Source: Siphonodentalium dalli
Taxonomy: Eukaryota; Mollusca; Scaphopoda; Gadilida; Siphonodentaliidae
Reading direction: 5' to 3'
Assembly: GCA_032622095.1 (NCBI GenBank)
Contig: CP136063.1
Location: 23,066,987-23,130,986, forward strand
Length of the DNA: 64,000 nt
Shown here: positions 1-64,000 of the stretch, piece after piece
How the letters are laid out: the number at the start of each line of letters is the position of its first letter
How positions within the stretch are numbered: the stretch's first letter is position 1
Notes under the pieces: generated by a model
What the model saw: only the letters and a program-made list of their open reading frames with translations
Database searches by the model: none
Told to the model about the DNA's origin: nothing
Made by a program: the position numbers and the translations under genes

Positions 1-6
1 TGCAAA

Positions 7-936
7 CAAGCCAGGATTTAGTGTCTGATATTTGCAGAATGAGGTTCCCAGAGGGTGAATTTATTGATGCTATCTCACACGATGGGCTAGCATCACAAAA
101 TTCACCTTCTAGGAACCTCATTCTGTGTAGACCTCAAGCCCTCAACTGCTGTGGGAGACCTAGGATAAGATTGATGTTCCCTAGTTGATGTTCCCTAGTT
201 GATGTTGGTGATTTACATTCACATGATATACTCGTAAAAGGCCCTAAGGCCCATCGAACAAGTTAGTGTGAACTGATAATTATAGTAATATAATGTCATC
301 AACATGATGTTGTGTTTAAAGTAAACTACTGAATTTAAAGTAAAAACTACTGAATTTAAAGTAAACTTGTAATGTTCACCCATTAGTCACCTCGATGATT
401 ATTTGTTTAATCTTCAGCAAATTAGGGGATATAGAAAATGAGCAGAACAGAAGGGCAAAAGTAACTGAAACAATGTTAATCTGAGACTATAGATACTTCC
501 CAGTAGATGAGGCCTAAGCGTAATGAGGTCCCCAGAGAGTGAATTTGGTCATGCTAGCCCCACCATGCAGAATAGCATCACTAAATTCACCCTATGGGGA
601 CCTCATTCTGCTTAGGCCTCATCTTCTGGGAAGTATTTATAGTATCAAATTAACATTGTTACCTTTTCCTTTCTGAGAAGTTTCTATATCGGTATATCCC
701 CTAATTTGCAGAAGATAAAATGCATAATCGAGGTGCCCGATGGGTGAACATCATCAACTTCAACTGGGGAACTTCAATCTGATCCTAGGTCTACAATAAC
801 AGTTGAGGGTCTAAGCAGAATGAGGTTCCCAGAGGGTGAATTTGGTGATGCTAGCTCACTATGCGGGATAGCGTCACTAAATTCACTCTCTGGGGACCTT
901 ATTCTGCAAATGACAGACACAATATTTGCAGGCTTG
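7..936. mobile_element. Composite hAT-like hairpin element (GCAGAATGAGG family), three hairpins
   Basis: Starts CAAGCCAGG and ends GCAGGCTTG. It holds three ~90-bp hairpins, each of form GCAGAATGAGGTYCCCAGAG...CTCTGGGGACCTCATTCTGC (37-125, 521-612, 817-911). Linkers such as TTAGGCCTCATCTTCTGGGA recur in other copies. The left target duplication cannot be checked at the window edge. Confidence 0.65.
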
Positions 937-956
937 AATATGGGGTATGAGCGCTT

Positions 957-1199
957 ACCTATTTCATGCACCTCATTCTGTCTCCTGGATGTGGACGTCA
1001 CATGAATGAAATTAATATCGGTGCTTACGTATTTCATGCACCTCATTCACATGAATGAAATTAATATCGGTGCTTACCTATTTCATGCACCTCATTCTGT
1101 TTCCCGATGTGGACGTCACATGAATGAAATTACTATCGGTGCTTACCTATTTCATGCACCTCATTCTGTCTCCCGGATGTGGACGTCACATGAATGAAA
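957..1199. repeat. ~70-bp tandem repeat, about 3.5 copies
   Basis: Units start with ACCTATTTCATGCACCTCAT near 957, 1027, 1075 and 1146. The second is shortened. Each unit contains GTGGACGTCACATGAATGAA or its remnant. Confidence 0.85.
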
Positions 1200-1318
1200 C
1201 ACAATGCTAGTACTGCAATGCTCCTTAGATTCCCCATCACTCCATCAGGTTACATCATCTAAGTCTGACAAATAACAGAAAAAGGACTGCAAGACAGAAT
1301 ATAAGAGTTATTACTGAA

Positions 1319-1475
1319 AGTGTCAATGACACTGAAGCTCAACTTGGAGAGGGCTAATGTCAAATGTTACAATTAATGGAGCGATAAGGAATGCAGAAAG
1401 TTGAAATGTCTATGTAATGCTAGATGTCAACATGATGAGATATATGAAGTTTGGGGTTGCAATGGATTCAAATAT
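1319..1475. mobile_element. 5' fragment of pearl-like element, type P
   Basis: Contains the type P start motif AGTGTCAATGACACTGAAGC, then CTCAACTTGG and AAAGTTGAAATGTCTA, as in the copies at 40300, 44829, 57089 and 61869. The tandem core is absent. Confidence 0.6.
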
Positions 1476-1520
1476 GTGACCCGCCATATCAAATCCAGTC
1501 GTAAGTCAGGATTTTTTTAC

Positions 1521-1775
1521 CCTGTGCCAATGCATTCTCTTATATATGCGAGTCGACCATAGGTCGCCTCGCATATATAAGAGAATTCATTGTCCTAACA
1601 ATTTTTTACAATATTAATAATTTGTTCTTGTATTCTTTAACAATTTTATAATTTCACCCATACAGAGCCCCAGACAAACATGAGCAGACGACACTCTTCT
1701 ATATGCTTCTATATATGTGTGGGGCTCCCTGCAGGGTAATGGATGTTTTTTTATTTTATGTCCTAAAAATTGTAA
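1521..1775. repeat. Double-hairpin element; inverted copy at 4905-5158
   Basis: ACCCTGTGCCAATGC leads into a long palindrome, then an AT-rich spacer, then a second hairpin bounded by GAGCCCC/GGGGCTC and ending at GTCCTAAAAATTG. The same series runs in reverse at 4905-5158. The two copies flank the 47-bp minisatellite and two TTAA elements. Confidence 0.75.
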
Positions 1776-1867
1776 GAAACATTTATTTATTTATTTACCT
1801 GCACGATAAGATTCCATAATTTTGAGGCTGTCCGCTTCCAGTTAAGTCACCGATCACATGAGGGCAG

Positions 1868-2130
1868 AGTGGTAATAATGGTAATAACATGATTTGGTCT
1901 GGCGTCATGGTTTATTAACGGCTCTCCAGGAATGATTAAAAGCCCTAGGGCCTATTAGCGGCCCTTGACTGCGTCTCTGGCCTCTAATAGGCCCTCGGGC
2001 TGTTAATCATTCCTGACGGGCCGTTAACAAATCATAACACCTTCAAAAATCATGTTATTGGTATATTAACGGCCCTCCAGGAATAAACCATGACGCCTGA
2101 CAAAATCATGTTATTACTATTATTACCACT
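1868..2130. repeat. Foldback element
   Basis: Arms AGTGGTAATAATGGTAATAA and its near-perfect inverse at the right end, then ACATGATTT and GGCGTCATGGTTTATTAACG inside. A TTAA element sits immediately at its right edge. Confidence 0.7.
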
Positions 2131-2531
2131 TAACCCTTTACCCAACAAAGCAGCCAAAACCCGGCCAAATAAAGCTTCAACAGCCTAAAATAACTTGGGT
2201 CTGTCTCAATAAAACCATACAAATATGGATATCATTGGAACCGGCTCCTTGACCACATTGTGATAGTTACAGTTATGCCCTGTGCCAATGCATTCTCTTA
2301 TATATGCGAGTCGACCATAGGTCGCCTCGCATATATAAGAGAATGCATTGGCCTAAAAAAAATCTTTTTTTTAACACTTTTTACCATTTTTTCTTACATT
2401 CTTTAACAATTTTATAATTTTTAATGTGTTAAGCCAATGCATTCTCTTATATATGCGAGGCGACCTATGGTCGACTCGCATATATAAGAGAATGTATTGG
2501 CACAGGGCCGTTCTGTTGGGTAAAGGGTTAA
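2130..2531. mobile_element. TTAA-flanked hairpin MITE, family A (piggyBac-like), copy 1
   Basis: TTAA at both ends, terminal inverted repeat CCCTTTACCCAACA, and two internal palindromes built on GCCAATGCATTCTCTTATAT. TTAA duplication with a CCC...GGG terminus is the known hallmark of piggyBac elements. No transposase is present. Confidence 0.85.
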
Positions 2532-2914
2532 GCTTGCTTTATTAAGCTCCAAATGGTAACCATTGCTGATGCTGGATGTTCACATTACACCACTCAGTAA
2601 ACTTTTTAAAGCACTGTTTTATCAGAAAATCTTTCCAAAACTGTCAATCATAATTAACTGGTCTGTGTGCTACAGTGTGTCACCAAATAAATAACATTAT
2701 ATTTACTAACTCGACTCCAATATTGTGAAGTACACATGTGGTTTTTATCTGATATCAAGAGGAATTTTGTTGTTTAACTGCTACCTGACATTAATGGGGG
2801 TTCCTTGCTGTATGCAAAAACGGCTCGTTCCCTTTCCAGACAGCTCGCTCTTTGGGTAATTAATAATGCTGAGCTGTATGAAATGGCATGGTATTACACG
2901 ATGCAGCACGCCCC

Positions 2915-3299
2915 TTAACCCTTTACCCAACAAACCGGCCAAAACCGGCCAAATAAAGCTTCAACAGCCTAAAATATCTTGGGTCTGTCTCAATAAAACC
3001 ATACAAATATGGATATCATTGGAACCGGCTCATTGACCACATTGTGATAGTTACAGTTATGCCCTGTGCCAATGCATTCTCTTATATATGCGAGGCGACC
3101 TATGGTCGCCTCGCATATATAAGAGAATGCATTGGCCTAAAAAAAACAAAAAAACAATTTCTTACATTCTTTAACAATTTTATAATTTTTAATGTGTTAA
3201 GCCAATGGATTCTCTTATATATGCGAGGCGACCTATGGTCGACTCGCATATATAAGAGAATGCATTGGCACAGGGCCGTTCTGTTGGGTAAAGGGTTAA
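2915..3299. mobile_element. TTAA hairpin MITE, family A, copy 2
   Basis: Same ends and internal order as copy 1, with intact TTAA on both sides. It lies directly before the 47-bp minisatellite. Confidence 0.85.
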
Positions 3300-3354
3300 T
3301 AAAGCAAGCTAAATCGTGTAATGGCGCCTTTATATCTACAGATACTCTCGACAT

Positions 3355-4459
3355 TCAATATCAAATGTGGGGAACAACATATCTACAGCTACTCTCGACA
3401 TCCAATATCAAATGTGGGGAACAACATATCTACAGCTACTCTCGACATCCAATATCAAATGTGGGGAACAACATATCTACAGCTACTCTCGACATCCAAT
3501 ATCAAATGTGGGGAACAACCTATCTACAGCTACTCTCGACATCCAATATCAAATGTGGGGAACAACATATCTACAGCTACTCTCGACATCCAATATCAAA
3601 TGTGGGGAACAACATATCTACAGCTACTCTCGACATCCAATATCAAATGTGGGGAACAACATATCTACAGCTACTCTCGACATCCAATATCAAATGTGGG
3701 AAACAACATATCTACAGCTACTCTCGACATCCAATATCAAATGTGGGGAACAACATATCTACAGCTACTCTCGACATCCAATATCAAATGTGGGAAACAA
3801 CATATCTACAGCTACTCTCGACATCCAATATCAAATGTGGGGAACAACATATCTACAGCTACTCTCGACATCCAATATCAAATGTGGGAAACAGCATATC
3901 TACAGCTACTCTCGACATCCAATATCAAATGTGGGGAACAACATATCTACAGCTACTCTCGACATCCAATATCAAATGTGGGGAACAACATATCTACAGC
4001 TACTCTCGACATCCAATATCAAATGTGGGGAACAACATATCTACAGCTACTCTCGACATCCAATATCAAATGTGGGAAACAACATATCTACAGCTACTCT
4101 CGACATCCAATATCAAATGTGGGGAACAACATATCTACAGCTACTCTCGACATCCAATATCAAATGTGGGGAACAACATATCTACAGCTACTCTCGACAT
4201 CCAATATCAAATGTGGGAAACAACATATCTACAGCTACTCTCGACATCCAATATCAAATGTGGGGAACAACATATCTACAGCTACTCTCGACATCCAATA
4301 TCAAATGTGGGAAACAGCATATCTACAGCTACTCTCGACATCCAATATCAAATGTGGGGAACAACATATCTACAGCTACTCTCGACATCCAATATCAAAT
4401 GTGGGGAACAACATATCTACAGCTACTCTCGACATCCAATATCAAATGTGGGAAACAAC
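3355..4459. repeat. 47-bp minisatellite, about 24 units
   Basis: The unit contains ACATATCTACAGCTACTCTC and GACATCCAATATCAAATGTG. Period 47 is not a multiple of three, so each plus-strand frame cycles through all three phases every 141 bp. No unit has a plus-strand stop in any phase, so open frames of up to 499 codons arise. Variant sites (GGGGAACAACAT, GGGAAACAACAT, GGGAAACAGCAT) recur with a 9-unit (423 bp) offset near 3887 and 4310, showing block duplication. I do not consider these frames to be genes. Confidence 0.95.
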
Positions 4460-4904
4460 ATTTTATTCAATTCAATGATCTTTCAATTAACTGAATGGCC
4501 AATATTAACATGGCTTTTTGCACGTGGTATCCAACTAAATTGACAAAATTTTGTCAAGTTCTGTTCAATTTTCCCACAATTCCTCAACCGGAAAGAGGTG
4601 GCAGGCATCAATTAAAAGAGTTTAACTGTAATGACTATGATACTAAATCTCAAAATTAAGAGTATTTAAATTAGTCTCAACAGGCCATAGATTAGGGCTG
4701 TCTGACTTGATTCGAATATTAAGTACTATGGAATCTCAAGTTCAAAACATTTCTAAAAAATATATATAAATAATAAACAACTTTAACTGTATCCAAGTGT
4801 GCTAGTCCAGACATAATTAAATTTCCATTATTCATTACTTGGAGTTCTACGATCCCAATTACCTTGGTTTAATTGATACCATTAGACTATTTACTGTTAG
4901 ATAC
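4460..4904. other. No gene seen
   Basis: AT-rich unique-looking sequence; no open frame, RNA or repeat recognised. Confidence 0.5.
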
Positions 4905-5792
4905 AATTTTTAGGACATAAAATAAAAAACATCCATTACCCTGCAGGGAGCCCCACACATATATAGAAGCATATAGAAGAGTGTCATCTGCTCATGTTTG
5001 TCTGGGGCTCTGTAAGGGTGAAATTATAAAATGGTTAAAGAATACAAGAAAAAATTATTAAAATTGTAAAAAATTGTTAGGCCAATGCATTCTCTTATAT
5101 ATGCGAGGCGACCTATGGTCGACTCGCATATATAAGAGAATGCATTGGCACAGGGTACTTGATAGATAAATCATCGACTATTATAATAGAGTATATATAA
5201 CTAATATACTACTTATATATAACTAATATACTACTGCTAGTAAATCTATTATTAACCAAGTGCTCCACTTCAAAGTCCAGCTCACACACTGGAAAACTTT
5301 GACATATCTCAAGTCATTGACTTAAAAATAATTCTTCAAAATGACATATAGCCTAGGTCAGGCTTCGCTCACAATGATACCATTTTAGATTATACAGTAT
5401 TTTATTCAAAGCACATGTATGAAGATCAGAAAACACAATTATTTTAAAGCATTTATAACTCAATTATGCTTAAGCGTATTTCCAATATATAGGAGGCCAA
5501 ATTTATATTTAATATCTTATTACGCTTAAGTGTAATTCAGATTTCCATTACGCATAAGCATAATGAAAAAAATGCTTAAGGGTATTGTCATTATACTAAT
5601 GCTTAAGCGTAATTCAAATTCCATCTCTCAAAACTCCCCTGAAAAGGATGCAGCCAATTACTGATGCCAGTAAAATTTTACATATATTTACCTTTGATGA
5701 TACTATTATGTGTAAGGTAGTAAGGCTATGAAAATCAAATACGCTGAGGTTAATGTAAATGAATTATGCTTATTAGCGTAATAGCAATACGT

Positions 5793-6192
5793 TTAACCCT
5801 TTACCCAACAGAACGGCCCTGTGCCAATGCATTCTCTTATATATGCGAGTCGACCATAGGTCGCCTCGCATATATAAGAGAATGCATTGGCTTAACACAT
5901 TAAAAATTATAAAATTGTTAAAGAATGTAAGAAAAAATGGTAAAAAGTGTTAAAAAAAGATTTTTTTTAGGCCAATGCATTCTCTTATATATGCGAGGCG
6001 ACCTATGGTCGACTCGCATATATAAGAGAATGCATTGGCACAGGGCATAACTGTAACCATCACAATGTGGTCAATGAGCCGATTCCAATGATATCCATAT
6101 TTGTATGGTTCTATTGAGACAGACCGAAGATATTTTAGGCTGTTGAAGCTTTATTTGGCCGGTTTTGGCCGGTTTGTTGGGTAAAGGGTTAA
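5793..6192. mobile_element. TTAA hairpin MITE, family A, copy 3
   Basis: TTAA at 5793-5796 and 6189-6192, the same termini, reverse orientation to copies 1 and 2. It is inserted within a TTAAGCATAATG-type motif. Confidence 0.85.
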
Positions 6193-6306
6193 GCATAATG
6201 GAATTTGGCATCCCATACAATTATGGTTTTATATATTTACATGTACACTATAAGTGCAAATAAATTGTGCTTATTAACTTAAGCATAATTAAATTAGATT
6301 AAGTTA

Positions 6307-6330
6307 CCCCCCCCCCCCCCCCCCCCCCCC
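6307..6330. repeat. Poly-C tract of 24
   Basis: Uninterrupted C run; length probably variable or an assembly estimate. Confidence 0.9.
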
Positions 6331-6599
6331 AGAACATTTATGGATTCGCACATGTTGGTTGTCTTTATCCAATGTATCATTACTGAAAATTTGAATTTTG
6401 TCTCCCATAACTCCCATTTTGATAAAAAAAATTACAACAAATACATGTACCTGTACAATAGCATTACATTAAATAAGTATATTGTAAATGATGAAATACT
6501 CCAAAAATGACAAATGTCAATCTACGCTTATTAAGCATACCGTTATTTGAAGGGTAATTAATGTCTAATATAATATAATACGTATCAATGAATTTATAG

Positions 6600-7440
6600 T
6601 GATAGACTAATAGTACACACAAAAACTATAAAAAATTCTTTAAAAAACTCAATACATATTTACAAATGTCAAAGTGGATTCTAAGGACCATATGCATGTC
6701 ATGTCATGATAGGGCAGTCACTTAACATATTTTACATATAATAAGAGAAATTGCTTCACAACAGTTAATTAATGTGTCATATGATATGAATATGTTGTGC
6801 AAATATCAAGGTGTGAGGAGTCCAACATACTGAGTTAAATTACAAGATATCAAATATGACATTTCCTATTACTAGTAATGCGATGCCCATGTAACAATGA
6901 CAAATTTGACTAAGTTGACCATACTGGTAGGCTATATGCATGAATCAACAGATTTGTTTTTGGTACACCCGTTCTCCAGCTGAGAATATCACCATTTAAT
7001 TTGACATGGCCTAATATTTCTGATTGGACAATTGAACACGTAACTTTAGAAATGCTCTATTGCAACTGCATGCAGATAATATGAATTGTGTTGGATTTGG
7101 AACGGGAACACTGCCATGTAAAAGTGGAAGATTCAGGTTGACTAAATACTGCCAGTGTCCACCTGAATTTTTTGAGGTACAAAAATGCCCATAAATCCAG
7201 CTGATAACTCAAACAATAATTAGCCTATTAACTAATCTGGAAAAAAAAAAGGTTTTCAGATTTGTGATCACCATGATGAGATATACATATAAGATAAAAA
7301 GTAAAAGGACAAACACTGACAGACCGAATAAAATAAATCAGAATACAGTCAACAACCCTTACCGGTATTAAAATGAAATAAACATAACAATCACCAAGAT
7401 TAATACTTGGTGGATATAAGGACTTTGCTAACACAATTTT
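6600..7440. other. No gene seen
   Basis: AT-rich, no convincing ORF or repeat; the short frame at 7228-7461 has no recognisable features. Confidence 0.5.
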
Positions 7441-7650
7441 CCCCAAATTTGATGGAGTCAAAATAAAGGATTATGTTCACTTTTATTAGTAATCACAGTA
7501 CTAAAACCCATTAATGCAAAATTTTAAGAGTATAATTCATGGACCTTGGTGGATTATGTTAGAAATACTAAATGTGAAATTTATACAGGTTTTTAAAATC
7601 TATTTTTTCGAACCCAAATTCAACAAACCCAAAGTCCATATCTAAGAAGA
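7440..7650. repeat. Dispersed repeat; inverted copy at 13430-13645
   Basis: AAAATAAAGGATTATGTTCA through CCCAAAGTCCATATCTAAG matches the reverse of 13430-13645. In the first copy a type Q pearl-like element starts immediately after it. Confidence 0.7.
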
Positions 7651-8940
7651 GAGGCCGATCACGATCGGCAGATGTTTAACCCATCCTTTGGCGATAGTAA
7701 ATTGTTATAATCAGAATCATAATCTTTTAATGTTGAATTATAGAGTATACTGTTAGGATATGAAGTAGTATATGGCAAATGTACATAATAACCAGTAATA
7801 ACACAAATTATTGGAATGTATGAGTCAATATAGAAGGGTTAATATAACGTCTAAACTCTAGAGCCTGTCACCACTATCATAGTATAAGCAGTTCTATTCA
7901 TGTTGTTGCAAATTGCCATGTGAGATATCAAAATAATATAATTATTTATTTAATGGAAAAGGTTAAAAGACATGGAATGGGTAAAAGGGGTTAAATCACC
8001 TATCTCTGCCCTGTTTGATCCAATGTAGTCCCATCATCCAAGGACTTAGAGAGCTCCATTGGTCTAGTTAAATAAATTCACATTAAGTTGTGGTTAATAA
8101 GATAGCTAAATCAATTTATCCAATAATTCACTAATTTGTGTCTCTTATACAAAGGGAACATATGAGGGCTATAAATAACTCTCAATAAACCATGTCTTTT
8201 TATCTCTCTCACAGAGAAGCTGTGAGGCTGAGGTATTCATTAATTGTAAGTTACTTGGGTTATAATTGGATAATTCTTAGTTGAAAAAGGGCCATATCTC
8301 TGGTATAACAAATTGGATCTAACCCATATTCAAACTCGTTCTGTATTTTGAGTTGAGAAACTCATATACCAAATTTGGCTCCTATCAGATGAAAAATGGT
8401 TGCTTTATCGAAGTATGTGTGAACTATATGTCAAAGGACCATAACTCCATTAAAAAACATCCGATCAAACCCATATTCGAACTCAATCAGTATGTTGGTC
8501 TGAGAACCTCATATACCATATTTGGTTACAATCAGATAAAAAATGTTTGAGTTATGGCAGAATTCATGAATTCTAAGTAAAAAAAGGGCCATAACTCTGT
8601 AAAAAAAACTCGGATCAAACCCATATTCGAACTCGTTCTGTATTTTGGGCCGAGAAACTCACATACCAAATTTGGTTCCGATCAGATAAAAAATGTTTGA
8701 GTTATGGCAGAATGCGTGAATTCTAAGTCGGAAAAGTTCCATAACTCTGTAAAAAAAAGTTGGATCAAACCCATATTCGAACTCGATCTGTATTTTGGCC
8801 TGAAAACCCCATATACAAAATTTGGTTTTGATAAGGTAGAAAATGTTTGAGTTATCGCATTACACGTAAAGTGTCTACGGACGGACAGACAGACGGAACG
8901 ACCCACATTTTGCTCCTTATGTGTCTACAAACTTAAGTGG
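7651..8940 (+). mobile_element. Pearl-like element, type Q, copy 1
   Basis: Begins GAGGCCGATCACGATCGGC, about 600 bp of unique flank, then about four ~150-bp core units (each with CCATATTCGAACTCG and ACCAAATTTGGTTC), then a short ACGG-type microsatellite (8875-8905). Near-identical to 35250-36480. The tandem core plus tetranucleotide microsatellite fits the bivalve pearl layout; there is no coding capacity. Confidence 0.7.
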
Positions 8941-9339
8941 CTAGAAAAAATGGTGTGACCTATGTGACTACTTGTTTTTAGGTGGCTTCAAAAGGGGTTC
9001 TCACGAAATGCTACTTGCGAGGCTGCAAATCAAGTGTCAATGTATTCTGTGATTTAAGGTTGGCGCATGTGAAGTAGTCAGCAGATTGTATTTATTCAAC
9101 CCTTCATTCACAATTTAGAGAGTTCATTAAGAAATAAAGCGCGATTAAGAAAAATATTGTATATTTGTAAATAAGGTTGCTAATGTTGCTAGCCACTTAA
9201 GCCGTCCGTCCATGTCCATAGAACACTGGTTGGACATCCATATTGATGGACAAATTGTTTCCATTTATTAAAGGAAATTTTTTTCAAGTGACTTTCTCAG
9301 GCCACTTAGATCACATTTCAGCTGTCAAATGAGGTTGCT

Positions 9340-9535
9340 TATGTGACTAGCCACATAAGCAATCATTTGAGTCCAAATGGTATTTGAATGGCTTCGAAGA
9401 CACATAAGTGGCATTTTGTGGGAACGGACGGACAGACGGACGGACGGACAGACGGACGGACGGACGAACGACGAGTGGTCAATCCGGACAACGACACTAT
9501 GTTTACCATACATGGTATGGGTAAACATAAAAAAC
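9340..9535 (+). mobile_element. 3' end of a type Q element: ACGG microsatellite and hairpin
   Basis: GGACGGACAGACGG array (9425-9470), AACGACGAGTGGTCAATCCG, then a hairpin TTTACCATACATGGTATGGG TAAA. The same order ends the copies at 36610, 40265 and 45300. Confidence 0.7.
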
Positions 9536-9599
9536 TATGGCAATATGCGCCAGAAATTCCGTTTGGTACAGATTTATTGATCAATTTGGCATTGACTGT

Positions 9600-11120
9600 T
9601 TTGTTCACTTAGATAACTTAACACAAAATCAAAGCGACTTGAATTATTTCTTGGCAAATTTCCTACTTTTATTCATACAGACGTGGATGCTCGCAATTGG
9701 ATAAGATTCTTCGTCAAATCAACTAGGTATTTGTGGGACTTATGGACAAGTCGATCGTCCCAACCTGCTATTGGTGAAAACCATACATAGACGTTCATAG
9801 ACACGACATATATATTCACTATTCAAAAACAACATTGATGACTCGACAATAATAACAATGTTAATTAATATGTGGCTAGTACATATTACATTATAACATA
9901 CATACGAATTACAGTATATAGATACGATTATAGACAGTAGCTAAGCTCCAGTTCCAGGAGCTTACTGATGCACGCCACAATACACAGGCATTACTTTAAT
10001 CCGGCGCCATTTATTTTCATCTCGCAAATCGATGATGACCTTGCACATGTAAATATGTTACTTTAGATTTGTATCTTGCCTCACCATGTATTGTTTCTCC
10101 TTTTTTGGGTTTTTTTTTTTTCATGTCAATTATGTTTTATACCTTTAAACTACATTTTTTTAATTACTTCATTGGTTTTTTTCTTTTTTTTCTTCTTTCG
10201 ATTTAATATTTTCTTTTTTCTTGCACTTTCATGTTTGTTTAAATATTATTTTGTATATCTTTATGCAATTGTGTTAGTTTACTGTGTTTGTCTGAAACTC
10301 TCCATGTATGGAGGAAAGAAATAAATATATATATATTTATCAAGCATTCTTTGATAAAATTATTAAGAACCAGTTGTTTACAAATGGTAGAGTAATTTGC
10401 CTAACATTGCAAGTTGGGAGGTGACAGTTAAGTGTTAATATCTGTGGTCAGTGATGTGTTTTGAATCTCTTGACAAAAGAATTTTGTAATCCTCAATCCT
10501 GGAATACCCTGTAGCCCAGAAACTAGGTCATCAATCAGGAAATAATATTCTCATGGGTCAGCACCTGCTGATCATAATCACAGCTGGCTTGAGTGAACAT
10601 TAACATGACCCATCAAATTCAGTTCCCAAACAGCATTACTGAGCAATGAAATCTGCCATATGTAAAGGGAACGGGACTACCTCGATAAACACGGGTGGGT
10701 TGTCCATAAATTGTTAATAGTAATTATTTTCTTATATGTTCTTTGGTGATATATTATTAAAGATTTTGACCAACAAAACATGTGTTTATTCATTAATTAT
10801 GTCAATGCGTGGCCTGGAGTAAAGAATGCCACAATGTTTTGTCAACTTAACATTTGGTGCAAAGGGTTCATTATCACAGTGTGTTATCACAACACTTAGT
10901 GATCGGGATTCATCTCACTGATGTTAACTGGAGTTGAGTATACAAACAGCCTTTGAACGATGCCGAATTTCCGATGGAACTGGGTATATTAACTCTTGAG
11001 TGTGGGTTATCTTCATTCTGCAAGTATGTTTCCTTGCATTCACTGCGAATTGGAGGTGCGACCAAATAAACATGCCGTTGATTGTGATATTTGTGGCCGC
11101 TGGCAACACAGACTATGTGA
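9600..11120. other. No gene seen
   Basis: A T-rich, pyrimidine-biased stretch (10080-10320) gives a hydrophobic frame by composition only. No splice-flanked exon or repeat recognised. Confidence 0.45.
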
Positions 11121-11129
11121 CACATATAT

Positions 11130-11760
11130 AATAAACAAGAGGTGTGCACTCGAGTGCTAGCATACCCCCACCGTGGCAAATTCAACCCGCATTATCCGTA
11201 AACTCAACAAAAAAGATTTTTAACTTTAAAGAAAAATTCGGACTAATAATATCGATATGGTGTCACAAGAAGCTTGTACAGAAAAAATTATTCAAATCGG
11301 TTCATATTTGTTAAAGTTATTAAGTCAGACAGAATTTTCTAAGTCAAAATAAGTCGAAAATGAGGTGTAATATTACGAAAAACAGTCTGAGCCAATCCCT
11401 AGCCGCATCATGTAGAGAGGGTATTGTGAGAAGCATGTATACCAAAAATTATTGAAATCGGTTCATATTTGTTAAAGTTATAAAGTCGGACAGAATTTTC
11501 TAAGTCAAAATAAGTCGAAAAAGAGGCGTAACTTGAAGAAAAAAAATTCGGACCGAACCGCAATTAGCATCATGCGGAGGGACCGTCCTAAGGAGATTGC
11601 ATACAAAAAATTATTGAAATCGGTTCATAGTTGTTCGAGTTATGAGGTCGGACGGACGGATGGACAAACGGACGGAGAAAGCGTGACGGACGGACAGACG
11701 GACGGACGCAGTCAATCCAGTATACCCCCCATTTTCTTCGAAAGTGGGGGTATAATAAAT
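11130..11760 (+). mobile_element. Pearl-like element with ~160-bp core and 3' hairpin
   Basis: Begins GAGGTGTGCACTCGAGTGC. Three degenerate core units share AAATCGGTTCATATTTGTTA and TAAGTCAAAATAAGTCGAAA. An ACGG-type microsatellite (11648-11710) and the hairpin TATACCCCCCATTTT...GTGGGGGTATA follow. Confidence 0.65.
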
Positions 11761-11879
11761 ATAATAAACATAAATATAGGCTACATATGTGCTAAAACAC
11801 AACATTAAATAAAATCATTTATATCTGTTTTCTTACAATATTAAGCACTGTCAAATAGCTCTGTTTAAAAAAAAAAAAA

Positions 11880-12340
11880 TCTAACAGGCCAAACACTTCG
11901 ATCGACGGCATTTCTCGACTACCGATGACATCCTCGACTTAGCATCGATGATGGACTGCCAACTTCTTGAAGAAATGCTCGAACGTATATGCCAAAAACA
12001 AGGGACCACTTTGAACAATGCAGACGGAGATCAACAGCAGCAGCCCCATATTAATTTGTCAACCAAATTATTAAATTTTGTTCATTAAATTTCATTAAAC
12101 TTCGTTCATGAATATTCATATTATACGTCGTTCTGTTCATTAAACTTCATTTTTAATTTTTGTTTTTAAACTTCGCTCATTAAACTCGAATAAACATATT
12201 ATCGTTGATACATTTTCGTGTTCATAAGTTATATTGTATTACATGTGTATATTATATATTGTGACATCAAATAAAAATCTATAAAGAACAACCCAGTTTC
12301 GTTAAACAAACATCTCATAATCCCCTCATACCTCCTAATT
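11880..12340. other. No gene seen
   Basis: Repeated short TTCATTAAACTTC motifs at 12060-12190; otherwise nothing recognised. Confidence 0.45.
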
Positions 12341-12414
12341 AGCCCTAATTAATTTTAGGCGGACAGATTGTCTGTGGGCGGGTTGTCTCGGAGTGAAACG
12401 GGCGGGTCGTCTCA

Positions 12415-13322
12415 GGGGTGGGTAGATCATGCCATGAATCTCTACTAATGCTAACGCCCGTAGAGAATAGAGATCATACTCCATCAGTTCAAAACCCGGA
12501 AACTTTTTTATAGTTTTGACAGGGAACCGTATAAAGTCGAAAAAATAACGCGGGGAATGTACTTCTTTGTTCATACCTGTTGCTTAATGATTTATTCATC
12601 GGTACGTGAAGTTCCCAGCTCGAGATTACATTATTTACGTGACTTTTGAGACCCGATTCCGTGATAAATATTTATTTTATTCCCTGTCGCCAAATTCAGG
12701 CCATAAGCGGCCGCACGCGGAAACAATTCTGTGTCAAGCTCCCCCTGCGTAACACACACTCACACAATCCAATGCGACGGCAGTCTCTGTTATCGGGGAC
12801 ACCACGGGCCGTAGTACTAGTGTACAAGTTTCTTCACAACGGAGACAGATACAAACGATTTATGCACGAAACAATGTTTTATTCCAAATCAATGGCAATA
12901 TAAAGCAGATATTATAGTGTGTATTAATCCAGTGTGAGTGTTGTAACGCAGGGGGAGCTTGACCAGCTTGCAACCGGTTCGGTGGCTGGAAATTATACTT
13001 TAGTCATCGACCAATCAGAATTGCTTCCGCGTGCGGCCGCTTACGGCCTGAATTTGGCGACAGGGAATAAAATAAATATTTATCGCGGAATCGGGTCTCA
13101 AAAGTCAATAATGTAATCTCGAGCTGGGAACTTCACGTACCGATGAATAAATCATTAAGCAACAGGTATGAACAAAGTACATTCCCCGCGTTATTTTTTC
13201 GACTTTATACGGTTCGCTGTCAAAACTTAAAAAAAGTTCCCGGGTTTTGAACTGATGGAGCATGATCTCTACAGGCGTTAGCATTAGTAGAGATTCATGG
13301 CATGATCTATGGGGCGGGTATA
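12415..13322. repeat. Long inverted repeat, arms ~350 bp
   Basis: The left arm (about 12415-12765) pairs with the right arm (about 12944-13322). Shared landmarks are AGATCATGCCATGAATCTCT, the NotI-like GCGGCCGC and GCAGGGGGAGCTTGA. The right arm has about 50 extra bases (12965-13020). The loop of about 180 bp (12766-12943) has no ORF of note. Confidence 0.85.
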
Positions 13323-13429
13323 GTCACGGACCCTATGTAAACAACTGCTTCCAAGCCAAAAATCAAGAAATGTGAGTATATTTTTATCGTTCATCATTCT
13401 TCACAGAGTTCAGAAAACATACCCATATT

Positions 13430-13645
13430 TTTTTCTTAGATATGGACTTTGTGTTGAACAGTTTGTTGAATTTGGGTTCGAAAAAATACATTTTAAAAAC
13501 TTCTATAAATTTCACATTTTGTATTTTTAACATAATCCACCATGAATTATACTATTAAAATGTTGCATCAACGGGCTTGGTTGCTTTGATTACTAAAAGT
13601 GAACATAATTCTTTATTTTGACTCTATCAAATATGGGCTGAAATT
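13430..13645. repeat. Inverted copy of 7440-7650 repeat, uninterrupted
   Basis: Continues through TTCTTAGATATGGACTTTGT without the type Q element, so it shows the pre-insertion state. Confidence 0.7.
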
Positions 13646-13649
13646 GAAA

Positions 13650-14450
13650 ATGGGTTAGCAAAGTCCTCAAGTTTATCAAGTCAGGTCTGACTACTTACGA
13701 AGTAGAGCATACTGACACACCAACCAACCAAATAATCAAATATGTAGCTACCAAGGGATGGTATGTGGATATTGTGTTGCCTTGATTGTGGTCACGGTAA
13801 GCATCAATTATGCTAATGTAATGATGTCGCCCAACCCTGCATGACTGATATTTCTGAATTCGTGCACGGAAAAACCCAGCGTATGACCTTGACCCTAACG
13901 ATATTGGAGACACACTAAAAGGTGTAAGCCGATGCCGGATACAAATAAAAGCCGAAATAACAACAAAATTAATACAAGACAGTCAATGACCGTGGGGTCA
14001 CTCAACTGACCGTGGGTCACTCAACTGACTGCAAAGACTGAGACTCTGGAGAACTTGTCATAATCAGTTTAAAATAAGTAGTTCTAAACAGGACATGTTG
14101 CTAGAGAGGCTTTATGTGTGTATATAGGTGAATATCCACCTTGAAATTACCAATTGTACACTACTGATCACCCCCTCTCCAGCTCATAACTAGTTCCCTC
14201 CCTCCCGGACTTCCAAGTTCGTAAATCCTTTCGCTCACCTCCCTTAGGTTGGAAAATATTTCACAACCGACACGTCAAACTTTCTCAATTGTTGGAAATT
14301 TCCAATGGCACAAGCACCTTTTAAAAAACAAACATTTAGACATGTTTGAAGCCCAATTATCCATGGAACCTAAACACTGTATGTCAGATTAATCAGTCAG
14401 GTGGTTCCAAGGTAGATGTTTTAATGAGTTTGAGATATCAATGATTTTTT
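13650..14450. other. No gene seen
   Basis: A short duplication of GACCGTGGGTCACTCAACT at 13988-14028. No exon recognised. Confidence 0.45.
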
Positions 14451-14454
14451 AGTC

Positions 14455-15250
14455 CCTGTAGCCATTTATTGACCAGTTGCATGACCTCATTTTAACAAAT
14501 CTGAATCTCAGTCACCAAAAGGCCATCCACACTATATGTAAGCTAAATAGTCCAACCTCTCTTGAGAATACATTTTAAGAATTACAATAGAGACAAATAG
14601 TTATGTCCCTGGTCCCACCCTATTTGACATGGTGGCCCCCATATGAATAAATTTGAATCCCAGTCACCAATGAACCCTTCATACTAAATATCAGTAAAAT
14701 AGACATGATGGTTCTTGTGAAGGAAGCATATTAAGAATTATTATGGAGGGAAACAGTCCTTTGCTTTGCCCATATTTGACCTGGTGGCACCAATTTAACA
14801 AATCTGAATTCCAGTCAAACAAGAACATTCCATGCTAAATAAGCCAACTAGTTCTTGCAAACATGTTTTAAGAATTACTATGGAGTGAAATAGTTAATCC
14901 CTGGTTCTACCCTTATTTGATTTTGTGATCCCATTTTCACAAATCTGAATTCCTGTCACCCAAGGTAATTTCATTCCAAATATAAGAAAAATATGCCATT
15001 TTGGTTCTTGCAAAGAAGACAGATCATGAATTACAATGGAGAGAAAGAGTATTGTATCTGGCCTTGCACCTATTTGACCTGGTGACCCTCCTTGAACAAA
15101 TGTGAATCACAATCCCCAAAGGAGCCTCTATATTAAATGTGAGCTAAATAGACCTGGTGATTCTGTCAAAGAAGACTTTTCAAGGGTTACTATAGAGGGA
15201 AAGTATGCCCCTGGCTTTTCCCTATTTGACCTGGTGACCCTATCTGAAAT
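14455..15250. mobile_element. Pearl-like element core, type R, ~150-bp units
   Basis: Five degenerate units contain CTGAATYYCAGTCACC (14503, 14652, 14806, 14945, 15100) and TATTTGACCTGGTG. Related units lie at 51745-52040 and 52330-53480. Confidence 0.65.
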
Positions 15251-15724
15251 GAAATAGTATAGCTGGCAGTGTCAAATATGTTCTCTTGTGAGGTGGTGGG
15301 AGTGGGAGTGTTAGATGTCCTATTGAGATATTTGAACAAATGCAATTGGTAGATTGTTGTAATTAGGAATTAATGACCTCTAGCAGATCCCAAGGGAATG
15401 TTTATAGATATGTCAGATTTCACTTGACATGTGTAGGCATACAATACCAAAGTAATGCTACTTATTAATGATTCTCTGTCCAGAATTTGAGTAAATATTA
15501 TTTTTGGGACCAGGGAGGCAGAAGCAGTGAACTTGAGTGAAGGGCCAGGAAGCATAACCTTCAGAATGGTAATGGCATTAGTTTTAGATTTGTTTAACAT
15601 GTTAAACAAAACAAAATAATTGACACCATGGAGTTAAATCTGAATTGAAATTGATATTATCTTTTTTTTTTAATATTTAAAAAACAATTCACATTTTTTA
15701 AAAATATATATTTTTTTATTTTAA

Positions 15725-16100
15725 AGTGATGTGAACACTCTGGTAGGGTGATCAAACAGAAATGGAGAATAATCTTGTTCAAAGTAGTTATTTTAACAAA
15801 TATTATATCTAAACTAACAACACGTACACACACCGTCATGCTTATATATTAATTAAATGCAGTGACTGCCGATGGTGAAAACGTGTTCGTTAGTTTATGG
15901 CCGATAGATGCATCCCGATTCTAGTAAATGTTTACAATTTAGCATAGTTCAGACAATGTTTTCTATGGAGTGGTACGGTCGATTTGCTTCAGATTTTCGG
16001 TGATGTTAGTAGAATGCTACATTCCTCCAGTTGGCATAGCACCAGAATACGAACTTATCAGTTTCACACACCCGAACAAGTACATAACATGTCTTTAAGC
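15725..16100. repeat. Dispersed repeat S, copy 1
   Basis: Shares AATGGAGAATAATCTTGYTC, ATATTAATTAAATGCAGTGA and CTTATCAGTTTCACACACCC with 34236-34570, 38935-39382 and 43965-44240 (partial 53475-53620). On the minus strand TATATAAG precedes the conserved ATTCTCCATTTC. Confidence 0.7.
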
Positions 16101-16124
16101 AAGCTAGGATTTCAATTAATTTTT

Positions 16125-16285
16125 TTTTAAAAACACATCTGAATGTGAGTCACATCCACACCAAATATGAACACATTCGGTCTTATAGTTCTGGAGAAGA
16201 AGATTATTCTTGACGGGCGGATGGACGACGGTCGAGGAGTGATGAATATAGCTCCACCAGACTTCATCTCAGGTGAGCTAAAAAG
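16125..16285. mobile_element. Pearl-like 3' fragment
   Basis: CCACACCAAATATGAACACA, CTGGAGAAGAAGATTATTCT, a degenerate GGACGACGG microsatellite and a TGAGCTAAAAA end. Confidence 0.45.
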
Positions 16286-16289
16286 GTGA

Positions 16290-17360
16290 AAGCGGGGCCT
16301 GATAGGGATTCGTTCTGAATCAAGCACACTAAACGTGTCGAGCTGGCCGGCTCCAATTAAAACGTGTTAGCGTCTTATGTGCTTACCGTTGTGGCTATAG
16401 CGGTATTAAATCGGATTAACTGGCGATTAATTAGCGACGCTGGGCTATTGGTTTTGTGTTTTGATGGCAGTTTGGGAGACAAATGTATACAATTCTAAAT
16501 GACAACTATATTTAATCAGAATGCATAAAATAAGCACATATAAATAACAAACAAGATAAAGCATAATTTCAAATTATATATCCACACATTAATATCTGAC
16601 AATACCCACACTGGATGTGTCCAAAATATGAAGGCTTTAAGGTAATGAGTAAAAATATATCTGATATTCACAATGAAACTAACGAGAATTTTGACTTTTA
16701 GGGAACCAGCAAAAATACCTATTCTTCCCATGCATGAATAATTCACTACACTTATGTAAAATTTTATAGTTTATTTGCGGAATATTGAGGAGCTACACTC
16801 CCCAAAATAGAACTGTAGACATACTTTACTAGTATACATTAATACATAAATAGAACTGTAGACATACTATAGTATACATTAGTACATAAAACATATGTTA
16901 TACTGAATGAAAGCCAATTTATAAATAACTAGTTGGGGTACCTGCCTACCTGGTGTTGCTCGGGCGAAGAATGTGTAATTTATTAGTGGCCCTTCAGTCA
17001 TTTAAAAATAATTATTAGTCATCTGCGGTAAACAGTACCTATTGCATGACTCTCCGGATAAAGTTAAATTTGATAATAATGCATCATGTTTCATTTTACT
17101 TTTGTACACCAATTTCCCCACATATTGTCTGGAGTGATATTAAACGCTCTTTATCAAATAATTTATTAGCCCCCCTTTAAGTCATTTGAGGTCAAAGGTG
17201 CCTATCCCATGACAGTCTCCTGGTCAGGTGACCCATCTGAACGGTATGGTATGTAATTAGCATGAGGCCATTCTACACATGTTTATATGCCTATCATATA
17301 GTTGAAAGATGAACCCGAATCCTGCTTCTAACAAGACAGTCAATGATTGTGAAGTAAAGA
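16290..17360. other. No gene seen
   Basis: A ~35-bp direct repeat (AGAACTGTAGACATACT) at 16810-16885. Otherwise unique-looking AT-rich sequence. Confidence 0.45.
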
Positions 17361-17363
17361 CTA

Positions 17364-17754
17364 CAGTAATGCCCTAAATAATCGACTCCTTAACCACAGC
17401 AGAATTATGGGTAACTTTGCAGGATTTTTGGAAATATGGCTTGTTGCCATTCATCGGAAAGCTCTCGCCATCATTAATATATATAATAATTACGGTGTGT
17501 GTGGCCAATTTAGATATAATATTTGTAAAATATAACTACTTTGAGGAAGATTAGTCTCAATTCAATTCAATTCTTTATTCTCATCACCTTATAATAAATG
17601 GTATGGAGAAAACACATTTACAATATATACATTATATATATATATCACTGAGAGCTTTCTGATGAATGGCAACAAGCCATATTTCCGACTAAATACTGAA
17701 AAGTTACCCATAATTCTGCTGTGGTTAAGGAGTCGATTATTTAGAGCATTACTG
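17364..17754. mobile_element. TA-flanked hairpin MITE (CAGTAATGCCC), split by 165 bp
   Basis: TA plus CAGTAATGCCCTAAATAATC on the left and GAGCATTACTG plus TA on the right. The two arms pair over about 110 bp. The interruption (about 17476-17645) contains a piece of repeat S. Confidence 0.7.
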
Positions 17755-17827
17755 TACTCATTATGTTTTTGAAATGCGCTCTTGTATTGTATAATACTTG
17801 TTGGACCAAGCCTGAGTTTAGTCATGA

Positions 17828-18575
17828 ATGATGTCCCCAGAGGGTGAATTTAATGACGATGTCCCGCATAGTGGGCTAGCATCACTAAATTCACCCCCTC
17901 ATTCTGCATGGCCTCATCTGCTATGTGACATTCGGCAAACCTCATCAGACAGATTCCGTCACTGTTTGCCCCAGAGGTCATAGGTCAAGGAGTCCAGAAT
18001 GGCTATGGGAGACACAGACTTAGATTGAAGTTCCCTGTGAATATTGTGATGTACACACATTGGACCTCGATTATGCAATGTGTCGTCTGCCAATTTGGGG
18101 ATATAGAGAAACTAATCTAAAAAAGATATAGTATCTATGTGAAGAAGTTTCTATAGAAATTTGTTAATAAAGAAACTTTCCAGAGAAGATGAGACCTAAG
18201 CAGAATGAGGTTCCCAGAGGGTGAATTTAGTGATGCTAGCCTGCTATGCCGGATAGCGTCACTAAATTCACCCTCTGGGGACCTCATTCTGCAAATAACA
18301 GGCACCTTATTCTCAGGCCTGGGCAAGCCTTGAAATAGTGTGTCTGTCATTTGCAGAATGAGTTCCCCAGAGGGTGAATTTAGTGATGCTACCCCGCATA
18401 GTGGGCTAGCATCACCAAATTCACCCTCTGGGGACCTCATTCTGCTTACAACTCAGCAGAATGAGGTTCCCAGAGGGTGAATTTAGTGATGCTACCCCGC
18501 ATAGTGGGCTAGCATCACCAAATTCACCCTCTGGGAACCTCATTCTGCAAACTCAGGCTTGTATTGGATCATATA
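17828..18575. mobile_element. hAT-like hairpin element copies (GCAGAATGAGG family)
   Basis: Hairpins at about 17835-17912, 18203-18296, 18354-18445 and 18455-18548, with linkers shared with 1-936 and 27685-28128. The segment 18205-18590 is duplicated nearly identically at 19590-19990. Confidence 0.7.
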
Positions 18576-18581
18576 ACTTTA

Positions 18582-19180
18582 AAGGCCCACTTAATTTTCG
18601 AGTCGCGAATTTTTTTTTTTTATAGTGACTTGATATACTGTTTTAATAACAATCTATGCCATAAAATATGATTAAAATACTATAATTCATCACTATTTGA
18701 AACATCTGTGTCTCAGAAGATGCCCACATAGAAATAGAATACTGCTGAAATCATAGAATGACTTCCCCCCTTTGGCTCCCAGAATGCAACAGAATTCAAA
18801 CTTATTCAATGGAAGGGGATGAACTTGATCTTTAATATATAGAGTTATATAGGATAGGATAATATTTTATTTCACAATACATTAATACATTATAATATAA
18901 GTGAATTCATATACATGTATGTATTGAGTGGAGTGCCTAGGCCTATGATGGATATGAATGAATATGCAACATTCAGTTATTCCCCCTGCGTTGAAAATAA
19001 TACTGCTTTTTACTGCAATCTAGATGACAGAACGCATTGGCAACTCAACAAAAACGACATGTCCATTACACTGGATTAGTTGATAATACAATGTTTTGGA
19101 GCTTCCTCTTTCAAATGGTATATAATATGGCATATATTTTATATAATGTAATCTGGGGTTTCGAAAATTAAGTGGGCCTT
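18582..19180. mobile_element. 599-bp element with terminal repeat AAGGCCCACTTAATTTTCGA
   Basis: Perfect 20-bp inverted termini with TA on both sides (18580-18581, 19181-19182). The interior is AT-rich without ORF. The left part recurs at 55797-56235. Confidence 0.8.
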
Positions 19181-19299
19181 TAACCATCACAACAGAATTC
19201 TACTTCTCCCTAATATCCAAATATGGAGAAGTGATTTCTCCCAATATGAAACCTCTAGGCTGTTCCCTGTTATCGAATATTAGTCTGCAAGTCTGCAAA

Positions 19300-19990
19300 T
19301 AGCATGTCTGTCATTTGCAGAATGAGGTCCCCAGAGGGTGAATTTGGTGACGCTATCCCGCCATCACCAATTTCAGCCTCTGGAGACCTCATTCTGCTTA
19401 GGCCCTCAACTGCTATGGTAGATCTAGGATCAGATTGAAGTTCCCCAGTTGAAGTTGGTGATGATCACCCATTGGGCACCTCGATTATGGATTTTACCTT
19501 CTGCAAATTAGGGGATATAGAAACTTCCCATATGGGAAAACATAACTAAAAACAATGTTAATTTGATACTATAGATACTTCCCAGAAGATGAGGCCTAAG
19601 CAGAATGAGGTCTCCAGAGGGTCAATTTGGTGATGCTAGCCCGCTGTGCAGGATAGCATCACTAAATTCACCCTCTGGGGACCTCATTCTGCAAATAACA
19701 GGCACCTTATTCTCAGGCCTGGGCAAGCCTTGAAATAGTGTGTCTGTCATTTGCAGAATGAGTTCCCCAGAGGGTGAATTTAGTGATGCTACCCCGCATA
19801 GTGGGCTAGCATCACCAAATTCACCCTCTGGGGACCTCATTCTGCTTACAACTCAGCAGAATGAGGTTCCCAGAGGGTGAATTTAGTGATGCTACCCCAC
19901 ATAGTGGGCTAGCATCACCAAATTCACCCTCTGGGAACCTCATTCTGCAAACTCAGGCTTGTATTGGATCATATAACTTTAATATAAAGG
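19300..19990. mobile_element. hAT-like hairpin composite, second copy
   Basis: Hairpins at about 19317-19400, 19600-19695, 19755-19846 and 19855-19950, with the same linker sequences. It ends in the AAAGGCCCACTTAA start of the 599-bp family, which is cut at TTAA by the next element. Confidence 0.7.
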
Positions 19991-19995
19991 CCCAC

Positions 19996-20350
19996 TTAAC
20001 CCTTTACCCAACAGAAGGGCCATGTGCCAATGCATTCTCTTATATATGCGAGTCGACCATAGGTCGCCTCGCATATATAAGAGAATGCATTGGCTTAACA
20101 CATTAAAAATTATAAAATTGTTAAAGAATGTAAGAAAAAATGGTAAAAAGTGTTAAAAAAATATGGTCGACTCGCATATATAAGAGAATGCATTGGCACA
20201 GGGCATAACTGTAACTATCACAATGTGGTCAAGGAGCCGGTTCCAATGATATCCATATGTGTATGGTTCTATTGAGACAGACCGAAGATATTTTAGGCTG
20301 TTGAAGCTTTATTTGGCCGGTTTTGGCCGGTTTGTTGGGTAAAGGGTTAA
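19996..20350. mobile_element. TTAA hairpin MITE, family A, copy 4
   Basis: TTAA at both ends. Its second palindrome has lost one arm near 20160. It is inserted in the TTAA of GGCCCACTTAATTTTCG, whose intact form is at 18582. Confidence 0.85.
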
Positions 20351-21670
20351 ACGTGTCCCATAAATCTATTAAATTAAACTATATACAAAACAGCAGTCAA
20401 ACTTTTGTTCAAAAGTTATTCACCAAAGCTGAGCAAATAAACAAAATATAACAATATTCCCTAAGCAAAATGCATGAAAAGGTATAAATACATGTATATT
20501 GTAAATGTTAAAATATATAATTCATGTACATGTATAACACATACAGAAAATAGTCCAAGTTTCCTTAAACATTTAACCCTTCCATGACTGGAGTCTGCTC
20601 AGGTCTGTGAGGGGCTCCATAAGAGTAGTTTAGCCCTTCCATGACTGGAGCTTCCTGAAAGTTTGTGAAAACCCTGTGCCAATGCATTCTCTTATATATT
20701 CGAGTCTCCCATAGGGAGCCTCGTATATATATATATAAGAGAATACATTGGCCTAACAATATTTACCTTGACCTTGTAAGTCAGTGTATTCTCTTATATA
20801 TGTGAAGCTCAGACATATAAGAGAATGCACTGGCACAGTATCTTTAATGCTGCACATGCGAGTCTCCCATAGGGAGCCTTGTATATATATATAAGAGAAT
20901 ACATTGGCCTAACAATATTTACCTTGACCTTGTAAGTCAGTGTATTCTCTTATATATGTGAAGCTCAGACATATAAGAGAATGCACTGGCACAGTATCTT
21001 TAATGCTGCACCAGCCAAGCTCCTGGATCGTTATGAAAGGGTTAAACGAGATGGAAATAATAGTTAACCCTTACATTGACTGCAGCTGCTGTTCCCTGTT
21101 ATCGAATATTAGTCTGATGTGCTGGACTTTACAAGTTTTCTCATTAAAACCTGTCCCATAAATCTATTAAATTAAACTATATACAAAGCAGCAATCAAAC
21201 TTTTGTTCAAAAGTTATTCACCAAAGCTGAGCAAATAAACAAAATATAACAATATTCTCTAAGCAAAATGCATGAAAAGGTATAAATACAAGTATATTGT
21301 AAATGTTAAAATATATAATAATTCATGTACATGTACAACACATACAGTTAAAATATATAATAATTCATGTACATGTATAACACATACATAAAATAGTCCA
21401 AGTTTCTATTTAACTTTTAACCCTTCCATGACTGGAGCTTCCTGAAATTTTGCGATAACCTTGTGCCAATGCATTCTCTTATATATATGTGAGTCTCCCA
21501 TAGGCAGCCTCGCATGTGTACAAGAATACATTGGCCTAACAATATTCCTTGACCTTGTAAGTCAGTGTATTCTCTTATATATGTGAAGCTCAGACATATA
21601 AGAGAATGCACTGGCACAGTATCTTCAATGCTACACCAGCGAAGCTCCTGGATCGTTATGAAAGGGTTAA
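20351..21670. repeat. Tandem segmental duplication with TTAA family D elements
   Basis: GTCCCATAAATCTATTAAAT through TAGTCCAAGTTTC occurs at 20355-20565 and 21150-21410. Each copy is followed by a family D element with TTAA, CCCTTCCATGACTGGAGC and ATGAAAGGG (20573-21045; 21417-21670). The first also contains an internal duplication of about 150 bp. Family D hairpins are diverged versions of the family A palindrome. Confidence 0.75.
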
Positions 21671-21688
21671 ACGAGATGGAAATAATAG

Positions 21689-22143
21689 TTAACCCTTACA
21701 TTGACTGGAGCTGCTGAAATTTTTGAAAACCCTGTGCAATTGAATTATCTTATATATGTTAGTCTCCCATAGGGAGCCTCACATATATGAGAGAATACAT
21801 TGGCCAAACAATATTTACATTGACCTTGAAAACCAGGGCATTCTAGCATATATGAGAATGCACTGGCACAGGATCTTTAACCCTTTGAGTGCCAGGTCCG
21901 ATTTTTGTATCAACCCATATACCCTGTGCCAATGCATTCTCTTATATATGCGAGTCGACCATAGGTCGCCTCGCATATATAAGAGAATGCATTGGCCTAA
22001 CATTTTTTTTTTTTACAATTTTAATAATTTATTCTTATATTCTTGAACAGACTTATTTTGTAGATTTAGGGCCGATGAGATCGGCCCCTGGCACTCAACG
22101 GGTTAATGCTGCACCAGCATAGCTCCTGTCATGAATGGGTTAA
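21689..22143. mobile_element. TTAA family D element carrying a nested family B element
   Basis: Outer ends: TTAACCCTTACATTGACTGG and TCATGAATGGGTTAA. At 21877-22106 a family B element (CCCTTTGAGTGCCAGG ... TGGCACTCAACGGG) is inserted in GATCTTTAATGCTGCACC. Other family D copies keep this site uninterrupted. Confidence 0.85.
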
Positions 22144-22149
22144 CCAGTT

Positions 22150-23640
22150 TGTGATATTGGTTGTTCTTGATGCTGGTTGAGGTCAAATATCTGTTAAATT
22201 ACCCTCCATTACCCTCCTATAGCAGACTTTACACCCAGACGTTTGGGTCCGAATGTCTTGACAATTGTAATCAGCTTTATCATTACATACCTGGTGTTTG
22301 GGAGTGATGCCAGGAGGATTTATAACCTATAACCCACTCCGGCAATGTTATAATGCCGCTGAAGAGCGTATGTATAGTTTGTGAATATTTTCCTATGTAC
22401 CCCATACCCAGTGGGTTTGTACCCTTTTATCCTAAATATCAACACAGAATATTATATTTATGGGAATGAGTTATATCTTACGTTCACCATGATTTATTAA
22501 AAATTAGATTTATGCTAAAATATGTATATTTATTCTGTGTAACTCTAATTAATCACATTCGTTTATGTTGGTAAAAGACGAGTTTGCACTCTTCCGAATT
22601 ATTATAAATGTGATAAATTGTAAATATCTTTTCTTATTAAATTCCCATTTGATTTAACAATTCATGAATAGAGATCAGAACAATGGAATAAACTGGTTAC
22701 TGGGTTAAAGGTGAATTGTCTCTTCATATAACAATCTTTAAATAGTTTCTTGGATATTAAATAATAAATATGAATTTTAGACCCATGTCCGGAAACGCTT
22801 CTATCAATTAATATTGAATTTATTTCAAATATTTTATTAGAAAATGAGATGATTAAGTGCGACAATTTATTGTTCTATTTTTAGAACATGTCATTCAGGC
22901 GATACCATATAGCGATAGAGATCATTAGGTTGTTCCCATAGCAATGCTCCGAACGTCAAATTTCCCAAAAAGGTTGTTTGTATTGTTTTATTACATAATA
23001 GTTATAAGCGATAATGAGTCTAATTAACGTTTATTTGTGACAAAATTACACAATACAATTTCTGGTCTCTGTTAACAGTAACCACTATTGTTCATTAGCT
23101 AAACAACCACATATTTTTAGACAGAAAATATTTTAAATATAATCAATATTAATCGATAGAAGCATTTCTGGACAGAGGTCTTCGATTCATATCTAATATT
23201 TTATAACCCGGTAACTATATAACACATGTTTACAAAGAGAGAGACCATCTTTAATATCAATGGAATTATTAAATTTAAATGAATGGGTTGCTTGGCTTAA
23301 ACCCGCCACAGAAAAGTAAATTTTTAGTAATGGAAAGGATCTTTGAAGTAAACCAGCACCTAGAAGAACCAATATCTCAAGCTGTTTATCACATGGGACG
23401 AAACCACAGGTACCTGGAACAAAATGACCCCCCCCCCACAAAGTACATAACGTCTCTGTTTCAGGTACCTGCGCAGGCCTGCAAATTTGAGGCGAATGAC
23501 CTTTCAGTTGGCCTGGATGTTATCTAAAATGAAAATGCCACAAATTAAAAACAAGTCGCGCCAAAGTTTTATGTAGGTTTTGCGATAACTGATTTTCAAC
23601 CTTGATTTTAGACATACAAAAGTATTATCAATAAGTTGCT
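22150..23640. other. No gene seen
   Basis: AT-rich. Short frames at 23193-23441 (minus) and 23279-23527 (plus) overlap each other and show no domain or splice context. Confidence 0.45.
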
Positions 23641-23644
23641 GGTA

Positions 23645-23905
23645 TGCCCAGCTGTAGTTAATAATACCAGCTGTAGTTAATAATACCTGCAGCTGTAGTT
23701 AATAATACCTGCAGCTGTAGTTAATAATACCAGCTGTAGTTAATAATACCAGCTGTAGTTAATAATACCAGCCAGCTGTAGTTAATAATACCAGCCAGCT
23801 GTAGTTAATAATACCAGCTGTAGTTAATAATACCAGCTGTAGTTAATAATACCAGCTGTAGTTAATAATACCAGCTGTAGTTAATAATACCAGCTGTAGT
23901 GATTA
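23645..23905. repeat. 19-bp minisatellite AGCTGTAGTTAATAATACC, ~13 units
   Basis: Mostly exact units; a few carry an added TG or AGCC before the next AGCTG. Confidence 0.95.
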
Positions 23906-24469
23906 TAACAGTTTGTGTAACTCTTCTGTTAACCTATGGTATGGGTTATCTAAGCACAAACCAGGTGAACGAAAAATAAGTTACACATAATTTTGAAACC
24001 TGCAGGCCTGCTGTGGGGCAAACGGCACACACAGAGACACGGAACATGTCTACAAGAAACCCGGACGGTGTCAATGTGATTTAAGAGGCCTGGAAGAACA
24101 CAAGAACCCTGGATCAAATGTATTTAAATCAGGTTTCTTATGACGGTATTTCGGGGTTGTTGTGTAGACGTGATCCACTTTTCGTTGGTTGCCGTTTGTC
24201 CAGTGTATCTATGTCGAAGTAATAACAAAAAATAGCACCATCAGCCATCATGGCATAAAATGCCATGTCAAACCATAATATAGTGTTATATATACAGTTA
24301 TATAAATGCAAACATAAGTCCCTTAGCTCGATCATTGAGCCAAATTACCCCATTAAGTATAGAATGGGACTTGTAGGTCATTCTCAAATCAAGTTAAAAT
24401 TGTGGGAATTTCTGAGAAGCTTAATTAAATCACCATATTTAATAATATAATAAGGAATTTGTCAGAATA

Positions 24470-24830
24470 TTTGTGCTTTTCATGTGTTGTTTATGTATTG
24501 TTTATATGCACATGTGTCATACATTTGTTGTATGTGTGTTGTTTATGTGTTCATGCATTGTTTATGTGTACATGTGTTGTTAATACACATGTATGTATTG
24601 GTGTTGTTTATATGTAATGTGTTGTTTATGTGTAGTATGGGTTGTACATGTGTTGTTTATGTGTTGTTTATGCACACATGTGTTGTTTATGTGTTCATGT
24701 GTTGTTTGCGTGTACATGTGTTGTTTGTGTGTCCATGTATTGTTTATGTGTTGTTTATACCGGTATGTCCATGTGTTGTGCATGTGTTGTTTATGCATAC
24801 ATGTGTTGTTTAATATGTGCAAATGTATTT
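24470..24830. repeat. Degenerate TGTGTTGTTTATG microsatellite
   Basis: Repeats of GTGTTGTTTATGTGT with ACATG variants. The resulting Cys/Val or His/Asn-Thr frames are compositional. Confidence 0.9.
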
Positions 24831-24959
24831 TTATATTTACTATGCATCAATCAACATCATGTGTCATTGGTGGAATCATTGCCGGTTGTTTATCGTGATA
24901 AATTCATGTGTTTTCTCGATTTGATACCAAAATTGAAATAGATTCTTAAGACAACTTTT

Positions 24960-25640
24960 AGCTTACAGTGAAAAAGAAAATTGAAAAATACTTGAAATTA
25001 ACATCTTTTGTATGCCACTGCCGCACAGGCATCCGGAAAGTTCACACAACCATCCATAAGTAATAAGTCAAAAACGATCACAAAAACTCTTAAAGGTACT
25101 CAATACGATCAGACGGTCACCATATCATCAAGATACAACAACATTTCTTCAAAATAAGCTTTAGTTATCAGAATCAATTTATTGCAACAAAATAATGCTA
25201 ACCGCTGTCAACTATGGTATCAAATTTCCCAAAACGTGTTATTTATCAGCATTTTGTTCAACAAAATATAACCATATTATTACTTAAGTATCACAAAATT
25301 TGGCCGTATTACCTCTTGATTTTAGAGTTATCCATCTCCATCCGCAATTTTGTCCGAGATCGTCCGTTTTGACCATGTGTTCCTGGGCCACAAATTATTG
25401 CACATCTTGAGAGATAACAAACTTCAAAAATTGATATGTGATCACTCTGAGCTTTGATGGGTGGGTTCCTTGACTCAAATCAAATATTTTTTACCCCGAA
25501 GCCAAAGAAATGGTAATTTAGGATCGTTAAGTTTGGATAATGCATCTTTAATTGAGAACGCTCTTTATTATCTACTGCTTTTGGGTGACGGAATTTAAAT
25601 ATCAATGCTTTTTATAAGAGACAGTCTATAACAAGAGATG
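24960..25640. other. No gene; dispersed repeat related to 29230-29350
   Basis: GGTACTCAATACGATCAGA and CAGTTATCAGAATC-type pieces are shared between 25090-25200 and 29240-29350. Confidence 0.45.
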
Positions 25641-25761
25641 GTCACGCTTCCAGATGCACAAGGTAACTTGCGGACAGCAGCCCCACACATGTTTGGAAAG
25701 ATGACAGCATTGTTGATTTCAATTGGATGACTGATAAAAACAACGAAAATGAAGTTTCTCT

Positions 25762-26145
25762 GGAACTAGATGCATGATTGACAGGTGTTGGTACCACAAG
25801 GCGTGAACTAGATGCATGATTGACAGGTGTTGGTACCACAAGGCGTGAACTAGATGCATGATTGACAGGTGTTGGTACCACAAGGCGTGAACTAGATGCA
25901 TGATTGACAGGTGTTGGTTCCACAAGGCGTGAACTAGATGCATGATTGACAGGTGTTGGTACCACAAGGCGTGAACTAGATGCATGATTGACAGGTGTTG
26001 GTATCACAAGGCGTGAACTAGATGCATGATTGACAGAGGTGTTGGTTCCACAAGGCGTGAACTAGATGCATGATTGACAGGTGTTGGTACCACAAGGCGT
26101 GAACTAGATGCATGATTGACAGGTGTTGGTTCCACAAGGCGTATT
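25762..26145. repeat. 42-bp minisatellite, ~9 units
   Basis: Unit GAACTAGATGCATGATTGAC then AGGTGTTGGTACCACAAGGC GT. 42 is a multiple of three, so one minus-strand frame repeats PTPVNHASSSRLVV. One unit (near 26035) has two extra bases that break the frame. No splice sites flank it in a way that suggests a gene. Confidence 0.95.
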
Positions 26146-26146
26146 T

Positions 26147-26504
26147 GTAAGCCTGTAAATAGTGTGACTGTAATTAGCAGATTGTTGTCCCCAGAGAGTG
26201 AATTTAGTGATGCTATCCCAGATGGTAGGCTAGCATCACCAAATTCACCATCTGGGAACCTCATTCTGCTTAGGCCTCAACTGCCATGGGTTACCTAGTA
26301 ACCTAGGATCAGATTGAAGTTCCCCAGTTGAAGTTGGTGATGTTCAGTTTACCCATTATTCACCTCAATTATGCATTTTATCTTCTGAAAATTAGGGAAC
26401 TTTCCAGAAAGGAAAAAGTAACTAAAACAATGGTAATTTGAGACTATAGATAATTTCCAGAATATGAGACATAAGCAGAATGAGGTCCCCAGAGGGTGAA
26501 TTTT
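26147..26504. mobile_element. Truncated hAT-like hairpin composite
   Basis: Starts TAAGCCTGTAAATAGTGTG, contains one full hairpin (26175-26273) and the family linker, and is cut within the second hairpin after GAGGGTGAATTTT. Confidence 0.65.
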
Positions 26505-26614
26505 GGATTGCATATTCTTTGCTCACAAAGAGATCTAAATTTATGGAAGTGTATATTAAGATCAAGTTTATGAGTCATAACCAAAAAGATTGAAGACAAA
26601 TTTACTATAACGCA

Positions 26615-26765
26615 CAAGCCTTGAAATAGTGTGTCAGTCATTTGCAGAATGAGGTCCCCAGAGGGTGAATTTAGTGATGCTACCCCGCATAGCGGGCTAG
26701 CATCACCAAATTCACCCTCTGGGGACCTCATTCTGCAAATGACAGACACACTATTTCAAGGCTTG
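26615..26765. mobile_element. 151-bp hAT-like single-hairpin MITE with 8-bp target duplication
   Basis: CAAGCCTTGAAATAGTGTGT and its inverse at the end form an almost perfect hairpin. ATAACGCA precedes (26607-26614) and follows (26766-26773). An 8-bp duplication is typical of the hAT superfamily. Confidence 0.9.
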
Positions 26766-26970
26766 ATAACGCACAATATAGAATTTGTCTTCACACTGCA
26801 TAAACGAAACAAGAGATACCTTTAATAATCCGATAACATAGACTGAAATATTCTAATAATACATAATGTACAATTTGTGAAAGAACAGGATGTAACAGAG
26901 TTTACATAAATATAACTAAATACCGCACAATGGAAATCAAGTCTGGGGAAAGAGGGAGACAGCAGTTTAT

Positions 26971-27438
26971 TTAACCCTTTCAGTGCCAGGTCCGATTTTT
27001 GTATCAACCCATATACCCTGTGCCAATGCATTCTCTTATATATGCGAGTCGACCATAGGTCGCCTCGCATATATAAGAGAATGCATTAGCCTAACAATTT
27101 TTCATCATTTGTTATTATTTTTTACAATTTTAATAATTTTTTCTTATATTCTTTAACAGACTTATTTTGTAGGTTTATGCCAGGGAATCTCACGTTTTTC
27201 ATGGGCATCAAAATTATTACTATGAATACTTGGTGATAGTTTTGAGTTATAACATGCCCCTAAGGTTTTATCCAGTTTGTTTTTAAATTCGCTATAGCAT
27301 GCTTAAGCATACCCAAAAAAAATTCAACCAAAAAAATCTAAAAAAAAACAAAAACAATTTTTTACTTTTATTTCGGGCCGATTTTACAGGCCGTAAATTA
27401 GGGCCGATGAGATCAGCCCCTGGCACTGAAAGGGTTAA
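26971..27438. mobile_element. TTAA family B element
   Basis: TTAA, CCCTTTCAGTGCCAGG and the inverse CTGGCACTGAAAGGG at the ends. It contains one family A-type palindrome plus AT-rich sequence and AGGGCCGATGAGATCAGCCC. Confidence 0.85.
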
Positions 27439-27547
27439 AGGGCTACTGTCCACTAAATCCAGCCATTTATGGGACCATCTCCTTTTATAATCAACAGAAT
27501 GTATGCAACAAATGAATGAATTTTAGCCATGGATTAGTGCAAAACAT

Positions 27548-27684
27548 ATCAGAAAACATTTATACCTTGGGAGATCACCCCATGTCAGTAGGTTGGTGAT
27601 GATGGGGTATGACTTTTAGCCATGGATTAGTGCAAAACATATCAGAAATATTTATACCTTGGGAGATCACCCCATGTCAGTAGG
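27548..27684. repeat. ~100-bp direct repeat
   Basis: TAGCCATGGATTAGTGCAAA through CCCATGTCAGTAGG occurs twice (from 27523 and from 27617). The second is interrupted by the element at 27685. Confidence 0.85.
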
Positions 27685-28128
27685 CAAGCCTGCAAATAGC
27701 GTGTCTGTCATTTGCAGAATGAGGTCCCCAGAGGGTGAATTTAGTGATGCTATCCTGCACAGCAGGCTAGCATCACCAAATTCACCCTCTGGAGACCTCA
27801 TTCTGCTTAGGCCTCATCTTCTGGGAAGTTTCTATAGTATCAAATTAACATTGTTTTTAGTTACATTTCCATTCTAGGAAGTTTCTATATCCCCTAATTT
27901 GCAGAAGATAAAATTCATAATTGAGGTGCCCAATGGGTGAACATCACCAACTTCAACTGGGAAACTTCAATCTGATCCTAGGTCTGCCATATCAGTTGAC
28001 GGCCTAAGCAGAATGAGGTCCCCAGAGGGTGAATTTAGTGATGCTAGCCCACTATGCGGGATAGCGTCACTAAATTCACCCTCTGGGGACTTATTCTGCA
28101 AATGACAGACACCCTATTTGCAGGCTTG
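27685..28128. mobile_element. 444-bp hAT-like element, two hairpins, 8-bp target duplication
   Basis: Ends CAAGCCTGCAAATAGCGTGT and the inverse. TCAGTAGG is present on both sides (27677-27684, 28129-28136). The empty site TGTCAGTAGGTTGGTGATGA is present at about 27580-27605. It lies 93 bases downstream of the gene's stop codon. Confidence 0.9.
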
Positions 28129-28220
28129 TCAGTAGGTTGGTGATGATGGGGTATGTTGTAGGAAATTGTTGACAGATGGACACCAACCCAAGGCAATAGC
28201 TCAATTTGCTAAAAATTGTA

Positions 28221-28684
28221 TCATTTGTAGCTCTGGTAAGATGGAGGAGGCGCGGGAGCTCCGTCAGGGTAAACCGTGGGAGGGGGCTGAGGAGCAGACG
28301 GCTCGATAGATCCGCCCGTCATCAGAGGAGCTGTTGGGTCCGCCTCCTTCTTCATAACTTCATCATACGATGGTGGGAGATTTGTTGCAGCGTCATCATG
28401 CTGTGGTGTCGGTGTAACATTATGTCGCACCCTCTGTGAGACATCATGCCACGGTTCAGGTTCAGGCTGTGGAGTCGGCGAGACATCATGCCACGGTTCA
28501 GGTTCAGGCTGTGGAGTCGGCGAGACATCAGGCCTCACGTTGCTGACTGTCGGATGATATATTACGTTGGATCCATGTGCATCGGTTGTTTGTGACTGTG
28601 GATTGTAGTTATCTGGTCTGTTGGACCCATATGCATCGGTCGTTTGTGACTGTGGTGTGTAGTTATATGGTGGATAATTCACTG
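28221..28684 (-). CDS. Terminal exon: proline-rich cytoplasmic tail with two PPxY motifs
   Basis: 464 nt from acceptor to stop codon TGA (28221-28223), coding residues 364-517. The tail contains PPSYDEV (467-473) and a C-terminal PPSYQSYK, both matching the PPxY consensus bound by WW domains such as those of NEDD4-family ubiquitin ligases. It also contains two internal repeats: PQSQTTDAYGSN / PQSQTTDAHGSN, and a 14-residue unit VSPTPQPEPEPWHD present twice in near-perfect DNA repeats of 42 bp. The acceptor is a NAGNAG (TTTCAGCAG), so inclusion of Ala364 may vary. A PPxY tail suggests regulated endocytosis or ubiquitination (inference). No AATAAA was seen in the 93 bases between the stop and the hAT-like element at 28128. 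Confidence 0.85.
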
Positions 28685-28734
28685 CTGAAATAAATAGACA
28701 AGGATACGATAGATATAGAATACACACAAAGTAT

Positions 28735-29228
28735 TTCTGAATACCAATTATACACCACTCGTGGGATTGATGATTTACCGCACAAGCTTTAGCAGGGACG
28801 CCGGAAGCATCCAAGGGCAGGGGGGCAGAGCCTACAAAAAGGGCATTTTTCCGCAAAAAAGGGCATTTTCTCCGCAAACTCGGGAAAATAATCATAAATT
28901 CATTGTGGCAAAAATCCCTATTTTAATGGTATTTGTCGGTTTTTATGGCCGTTTTGTGATAAAATTGACAAAAAATTAATATTCCTTGTGAAATTGGTGG
29001 TATTTGGAGCAAAAAAGTCACATTTTGATATAAAAACATGAGATTAAACACACAAAAAGCATTTTCTGTCTCCAGAAAAAGGGCAAGTCCTGCCCCCGCT
29101 CGCCCCCCTTGGCCAAGGGCAGGGGGGTCAGCTGCCCCCCTCTGCCCCCCTCTTCCGGCGCCCCTGAGCTTTAGTGAGTGCAGTAACTCATCAATCCCAG
29201 GAGTGGTGTAAATTTGGTATTCAGAAAC
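28735..29228. repeat. Foldback element in the last intron, interrupted in its loop
   Basis: TTCTGAATACCAATTATACA then CCACTCGTGGGATTGATGA pair with TCATCAATCCCAGGAGTGGT then GTAAATTTGGTATTCAGAA. An hAT-like element fills the loop. Confidence 0.8.
28793..29166. mobile_element. 374-bp hAT-like MITE, CAGGGACGCCGGAAG ends
   Basis: Inverted ends CAGGGACGCCGGAAG / CTTCCGGCGCCCCTG, with AGCTTTAG on both sides (28785-28792, 29167-29174). C/G-rich termini (AGGGGGGCAG) surround an AT-rich centre. Confidence 0.9.
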
Positions 29229-29229
29229 A

Positions 29230-30005
29230 CTAGATAAAGGTACTCAATCCGATTTGATGGTCCTCATATAATCAGATTCCAACACCAATAACATTTTTAG
29301 AAATGCTGCTTCAGTTATCAGAATCTATTAATTGCCCAAAAATAATGGTTCAATATTGTCTTATCATCAGTGTTCAAGCCGTCGGTGGCCAAAGTTTCGT
29401 TTGGCCAAACTTTTTTTCACCACAAATGGAGACAGAAATCTAATTTAAAAAATAGATCGACGAAGTTAAGTGATGATAATATCACCGGTTTTGGATTGGA
29501 AACACGAGTATCGTATTTCGGATACATAATATGATGACAACCCAAATTTATTTTGCAAGGGGAGCCTTGTTTGAATGGTGATGGTTGTATAAAGGCGATT
29601 ACTAATCGTCAAAACACTTAATCTCTGCACTGGTGATATCATATTTGTTGATTATGCGGTCTGTAAGACGAAATACGTAAATGCATTGTCCTGTAATTCC
29701 ATGTACCAGCAATGGTATGTCAGTTACGTAATATGTCGTAAACTGCCTCCCGTCTTATAATAACCAGGCTTCACACCATAAAGGTTATTAATACAACAAT
29801 AGGTATGAACACCTCACGATAATAAGTAACAGAACTGTTGTTTTATTTCGGTGAAAATAGCGATGATAACTAACACACCCCATTACTTGATTAGTTGGCG
29901 AACATGGTGTCAGCGACGCAACAATGAGTGAGAGAGTTATATATTTGAAAAATATAATTTAGTCATCAATTTTTAGCTCAGAAAATGAGGATTTAATTTG
30001 GCCAA
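29230..30005. other. No gene seen (intron)
   Basis: The first 120 bases resemble 25090-25200; the rest is not recognised. Confidence 0.4.
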
Positions 30006-30006
30006 T

Positions 30007-31560
30007 GTTTAGCTCAACTTTACTTTGTCAAGTTTGAGCTATTGCCATGGCTTTGTCGTCCGTCGTCTGTGTGTGCGTGTGTGTGCGTGATTTGTCAACA
30101 ATTTCCGTTAGCACGGGCTACAGGTCATACCTTTCGTCGGATCATTATGAAATTTGTCATGGCTGTTGACATTGACAAAAAATCTTGGATTTCAAAATTC
30201 AATCCATTAGCACGGGCTACAGGTCGTACTGTTCGTCTGATAATCATGAAATTTGTCATGGATGTTAATATTGACATGTAGATGGGAACGAGTCATTTGG
30301 GGTCGTTCGGCCAAAAAAAGATGGCTGACAGCAGCCATCTTGGATTTTACTCTTTGCATGACTAACACCTTTGGCACAGGCTACAGGTCGAAGCTTTGGT
30401 CATATCATTATGAAATTTGTCATGGCTGTTGACATTGACATGTAGATGGGAAACGAATCATTTTGGGGTCATTCGGCAAAAAAACATGGCCACCAGCGGC
30501 CATCTTGGATTTCAAATTTAAATCCATTATACGGGCTACAGTTTATACTGTTCGTCTGATCATCATGAAATTTTTCCTTGGCTGTTAATATTGACATGTA
30601 GATGGGAACGAGTCATTTTGGGGTCGTTAGGCCAAAAAACATGGCTGCCAGCAGCCATCTTGGATTTTACTCTTTGCATGACTAAATCCTTGGGCACGGG
30701 CTACAGGTCGTAACTTTGGTCAGATCTTCATAAAATTTGTCATGGATGTTAACAATGACATGTAGATGCAAACAAGTCATTTTGGTGTCATTCGGCCAAA
30801 AACATGGCCGCCAGCAGCCATCTTGGATTTTACTCTTTGGATGACTAAATCGTTTGGCACAGGCTACAGGTCGTATCTTTGGTCAAAACATTATGAGATT
30901 TGTCATGGCTGTTGACATTGACATCTAGATGGGAATGAGTCATTTTGGGTCATTCGGCAAAAAAACATGGCCACCAGTGGCCATCTTGGATTTAAAAATT
31001 CAATCCATTAGCATGGGTTACAGATCGTACTATTCGTCTGATCATTGTGAAATTTGTCATCGATGTTAATATTGACATTTAGATCGGAACAATTCATTTT
31101 TGGGTCTTTTGGCCAAAAAACATGACCCCTAGCAGCCATCTTGGATTTTACTCTTTGGATGACTTAATCCTTTGGCACGTGCTACAGGTCGTAGCTTTGG
31201 TCAGATCATCATGAAATTTGGAATGGATGTTAACAATGACATGTGGATGGGAATCGAGTCATTTTGGGGTAATTCAGCAAAAAAACATGGCCACCAGCAG
31301 CCATCTTGGATTTCACTCTTTGTATGACTAAATCCTTTGGCACGGGCTACAAGTCCTAACTTTGGTCAGATCATTATGAGTTTTTTTGGGGTCATTCGGC
31401 AAAAAAACGTGGCTGCCAGTGGCCATCTTGGATTTTACTCTTTGCATAACTAGGCCTTTTAACTTGTCACATTCCTACTCACTCCATTGACTGTAACACA
31501 TGAAATTATTCCCTTTCCAAGTTGAGCTACAGTGTCATTGACACTTTCATTTTTTATTTG
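30007..31560 (-). mobile_element. Pearl-like element, type P, minus orientation
   Basis: Ends with a hairpin AGCTCAACTTTACTTTG...TTTGAGCTATTGCCATGGC and a GTCGTCCGTCG microsatellite. About eight ~160-bp core units each contain AGCAGCCATCTTGGATTT and TTTGTCATGGMTGTT. The other end has the AGTGTCATTGACACTTTC motif (about 31530-31550). Confidence 0.75.
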
Positions 31561-31748
31561 GGCACTGAAAATTTCATTTGGCCAATTTTTTGGTCCAGCA
31601 CTGCTTATCATGGCAAATAATGTTGCGATGCCTTTGTATGTCAAATAATATTGTAATGTCCTGTTTGCGAGTATCGTGCTACAGTGTAGCATGAAGAGGG
31701 CTTCATCCTCCACTGCACCTCTATGACATTGCTTACTTATGTGTTTCT

Positions 31749-32212
31749 CTAACCCTTTACCCAACAAACCGGCCAAAAACGCCCAAATAAAGCTTCAACA
31801 GCCTAAAATATCTTCGGTCTGTCTCAATAACACCATACAAATATGGATATCATTGGAACCGGCTCATTGACCACATTGTGATAGTTACAGTTATGCCCTG
31901 TGCCAATACATTCTCTTATATATGCGAGTCGACCATAGGTCGCCTCGCATATATAAGAGAATGCATTGGCCTAAAAAAAAAAATTTTAACTTTTTTTTAC
32001 CATTTTTTCTTACATTCTTTAACAATTTTATAATTTTTTCTTACATTTTTTAACAATTTTTATAATATTTTTCTACATTCTTTGACAATTTTATCATTTT
32101 TAATATGTGTTAAGCCAATGCATTCTCTTATATATGCGAGGCGACCTATGGTCGACTCGCATATATAAGAGAATGCATTGGCACAGGGCCGTTCTGTTGG
32201 GTAAAGGGTTAA
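31749..32212. mobile_element. TTAA hairpin MITE, family A, copy 5
   Basis: The right TTAA is intact; the left target reads CTAA. The spacer between the two palindromes has expanded through repeats of TTTCTTACATTCTTTAACAA. Confidence 0.8.
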
Positions 32213-32429
32213 TGAGATACCTGCTGTTATAATAATAACAAAGCGTTCGTCGAATAAAACACCGCTAACTAAATCCGTACGCATATAGGGGTGAAGGAGA
32301 AGATCACTCGATCTTTTCGACCATCCCGGGCGCTTCGCGCCCAACCACTATCCTCTCCGTACGCATATACAAAAGTACAAAACTACTATACATGTTCTAC
32401 ATAAATTTTCGTAGGTTTGGTATGTCCAA

Positions 32430-33215
32430 GTCTGAGTTTAGTGTGCATTTCATTTGCAGAATGAGATCCCCAGAGGGTGAATTTAGTGAAGGTCCCCAGA
32501 GGGTGAATTTAGTGACGCTATCCCGCATAGCATCCCAAAATTCACCCCATGGGGACCTCATTCTGCATGGAGTCATCTGCTATGGGAGACATAGACTCAG
32601 ATTGAAGTTCCCAAATGGTGAATATTGTGATGAACACCCATTGGGAACCTCGATTATGCAATTTTTCGTCTGCAAATTTGGGGATATAGAGAAACTAAAC
32701 TAAACTAAAAAAGAATCTGTGTGAAGAAGAAACTTTCCAGATAATATGAGGCCTAAGCAGAATGAGATTCCCAGAGGGTGAATTTAGTGATGCTAGCCCG
32801 CTATGCCGGATAGAGTCACTAAATTCACCCTCTGGGGACCTAATTCTGCAAATAACAGGCACCTTATTCTCAGACCTGGGTATGCATAACTTTCCCAACA
32901 TCTAGATTGTCGTAACTCATTAGCAATTATGAGAAGTTTTGGCATTCTTCAAATCAGAGAACTTTCGTCACCAATGTTGAACCTTCATCACAAGTGTTTC
33001 CCACAAGCCTGAGATTAGTGTGCCTGTCATTTGAAGAATCACTAAATTCACTCTCTGGGGACCCCATTCTGCTTTGGCCGCATCTTCTCTGGAAAGTTTC
33101 TTTATTATAAAATTTTTATAGAAACTTCTTCACAGATTCTATTTCTTGTTTAGTTTAGTTTCTCTATATCCATAAATTGGCAGATAACTGAGGTTCACAA
33201 TGGGTGTTCATCACA
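32430..33215. mobile_element. hAT-like hairpin composite, degenerate
   Basis: Hairpins at about 32456-32564 (with an internal duplication of GGTCCCCAGAGGGTGAATTT) and 32757-32850, plus a half at 33035-33075. Confidence 0.65.
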
Positions 33216-33219
33216 ATAT

Positions 33220-33545
33220 TCATCATTTGGCGAGCGGAACCCAAATTCGAACTTGACCTGTATTTCAGGCTAGTAAACGCACATGCAAAATTTCATTACG
33301 TTCACTTCAAATTTACTAAAGTTATCATCCGGAAACAAAAATTGAGTACACATTCCAACAATAAGGGCCGTAACTCTGGTTAAAATTGGCGGGCAGAATC
33401 CGAATTCGAACTTGACCTGTATTTTGTGCCATACCAAATTTCATTCCATTCAGTTTACACTTACTAAAGTTATCGTCCGGAAAAAAAAAAAAAGCAAATG
33501 GACGGATGGATGGATGAACCAATAACATAATACGTTCCGTTTTTT
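33220..33545. mobile_element. Pearl-like fragment
   Basis: Two ~130-bp units with AACTTGACCTGTATTT and CTAAAGTTATCRTCCGGAAA, then GGACGGATGGATGGATGAAC. Confidence 0.55.
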
Positions 33546-33780
33546 TTCAAAATGGTCATAAACGGTCATATAAAAATTGCCACATGGCTCCGTGATCATG
33601 TGATTAGAATTCAGGGTCATTTAAAAAAATCCGCAATCGACTAGCTTCTATTTACACTGGGAGGCTGTGGGCACACACAACAAGCAATTCTTCCCACATG
33701 CACTGGTTGAGTATATGCGATGGATATGCATGTGAGTATATAATACATAAGTTTTGTACATCTCGTCAATGATGTGATTT

Positions 33781-34064
33781 ACATTGGTTGGTGGGAATAT
33801 TGATGATGTGATTTACCTTGGTTGGTGGGTATATTGCCTTTATTTACCTCGGTTGCTGTGTATATTGCCTTTATTTACCTCGGTTGCTGTGTATATTGCC
33901 TTTATTTACCTTGGTTGGTGGGAATGTTGCCTTTATTTACCTTGGTTGGTGGGAATATTGCCTTTATTTACCTTGGTTGGTGGGAATATTGCCTTTATTT
34001 ACCTTGGTTGGTGGGAATATTGTCTTTATTTACCTTGGTTGGTGAGAATATTGCCTTTATTTAC
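33781..34064 (-). repeat. 31-bp minisatellite of 5' splice sites, continuing from the transmembrane exon
   Basis: Ten units, nine of them 31 bp apart. The plus-strand start motif ACCTTGGTTGGTGGG lies at 34063, 34032, 34001, 33970, 33939, 33908, 33877, 33846 and 33815, and a diverged unit starts at 33781. On the minus strand every unit reads (exon-like) ACCAACCAAG followed by GTAAAT, the same junction as the real exon end. The first unit is the authentic exon end. Two units carry ACCGAG instead of ACCAAG and the last AACCAAT, but all keep GTAAAT. Skipping the first donor gives Q-G-K-stop. Confidence 0.9.
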
Positions 34065-34211
34065 CTTGGTTGGTGGGTATATTGCCTTTGGAGCCATAAC
34101 GAAAGTAATAACAGCAGCAGGAAACTACGATACAGACAGCAAAAGTTATACCAAGTATCACGAGCACACGAGTTGATGGACCTTTTGATTTCTTCTTATA
34201 ACTTGAGTCGT
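34065..34211 (-). CDS. Exon: transmembrane helix
   Basis: 147 nt, phase 1 to 1, with acceptor ATATTTTTTGCAG and donor GTAAAT, coding residues 315-363. A basic patch (YKKKSK) precedes about 22 hydrophobic residues, VLVILGITFAVCIVV then SCCCYYF, followed by RYGSK. The three cysteines at 346-348 lie where palmitoylation is common in single-pass proteins. The stop-transfer placement after two extracellular modules and before a proline-rich tail gives a type I topology if an upstream signal peptide exists. The exon is short and hidden among repeats; it was found from the phase requirement and the helix. Its last 5 codons and donor form the unit of the 31-bp array that follows. Confidence 0.8.
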
Positions 34212-34235
34212 CTGCAAAAAATATAGTATATCATT

Positions 34236-34570
34236 AATGTTATGTGAAACACTCTAGGCAATCAAATAGAAATGGAGAATAATCTTGCTGAAAGTAGTTA
34301 TTTTTATGAACATTAATCCAAATTTCCGACAAACGCCGTCAATCTTATATACTGATTAATTAAATGCAATGACTCTCGATGGTTAAATCGCCGATAGTTG
34401 CGTCGCGAAATGAGATGTAAATATCTACAATTGTGCATAGTTAGTATGGTCGATTTCTTTGAGATTTTCGATGATGTCATTAGAATGCTGCATTCCTCCA
34501 TTGGCATAGCGCCTGAAGACTACGTGTACCTTATCAGTTTCACACTGAACAAGTCCATTATGTCTTTAAC
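34236..34570. repeat. Dispersed repeat S, copy 2
   Basis: One end lies about 25 bases upstream (transcript sense) of the transmembrane exon's acceptor. It contains the AATGGAGAATAATCTTGCTG and CTTATCAGTTTCACACTGAA landmarks. Confidence 0.7.
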
Positions 34571-34576
34571 AATAGC

Positions 34577-34760
34577 AAGGGCATAATGGGTGAGGGTTTG
34601 ACAAGAATGATTAACAACACAAGGGCATAATGGGTGAGGGTTTGACAAGAATGATTAACAACACAAGGGCATAATGGGTGAGGGTTTGACAAGAATGATT
34701 AACAACACAAGGGCATAATGGGTGAGGGTTTGACAAGAATGATTAACAACACAAGGGCAT
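34577..34760. repeat. 44-bp minisatellite, ~4 units
   Basis: GGGCATAATGGGTGAGGGTT then TGACAAGAATGATTAACAAC, identical units. Confidence 0.95.
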
Positions 34761-35249
34761 CAAAGACCACTAATAACCCATCAACACATCAGAACTAAAC
34801 TGTTCTTTTGCAGGAAAATGAGATATTGGTATATCTTTCGAATCGGTGTGGATATTCCTGTATGAAAATCACCAGATATCGTGTCTAATACCAAACTTGA
34901 ATGAGAGGCTGTGTAAATCTGTTCCATCTCAAAAACTCTCTTTATTGACAGTGCTATATTGTTCTATATCTCCACTGTGGACCAATGAATCTATTTATTT
35001 TGTACCATTAAATGAATTAACGTGATTAAATAAATTTCAGTGCTAAAATGTTGTACATGTATCTCTGACCTTCAATATAGAAAGCAATGGAACCCAAACT
35101 TGGCAGAGTGTCAGCGAAGCGATTGGTTGAAAGCAATGCTTTCTCACTCCTAGGTATGAACATCCTTATTTCTGGATAAATTATTTGGTTAAAATAAAAC
35201 AGAAAATGGCGTTATTTGGGATTTTAATTTGCACGTTTTTATGATTAAA

Positions 35250-36612
35250 CGAGAGGCCGATCACGATCGGCAGATGTTTAACCCATCCCTTGGCGATAAT
35301 AAATTGTTATGATCAGAATCATAATCGTTTAATGTTGAATTATAGAGTATACTGTTATGATCTAAAGTAGTATATGACAAATGTACATAATAACCAGTAA
35401 TAACACAAATTATTGGAATGTATGAGTCAATATAGAAGGGTTAATATAACATCTAAACTCTAGAGCCTGTCACCACTACCATAGTGTAAGCAGTTCTATT
35501 CATGTTGTTGCAAATTGCCATGTGAGATATCAAAATAATATAATTATTTATTTAATGGAAAAGGTTAAAAGACATGGAATGGGTAAAAGGGGTTAAATCA
35601 CCTATCTCTGCCCTGTTTGATCCAATGTAGTCCCATCATCCAAGGACTTAGAGAGCTCCATTGGTCTAGTTAAATAAATTCACATGGCTAAGTTGTGGTT
35701 AAAAAGATAGCTAAATCAATTTATCCAATAATTCACTTATCTGTGTCTTATACAGAGCTAACATATGAGGGCTATAAATAACTCTCAAAGCAATAAACTA
35801 TATTGTCTTTTATCTTGCTCACAGAGAAGCAGGTATTCATTAATTGTAAGTTACTTGGGTTATAATCTGGATAATTCTTAGTTTAAAAACGGCCATATCT
35901 CTGGTATAACAAATTGGATCTAACCCATATTCAAACTCGTTCTGTATTTTGAGTTGAGAAACTCACATACCAAATTTGGTTCCTATCAGATGAAAAATGG
36001 TTGATTTATCGAAGTACATGTATGTGTGAATTATATGTCAAAGGACCATAACTCCATTAAAAATCCGATCAAACCCATATTCGAACTCAATCTGTGTGTT
36101 GGTCTGAGAAACTCATACACCAAATTTGGTTCCAATCAGATAAAAAATGTTAGAGTTATGGCAGAATTAATGAATTCTAATTCGAAAAAGGGCCATAACT
36201 CCGTAAAAAAAACTCGGATCAAACCCATATTCGAACTCGATCTGTATTTTGGGCCGAGAAACTCACATACCAAATTTGGTTCCGATCAGATAAAAAATGT
36301 TTGAGTTATGGCAGAATGTGTGAATTCTAAGTAAGAAAAGGGCCACAACTCTGTAAAAAAAAGTCGGATCAAACCCATATTCGAACTCGATCTGTATTTT
36401 GGGTTGAAAACCCCATATACAAATTTTGGTTTTGATCAGGTAAAAAATGTTTGAGTTATCGCATTACACGTAAAGTGTCTATGGACGGACAGACAGACGG
36501 ACGGTACGACGGCTCGACAGACGGACGGACGGACGGACGGACGAACGACGAGTGGTCAATCCGGACGTTGACACTATGTGTACCATACTATGGTATGGGT
36601 ACACATAAAAAC
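35250..36612 (+). mobile_element. Pearl-like element, type Q, complete copy
   Basis: Begins GAGAGGCCGATCACGATCGG and matches 7651-8905 closely. About four ~150-bp core units are followed by an ACGG array (36480-36545), CGACGAGTGGTCAATCCGGA and the terminal hairpin GTGTACCATACTATGGTATG GGTACAC. Confidence 0.8.
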
Positions 36613-36649
36613 TCAAAACCACAATAGCACGTAAAAAAAAAAACCCAGA

Positions 36650-38345
36650 AAATTTACATACCGAGCCACAAACATATAGTAGGATGTACAGCTGAGTGTC
36701 GTCTGATCTACACTATGTGGGGCTCACTATGGGATAGGTATATATATATAAGTGGGATATATACTTACCATCATTACTAGATGAACTTCTCCAAGAATTA
36801 TATTTTTCTCCCATAGCGAGCCCCAAACATAGAATATCATGTACTCTACGGGGCTCACTATGGGATAGGTACATATATGTAAGTTGAAAGTGGGATACTT
36901 ACAAGCATCACTAGCTCCAGGAATTACATTTTACTCCCACACCGAGCCCCAAACATATAGTAGGATGTACAGAGTGTCGTCTAGTGCTCTACAATGTGTG
37001 GGGCTCACTATGGGATAGGTACATATATGTAAGTGGAATACTTACCATCATTACTAGATGAACTTCTCCAGGAATTTTACTCCCATACCGAGCCCCAAAC
37101 ATTGGGTAGGATGTACAGCTGAGTGTCGTCTGATCTACATTGTGCGGGGCTCACTATGGGATAGGTAAGTGGGATACATACCATCATTACTAGATGAACT
37201 GCTGCAGGAATTATATTTTACTCCCATACCGAGCCCCAAACATTGGGTAGGATGTACAGCTGAGTGTCGTCTGCTCTACACTGTGTGGGGCTCACTATGG
37301 GATGGTTACATACATGTATATGTAAGTGGAATACTTACCATCATTACTAGATGAACTTCTCCAGGAATTTTACTCCCATACCGAGCCCCAAACATTGGGT
37401 AGGATGTACAGCTGAGTGTCGTCTGATCTACACTGTGCGGGGCTCACTATGGGATAGGTAAGTGGGATACATACCATCATTACTAGATGAACTGCTGCAG
37501 GAATTATATTTTACTCCCATACCGAGCCCCAAACATTGGGTAGGATGTACAGCTGAGTGTCGTCTGCTCTACACTGTGTGGGGCTCACTATGGGATAGGT
37601 ACATACATGTATATGTAAGTGGAATACTTACCATCATTACTAGATGAACTTCTCCAGGAATTTTACTCCCATACCGAGCCCCAAACATTGGGTAGGATGT
37701 ACAGCTGAGTGTCGTCTGATCTACACTGTGCGGGGCTCACTATGGGATAGGTAAGTGGGGATACATACCATCATTACTAGATGAACTGCTGCAGGAATTA
37801 TATTTTACTCCCATACCGAGCCCCAAACATTGGGTAGGATGTACAGCTGAGTGTCGTCTGCTCTACACTGTGTGGGGCTCACTATGGGATAGGTACATAC
37901 ATGTATATGTAAGTGGAATACTTACCATCATTACTAGATGAACTTCTCCAGGAATTTTACTCCCATACCGAGCCCCAAACATTGGGTAGGATGTACAGCT
38001 GAGTGTCGTCTGATCTACACTGTGCGGGGCTCACTATGGGATAGGTAAGTGGGATACTTATCATCATTACTAGATGAACCAGTCCAGCTGCTCTATGATT
38101 TATATCTCACAGTTGTCCTCCCATAAGAGATACTTCCATTAACACTGTATCAGGTATTATAGTTTGCACCCATAGTGAGCCCCACACATAGATGATCATG
38201 TACTGTACATTAACACTGTATCAGGTATTATAGTTTGCACCCATAGTGAGCCCCACACATAGATGATCATGTACTGTACATTAACACTGTATCAGGTATT
38301 ATAGTTTGCACCCATAATGAGCCCCACACATAGATGATCATGTAC
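36650..38345 (-). repeat. Tandem array of exon-tail/donor copies alternating with GAGCCCC hairpins
   Basis: About ten copies of the end of the 38.4-kb exon lie downstream of it. On the minus strand they read AATTCCTGGAGAAGTTCATC, then AGTAATGATG and GTAAGT or GTATGT, the same codons (NSW...SSSND) and the same phase as the real end. They alternate with a hairpin element bounded by GAGCCCC/GGGGCTC. Donor-side motifs fall near 36766, 36899, 37042, 37189, 37336, 37481, 37629, 37775, 37921 and 38056. The copy at 38056 has lost its GT. A higher-order period of 293 bp is visible, for example 37169 and 37462. Next to the exon (38146-38345) a separate piece of about 70 bp with the same hairpin core is triplicated. 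Confidence 0.85.
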
Positions 38346-38386
38346 TGTGTGGGGCTCACTACGGGATAGACCTGTGGGATACTTAC

Positions 38387-38636
38387 AATCGTTACTCGAT
38401 GAACCACTCCAGCTGCTCCATGAATTATAATTATATCTCACAGTTGTCGTCGTCCCATAACTTTTACTGCCGGACGAAGATACGGCAAGCATGAACTTAA
38501 ATGACCCAGAACTATAGGAAGGGGCATATTTTTCGTTAGCTTTCTTGTGAACCTTGACCTCGACTGTATGACCCTCATGACACTTCTGCCATTTCGCCCA
38601 TTTGAAATATTTGGAGCATTTATATGTTTCTGTTTT
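38387..38636 (-). CDS. Exon: second half of CUB-like module 2 plus Ser/Trp-rich stalk
   Basis: 250 nt, phase 0 to 1, with acceptor TTATCATTTCAG and donor GTAAGT, coding residues 232-314. YKCSK and WQKC give cysteines 238 and 250, with the same 12-residue spacing as in module 1. TVEVKV and GSFKFMLAV are likely the closing strands. The last 30 residues (GTTTTVRYNYN, then SWSSWSGSSSND) form a low-complexity juxtamembrane stalk. The tail of this exon and its donor are copied about ten times downstream in the intron. Reading frame stays open upstream of the acceptor to an ATG at 38699 and would encode a hydrophobic leader, which raises an alternative start (see findings). If the 38387 donor is skipped, translation stops after about 34 codons. 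Confidence 0.8.
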
Positions 38637-38675
38637 CTGAAATGATAATAAGATACAGATAAGATACATACATAT

Positions 38676-38790
38676 TATCACAACAGTGTGTTGATCCATG
38701 TCGTAATATCATGTCGAGTTGAGGTGGGCAGATTGCCGGATCAAACGAGACATGATGCAACGTCATGGATCAACTCACTGCTGTGATAAA
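38676..38790. repeat. Inverted repeat upstream of the 38.4-kb exon
   Basis: TATCACAACAGTGTGTTGAT CCATG pairs with CATGGATCAACTCACTGCTG TGATA. It covers the in-frame ATG discussed in the findings. Confidence 0.7.
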
Positions 38791-38934
38791 AGGTTTATTA
38801 TATGATGCCCAGTTTACAATAATAACCATTTGATCTGATTTAATTACCGATTGTTTTCACATCAGTAGTTTAATTTTCTTAATTTCAACAGATAAATAGT
38901 CCATTGTCATTAATTGGCACATCTCGGCAAATGG

Positions 38935-39382
38935 AAATGGAGAATAATCTTGCTCAAAGTAGTTATATTTACAAATATTATATCCAAATTGACAACACAC
39001 GACATCATTCTTATATATTAATTAAATGCAGTGACTCTCGGTGGCAAAATAGTTTTCGTTAGTTTATCTCTGAGAGTTGCATCCCGAATGGAGAGGTAAA
39101 TATTTATAATTGAGCGTGGTTTGGACGATGTTTTCTATGACGTGGTAAGATGATTTGATTGAGATTTTCGGAGATGTTAGTACAGTAATGCCCTAAGTAA
39201 TCGACCTCTTAACCAAAGCAGAATTATGGATAACTTTTCAGGATTTAGTCGGAAATATGGCTTGTTGCCATTCATAAGTCGATTACTTAGGGCATTACTG
39301 TAGAATCTTACATTCCTCCTGTTGGGGTAGCGCCTTACTACTAACTTATCAGTTTCACGCACCCTAACAAGTCCATAATATG
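38935..39382. repeat. Dispersed repeat S, copy 3, with a TA MITE inside
   Basis: The repeat S landmarks are present. At 39183-39300 a 118-bp CAGTAATGCCC hairpin interrupts GATGTTAGTAGAATGCTACA, duplicating TA. Uninterrupted S copies have a single TA there. Confidence 0.8.
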
Positions 39383-39385
39383 CCT

Positions 39386-39637
39386 TTAACCCTTTGAGTG
39401 CCAGGGGCCGATCTCATCGGCCCAAAACCTACAAAATAAGTCTGTTAAAGAATATAAGAATAAATTATTAAAATTGTAAAAAATTGTAAAAAAAAAAAAA
39501 TTAAAAAAAAATTGTTAGGCCAATGCATTCTCTTATATATGCGAGACGACCTATGGTCGACTCGCATATATAAGAGAATGCATTGGCACAGGGTATATGG
39601 GTTGATACAAAAATCGACCTGGCACTCAAAGGGTTAA
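39386..39637. mobile_element. TTAA family B element
   Basis: Intact TTAA ends, CCCTTTGAGTGCCAGG terminus and one palindrome. Confidence 0.85.
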
Positions 39638-39654
39638 CCATTACGTTGGTGATA

Positions 39655-40265
39655 CTGATTAGCTATTTTCAGTTTGGACGTTAAAATCCATAAGCCATAA
39701 CTCCGTAAAAAAAAAATGGATCAAACCCAAATTCGTATTCTATCTGTATTTTGGGGTGAGAAACTCACATACCAAATTTGATCAGATAATTTTTTTTTAA
39801 GTTATTGCAGCATGCATGTATTCTAAGTCGAAGAAGGGCCTTAACTCCGTAAAAAAAACTCTGATCAAACCCACATGCACGATCTGTATTTTGGGCTGAG
39901 AATCACAAATACAAAATTTGGTTCTGATCGAATAAAAAATGTTTTGAGTTATTGCAATCTACGGACAGACAGACAGACAGATGGACAAACGACAAATGGT
40001 TAATCCGAACATCGACATTATGTGTACCATACAGTAATGCCCAAAGTAAGTGACCACTTAACCACATCAGAATTATGGGGATTTAGTCGGAAATATGGCT
40101 TGTTGCCATTCATCGGAAAGCTCTCGGTGAGAGCTTTCCGATGAAGATGAATGGCAACAAGACTTATTTCCAACTAAATCCTGAAAAATTACCCATAATT
40201 CTGCTGTGGTTAATTGGTCACTTACTTAGGGAATTACTGTACAATGGTATGGGTACACATAAAAA
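39655..40265 (+). mobile_element. Type Q pearl-like element, 3' part, with a TA MITE in its terminal hairpin
   Basis: Two core units and an ACAG-type microsatellite (39960-39985). The hairpin GTGTACCATA...CAATGGTATGGGTACAC is split by a 208-bp CAGTAATGCCC element (40032-40239) with TA duplicated. Confidence 0.8.
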
Positions 40266-40299
40266 TCAAAATAAATTAACCATTCAATAGGGGCAAAGA

Positions 40300-42485
40300 G
40301 TGTGCTCAACTTTAAAAGGGAATAATTTAATGTGTTACAGTCAATGGAGCGATTAGGAATGTGGAAAGTTGAAATGTCTAATACTAGTTTATCAACATGA
40401 AGAGATATATATATATACAAAAGTAAAATCTAAGATGGTTGCTGGCGGCTATGTTTTCCAATAAAATTCAAAAACATTTTAAAGCTTTAGTCATGCAAAG
40501 AGTAAAATCCATGATGGCTGCTGACAGCCATGTTTTAATGCCCCAAAAATGACTTGTTCCCATATACATTCCAATTTCCACAGCCATGACAAATTTCATG
40601 ATGATCAGACTAAAGGTATGACCTGTAGCCCATGCTAAAGGTTTTACTAGTAGTCATACAAAGAGTAAAATCCAAGATGGCTGCTGGCGGCCATGTTTTT
40701 TGGCCGAATGACCCCAAAATGATAATTTCCCATCTACATATCATTGTTAACATCCACAACATATTTTATGATGATCCAACCAAAGGTACGACCTGTAGCC
40801 TGTGTCAAAGGATTTAGTCATGCAATGAGTAAAATCCAAGATGTCTACCGGTGGCCATGTTTTTTGGTCGAATGACCCCAAAATTACTCGTTCCCATCTA
40901 CATGACAATATTAACATCCATGACAAATATCATGATGATCAGACGAACAGTACGACCTGTAGCCCATGCTTATGGATTGAATTTTGAAATCCAAGATGGC
41001 CACTGTTTTTGTCCGAATGACCCCAAAATGACTCGTTCCCATCAACATTCCAATTTGAACAGTCATGACAAATTTCATGATGATCAGACTAAAGGCACGA
41101 CCTGTAGCCCATGCTAAAGGATTTAGTCATACAAAGAGTAAAATCCCAGATGGCTGCTGACCGCCATGTATTTTAGCCGAATGACATAAATGACTCGTTC
41201 CCATCTACATGTGATTGTTAACATCCATGACAAATTTGATGATGATCCGACCAAAGGTACGACCTGTAGCCTGTGCCAAAGGATTTAGTCATGCAAAGAG
41301 TAAAATCCAAGATGGCTGCTGGTGGCCATGTTTTTTGGCCAAATGACCCCAAAATTACTCGTTCCTATCTACATGTCAATATTAACATTCATGACAAATT
41401 TCATGATGATCAGACGAATAGTACGACCTGAAGCACGTGCTAATGGATTGAATTTTGAAATCCAAGATGGCCACTGGCAGCCATGTTTTTTGTCCGAATG
41501 ACCCCCAAAATGACTCGTTCCCATCAACATTCCAATTTCAACAGCCATGACAAATTTCATGATGATCAGACTAAAGGTACGACCTGTAGCCCGTGCTAAA
41601 GGATTTAGTCATACAAAGAGTAAAATCCAAGATGGCTGCTGGTGGCCATGTTTTTTAGCCGAATGACTCCAAAATGACTCGTTCCCATCTACATGTCATT
41701 GTTAACAGCCATGATAAATTGTATGATGATTCGACCAAAGGTACGACCTGTGGCCTGTGCCAAAGGATTTAGTCATGCAAAGAGTAAAATCCAAGATGGC
41801 TGCCAGCGGCCATGTTTTTTGGCCGAATGACCCCAAAATAACTCGTTCACATCTACATGTCAATATTAACATCCATGACAAATTTCATGACAATCAGACG
41901 AACAGTACGACCTGTAGCCATGGTAATGGATCAAATTTTAAAATCCAATATGGCCGCTGGGCGCTGGCGGTCATGTTTTTTCTCGGTATGACCCCAAAAT
42001 CGACTCGTTCCCATCAACATTCCAATTTCAACAGCCATGACAAATTTCATGATGATCAGACTAAAGGTACGACCGGTAGCCCGTGCTAAAGGATTTAGTC
42101 ATACAAAGAGTAAAATCCAAGATGGCTGCTGGCAGCCATATTCTTTTGGCCGAATGACCCCAAAATAATAAGTTCCCATCTACATGTGATTGTTAACATC
42201 CATGACAAATTTATGATGATCCGACCAAAGGTACGACCTATAGCCTGTGCTAAAGGATTTAGTCATGCAAAGAGTAAAATCTAAGATGGCTGCCGGCGGC
42301 TATGTTTTTTGGCCGAATGACCCCAAAATTACTTGTTCCCATCTACATGTCAATATTAACATCCATGACAAATTTCATAATGATCAGACGAATAGTACAA
42401 CCTGTAACCCATGCTAATGGATTGAAGTTTGAAATCCAAGATGGCCGCTGGCGGCCATGTTTTTTTTCCGAATGACCCCAAAATA
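40300..42485 (+). mobile_element. Pearl-like element, type P, long core
   Basis: After the 5' motif (CAGTCAATGGAGCGATTAGG, AAAGTTGAAATGTCTA), about thirteen core units of about 160 bp each contain AAATCCAAGATGGCTGC, GGCCATGTTTTTTGGCCGAA and CATGACAAATTTCATGATGA. Two unit subtypes alternate (GTCATACAAAGAGTAAAATC versus GATTGAATTTTGAAATC). The 3' end is missing; a MITE follows directly. Confidence 0.8.
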
Positions 42486-42486
42486 A

Positions 42487-42849
42487 TATTTTTTTACCCA
42501 AAATATGTATCTCCTATAATAAATATCTTGGACACTGAATGAACTAATGGTTATATATTTCTTGCTTGCAAGATCATAGAAGTCGTTTTAAAAATCGGTA
42601 CGGAGTACCTACAGTACGCGCACTGTCAAACCTAAACAACTTTACCTCTGGACCAATCGTGTGAGTCCTTTCGCTATAGAAGCGAATGACAAGTAAGATT
42701 TCGATCCTTTTAATTTCTTCCTCCTGTGTGTTTGATGCGTTTGACCGAGTGCGCGGGGCGGGAATGTTGATATCCCAACTGGGAGGGCCCTCTGTGTTCA
42801 GTGTCCAAGATATTTATTATAGGAGATACATATTTTGGGTAAAAAAATA
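42487..42849. mobile_element. 363-bp MITE with 53-bp inverted termini
   Basis: TATTTTTTTACCCAAAATAT through TCTTGGACACTGAA is inverted at 42797-42849. A diverged half-copy follows at 42858-42910 (TGTATCTCCGTCAAATATAT, CTTGGACACTGAATGAAC). The loop is more G/C-rich than the surroundings. Confidence 0.85.
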
Positions 42850-42910
42850 GTATACACATGTATCTCCGTCAAATATATCTTGGACACTGAATGAACTAAT
42901 GGTTATAATT

Positions 42911-44828
42911 AGAATTCTTGAAGAGGAGGAGGCCACGAGGCAGATAATCAGACTATGTCCATGAAACCCGCCTGCTGAAGCAGAAAAGACCTGCATCCTG
43001 TACCAAAAAGATTTCTTGGTAGACATGTGCCAAAAAATAAATCATTGTGTCCCATATGCAGTAGCTCAGATAAACCCCAATACAACTGAGCCTCCTAAAA
43101 GGAAACAACACGTACCTCGTGTGCCCTAATGATCACAGGGTGAAGGTGTCCAAGACAAACATTGGTCATAGGCCAGGGAGATAACTCATTCGTTCATGTT
43201 CCTAATAGGATAAAGGAACCTATACCCCCCCCCCCCCCCCCACCCCCCCTTAGAGGATGAAGCAGCACTAGCACGACATCCAGAGGATGATGACCGGCCC
43301 ACAAGACATGCAAAAGGGGCACCCCAATCCCCCCCGCCTCCCCCATAAACGCCGAATCAATGCTCATAATGGATCTCGCAAAATGAGTCAATGTTCAGTG
43401 CGGTATGACTAACTTGACAGTATTTTGAGCCCGACCGAGAGACCCAGGGGAGATATGAGAAACCGTTGGGCCCAGACCAATGGGGGGAACCATGGATACA
43501 CCAGGAAAATATGACGGAGTTGAGCTGATTATGTCCAGAGCACTGGGAATAATGTCCATGGAAAGAAAAAGCATACACATAAGGGAGGGGACCAGGACGG
43601 AAAGAGTGCCTGCCTCCGGTACACCAAGCCAAGGAACTGGAAATTGAAGTGTACGGTCAACCAAGGAGAGGAACTGATACCGCTAATGGAACACTGTCTG
43701 ATCATACTGCCAATCTGTGATGCAATGCACAGGCCTGCATGGTTTCAAATTAATGTGGAACTGAGTTATCGTTAGTCAGGTGGTTGTATAGGTAACCCAT
43801 ACCGTAGGTTAGCAGAAAAGTTACACAAACTGTGATAACACGACAACTGGTATTATCAAGCACCGATGGGCATGCAGCAATAATTGTTAAATGTCGCAAA
43901 TAAGGTGAGAATCGGTGATCGGTAAATCGGATTAGAATTAGAATCACGCCCGTCAAGTGATGTGAAACACTCGGCCAGAGTGAGAACATAGAATTGGAAA
44001 ATATTTGTGGTCAAAGTCGGAACTGCGACAAACACTATAACAAAATGGACTACATACAGGACGCATATATAGACACCAACGAGCGTAGTTCAGACGATAG
44101 TGTCTATGGAGCGGAACAGTCAAAATTCATTATATGTTCGGCTAAGAGAGTAGAACGCTAAAGTCCCCTGTGAGATATAGCACCCGCATACTAACTTATC
44201 AGGTTCACACCCACGATCAAGTCCATAATACGTCTAGGTTTGTCTCATAAAAGCGGCCTAATCGTTGAATAAAATTCGAACAGATTTGAAGGCCCGAAAC
44301 TAGAAAGACTGGTCTCAACAACACCTGGAATACCCTGACGGGATAAGAAGGGAGGTGATAATGGAGGCGAAATAAACTTATTCAGGAGCAGTTCCTGATT
44401 GTGGCACATAGCCAGAGCAATGGGATATGGCAGCAAGCAGACTGACAGAGGAAACCTCAAAGTACAAAGAAAGGAGGTAATATTGCACTAAACACTCAGT
44501 CGAATGATTGCAACTTGTTGGCGACAAGGAACAATCAGGTAGCCAAGGCAAGAAAGGGTTTCGGAAAAACCGGTATGTGTCGTGACAGCATGAACCTGGA
44601 TGGACTGAGGCAGGACCAGCGGTAGCTGCTGCAGAACATCCATCGCTGCGAAGGTTGTGGAAGACGCGACTACATATAGAGGAGGCATGACCACCAACAG
44701 ACTCCGAGCCTGCTGCGCAGGCTGTACCGAGTTGACAGAGGAAAATCCATTGTTGCCCGACTGTGTGACGGTTGAGGAAGCCGCGACTACAAATAGAGGA
44801 GGCATGACCACCAACAGACTCTGAGCCT
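42911..44828. other. G/C-richer block, no gene resolved; possibly decayed transposon coding
   Basis: Composition differs from the neighbours. Minus-strand frames at 43395-43664 and 44378-44854 overlap in several phases. A ~125-bp unit encoding SLLVVMPPLYVVASST occurs twice (about 44660 and 44790). C and G runs at 43226-43254 and 43330. Part of repeat S lies at 43965-44240. No motif of a reverse transcriptase or transposase was recognised. Confidence 0.4.
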
Positions 44829-45300
44829 GCAGTGTCAATGACACTGTAGCTCAACTTGGAAAGGGAATAATTTCATGTGTTTCAGTCAATGGAGTGATTA
44901 GGAATGTGGAAAGTTGAAAGGCCTAGTTATGACATATTTATGTCCAAAACCGGCCAGGACTTCCAATTTTATTCAATAATAAATAAATTGTATCCCCCAA
45001 TCCGGTGACAGTCCAATGACAGTCTGCAAAAAACAAATACCACTGCTTGAGAGCTATTTTCCAAATAACTTTTTTTCAACTTCTAACCCCACCCAGGATT
45101 AATTTAAAATGAGCACTACTTCTGAAGGATTAGGGGCTCTAGCCCATAATCCAAATAGCCCATAAACCTGGGATTGGCGACAATTTTAGCTCCTAAACCG
45201 CAAATGTTAACTCAGATGGATGGACAGACAGACGCCGGGACACACAACGACTCGACAACCCAGATGCCGACATTATGTGTACCACTGATGTGGGTACACA
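44829..45300. mobile_element. Pearl-like pieces: type P 5' end, then type Q 3' end
   Basis: AGTGTCAATGACACTGTAGC at 44831 starts type P. GGATGGATGGACAGACAGAC and GTGTACCACTGATGTGGGTA CAC at 45270-45298 match the type Q end. Confidence 0.55.
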
Positions 45301-46860
45301 TAATATACAGTTTTTGAGAAAATCGGTTCATAAATGTGACCAGTAGGGTGTGCCAAAGCCAAGTTGACGCCGTACAGACGGACGGACGCCAACTGATGGC
45401 AATAGCCCAACTTGACTTTGTCAGTTGTGCTAAAAATGATCTATTTATGACAAAATCTATTAACATATATTTTTATTATTCATAGTTAAACTTCAATTTT
45501 GACAGGTCTGGACAATTTGGTAACTGATATTCACCTTAATTATTTCATACTTGGTAACATAAATTCAAGTTTAAATGCATGCATATTCAATCAGACTTTT
45601 CGCTCTTGTAACATGCCATATGGCCGACGAGAATGCCATCAGTGTGTTTCTATATTTTCCCAATATTATGTCCCCAGTCGTAATCAGTCCGGAAACACAC
45701 ACACATGCAATGCACAGGACCTTAAACATAAAAATGTCCCCCAGTCGTTAAGCAGTGTGATTCTATTTTTAGAAAATTATGTCCGCAGTCTGGATTATTT
45801 TGATGTCCACATTTTGAAAACACACGAAAAAAATATTATGTCCCTTATTGGAAAACACACAATAAAGTGAATTTTTTTAATGAGAATGTTGGACACCGAC
45901 ACACAAGTTACATGTATGTGCATGTAGGATGTTACTAAAAATATATTTTATACACATCCTCTCTGAATGTTCCGAAGAGGGGACTTTTCAAGATATCAAT
46001 TTGGATTGGTCAATAAGGGTCCCAGAATGCCAAATCAGTACCCATTACGACCGGGGACCAGGGACCAGCCGAGGGGGCGACATAGGCGAAATAGTTGCCC
46101 TAGAGCCGTCAATTTCGCCCTACTAAGGCTCTAGGGCGAAGTTGAAGTCTCCTTGTAAAAAAAATATTTTTTAAATATAATAATAGTTATAGTATAATAT
46201 AGGACCATGACATAGGGTATACATTTGGCACTTAGAATGCCATATGATGAATATATTGTCCAACTTGGTTTTGTCTTAATTAGTGTATTGACACCTGTTA
46301 TTCAATCCATTAGTGGCCATAGTGGGGACCTAGTTATCACACCTGTGTACCATGGACACTCAGAGGTAGATTGTTATGAAATTAAACACACAAGTCAGTA
46401 TATATGTCACACCTACTGAAGCCTGTTGTATTGCTGGTGGATTAAGCTGAGAGTTTATTTGGTGGTGTAAATGATCATAATATAGGATCAATACTTATTT
46501 TGCTATAATCAATAATTTTGTGTTTAATATTACAAATTATTTACTAAGTACATTCACAAATTAAGAGGATAACTTTTTGATTATCAATATATGTTTGTTA
46601 TTAATAATTATTCATTCAAATTCATTGACAAAACAGCCTAGTTTTAACCCCCAAAAAAGAAAACAATCCGGTAATATAATTGATAATTGAGACTTTGAGT
46701 CTCCCCACTTCTCCCTATTTTCCCCTGACTTCTCCCTAAAATCTCCAGAGGGAGAAGTCACTTCTCCCTAAAATTTGACCCCTGGCTGGTCCCTGCCGGG
46801 GACGTCCCCGTTTGACAAGTGTCCCTGTTTCGTGGGTTGATTTTCCCGTGTGTGTCCCCG
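45301..46860. other. No gene established (intron)
   Basis: The plus frame 45499-45870 (123 codons, cysteine-containing NMPYGRRECHQCVSIFSQYY) has no recognisable domain and holds internal ATTATGTCCCCAGTCG-type repeats. At 46690-46765 there is a run of TTCTCCCTAAAAT repeats. Confidence 0.35.
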
Positions 46861-46960
46861 ATTGGAGGTTATAACCAACCCACACCACACACACACACGG
46901 ACGACGGATACCAAGCCATGGCAATAGCTCAAACTTCACAAAGTAAAGTTGAGCTAAAAA
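46861..46960 (+). mobile_element. Type P 3' terminus
   Basis: CACACACACGGACGACGGAT, CCATGGCAATAGCTCAAACT, then AAAGTAAAGTTGAGCT forming the terminal hairpin. Confidence 0.6.
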
Positions 46961-46989
46961 ACCATACAAGTGAAGGAGATATAATAGAA

Positions 46990-47480
46990 TGATTAAGTCA
47001 AAAATATAAAAAAGTGGGTTGTATTTCTATTGAAGAAATTTACGGGCATCGATCAAGAAGTCTCATGAATAGGATTCAGATTGGGATCATATCCTTTTAT
47101 CAGGTGTGGAGTTCCTACTGCGATGAAGGAAAATGTCTTCTTCAATGTGGATCATTGGAAAATGAACAATGCAAACGAGATGGATTGGAGTGTGTTTGGT
47201 GGAACAATTGCTGTGTTTGGGCATCTAAGTCCATCAGTCCTATGGAATTCTTTTTTCTGTGAACAGGAGATAACCGAACCGAGATTGTGAAAGTGAAAGG
47301 AGATGGAAATTTCTGTCCGGAAGAAGGACAAATAGTGGATGTTTAAATCATGTGCTAAAATAGGAGGCAACCTGGAAAGCCATTAACTCATGGATACAAA
47401 TCATAACATAATTAAAGGAAAGTACAAAATATTCTTGAAGGAGGTTAAGCATGACAGTGATCACGGAGTTAGGACAATGG
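46990..47480 (+). other. Unassigned open frames, possible degraded exon
   Basis: Overlapping plus frames at 47014-47262 and 47081-47290 (for example VDHWKMNNANEMDWSVFGGT) look less repetitive than the surroundings, but carry no family signature and no matching splice sites were found. Confidence 0.2.
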
Positions 47481-47489
47481 ATAGAACTA

Positions 47490-47640
47490 CATTAATGCCC
47501 TATTAATCAACTCCTTGACCACAGTAGAATTATGGGAAATTTTTCAGGGTTTAGTCGGATATGACTTGTCACTGAGAGCTTTCCAATGATTGGCAACAAG
47601 CCATATTTCCGACTCCATCCTGAAATTAAGGGCATTACTG
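47490..47640. mobile_element. TA hairpin MITE, diverged
   Basis: TA, ATTAATGCCCTATTAATC and GGGCATTACTG with TA; arms are shortened. Confidence 0.65.
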
Positions 47641-47976
47641 TAGAATTGTATTACAGAACTTACAGTCATCAAACAGAGGGAAAATCCAGGACAAATAAAA
47701 TGGAAAACCACAGAAAAAAAGACAACTATAACTTCTGTGCCCAAACTGTAACAGGCTCCGACAACAAATATAATAGACACGATGTGCTGATCACCGACAG
47801 TTCAGAGGAAAGCTGAGTGTTGTGACAGTGATACGTGATAGGCTTAATTGACCATTGTGTGTGCAAGTTCTGGGTCCCCAAATATCTAGATGCTGGATGC
47901 TTGGTTCCCATATTTATAGGCTTATTTTTCATACTATGTTTCTATTTTTGTTTGTTTTATTTTATCAAGCATGTAT

Positions 47977-48355
47977 TTAACCCTTTACCCAACAAAACGG
48001 CCAAAAACGCCCAAATAAAGCTTCAACAGTCTAAAATATCTTCGGTCTGTCTCAATAACACCATACAAATATGGATATCATTGGAACGGGTTCATTGACC
48101 ACATTGTGATGGTTACAGTTATGCCCTGTGCCAATACATTCTCTTATATATGCGAGTCGACCATAGGTCGCCTCGCATATATAAGAGAATGCATTGGCCT
48201 AAAAAAATCTTTTTTTACCATTTTTTTCTTACATTCTTTAACAATTTTATAAATTTTTTCTTACATTTTTTATAATAATTTTCTACATTCTTTGACAATT
48301 TTATCATTTTTAATATGTGTTAAGCCAATGCATTCTCTTATATATGCGAGGCGAC
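47977..48355. mobile_element. TTAA hairpin MITE, family A, copy 6, right end lost
   Basis: The left TTAA and terminus are intact; sequence stops in the second palindrome after GCGAGGCGAC. A Harbinger-like element begins 25 bases later. Confidence 0.8.
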
Positions 48356-48379
48356 AACAATTATAAAACACAGTCATAA

Positions 48380-49314
48380 GGCCATAATAAAAAAATTGAT
48401 AGATTTTCATCCACTTTTGTTTATCAAGTGGGGCGGGGGTGGGGGGGGGGGGGAATTTTTATTTTTATTTTCATTTTTCCAAGTACAAATAATAAGGCGG
48501 AATCGGGGGTTGATAGAAATAGAAACATCAGCATGTCCAATTAACCATTTTATTTGTCGCAGAATGTTACCCTGGAAAGATAGGGGCATTACCTGTACCT
48601 ATCTCTGATATAAATTTTGTGATGTGAATGTCTTTGAACTTTTGAGTTCAATATAAAAATGTGGGAAACAAGTGCATTCACAGATACATCATAGGGATGA
48701 AGACAATGACACAAAGTATATTTTTGTATATATTAATTTGAAATAGAAACACATATTGAATTAATTGATATATTATTCTTTCTAAAAGTTACTTTTAAAG
48801 ATAGGCCCACTACATGGTCAGAAAGCCAGCGACGTCTCCAATGGGGCTTGTCGGGCAGCATTGTGTGCGGACTGTTTTGCTCTGACCAGCACTTAACGAA
48901 ATTGGGATGGCATATCACCGACTGGAGCGGTGTTGTCAAGTTTTCCTCCCATGTATAGGTGGTAGACATCAACTACAGTTGTCAAATCATCAACCGTGCA
49001 CCCATACCAATCTTTTATTGTATGGGTGCCGGCCGATTGCAATCGTAAAATCATAAAAAACATTTGTATTTTCTTGTATTTTTCCACGTGCTATTGTGTT
49101 TACAATGCGTATAGAATTATGCCCCTTGGAACTGACAGTATAAATTCCGGATAATTTTCATATCGGGCTTTTTTTTAAAATAAACAACACGAGTTTATCT
49201 CGGCAATACATATCAGTCCCGTGGCAATTTTTAGCATTAATAAAAAAATTTGGGGCGGGCCCTAAAAATCGGGGCGGGCGGGGATGAAAAGCTAGCAATT
49301 TTTTTATTATGGCC
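48380..49314. mobile_element. 935-bp element with GGCCATAATAAAAAAATT ends and TAA duplication
   Basis: Inverted termini of about 18 bp, with TAA on both sides (48377-48379, 49315-49317). A 3-bp TAA/TWA target suggests PIF/Harbinger (inference). G-run-rich subterminal repeats (GGGGCGGG); no transposase ORF. Confidence 0.6.
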
Positions 49315-49639
49315 TAAAAGTTACATACTGCAACATACCGGTAGGTACATCCGCGAAGGTATATACGCGAATCATACATCATGCAAAAAGACTAACTCTT
49401 TTGGGCTTATAAGACAACACGTAATGTCCAAATTTCTCATTAAAGTTTTCTCCAGAGCCACAGACATTTTCTGTATGTTTACATATTTCCTTGCAAATTG
49501 CATGATTTCTTAAAATGTGTATATTTATTTGTTTGTTTGAGTTGTCTGCTTCATAAAAAAAACGTTTGTAAACACATGCAGTTCCAGTTGCAATACCACA
49601 AAAAAGTTGTCGGCGGTGTTCGTCAAGAATGAGTTTAGG

Positions 49640-49850
49640 TTGCTGCAGAATGAGGTCCACAGAGGGTGAATTTAGTGATGCCACCAAATTAACCCTCATT
49701 GGGACCTCATTCTGCTTGGCCTCATCTGCTAGGGGAGACATAGACTCAGACTGAAATTCCCAAATGGTGAATTTTGTGATGTACACCCATTGGGAACCTC
49801 GATTACGCAGTGTGTCGTCTGCCAATTTGGGGATATAGAGAAACTATAAT
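49640..49850. mobile_element. hAT-like hairpin fragment
   Basis: TGCAGAATGAGGTCCACAGA...GGGACCTCATTCTGCTTGG hairpin and the linker of the family, about 70 bases downstream of the 50-kb exon's donor. Confidence 0.65.
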
Positions 49851-49919
49851 ATAGAAATGGATACAATATTAATTGATGAGCACTATTAGTATGATGTTTA
49901 TATACAAAGTCATACTTAC

Positions 49920-50182
49920 AGTATAATAACTAATTCCTTTAAATTTAAAGGTTACAGTGTATGGGCACGTCATTAATGTTTTCGTCTCGCTGTCTGCTAG
50001 CATCGTCACACATAGCTCTCTAGATGAACGTTCAGTGAATTTGAGAGTACAGTCCGGTTTATATGGATCGCTACTCCCGTGAACATATAGCACTGATCTT
50101 CTCGGGATATTAAAAGTTCGCTTCCTCTTACAATCGTTTCCATTGGAGAAACTTATATCAGCAGTATGGCCTCCATATGAAT
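49920..50182 (-). CDS. Exon: first half of CUB-like module 2
   Basis: 263 nt, phase 1 to 0, with acceptor TTTTCTTTTCTAG and donor GTAAGT, coding residues 144-231 (the junction codon TAT gives Tyr144). Cysteines lie at 161, 188, 201 and 216. RELCVTMLAD and TCPYTVTFKF align with ICVTILVDD and CPYKLMAQN of the 59-kb exon, and the cysteine spacing is 27, 13 and 15 against 29, 14 and 13. The segment 145-160 (YGGHTADISF) precedes the first cysteine. The exon start and acceptor are copied three more times just upstream in the transcript direction. Reading through the donor stays open for about 16 codons before a stop, so the exon edge is set by the splice site and the phase match. Confidence 0.8.
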
Positions 50183-50500
50183 CTAGAAAAGAAAACAAGA
50201 GTGTCATTATGATTGGCACATGTGATGCCCATAGCAACAACCATGCAAAACTTATTTCAACAGTATGGCCTCCATATACGAATCTAGAAAAGAAAACAAG
50301 AGGGTGATTATGATTGGCACATGTGATGACCATAGCAACAACCATGAAAAACTTATTTCAACAGCATGGCCTCCATACGAATCTGGAAATAAAACAAGAG
50401 GGTGATTATGATTGGCACATGTGATGACCATAGCAACAACCATGCAAAACTTATTTCAACAGCATGGCCTCCATACGAATCTGGAAATAAAACAAGAGGT
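50183..50500 (-). repeat. Tandem array of 3' splice sites upstream of the 50-kb exon
   Basis: The acceptor plus exon start (CTAG or CCAG followed by ATTCRTATGGAGGCCAT) recurs with exon-start positions 50182 (real), 50283, 50382 and 50480, spacing 101, 99 and 98. Each unit also carries the pyrimidine tract (CTCTTGTTTTMTTTYYAG on the minus strand). The copy at 50283 has two extra bases, which shift the frame and produce a stop when an upstream acceptor is used. Units 3 and 4 are nearly identical. Confidence 0.85.
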
Positions 50501-50813
50501 GAATCATGATTGGCAAATAAGTTACTCAGAACATCAATTAGAACCGCACATGGTTTTGACTCGTAAGATATTAATTATAAAATATCATACAGAATTAAAA
50601 TAAAATTATGTCAAAATAAATGACTCACATTAATCAAACCAACGATATAGTAAGAGAGTTACACATACTATCAGCATATGAAACTCAATGAAGGGCTATT
50701 TCAATGTCATTCATTTTTTCTCTCTCAACTTTGAAATTGTCTAAAATCCCGATACAAGGTCTTGGAAGCTCACACTGGCTCATTGTCGATACCTCTGATT
50801 TGATTAACCCTTT

Positions 50814-50981
50814 CAGTGCCAAGTCCGAATTTTGTATCAACCCATATTTCCTTTATAATTTTTTTAATTTGTTGATTATAATAATGTGATACATTGTTAC
50901 ATTATTATAATCAATAAATTTGAAAAATATCAAGGAAATATGGATTGATACAAAAATCGGACTTGGCACTGAAGAGGTTAA
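50814..50981. mobile_element. 168-bp TTAA family B element without palindrome
   Basis: TTAA, CCCTTTCAGTGCCAAGTCCG and the inverse GGACTTGGCACTGAAGAGG. The whole element is one foldback; it lacks the GCCAATGCATTC hairpin seen in other members. Confidence 0.85.
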
Positions 50982-51069
50982 ATATGCCCTTAAATTATGA
51001 CAGAAGAAAGTAGATAAGGACTGTACAACCTAGCAGGATCTCATTGTTGTCAAATGGTAATTGTGAATG

Positions 51070-51172
51070 TCTCCCCGAGAGCTTTCCGATGAATGGCAAC
51101 AAGCCATATTTCCGACTAAATCCTGAAAAGTTACCCATAATTCTGCTGTGGTTAAGAGGTCGATTACTGAGA
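51070..51172. mobile_element. Half of a TA hairpin MITE
   Basis: GAGAGCTTTCCGATGAATGG to GTGGTTAAGAGGTCGATTAC; only the right arm remains. Confidence 0.65.
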
Positions 51173-51174
51173 AT

Positions 51175-51740
51175 GCACTTGAGGTGATTATGTAGCTATA
51201 ATAATTATTGAATGATTCTTTTGATCCTTGTTTTAAAGTTTTTGGTTCAACTTGTTGATTGAGTTTTGCAAATAAATTATTTCTTTGCTTAATATTCTTC
51301 ATACAGAAAAGGAAAAAATGTTCTTCGTCTTCTAATTGAAGACATATGAATATAATGAATGATGGATACAATTCCGATCTGCCAATTTATTGGACATTAC
51401 AAAAAAACTCTATAAAACAACAGCGTCATCACTAGGTATTCACCTATTCATTGTGCTCACTGATTACAACTCCCTTCAAATCATACATGTTTACATAGTC
51501 GGTTTCATCAAATGTGTATAAACAAAAATCCGCATATTTATTAGACCGTTACGTACGATATCTCTGAAGTACAAAATACTTTCGTCGCCTAACTTCCTCT
51601 GGACTGTCAATCTATTCAGTGCTTTTTTATTAGCTTTCCGTCTCCATTTGGGGTTAAAAATATTTGGCCAAAAGTTTGACCAAATGAAATTTTTATTAGC
51701 CAAATTCGAAAAAAGATTGTCCATTGTCCAATTTGGGAAC
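51175..51740. other. No gene seen (intron)
   Basis: Minus-strand frames of about 70-110 codons (51030-51371, 51491-51751) lack motifs and suitable splice phases. Confidence 0.4.
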
Positions 51741-51744
51741 TGAC

Positions 51745-53480
51745 AGCGCAAACACTGTCTCTGGCCATGCCCTTACTTGACCTGGTGACACTATTTGAAC
51801 AAATATGAATCCCAGTCACTGAAGAACTATCCATATTAAATATAAGCTATATAAACAAGATGATTCTTGTGAAGAAGATATTTTAAGAATTACCATAGAT
51901 GGAAAGAGGTGTCACTGGACTCACCCCTATTTCACCTGCTGACCCTATTTGAATCCCAGTCACCCAAATGACCATCAATGCTAAATATCAGCTAAATCAG
52001 CTGATGGTTCTTGTAGTCCAGTCAATGTAGTGATTTAAAACCTCACACTAATTGCAACAGAATTTATGTCACCGCTATGATGTATAGAAACGTTCACCAA
52101 ACATATAAAAAGTCCGAAAAAGTCCCACATTGCAAACTTGTGATTTTTGATGACTAAAAATTTCATAATTTCTCAGAATTCCTAATGAAAATTGTGAACC
52201 AATCGGTTCGCCACCACGTGAGGTGAGAAACGATCTTGACACGTTTGAAAGTAAACACAACATGCCGTGCGAAGCCAATTGCAAGTTGACAAGACAGCAA
52301 CTCCATAAACATTACAATTCACAATAATGGTCAATGTAGTCCTGAGGGTTCTTGTGAAGAAGAGATATTATGAAATACATGGAGGGAAATAGTTTCATCT
52401 CCCGCACCGCCCCTATTTGATCTAGTGATCCCATCTGAACTAATCTGAATTCCAGTTACCCAACGACCCTCCATACCAAATATAACCTAAATCAATCTAA
52501 TCTGAATTCCAGTTACCCAACGACCCTCCATACCAAATATAACCTAAATCAATCTAATCTGAATTCCAGATACCCAACGACCCTCCATACCAAATATAAC
52601 ATAAATCAATCTAATCTGAATTCCAGATATCCAACGACCCATCATACCAAATATAACCTAAATCAATCTAATCTGAATTCCAGATACCCAACGACCCTCC
52701 ATACCAAATATAACCTAAATCAATCTAATCTGAATTCCAGATACCCAACGACCCTCCATACCAAATATAACCTAAATCAATCTAATCTGAATTCCAGATA
52801 CCCAACGACCCTCCATACCAAATATAACCTAAATCAATCTAATCTGAATTCCAGATATCCAACGACCCATCATACCAAATATAACCTAAATCAATCTAAT
52901 CTGAATTCCAGATACCCAACGACCCTCCATACCAAATATAACCTAAATCAATCTAATCTGAATTCCAGATATCCAACGACCCTCCATACCAAATATAACC
53001 TAAATCAATCTAATCTGAATTCCAGATATCCAACGACCCATCATACCAAATATAACCTAAATCAATCTAATCTGAATTCCAGGTATCCAACGACCCTCCA
53101 TACCAAATATAACCTAAATCAATCTAATCTGAATTCCAGATACCCAACGACCCTCCATACCAAATATAACCTAAATCAATCTAATCTGAATTCCAGATAT
53201 CCAACGACCCTCCATACCAAATATAATCTAAATCAATCTAATCTGAATTCCAGATATCCAACGACCCTCCATACCAAATATAACCTCAATAGGCCAAATG
53301 GTTCATGCAAAGTAGACGCTATAAGAATTACTATGGAAGGAAATAGTATGTCACTGGCCCTGTCTCTAGTTGACTATTTAACAAATCTGAATTCCAATCA
53401 CACCCTCCATGACAAATATAAGCTTAATAGGCCAGATGGTTCATGCAAAGACATCTACAAAATTACTTATGTTTTGTATT
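51745..53480. repeat. Type R pearl-like core with an embedded 57-bp minisatellite
   Basis: Type R units (TATTTGAATCCCAGTCACC, GATGGTTCTTGTGAAG) at both ends. From about 52434 to 53285 a 57-bp piece of the unit is amplified about 15 times: CAATCTAATCTGAATTCCAG, ATACCCAACGACCCTCCATA, CCAAATATAACCTAAAT. Variants (ATATCC, CCATCATACC) recur in blocks. Confidence 0.9.
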
Positions 53481-53673
53481 GAGTGGTGAGGTCGATTTCT
53501 TTGAAATTATCGGCGATGCTAGTAGAATGCTACATTCTCCAGGTTGGCATAATGCCTGAATATTAACTTATCAGTTTCACAAACGCGATCAAGTCCATAA
53601 TATGTCTTTAAGAATTATTATTGAGGGGAAGAGTTATCTCCCTGGTCTCGCCCATATTTGACTTGGTGACCCT

Positions 53674-53782
53674 ACAGTAATGCCCTAAGTAATCAACTCC
53701 TTAACAAAAGCAGAATTATGGGTAGCTTTTCGGGATTTAGTCGGAAATATGGCTTGTTGTCATTCATCAGAAAGCTCTCGGG
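53674..53782. mobile_element. Half of a TA hairpin MITE beside the 54-kb exon
   Basis: CAGTAATGCCCTAAGTAATC to GAAAGCTCTCGGGG; left arm only, about 34 bases from the exon's donor. Confidence 0.7.
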
Positions 53783-53815
53783 GTGATAACAATGAAGAGA
53801 TAAAGCTGAACTCAC

Positions 53816-54029
53816 AAGAATTTGGTAATGGTGTTGTTGTTGTTGTTGTTGCTGCTGCTGTCGGAAACACATCATGTCTAATAGAGGCCACAACTGCTTT
53901 GAGTGTGTATTGTCTTGATTTATTTTGGTCAGTGAGGTAATTTGTAAACTCTATGGTCAAACCATTGTCAGAGCAAAGTCTCCATTTCTTATCAGCACCT
54001 GGCTTGTTGCATGAGTACACATCTTGAGA
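53816..54029 (-). CDS. Exon: second half of CUB-like module 1 plus Thr-rich linker
   Basis: 214 nt, phase 0 to phase 1, with acceptor TATTTTTCAG and donor GTGAGT, coding residues 73-143. YSCNK and WRLC supply cysteines 79 and 91, completing the six-cysteine set. The stretch GLTIEF and then QYTLKAVVA look like the two closing strands of a CUB fold. Residues 129-138 are an Ala/Thr run from a (GTT)n-type microsatellite in the coding sequence, followed by PLPNS; this is a plausible O-glycosylated linker and probably length-polymorphic. The same start (SQDVYSCNK with its acceptor) is repeated twice more upstream in the transcript direction, at 54527 and 55024. A half-copy of a TA-type hairpin MITE ends about 30 bases beyond the donor. 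Confidence 0.75.
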
Positions 54030-55031
54030 CTGAAAAATATATATTTGACCCTGTGCCAATGCATTCTCTTATATATGCGAGTCGACCATAGGTCGCCTCG
54101 CATATATAAGAGAATGCATTGGCTTAACAAATTTGATATTAGTTTTTTATAATGTTAAACAAATGTAAAAAATTAAAAAAAAATGACCAAAAAAAAATGT
54201 TAAAGAATGTAAGAAAAGATTATAAAAATATCCGAACCTATTATTATTATAATCTTTTCTTACATTCTTTAACATTTTTTTTGTCATTTAAAAAAAAAAC
54301 AATTATCCTTTTTTTTTTTTTTTTTTTAATAGTTTTTTACATTTGTTAACAATTATAAAAAAACTAATATATAATTTGTTAGGCCAATGCATTCTCTTAT
54401 ATATGCGAGGCGACCTATGGTCGACTCGCATATATAAGAGAATGCATTGGCACAGGGTTAAATTGTCCTGGTAAATTGGCATACTCAAATCATTTATCAG
54501 CTTGTTGCATGAGTACACATCTTGAGACTGAAAAATATATATTTGACCCTGTGCCAATGCATTCTCTTATATATGCGAGTCGACCATAGGTCGCCTCGCA
54601 TATATAAGAGAATGCATTGGCTTAACAAATTTGATATTAGTTTTTTATAATGTTAAACAAATGTAAAAAATTATTAAAAAATGACCAAAAAAAAATGTTA
54701 AAGAATGTAAGAAAAGATTATAAAAATATCCGAACCTATTATTATTATAATCTTTTCTTACATTCTTTAACATTTTTTTGTCATTTAAAAAAAAAAACAA
54801 TTATCATTTTTTTTTTTTTTTTTAAATAGTTTTTTACATTTGTTAACAATTATAAAAAAACTAATATATAATTTGTTAGGCCAATGCATTCTCTTATATA
54901 TGCGAGGCGACCTATGGTCGACTCGCATATATAAGAGAATGCATTGGCACAGGGTTAAATTGTCCTGGTAAATTGGCATACTCAAATCATTTATCAGCTT
55001 GTTGCATGAGTACACATCTTGAGACTGAAAG
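54030..55031 (-). repeat. Two extra ~497-bp units carrying acceptor and exon start, each holding a hairpin MITE
   Basis: Exon-start copies lie at 55024 and 54527, ahead of the real one at 54029. Each begins TCTCAAGATGTGTACTCATG with a YnCAG acceptor and encodes SQDVYSCNK. After that the copies lack 7 bases (CCAGGTG) of the real exon and soon run into a hairpin element. The element is bounded by CCCTGTGCCAATGC and GGCACAGGGTTAA and holds two long palindromes around an AT-rich centre. The acceptor pyrimidine tract of the two inner copies (ATATATATTTTTCAG) lies immediately next to the MITE end. Confidence 0.85.
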
Positions 55032-55263
55032 AAAGACACAATTTTCGTTATCATGCTCGCCTATTAGATTGACCAATGGGAATGGACAATTACCTATAGG
55101 ATATGAGGGGATGTTAGGTTCACCTTGATTGACACCAAAACCATATTGAAAGCCCAAGTGGATATGGAACAATAGGGAGCCAATAGATACCAACTTTGCT
55201 GCATCATGTTTATTTATGGTGTATTTTGTGCTAGGATGTCCGTTGGAAATCATTTTCTACAAA

Positions 55264-55552
55264 TTAACTCTTTCAGTGCCAAATTAACTCTTTCCTAATT
55301 TATGGTCTGTAGAGTGCCAGGGGCCGATAAAATCAGCCCTAAAAAAAATTTAAAAATTTTTGGGTTGAATTATTTTTGGGTATGCTTAAGCATGCTATAG
55401 CGAATTTAAAAACAAAGTGGATAAGTCCTTAGGGGCATGTTATATCTCAAAACTATCACCAAGTAGTCATAGTAATCATTTTGATGCCCATGAAAAACGT
55501 AAGATTCCCTGGCACTAAACCTACAAACTAATCCTGGCACTGAAAGAGTTAA
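55264..55552. mobile_element. TTAA family B element
   Basis: TTAACTCTTTCAGTGCC is duplicated at its left end and TTGGCACT-type inverse sequences end it at 55549-55552. The interior shares TTTTGATGCCCATGAAAAAC with 27195-27300 in reverse. Confidence 0.7.
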
Positions 55553-55796
55553 AATATATAGTACCATATATATATATGTACCAAATACTATGGTGCCATG
55601 TGAGGCTCAGCAGGGATAATATTTTATAAGTTATTTTTTGTGCGTTTGTTTTATATTTTTGTTTTACTTTCGTTCTTCTCAATGATCCACTATTTTTTTC
55701 ATTCTGCCGAAATTTCTGAAAAATGGCCAAACAAGTTCAGATATGGCCAAAATATTGGCCAGAAGAATTTAATGGCCAGAGTCCCAATAGCATATT

Positions 55797-56235
55797 TAAA
55801 GGACCACTTAATTTTCAAGTCACTGGTTATTTTTTTTCTAGTGACTTGATATAAATTTTAATAATAATCTATGCCATAAAATATGATTAAAATACTATAA
55901 TTCATCACCATTTGAAACATTTGTGTCTCAGAAGATGCCCATAGAGAAATAGAAAACAGCTGAAATCATCGAAAGATTCCCCCCTTTTTGGCTCCCAGAA
56001 TGCCACAGAATTCAAACTAAAGACGTATTTTTAATGGAAGAGAAATAACTCCATCTTCCGTTGAAAATAGTATACTTTTTACTACAATCTAGATGACAAA
56101 AATACATCGGTAACTCAACAAAAATAACATGTTCACAGTTTATAACACCGGATAAGTTGATAATACAATGTTTTGGAGCTTCCTCTTTCAACTGGTATAC
56201 TAGTATAATACGGCTTATATTTTATAAATGTGATC
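55797..56235. mobile_element. Left part of the 599-bp AAGGCCCACTTAA family
   Basis: AAAGGACCACTTAATTTTCA, TGCCATAAAATATGATTAAA and GGAGCTTCCTCTTTCAACTG follow the order of 18582-19180; the right end is replaced by G tracts. Confidence 0.7.
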
Positions 56236-56282
56236 TGGGGGGGGGGGGGGGGGTATTTACTGATCTGGGGGGGGGGGGGGGT
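56236..56282. repeat. Two poly-G tracts in a short direct repeat
   Basis: TGATCTG plus about 17 and about 14 G, then TATTTACTGAT, present twice. G-quadruplex potential. Confidence 0.85.
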
Positions 56283-56314
56283 ATTTACTGATTATAATGG
56301 TGTTCTTACTCACT

Positions 56315-56765
56315 AGACTGGTTAAAGAAGGGTGATGTTGTGTTAAATTTACATTATACTTGGATTAAAGAAGGGTGATGTTGTGTTAAATTTACATTAT
56401 ACTTGGATTAAAGAAGGGTGATGTTGTGTTAAATTTACATTATACTTGGATTAAAGAAGGGTGATGTTGTGTTAAATTTACATTATACTTGGATTAAAGA
56501 AGGGTGATGTTGTGTTAAATTTACATTATACTTGGATTAAAGAAGGGTGATGTTGTGTTAAATTTACATTATACTTGGATTAAAGAAGGGTGATGTTGTG
56601 TTAAATTTACATTATACTTGGATTAAAGAAGGGTGATGTTGTGTTAAATTTACATTATACTTGGATTAAAGAAGGGTGATGTTGTGTTAAATTTACATTA
56701 TACTTGGATTAAAAAAGGGTGATGTTGGGGTGTAAATTGAATTGTACAGAAGGGTGATGTTGGGG
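56315..56765. repeat. 43-bp minisatellite, ~9 units
   Basis: GGATTAAAGAAGGGTGATGT then TGTGTTAAATTTACATTATA CTT. Two diverged units (GGGGTGTAAATTGAATTG) end the array. Confidence 0.95.
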
Positions 56766-57088
56766 TGTAAATTGAATTGCAGCCATTGCTACTTCTCCCT
56801 GATAACAGTCCACATCTCCTTCATTATGTTAATCATGAAGCCTCAATAAAGTTATGAAACCTGTTAATGGTATATGTTAGATGTGAAGTGAGTTTCCTTC
56901 TAAATATTTTTATGCACATGTAGGGGAAAATTTGGTCAGAACAGATCAGACCTGAAGTGGTGAAAACGTACAATTCTGAAAACGAAATTTACCAAGATTT
57001 CTCATGCAAATTTCAATTTTTGATCGTTAAAACTTTCCATTTCAAGATATACTCTTAAAATGATGTAGAGCGGGATACAAAAGAAATT

Positions 57089-58058
57089 AGCTCAACTTAG
57101 GATAGTTTCATGTGTTACAGTCAATGGAGAGATTAAGAATGTGGAAATTTGAAATATCTAAGTAATACTGGATATCAACATGAAGAGATATATATAAAGT
57201 AAAATCCAAGATGGCCACTGGCGGCCATGTTTTCCAATGAAATTAAAGAATTAATTCGAAGTTTGGTGATGATCGAATGAGGGAAGTGGACTGTAGGGTG
57301 TGCGAAAGGATTTTAGACTAAAATCCAAAATGGCTGCCAGTGGCAGGTTTTTAAACAAAACTTGGAAAAATTAGATTTCTCGCATCTTGTGGTCATCCCG
57401 AAGATCCATGTGAAGTTTAGTGACAATTAGACTGACAGGGTCCTCCACAGATGTTTCACCTATTATAGTCAATTTATAGTCACCAAATATATGATTACTT
57501 TCTCAGATGTATATTGTATATATATTACGTTATGACAGACACCATTGTTTTATGGTTTGTTTTAATAAATCTTATCTTATCTTATCTTGACAAATAGGGT
57601 GTCGTCTGTAGGGTGTACCAAAGGATTTAGTCACACAAAAATTAAAATCCAAGATGGCTGCTGGCAGCCATGTTTAAAAAAAAAAATTTGTTGCTCCTAT
57701 GTTTTAGTGCCGAATGACTCCAAAATGACTTGTTCCCATCTACATGTCAATATTAACATCCACGACAAATTTCATGATGATCAGACGAACACTCTGGTCT
57801 GTAGCCCTGCTAATGGATTGAATTTAGAAATCCAAGATGGCCACTGGCCGTCATGATTTTTTGCTGAAAGACCCCAAAATGACTCGTCCCCATCGACATG
57901 ACAATGTCAATAGCCATGACAAATTGCATAATGATCTGACCAAAGGTATTATCTGTAGCCCATGCTAATGGAAATTGTTGATGGATGCACACACACATGG
58001 ATGATGGATACCATCCCATGGCAATAGCCCAAACTTTACAAAGTAAAGTTGAGTTAGA
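57089..58058 (+). mobile_element. Pearl-like element, type P, diverged core
   Basis: 5' motif (TAGCTCAACTTAGGATAGTT), core units with AAATCCAAGATGGCYRCTGG, and the 3' hairpin AGCCCAAACTTTACAAAGTA AAGTTGAG. A short TCTTATCTTATC repeat at 57575. Confidence 0.7.
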
Positions 58059-58059
58059 T

Positions 58060-58366
58060 TTAAAAAAATGAACAATGTTCAGAATTTATGTGAGTTATTT
58101 TCAATTTTACTTGTCATATTATTGCACAATATTAGTCTTAACAAAATGAATTGACGAAAGTGACTCTAATGATAAAATTTACCTGGAATATGTTCACTTT
58201 TGGGATTTTGCCACCAAAACATGAAATTTGCATGAGAAATGTTGGTAAATTATGTTCTCGGAATGGTGTGTTTTGACCATATCATACATTCTGTTCAATG
58301 TGGGATGTTCTTACTTGGGACGTTTGGGTAGTGGGTAAGTTCAGTCTATAACACAATACTAAACGT
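58060..58366. other. No gene seen (presumed intron)
   Basis: Nothing recognised between the type P element and the decayed exon-edge copy. Confidence 0.4.
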
Positions 58367-58403
58367 ACTGATTGAGTTCTGTCTATTTTGTTTTATAGGT
58401 TAA
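58367..58403 (-). repeat. Decayed copy of the 59-kb exon end and donor
   Basis: Plus strand 58367-58403 resembles 58990-59026, the last codons and donor of the 59-kb exon (shared: GAGTTCTGTCTATTTTG and ATACTAAAC). In the copy the donor reads GTACGT instead of GTAAGT. It lies about 620 bases downstream of the real donor. Confidence 0.55.
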
Positions 58404-59003
58404 CCAATACAGGTAAGTGGGTGCCTGACAAGGTAACACATCTGCCCGGGCCAACGAAAATCACACCTACCCCTCTGGAATGACAATACAAAGTCATGAA
58501 GATAAGTAGAGTGAAAGAAATAATGGCTTACAACCTATCCGTCATATAATTTCCCCACATAATGAAGGTGGTGCACAAATGTATGGATGTCAAAAGAAAG
58601 GGGAGGTTGTCTGCTAGGCATATTAAAGAAGATTCAAGGCTAAATGTGATGATGACCAAGGTCCCAATTTCTCGTAGACAAATTGCTCCTCGTTCTGATG
58701 ACATGAATTTTTAGGTGGAAGCCGGACCCTGGACCGGTTTATTAGAATTTTGAAAATAGTTTTAGAACGTACCCCACAAAAACAAGATTCATTTAATGCC
58801 AAAGGTAGAATTTCTAAGTTTTTGAAAATTACTCCCAAATGAGTTAAAAAAATGCCAAAATGTTTTGATAAAATCATCATCAGTTGCAGTTTGCTGACTA
58901 TATGCCACGCTAAGCGCATGTCACATCACGTTTCGACTCGTTACCTGCAAGAACATGAGATCAAAAGAATAGTCACATGACGTCATATTGATACTAAACT
59001 TAC

Positions 59004-59218
59004 CGATGAGTTCTGTCTATTTTGTGCCATGAGTTTGTAGGGGCAGTCTCCTGACGTATAATCGTCCACGAGAATGGTGACACATATCGCAGGTTCCGTA
59101 CCAGTATGTAGAAACGTTTTGATGCAGCTACCCAGTGAGTCCTTGTTTCCAGTCAGGATCCACTTTACCCATCTCGATGTGATATCAATCACTTCACTCT
59201 CTTTCCCATCACAGCTAT
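59004..59218 (-). CDS. Exon: first half of CUB-like module 1
   Basis: 215 nt between an acceptor (TTTTTCAG) and a GTAAGT donor, coding residues 1-72 of the visible protein. It starts two bases into a codon, so an upstream exon ending in phase 1 must exist. Cysteines sit at residues 3, 32, 46 and 59. The motif ICVTILVDD followed by CPYKLM matches LCVTMLAD...CPYTVTF of the 50-kb exon, which marks both as the first half of the same domain. The cysteine-strand-cysteine pattern resembles CUB domains, but the match is by eye and the domain is divergent. No signal peptide is encoded here. Alternatively it could be an unnamed six-cysteine beta-sandwich. Confidence 0.75.
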
Positions 59219-59280
59219 CTGAAAAATCTTCAATAAAAGTTTGACCAAGTCTGATTATAATTTTCAAAATGGTTTATGTA

Positions 59281-59483
59281 CTGTAATGCCCTAAATAATC
59301 GACTTCTTAACCAGAGCCGAATTATGGGTAACTTTTCAGGATTTAGTCAGAGACATGGCTTCTTGCCATTCATCGGAAAGCTCTCAGTGAGAGCTTTCTG
59401 ATGAATGGCAACAAGCCATATTTCCTGAAAAATTACCCATAATTTGGCTCTGGTTAAGGAGTCAATTATTTATGGCATTACTG
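59281..59483. mobile_element. TA hairpin MITE, near-complete
   Basis: TA, CTGTAATGCCCTAAATAATC, arms paired through TCGGAAAGCTCTCAGTGAGA, and GGCATTACTG with TA. Lies 60 bases upstream of the 59-kb exon's acceptor. Confidence 0.85.
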
Positions 59484-59507
59484 TACTGTACTGCCAGGGC
59501 TAAGTTA

Positions 59508-59668
59508 CAGTAATGCCCTAAGTAATCAACCTCTTAACCACAGCAGAATTGTGGGTAACTTTTCAGGATTTTCATGTTATATGTGATGTCACTTTAACAT
59601 CACATATAACATTAGGATTCCGACTAAATCCTGAAAAGTTACCCATAATTCTGCTGTGGTTAAGTAGG
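59508..59668. mobile_element. TA hairpin MITE, second copy, right end truncated
   Basis: Starts CAGTAATGCCCTAAGTAATC. Its centre holds a different palindrome, TTATATGTGATGTCACTTTA, which also occurs at about 61605-61635. It ends after GTGGTTAAG. Confidence 0.7.
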
Positions 59669-59723
59669 ACTAATCGAACTGGGGTGGCAGCACAGTTAGG
59701 CCACATTTTGGTTAGGTTAGACT

Positions 59724-60108
59724 TTAACCCTTTACCCAACAAACCGGCCAAAACCGGCCAATTAAAGCTTCAACAGCCTAAAATATCTTCAGTCTGTCTC
59801 AATAGAACCATACAAATATGGATATCATTGGAACCGGTTCATTGACCACATTGTGATGGTTACAGTTATACCCTGTGCCAATGCATTCTCTTATATATGC
59901 GAGTCGACCATAGGTCGCCTCGCATATATAAGAGAATGCATTGGCCTAAAAAAAAATCTTTTTTAAACACTTTTTACCATTTTTTCTTACATTCTTTAAC
60001 AATTTTATAATTTTTAATGTGTTAAGCCAATGCATTCTCTTATATGGTCGACTCGCATATATAAGAGAATGCATTGGCACAGGACCGTTCTGTTGGGTAA
60101 AGGGTTAA
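59724..60108. mobile_element. TTAA hairpin MITE, family A, copy 7
   Basis: Both TTAA ends intact; the second palindrome lacks part of one arm (CTTATATGGTCGACTC). Confidence 0.85.
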
Positions 60109-60344
60109 TTGCGATTATAAACCACAAGATAATCTCCAAGATAATCATGCGGCTCCAGTAAATTCATATATGTCATAGAAATGAAACAGTCAAATAATAA
60201 TTGAGGTAGCCCGATTCGCGAATTGAATCTCATTCCATCATTATTTGACAATGACGTTCCAACTGGTATAAAATTTAAGGCACTTGCCTAATAAAGGTGT
60301 CATTCCACCTGGCATTGTCATATTTTGAAGACAGTAGCAACACA

Positions 60345-60935
60345 GGTTGACCAAATATGAAATTTATCACTTTTTGGACAAAAACATGACATTTTGTCAT
60401 AAAATCATTCTCATTTCAATTATTTTGGAATAATAAACGGACAATTTCTCAAAACTGTTTCAGTGTAGATAAAAGATTAAAACCTTAAAAATTTCGGAAA
60501 TGTATACTGCAAACAAAAAACATACAACAAATTCGTAACTATATTTTAGAAATTTTGGATTATGTTACCCCTCACCCCAAAAATAATGAAATTTTGTTTT
60601 TGTGATAAATATCCGATAGAACATGGATGAGAATCTATAAAGGACGCTATTCGATCACATTTCTAATTACTGTGATGGCAATTACATACACAATGATCAA
60701 AGTTGAAATTTAAAACTTTTTTGACTAAAACATATGCAATTTTGTAAGAAAATCCTCGTCATTTCAAATATTTTGGTCCAATAAATGGTCATTTACTCAT
60801 AGGATATTTGCAATAGTTCACCATGTTTGATCTTATATGTTTTGGACAGATATACTGAAACAATAAACATTTTATGTGGCTAAAATATAACGTTTAAAAA
60901 AATTTGGTTTATGTTACCCCTCACCCCAAACTTCA
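60345..60935. repeat. Degenerate tandem duplication, ~345-bp offset
   Basis: TTATGTTACCCCTCACCCCA at 60565 and 60910, with weaker similarity over the preceding about 200 bases (AAATTTATCACTTTTT / AAATTTAAAACTTTTT). Confidence 0.65.
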
Positions 60936-61371
60936 CGAAAATGTGACTTTGTTGTAAGGATTCAATAAATCTTTGGTTAAATCTTATAAAGTGAGTTTGT
61001 CGATAGCAATTCGTCATATATGATAATGTGACACAGCTGCAGCTTGTCATGACAAGTGTGCCTGGTAGACAGCTCGTTTCATATGCTAGCTGTACCTCTA
61101 TTGAGCGACAAGTTTTGGGGAAGAAGTCTCTTCGTGCCTCCTTAATCAGCAACTTTTGACAACCTTTATTATACGTAATGATAATGTTGAGTTCTTTGAA
61201 AATATCTGAGGACGAATCTAGTTGAATAAAAGGTTGATAGAACCAATAGAAGAAATGTATCTGTGATTGTGGGATAATATTTTCCATGGAAGAAGGAACC
61301 AGATATTGAATGCAAAATGTGTGGATATAAACACTTGTCGTCGCCCAGAGCGTAAAATGTGCTGTTGACAT
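60880..61371 (-). CDS. Doubtful cysteine-rich ORF
   Basis: 163 codons from ATG to stop without visible introns. The N-terminus (MSTAHFTLWATTSVYIHTF) is moderately hydrophobic and later parts contain KGCQKLL, KTCRSIEVQLAYETSCL and TSCSCVTLSY. The part after 61220 is preceded by TCCTCAG, a possible acceptor in phase 1. It could be an upstream exon of the CUB-like gene, but no donor with the required phase was found and the cysteine spacing does not match. The last about 55 bases fall in the degenerate duplication. I lean towards a chance frame. Confidence 0.15.
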   Translation of the reverse strand: MSTAHFTLWATTSVYIHTFCIQYLVPSSMENIIPQSQIHFFYWFYQPFIQLDSSSDIFKELNIIITYNKGCQKLLIKEARRDFFPKTCRSIEVQLAYETSCLPGTLVMTSCSCVTLSYMTNCYRQTHFIRFNQRFIESLQQSHIFVKFGVRGNINQIFLNVIF

Positions 61372-61868
61372 GGTAAAATGTTTCCATTTGCCTGTTCCTA
61401 GAGAAACTCATATATCAGCACCACTGTTGGCATTGGTAAACTTTCAAAAACTGACTGAGGAGAATTACCAGGACATCTGTGTCAACAGTCCGATCATGGA
61501 TTGTCGTTAGACCACAAAAAAGCGCATGAATAATGTGCATCACAATTATAATATAAGCTTCCACCTGACAACAGTTTCTCAAGATGGACACAGAAGACCT
61601 TCTGTGATGTACATCACTTTAACATCACATATAACATGTGCTGTTGCTTTACTTGACAGGAATAAACAAAAGTTAAAGCGTATTGTCAGAAACACGGAGG
61701 ATTCCATTTTTTCGGAATCTTAGTTTGGTCACCAACTTTTTATCCAAGACCTGCACCACGATTCTCACGAGTGCTGCCTTTTGTGCTGCCTTCAAAATGC
61801 CTTTCCCACACAGCACTTCTTTGTTTGTAGAGTAGAAACTTCATTAGTGACTGTGCGTAATCATCAAT

Positions 61869-63146
61869 GAAAGTGTCAATGACACTGTAGCTCAACTTTG
61901 AGAAGAAGTTAAATTTGTGTGATGAGCAATGAATGGAAAGATTTAGAATTGAATTGTGAAATCCAAGATGGCCGCTGGCAGCAATGTTTTTTGTCCGAAT
62001 GACCCCAAAATGACTCATTCCCATCTACATTCCAATTTCAACAGCCATGACAAATTTCATGATGATCAGACTAAAGGTACGACCTATAGCCAGTGCTAAA
62101 GGATTTAGTCATACAAAGAGTAAAATCCAAAATGGATGCTGGCGGCCATGTTTTTGGGCCAAATGACCCCAAAATTACTCGTTCCCATCTACATGTCAAT
62201 ATTAACATCCATGACAAATTTGATGATGATCAGACTAAAGGTACGACCTGTAGCCCGTGCTAAAGAATTTAGTCATACAAAGAGTAAAATCCAAGATGGC
62301 TGCTGGCCTCCATGTTTTTTGGCCGAATGACCCCAAAATTACTCGTTCCCATCTACATGTCAATATTAACATCCATGACAAATTTCATGATGATCAGATG
62401 AACAGTACGACCTGTGGCCTGTGCTAATAGATTGAATTTTGAAATCCAAGATGGCCGCTGGTGGCCATGTTTTTTGTCCGAATGACCCCAAAATGACTAG
62501 TTCCCATCTACATTCCAATTTCAACAGCCATGACAAATTTTATGATGATCAGACTAAAGGTACGACCTGTAGCCCGTGCTAAAGGATTTAGTCATACAAA
62601 GAGTGAAATCAAAGATGCCTGCTGGCGCCCATGTTTTTTGGCCGAATGACCCCAAAATGACTCGTTCCCATCTACATGTCATTATTAACATTCTTGACAA
62701 ATTTTATGATGATCAGACTAAAAGTACGACCTGTAGCCCGTGCGAAAGAATTTAGTCATACAAAGAGTAAAATCCAAGATGGCTGCTGGCGGCCATGTTT
62801 TTGGGCCAAATGACCCCAAAATTACTCGTTCCCATCTACATGTCAATATTAACATCCATGACGATCAGACAAACAGTACGCCCCGTAGCCCGTGCTAATG
62901 GATTGAATTTTTAAATGCAAGATGGCCACTGGCGGCCATGTTTTTTTACCGAATGACCGCAAAATGAATCATTCTAGTCTAAATGTTGATGTCAACAGCT
63001 ATGACAAATTTCATAATGATCCGATCAAAGGTACGACCTGTAGACTGCATTGTTGACGCCTTACGCACACACGCGCACACGCACACACGGACGACGGACG
63101 ACAAAGCCATGGCAATAGCTCAAACTTTATAAAGTAAAGTTGAGCT
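61869..63146 (+). mobile_element. Pearl-like element, type P, complete copy
   Basis: 5' AGTGTCAATGACACTGTAGC; about seven ~160-bp core units (CCAAGATGGCTGCTGGCGGC, CGTTCCCATCTACATG); a short CACACGCGCACACG and GGACGACGGACGAC microsatellite; and the end CCATGGCAATAGCTCAAACT ... AAGTAAAGTTGAGCT hairpin. No coding capacity; the most complete type P reference here. Confidence 0.8.
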
Positions 63147-63149
63147 AAT

Positions 63150-64000
63150 AAGGTCTACCAGATCCCTGTATGTGTGAACCTCATTTCTAGTTGTGAATCT
63201 CAGATTTCTCATATACCCAGGGCTTAAAATTCGTACGAGAATCAGAATCGATTCTCGCAAATGATTCTCCCAAAGTGAAACATGAGAATCAAGCTTGATT
63301 CTTGCATACATGTACATACACATGTACATCTATCTCTGCTTTGTTATATAAAGACATCATATCATAGCTATTAGCCCAGGCTGTTTGTTTTCAATTGGCC
63401 AACAGTAAATCTTTCAAAATTGAAAACAAAACATGTACAATAAATATTGCAATTCTGCACATTCACATCAACTCATTTGACTGAAGATACAGTGAGAGGG
63501 TAAACTGTTTTATGATTTGAAAGTAAGATATTACTGTTGAGAAATTGACTCAGTGCATTGAATTTTCAAAACTATCCCAGGGGATGCCCTTCAAAAAATC
63601 TCTAACTTGGAATGAGTGATACACCATACTCCCTCCCAACCAACTTCTAACATAATCAGGATTTGATTTTGATACTCGTACCCTCAAACTTGTGAATCAG
63701 CTTTGATTCTCGCAAAAATGGATGGATTTTAAGGCCTGTATACCCGGATATATGACTGACTCAATTTATAGGGAGCTCATAAAAGCCGAACACAACCGAA
63801 CACAACCGAACATAACCGAACACAAGTACAAATAATGGGAAAGTTCATGAATAAAGTTCATAGGCATGTGTATTCATGTTCACACTATTAATATACGAAG
63901 TTTGGTGGAGTTTGGGCCAATAATAAGTGTTTTATTCGATATTTTGTAAGACGCGTTTAGTGTTCGGCATAGAAAAGCCGAACACAAGCTAGCTAGCTTA
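63150..64000. other. No gene; short CCGAACACAA repeats
   Basis: AAGCCGAACACAACCGAACA repeats at 63783-63825 and AAAAGCCGAACACAAG again at 63972-63988. Two GATTCTCGC-type repeats at 63235-63300. Nothing else recognised. Confidence 0.5.

Follow-up and report, generated by a model that had tools for sequence, protein, structure and literature searches.

Mirage-type tandem repeats at the exon edges of a gene in the scaphopod Siphonodentalium dalli

Why should one edge of each of five exons in a six-exon gene be copied, splice site included, into the neighbouring intron? The locus that raises this question lies in a 64,000-nucleotide stretch of the Siphonodentalium dalli genome (C3:23066987-23130986; hereafter the window), in an assembly of 2.23 Gb on nine contigs. 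Exon joining in the window led us to recognise six exons of a minus-strand gene with a continuous reading frame: E1 (59004..59218), E2 (53816..54029), E3 (49920..50182), E4 (38387..38636), E5 (34065..34211) and E6 (28220..28684), while the 5′ start of the gene was not found. Since the joined exons E1 to E5 form a single open frame with AG and GT present at every junction, the exons most likely belong to one gene, as had been proposed in the initial annotation; the phase of the E6 acceptor, judged by eye, fits that of E5. The encoded protein reads as having one membrane-spanning stretch, specified by E5, with E1 probably encoding an extracellular part and E6 a proline-rich cytoplasmic tail with PPxY motifs, followed by the stop codon. 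The protein had no Pfam match at E 1, comparison with PDB and NCBIfam yielded nothing convincing, and a search for a mollusc haemocyanin domain found none, a result that excludes little.

The copied edges are of both types, namely the donors of E1, E4 and E5 and the acceptors of E2 and E3, and all lie on the minus strand. At E5, a 31-bp unit composed of 25 bp of exon and 6 bp of intron is present ten times (33777..34089), giving nine additional donors, all with GT. Nine copies of the E4 donor (unit of about 147 bp) are found in the intron within the stretch 36650..38110, with the array itself at 36914-38079; they are spaced mostly 136–157 bp apart with a higher-order unit of 293 bp, and GT is present in 8/9. 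The E3 acceptor belongs to an array of 3.7 copies of a unit of about 98 bp (50149..50515) that supplies three additional acceptors, each with AG. The E2 acceptor has been copied twice more (54030..55040), each copy with about 28 bp of exon plus intron, at a spacing of about 495–498 bp (unit of about 498 bp); this repeat unit contains a hairpin-like dispersed repeat. Finally, the E1 donor has an old, single copy (58356..58391) that consists of 22 bp of exon and about 14 bp of intron and has kept its GT. The acceptor edge of E6 is without copies, and this exon carries coding repeats of 42-bp and 54-bp units, both multiples of three.

These results bear out the description from which we started: five of the six exons have one edge copied into the intron, the exon and edge coordinates given for them were correct, and the splice site always lies within the copy, GT or AG being retained in 23 of the 24 intronic copies at the five edges. 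The E1 copy had been called weak, and it is a true copy; its gapped score is 28.5, against a maximum of 17.5 in 200 dinucleotide shuffles of the same intron. Because the units differ from edge to edge, the copies arose, as had also been argued, as separate events. The spread of one array to all edges was ruled out, as both units and breakpoints differ and the E5 donor of a family member (L061) has a unit of 63 bp.

About 299 kb upstream lies a segment collinear with the window, here called its counterpart, which in a search cut at 85% identity consists of blocks that are 88–99.8% identical, with many gaps. All five edge copies, the old E1 copy among them, are also present in this segment and are therefore common to the two gene copies. 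The number of copied edges is equal in the two segments for E5, E3 and E2; additional copies of the E1 edge (unit 108 bp) and of the E4 edge (unit 184 bp) are found in the counterpart, without an equivalent in the window. Length differences are not confined to exon edges: among the 56 differences of at least 15 bp between the segments, 51 are more than 200 bp distant from all six exons and five are nearer. Intronic arrays away from exons differ too, with 24 versus 30 copies in a 47-bp array and 15 versus about 48 in a 57-bp array, and the E6 coding repeat of the counterpart has one 42-bp unit fewer. Collinear blocks of such identity, interrupted by many indels, look haplotype-like, and one might ask whether misassembly or an unmerged haplotype produced the arrays or the duplicate 299 kb away. 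We consider such an artefact very unlikely. The same edge copies are found in both assembled segments, family members located on other chromosomes and genes outside the family have copied edges as well, and a neighbouring gene (C3, 22.73–22.76 Mb) has no second close copy in the family search; even if the duplicate were a haplotype, the arrays would remain real.

A protein search for related loci returned 33 matches on C1, C2, C3 and C9. Of the 22 that belong neither to the window gene nor to its duplicate, 20 were sampled, each with 800-bp flanks. Two loci of the whole comparison, controls included, were left out before counting, L058 (broken frame, donor absent) and L029 (low complexity, donor absent). 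Family and control edges were called on genomic sequence with a simple purpose-made splice-site score, and edges without a callable splice site were set aside: the L052, L057 and L059 donors, further myosin edges, and 12 of 40 ABC-transporter edges, two loci of that group giving none. The stop-codon end of E6 was likewise left out. At a gapped score of at least 22, six of the 35 callable family edges are locally copied. Four of the six are strong: the E4 acceptor of L059 (unit 51 bp), the E5 donor of L061, whose 63-bp unit differs from the 31-bp unit of the window and is present in 12 copies within the 800-bp flank, and the E1 donors of L063 (unit 75 bp) and L065 (unit 97 bp). At L053 the edge copy is degenerate and was missed by a stricter probe, and at L068 the copied stretch turned out to be intron only. 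Recent events in relatives can be seen as before and after states: copies of the E1 donor are absent from L064, a near relative of L063, and the window and its counterpart form another such pair.

Copied edges are also found in two groups of unrelated genes and are therefore not confined to the family of the window gene. Among ABC-transporter exons, 2/28 edges are copied, one a donor (L082) with a 53-bp unit and five intronic copies, GT being present in 4/5, and the other an acceptor (L074) copied once, at a distance of about 350 bp. Among myosin-head exons, the gapped test finds 2/50 edges copied, which represent one event at a donor in two related loci (L025 and L027, unit 67 bp); the ungapped test finds 0/50 at 30/40 bases and two at 28/40. 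There is some redundancy among the myosin loci, which number 29 and form 16 clusters, and with one locus per cluster 1/26 edges are copied. For the muscle myosin exon, the best solved-structure chains are those of scallop (53/57 identical), with vertebrate myosin-7 close behind, and the dispersed repeats resemble those of molluscs; both are weak pointers to a lineage other than lancelets.

Are exon edges, then, copied more often than the surrounding introns? The edge copies exceed chance when compared with shuffled sequence; when they are compared with the local background, the outcome varies with the null. In the ungapped 30/40-base test, 4/12 exon edges pass, and with at least 30/40 bases required, 29% of non-exon positions in the window and 32% of those in the introns of the gene are themselves locally duplicated. 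A raw count of 5/11 was discarded as proof of enrichment, since 36.5% of nearby intron points are also locally duplicated. We used matched intron points whose sequence at 110 and 140 bases towards the interior is unique, like that of an exon, and at these points the copied rate is 12.6% for the window, 10.4% for the family, 7.3% for the ABC transporters and 1.8% for the myosins. With edges assumed to be independent, as for all edge P values given here, copies are present at 5/9 unique-interior edges of the window gene against 1.1 expected (P = 0.0026), an excess that we discount because the gene was picked for its pattern. When the window gene and its duplicate are left aside, copies are present at 10/112 edges (those with a unique interior among 113 called), compared with an expectation of 6.5 (P = 0.11), with 6/34 against 3.5 in the family, 2/28 against 2.0 in the ABC transporters and 2/50 against 0.9 in the myosins. 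All groups together with the window gene give 15/121 against 7.6 expected (P = 0.008). The initial annotation held that ordinary intronic minisatellites are not expected to start at exon edges this often; the claim is weakly upheld, standing when the window gene is included and falling short of significance in the other genes taken together.

Simulated placement points the same two ways. When five pseudo-exons were placed anywhere, 3.0 of 10 edges were expected to be copied against four observed (P = 0.38). When the pseudo-exons had to be mostly unique, with the share of duplicated bases capped at 50, 25 or 13%, the expectation was 0.9, 0.6 or 0.4, with P values of 0.009 and 0.003 for the first two caps and 0/4000 runs for the third. 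The corresponding runs on the counterpart, at the same threshold and with most copies common to the window, gave P = 0.29 unconstrained and P of at most 0.0002 constrained. A mild preference of duplications for exon edges is thus possible.

A stronger reading is that exon edges are true hotspots, where a cause linked to transcription or splicing duplicates edges more than introns. The excess in the window gene and the runs with mostly unique pseudo-exons argue for it, and three features of the copies point in the same direction: the E1 donor is copied in three relatives with different units (108 bp in the counterpart, 75 bp in L063 and 97 bp in L065), the E5 donor has been amplified by two distinct units, and several donor units reach just 6–14 bp or so into the intron (E5, counterpart E1, L063 and L082). 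However, the excess loses significance once the window gene, which was selected because of its pattern, and its duplicate are set aside, the myosin count reduces to one event, and of the six copied edges counted in the family two are questionable, so that we regard general hotspots as unlikely. The more far-reaching version, in which recurrent splicing- or transcription-linked hotspots at the edges of this family would place spare sites at nearly every exon and lead to exon growth or tail-less isoforms, seems to us quite improbable. Under that reading, an in-frame 108-bp extension of E1 would be an example of exon growth.

The copied sites could have consequences for splicing if they were used. 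Each of eight distal E5 donors that were scored is predicted to give a stop two codons past the exon, ahead of the exon for the PPxY tail. Use of one distal E1 donor of the counterpart (68550 there) would add 108 bp in frame, that is, 36 codons without a stop. Together with the near-complete retention of GT and AG, these predictions are the points in favour of the reading that the copies are functional splice-site decoys, through which shortened or poison forms of a surface protein would be made in a regulated way; decoys and poison isoforms had both been suggested at the outset. We found no evidence of this reading, and several observations make it, in our judgement, highly improbable. The copies appear young or homogenised, and for that reason intact copied sites would be expected in any case. 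The donor columns are without clear extra conservation, 2/27 of them varying as against 17/98 of the remaining columns across three arrays, a pair of which are related, so that this low-power column test gives no clear sign of selection on the copied donors. In addition, the mirages of amphioxus globin genes, to which we return below, apparently leave regular splicing undisturbed, according to the sections of PMC3087553 that deal with them.

We think it likely that the copies are mirage-type minisatellites, that is, tandem duplications spanning an exon edge that are tolerated and whose copied sites are mostly unused bystanders. Small tandem duplications of about 30–500 bp would be frequent in a minisatellite-rich region such as this one and would land in many places. 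Where one fell across an exon edge, the first copy would remain an intact exon with its own splice site and the second would become part of the intron, and such duplications could be tolerated at any length because the original edge survives. Inside a coding exon, lasting duplications would probably be multiples of three, as are the 42-bp and 54-bp units of E6. Once formed, an edge array would expand or contract like an ordinary minisatellite. The copies, their differing units, the recent events in relatives and the copied edges of unrelated genes are seen directly; we infer that splicing most likely continues at the original edge, with the copied sites mostly idle, and that the copies are neutral. 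In favour of this account, edges other than those of the window gene and its duplicate are hit at close to the matched rate. Two observations run against this account of tolerated bystanders: the window gene, which was chosen for its pattern, lies above the matched rate and stands out in the mostly-unique placement runs, and the E1 donor has been copied recurrently, in the three relatives named above.

It had been supposed that no system like this one has been described, but precedents exist. The name mirages was given to tandem repeats over exon-intron boundaries in the amphioxus Adh3 gene by Canestro and others in 2002 (as related in PMC3087553); mirages were later found in the amphioxus globin genes BflGb6 and BflGb9 and in PGBD5 (PMC3087553, PMC3902484), and the PGBD5 paper cites a further one in troponin C (PMC3902484). 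In the relevant sections of these papers, units are given as 10–72 bp for Adh3, 60 and 108 bp for PGBD5 and 150–160 bp for the globins, with variable copy number (PMC3087553, PMC3902484). Either edge is affected in the globins, AG or GT is found in many, not all, repeats, and the Adh3 data and RT-PCR point to regular splicing despite the mirages (all as presented in PMC3087553). The structural hallmarks are found here as well. Minisatellite-type repeats extend across donor or acceptor boundaries, and a unit comprising the end of an exon, its splice site and the beginning of the intron is present at five edges of the window gene, in four arrays and one single copy; copy number varies between the two copies of the locus at the E1 and E4 edges. 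The Adh3 mirages are reportedly also somatically unstable, and length changes between alleles are reported for amphioxus Adh. The present case differs from those of amphioxus in that five of six exons are affected in one gene, that the spacing reaches about 498 bp, that the lineage is probably another one, and that the repeats are known from genomic DNA. In our searches of the open-licence literature we found no report of mirages outside lancelets; a 27-bp minisatellite of an abalone gene lies within an intron, and the description of it in PMC6905558 makes no mention, in the part relevant here, of an exon edge.

Two other systems are close. De Grassi and Ciccarelli (2009), working on human genes in segmental duplications, listed, after inspection, 27 intron modifications by boundary tandem repeats, which their account describes as minisatellites with a mean unit of 30 bp that vary between paralogues and are enriched in large paralogue groups (PMC2812944). 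There, as here, minisatellites lie at exon-intron boundaries and vary between gene copies; the human repeats have RNA support and came to light through a comparison of annotated exons, whereas ours are five edges of one gene, read from DNA. Intron gain via tandem duplication is reported, in the portions of the papers concerned with it, from Cryptococcus, Drosophila and potato (PMC2395259, PMC2891723, PMC4974935). Splice signals are duplicated in tandem in both settings, and repeat expansion is described there as able to create new introns; unlike in those cases, introns that already exist gain sequence in the window gene. Collectively, these comparisons make the window gene a striking further example of the mirages described in lancelets some twenty years ago, and suggest that repeats of this type are not specific to lancelets and may arise wherever small tandem duplications are common. 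With its many separate events, the locus offers a test case for whether duplicated sites are ignored, used or made into exon.

The 57-bp array lying in an intron of the window gene (52440-53290) is a highly unstable minisatellite, with 15 copies in the window as opposed to about 48, split over two blocks, in the duplicate segment, the collinear counterpart about 299 kb upstream. Copy number also differs for the 47-bp array at 3332-4461, of which the window carries 24 copies and the duplicate segment 30. The + strand of this array is open in three frames. Coding minisatellites are found in the tail exon E6 (28438-28671; 42 bp × 2.3 and 54 bp × 2); both unit lengths are multiples of three, and one 42-bp unit is absent from the duplicate segment.

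The 498-bp E2 unit contains a hairpin-like dispersed repeat (54053-54122 and 54380-54450) with inverted GCCAATGCATTCTCTTATATATGCGA ends, which has therefore been copied along with the unit. Similar stretches occur at other window positions.

Muscle-type myosin heavy chain genes, which provided some of our control loci, are numerous (L019-L048, at C4:158-291 Mb and other places), and 11 of the 29 loci examined form a single cluster at ≥85% identity. The window gene, for which no Pfam match was obtained at E 1, belongs to a diverse membrane-protein family clustered at C3 22.60-23.13 Mb, C9 203.65-204.31 Mb, C1 141.17-141.20 Mb and C2 108.61 Mb.
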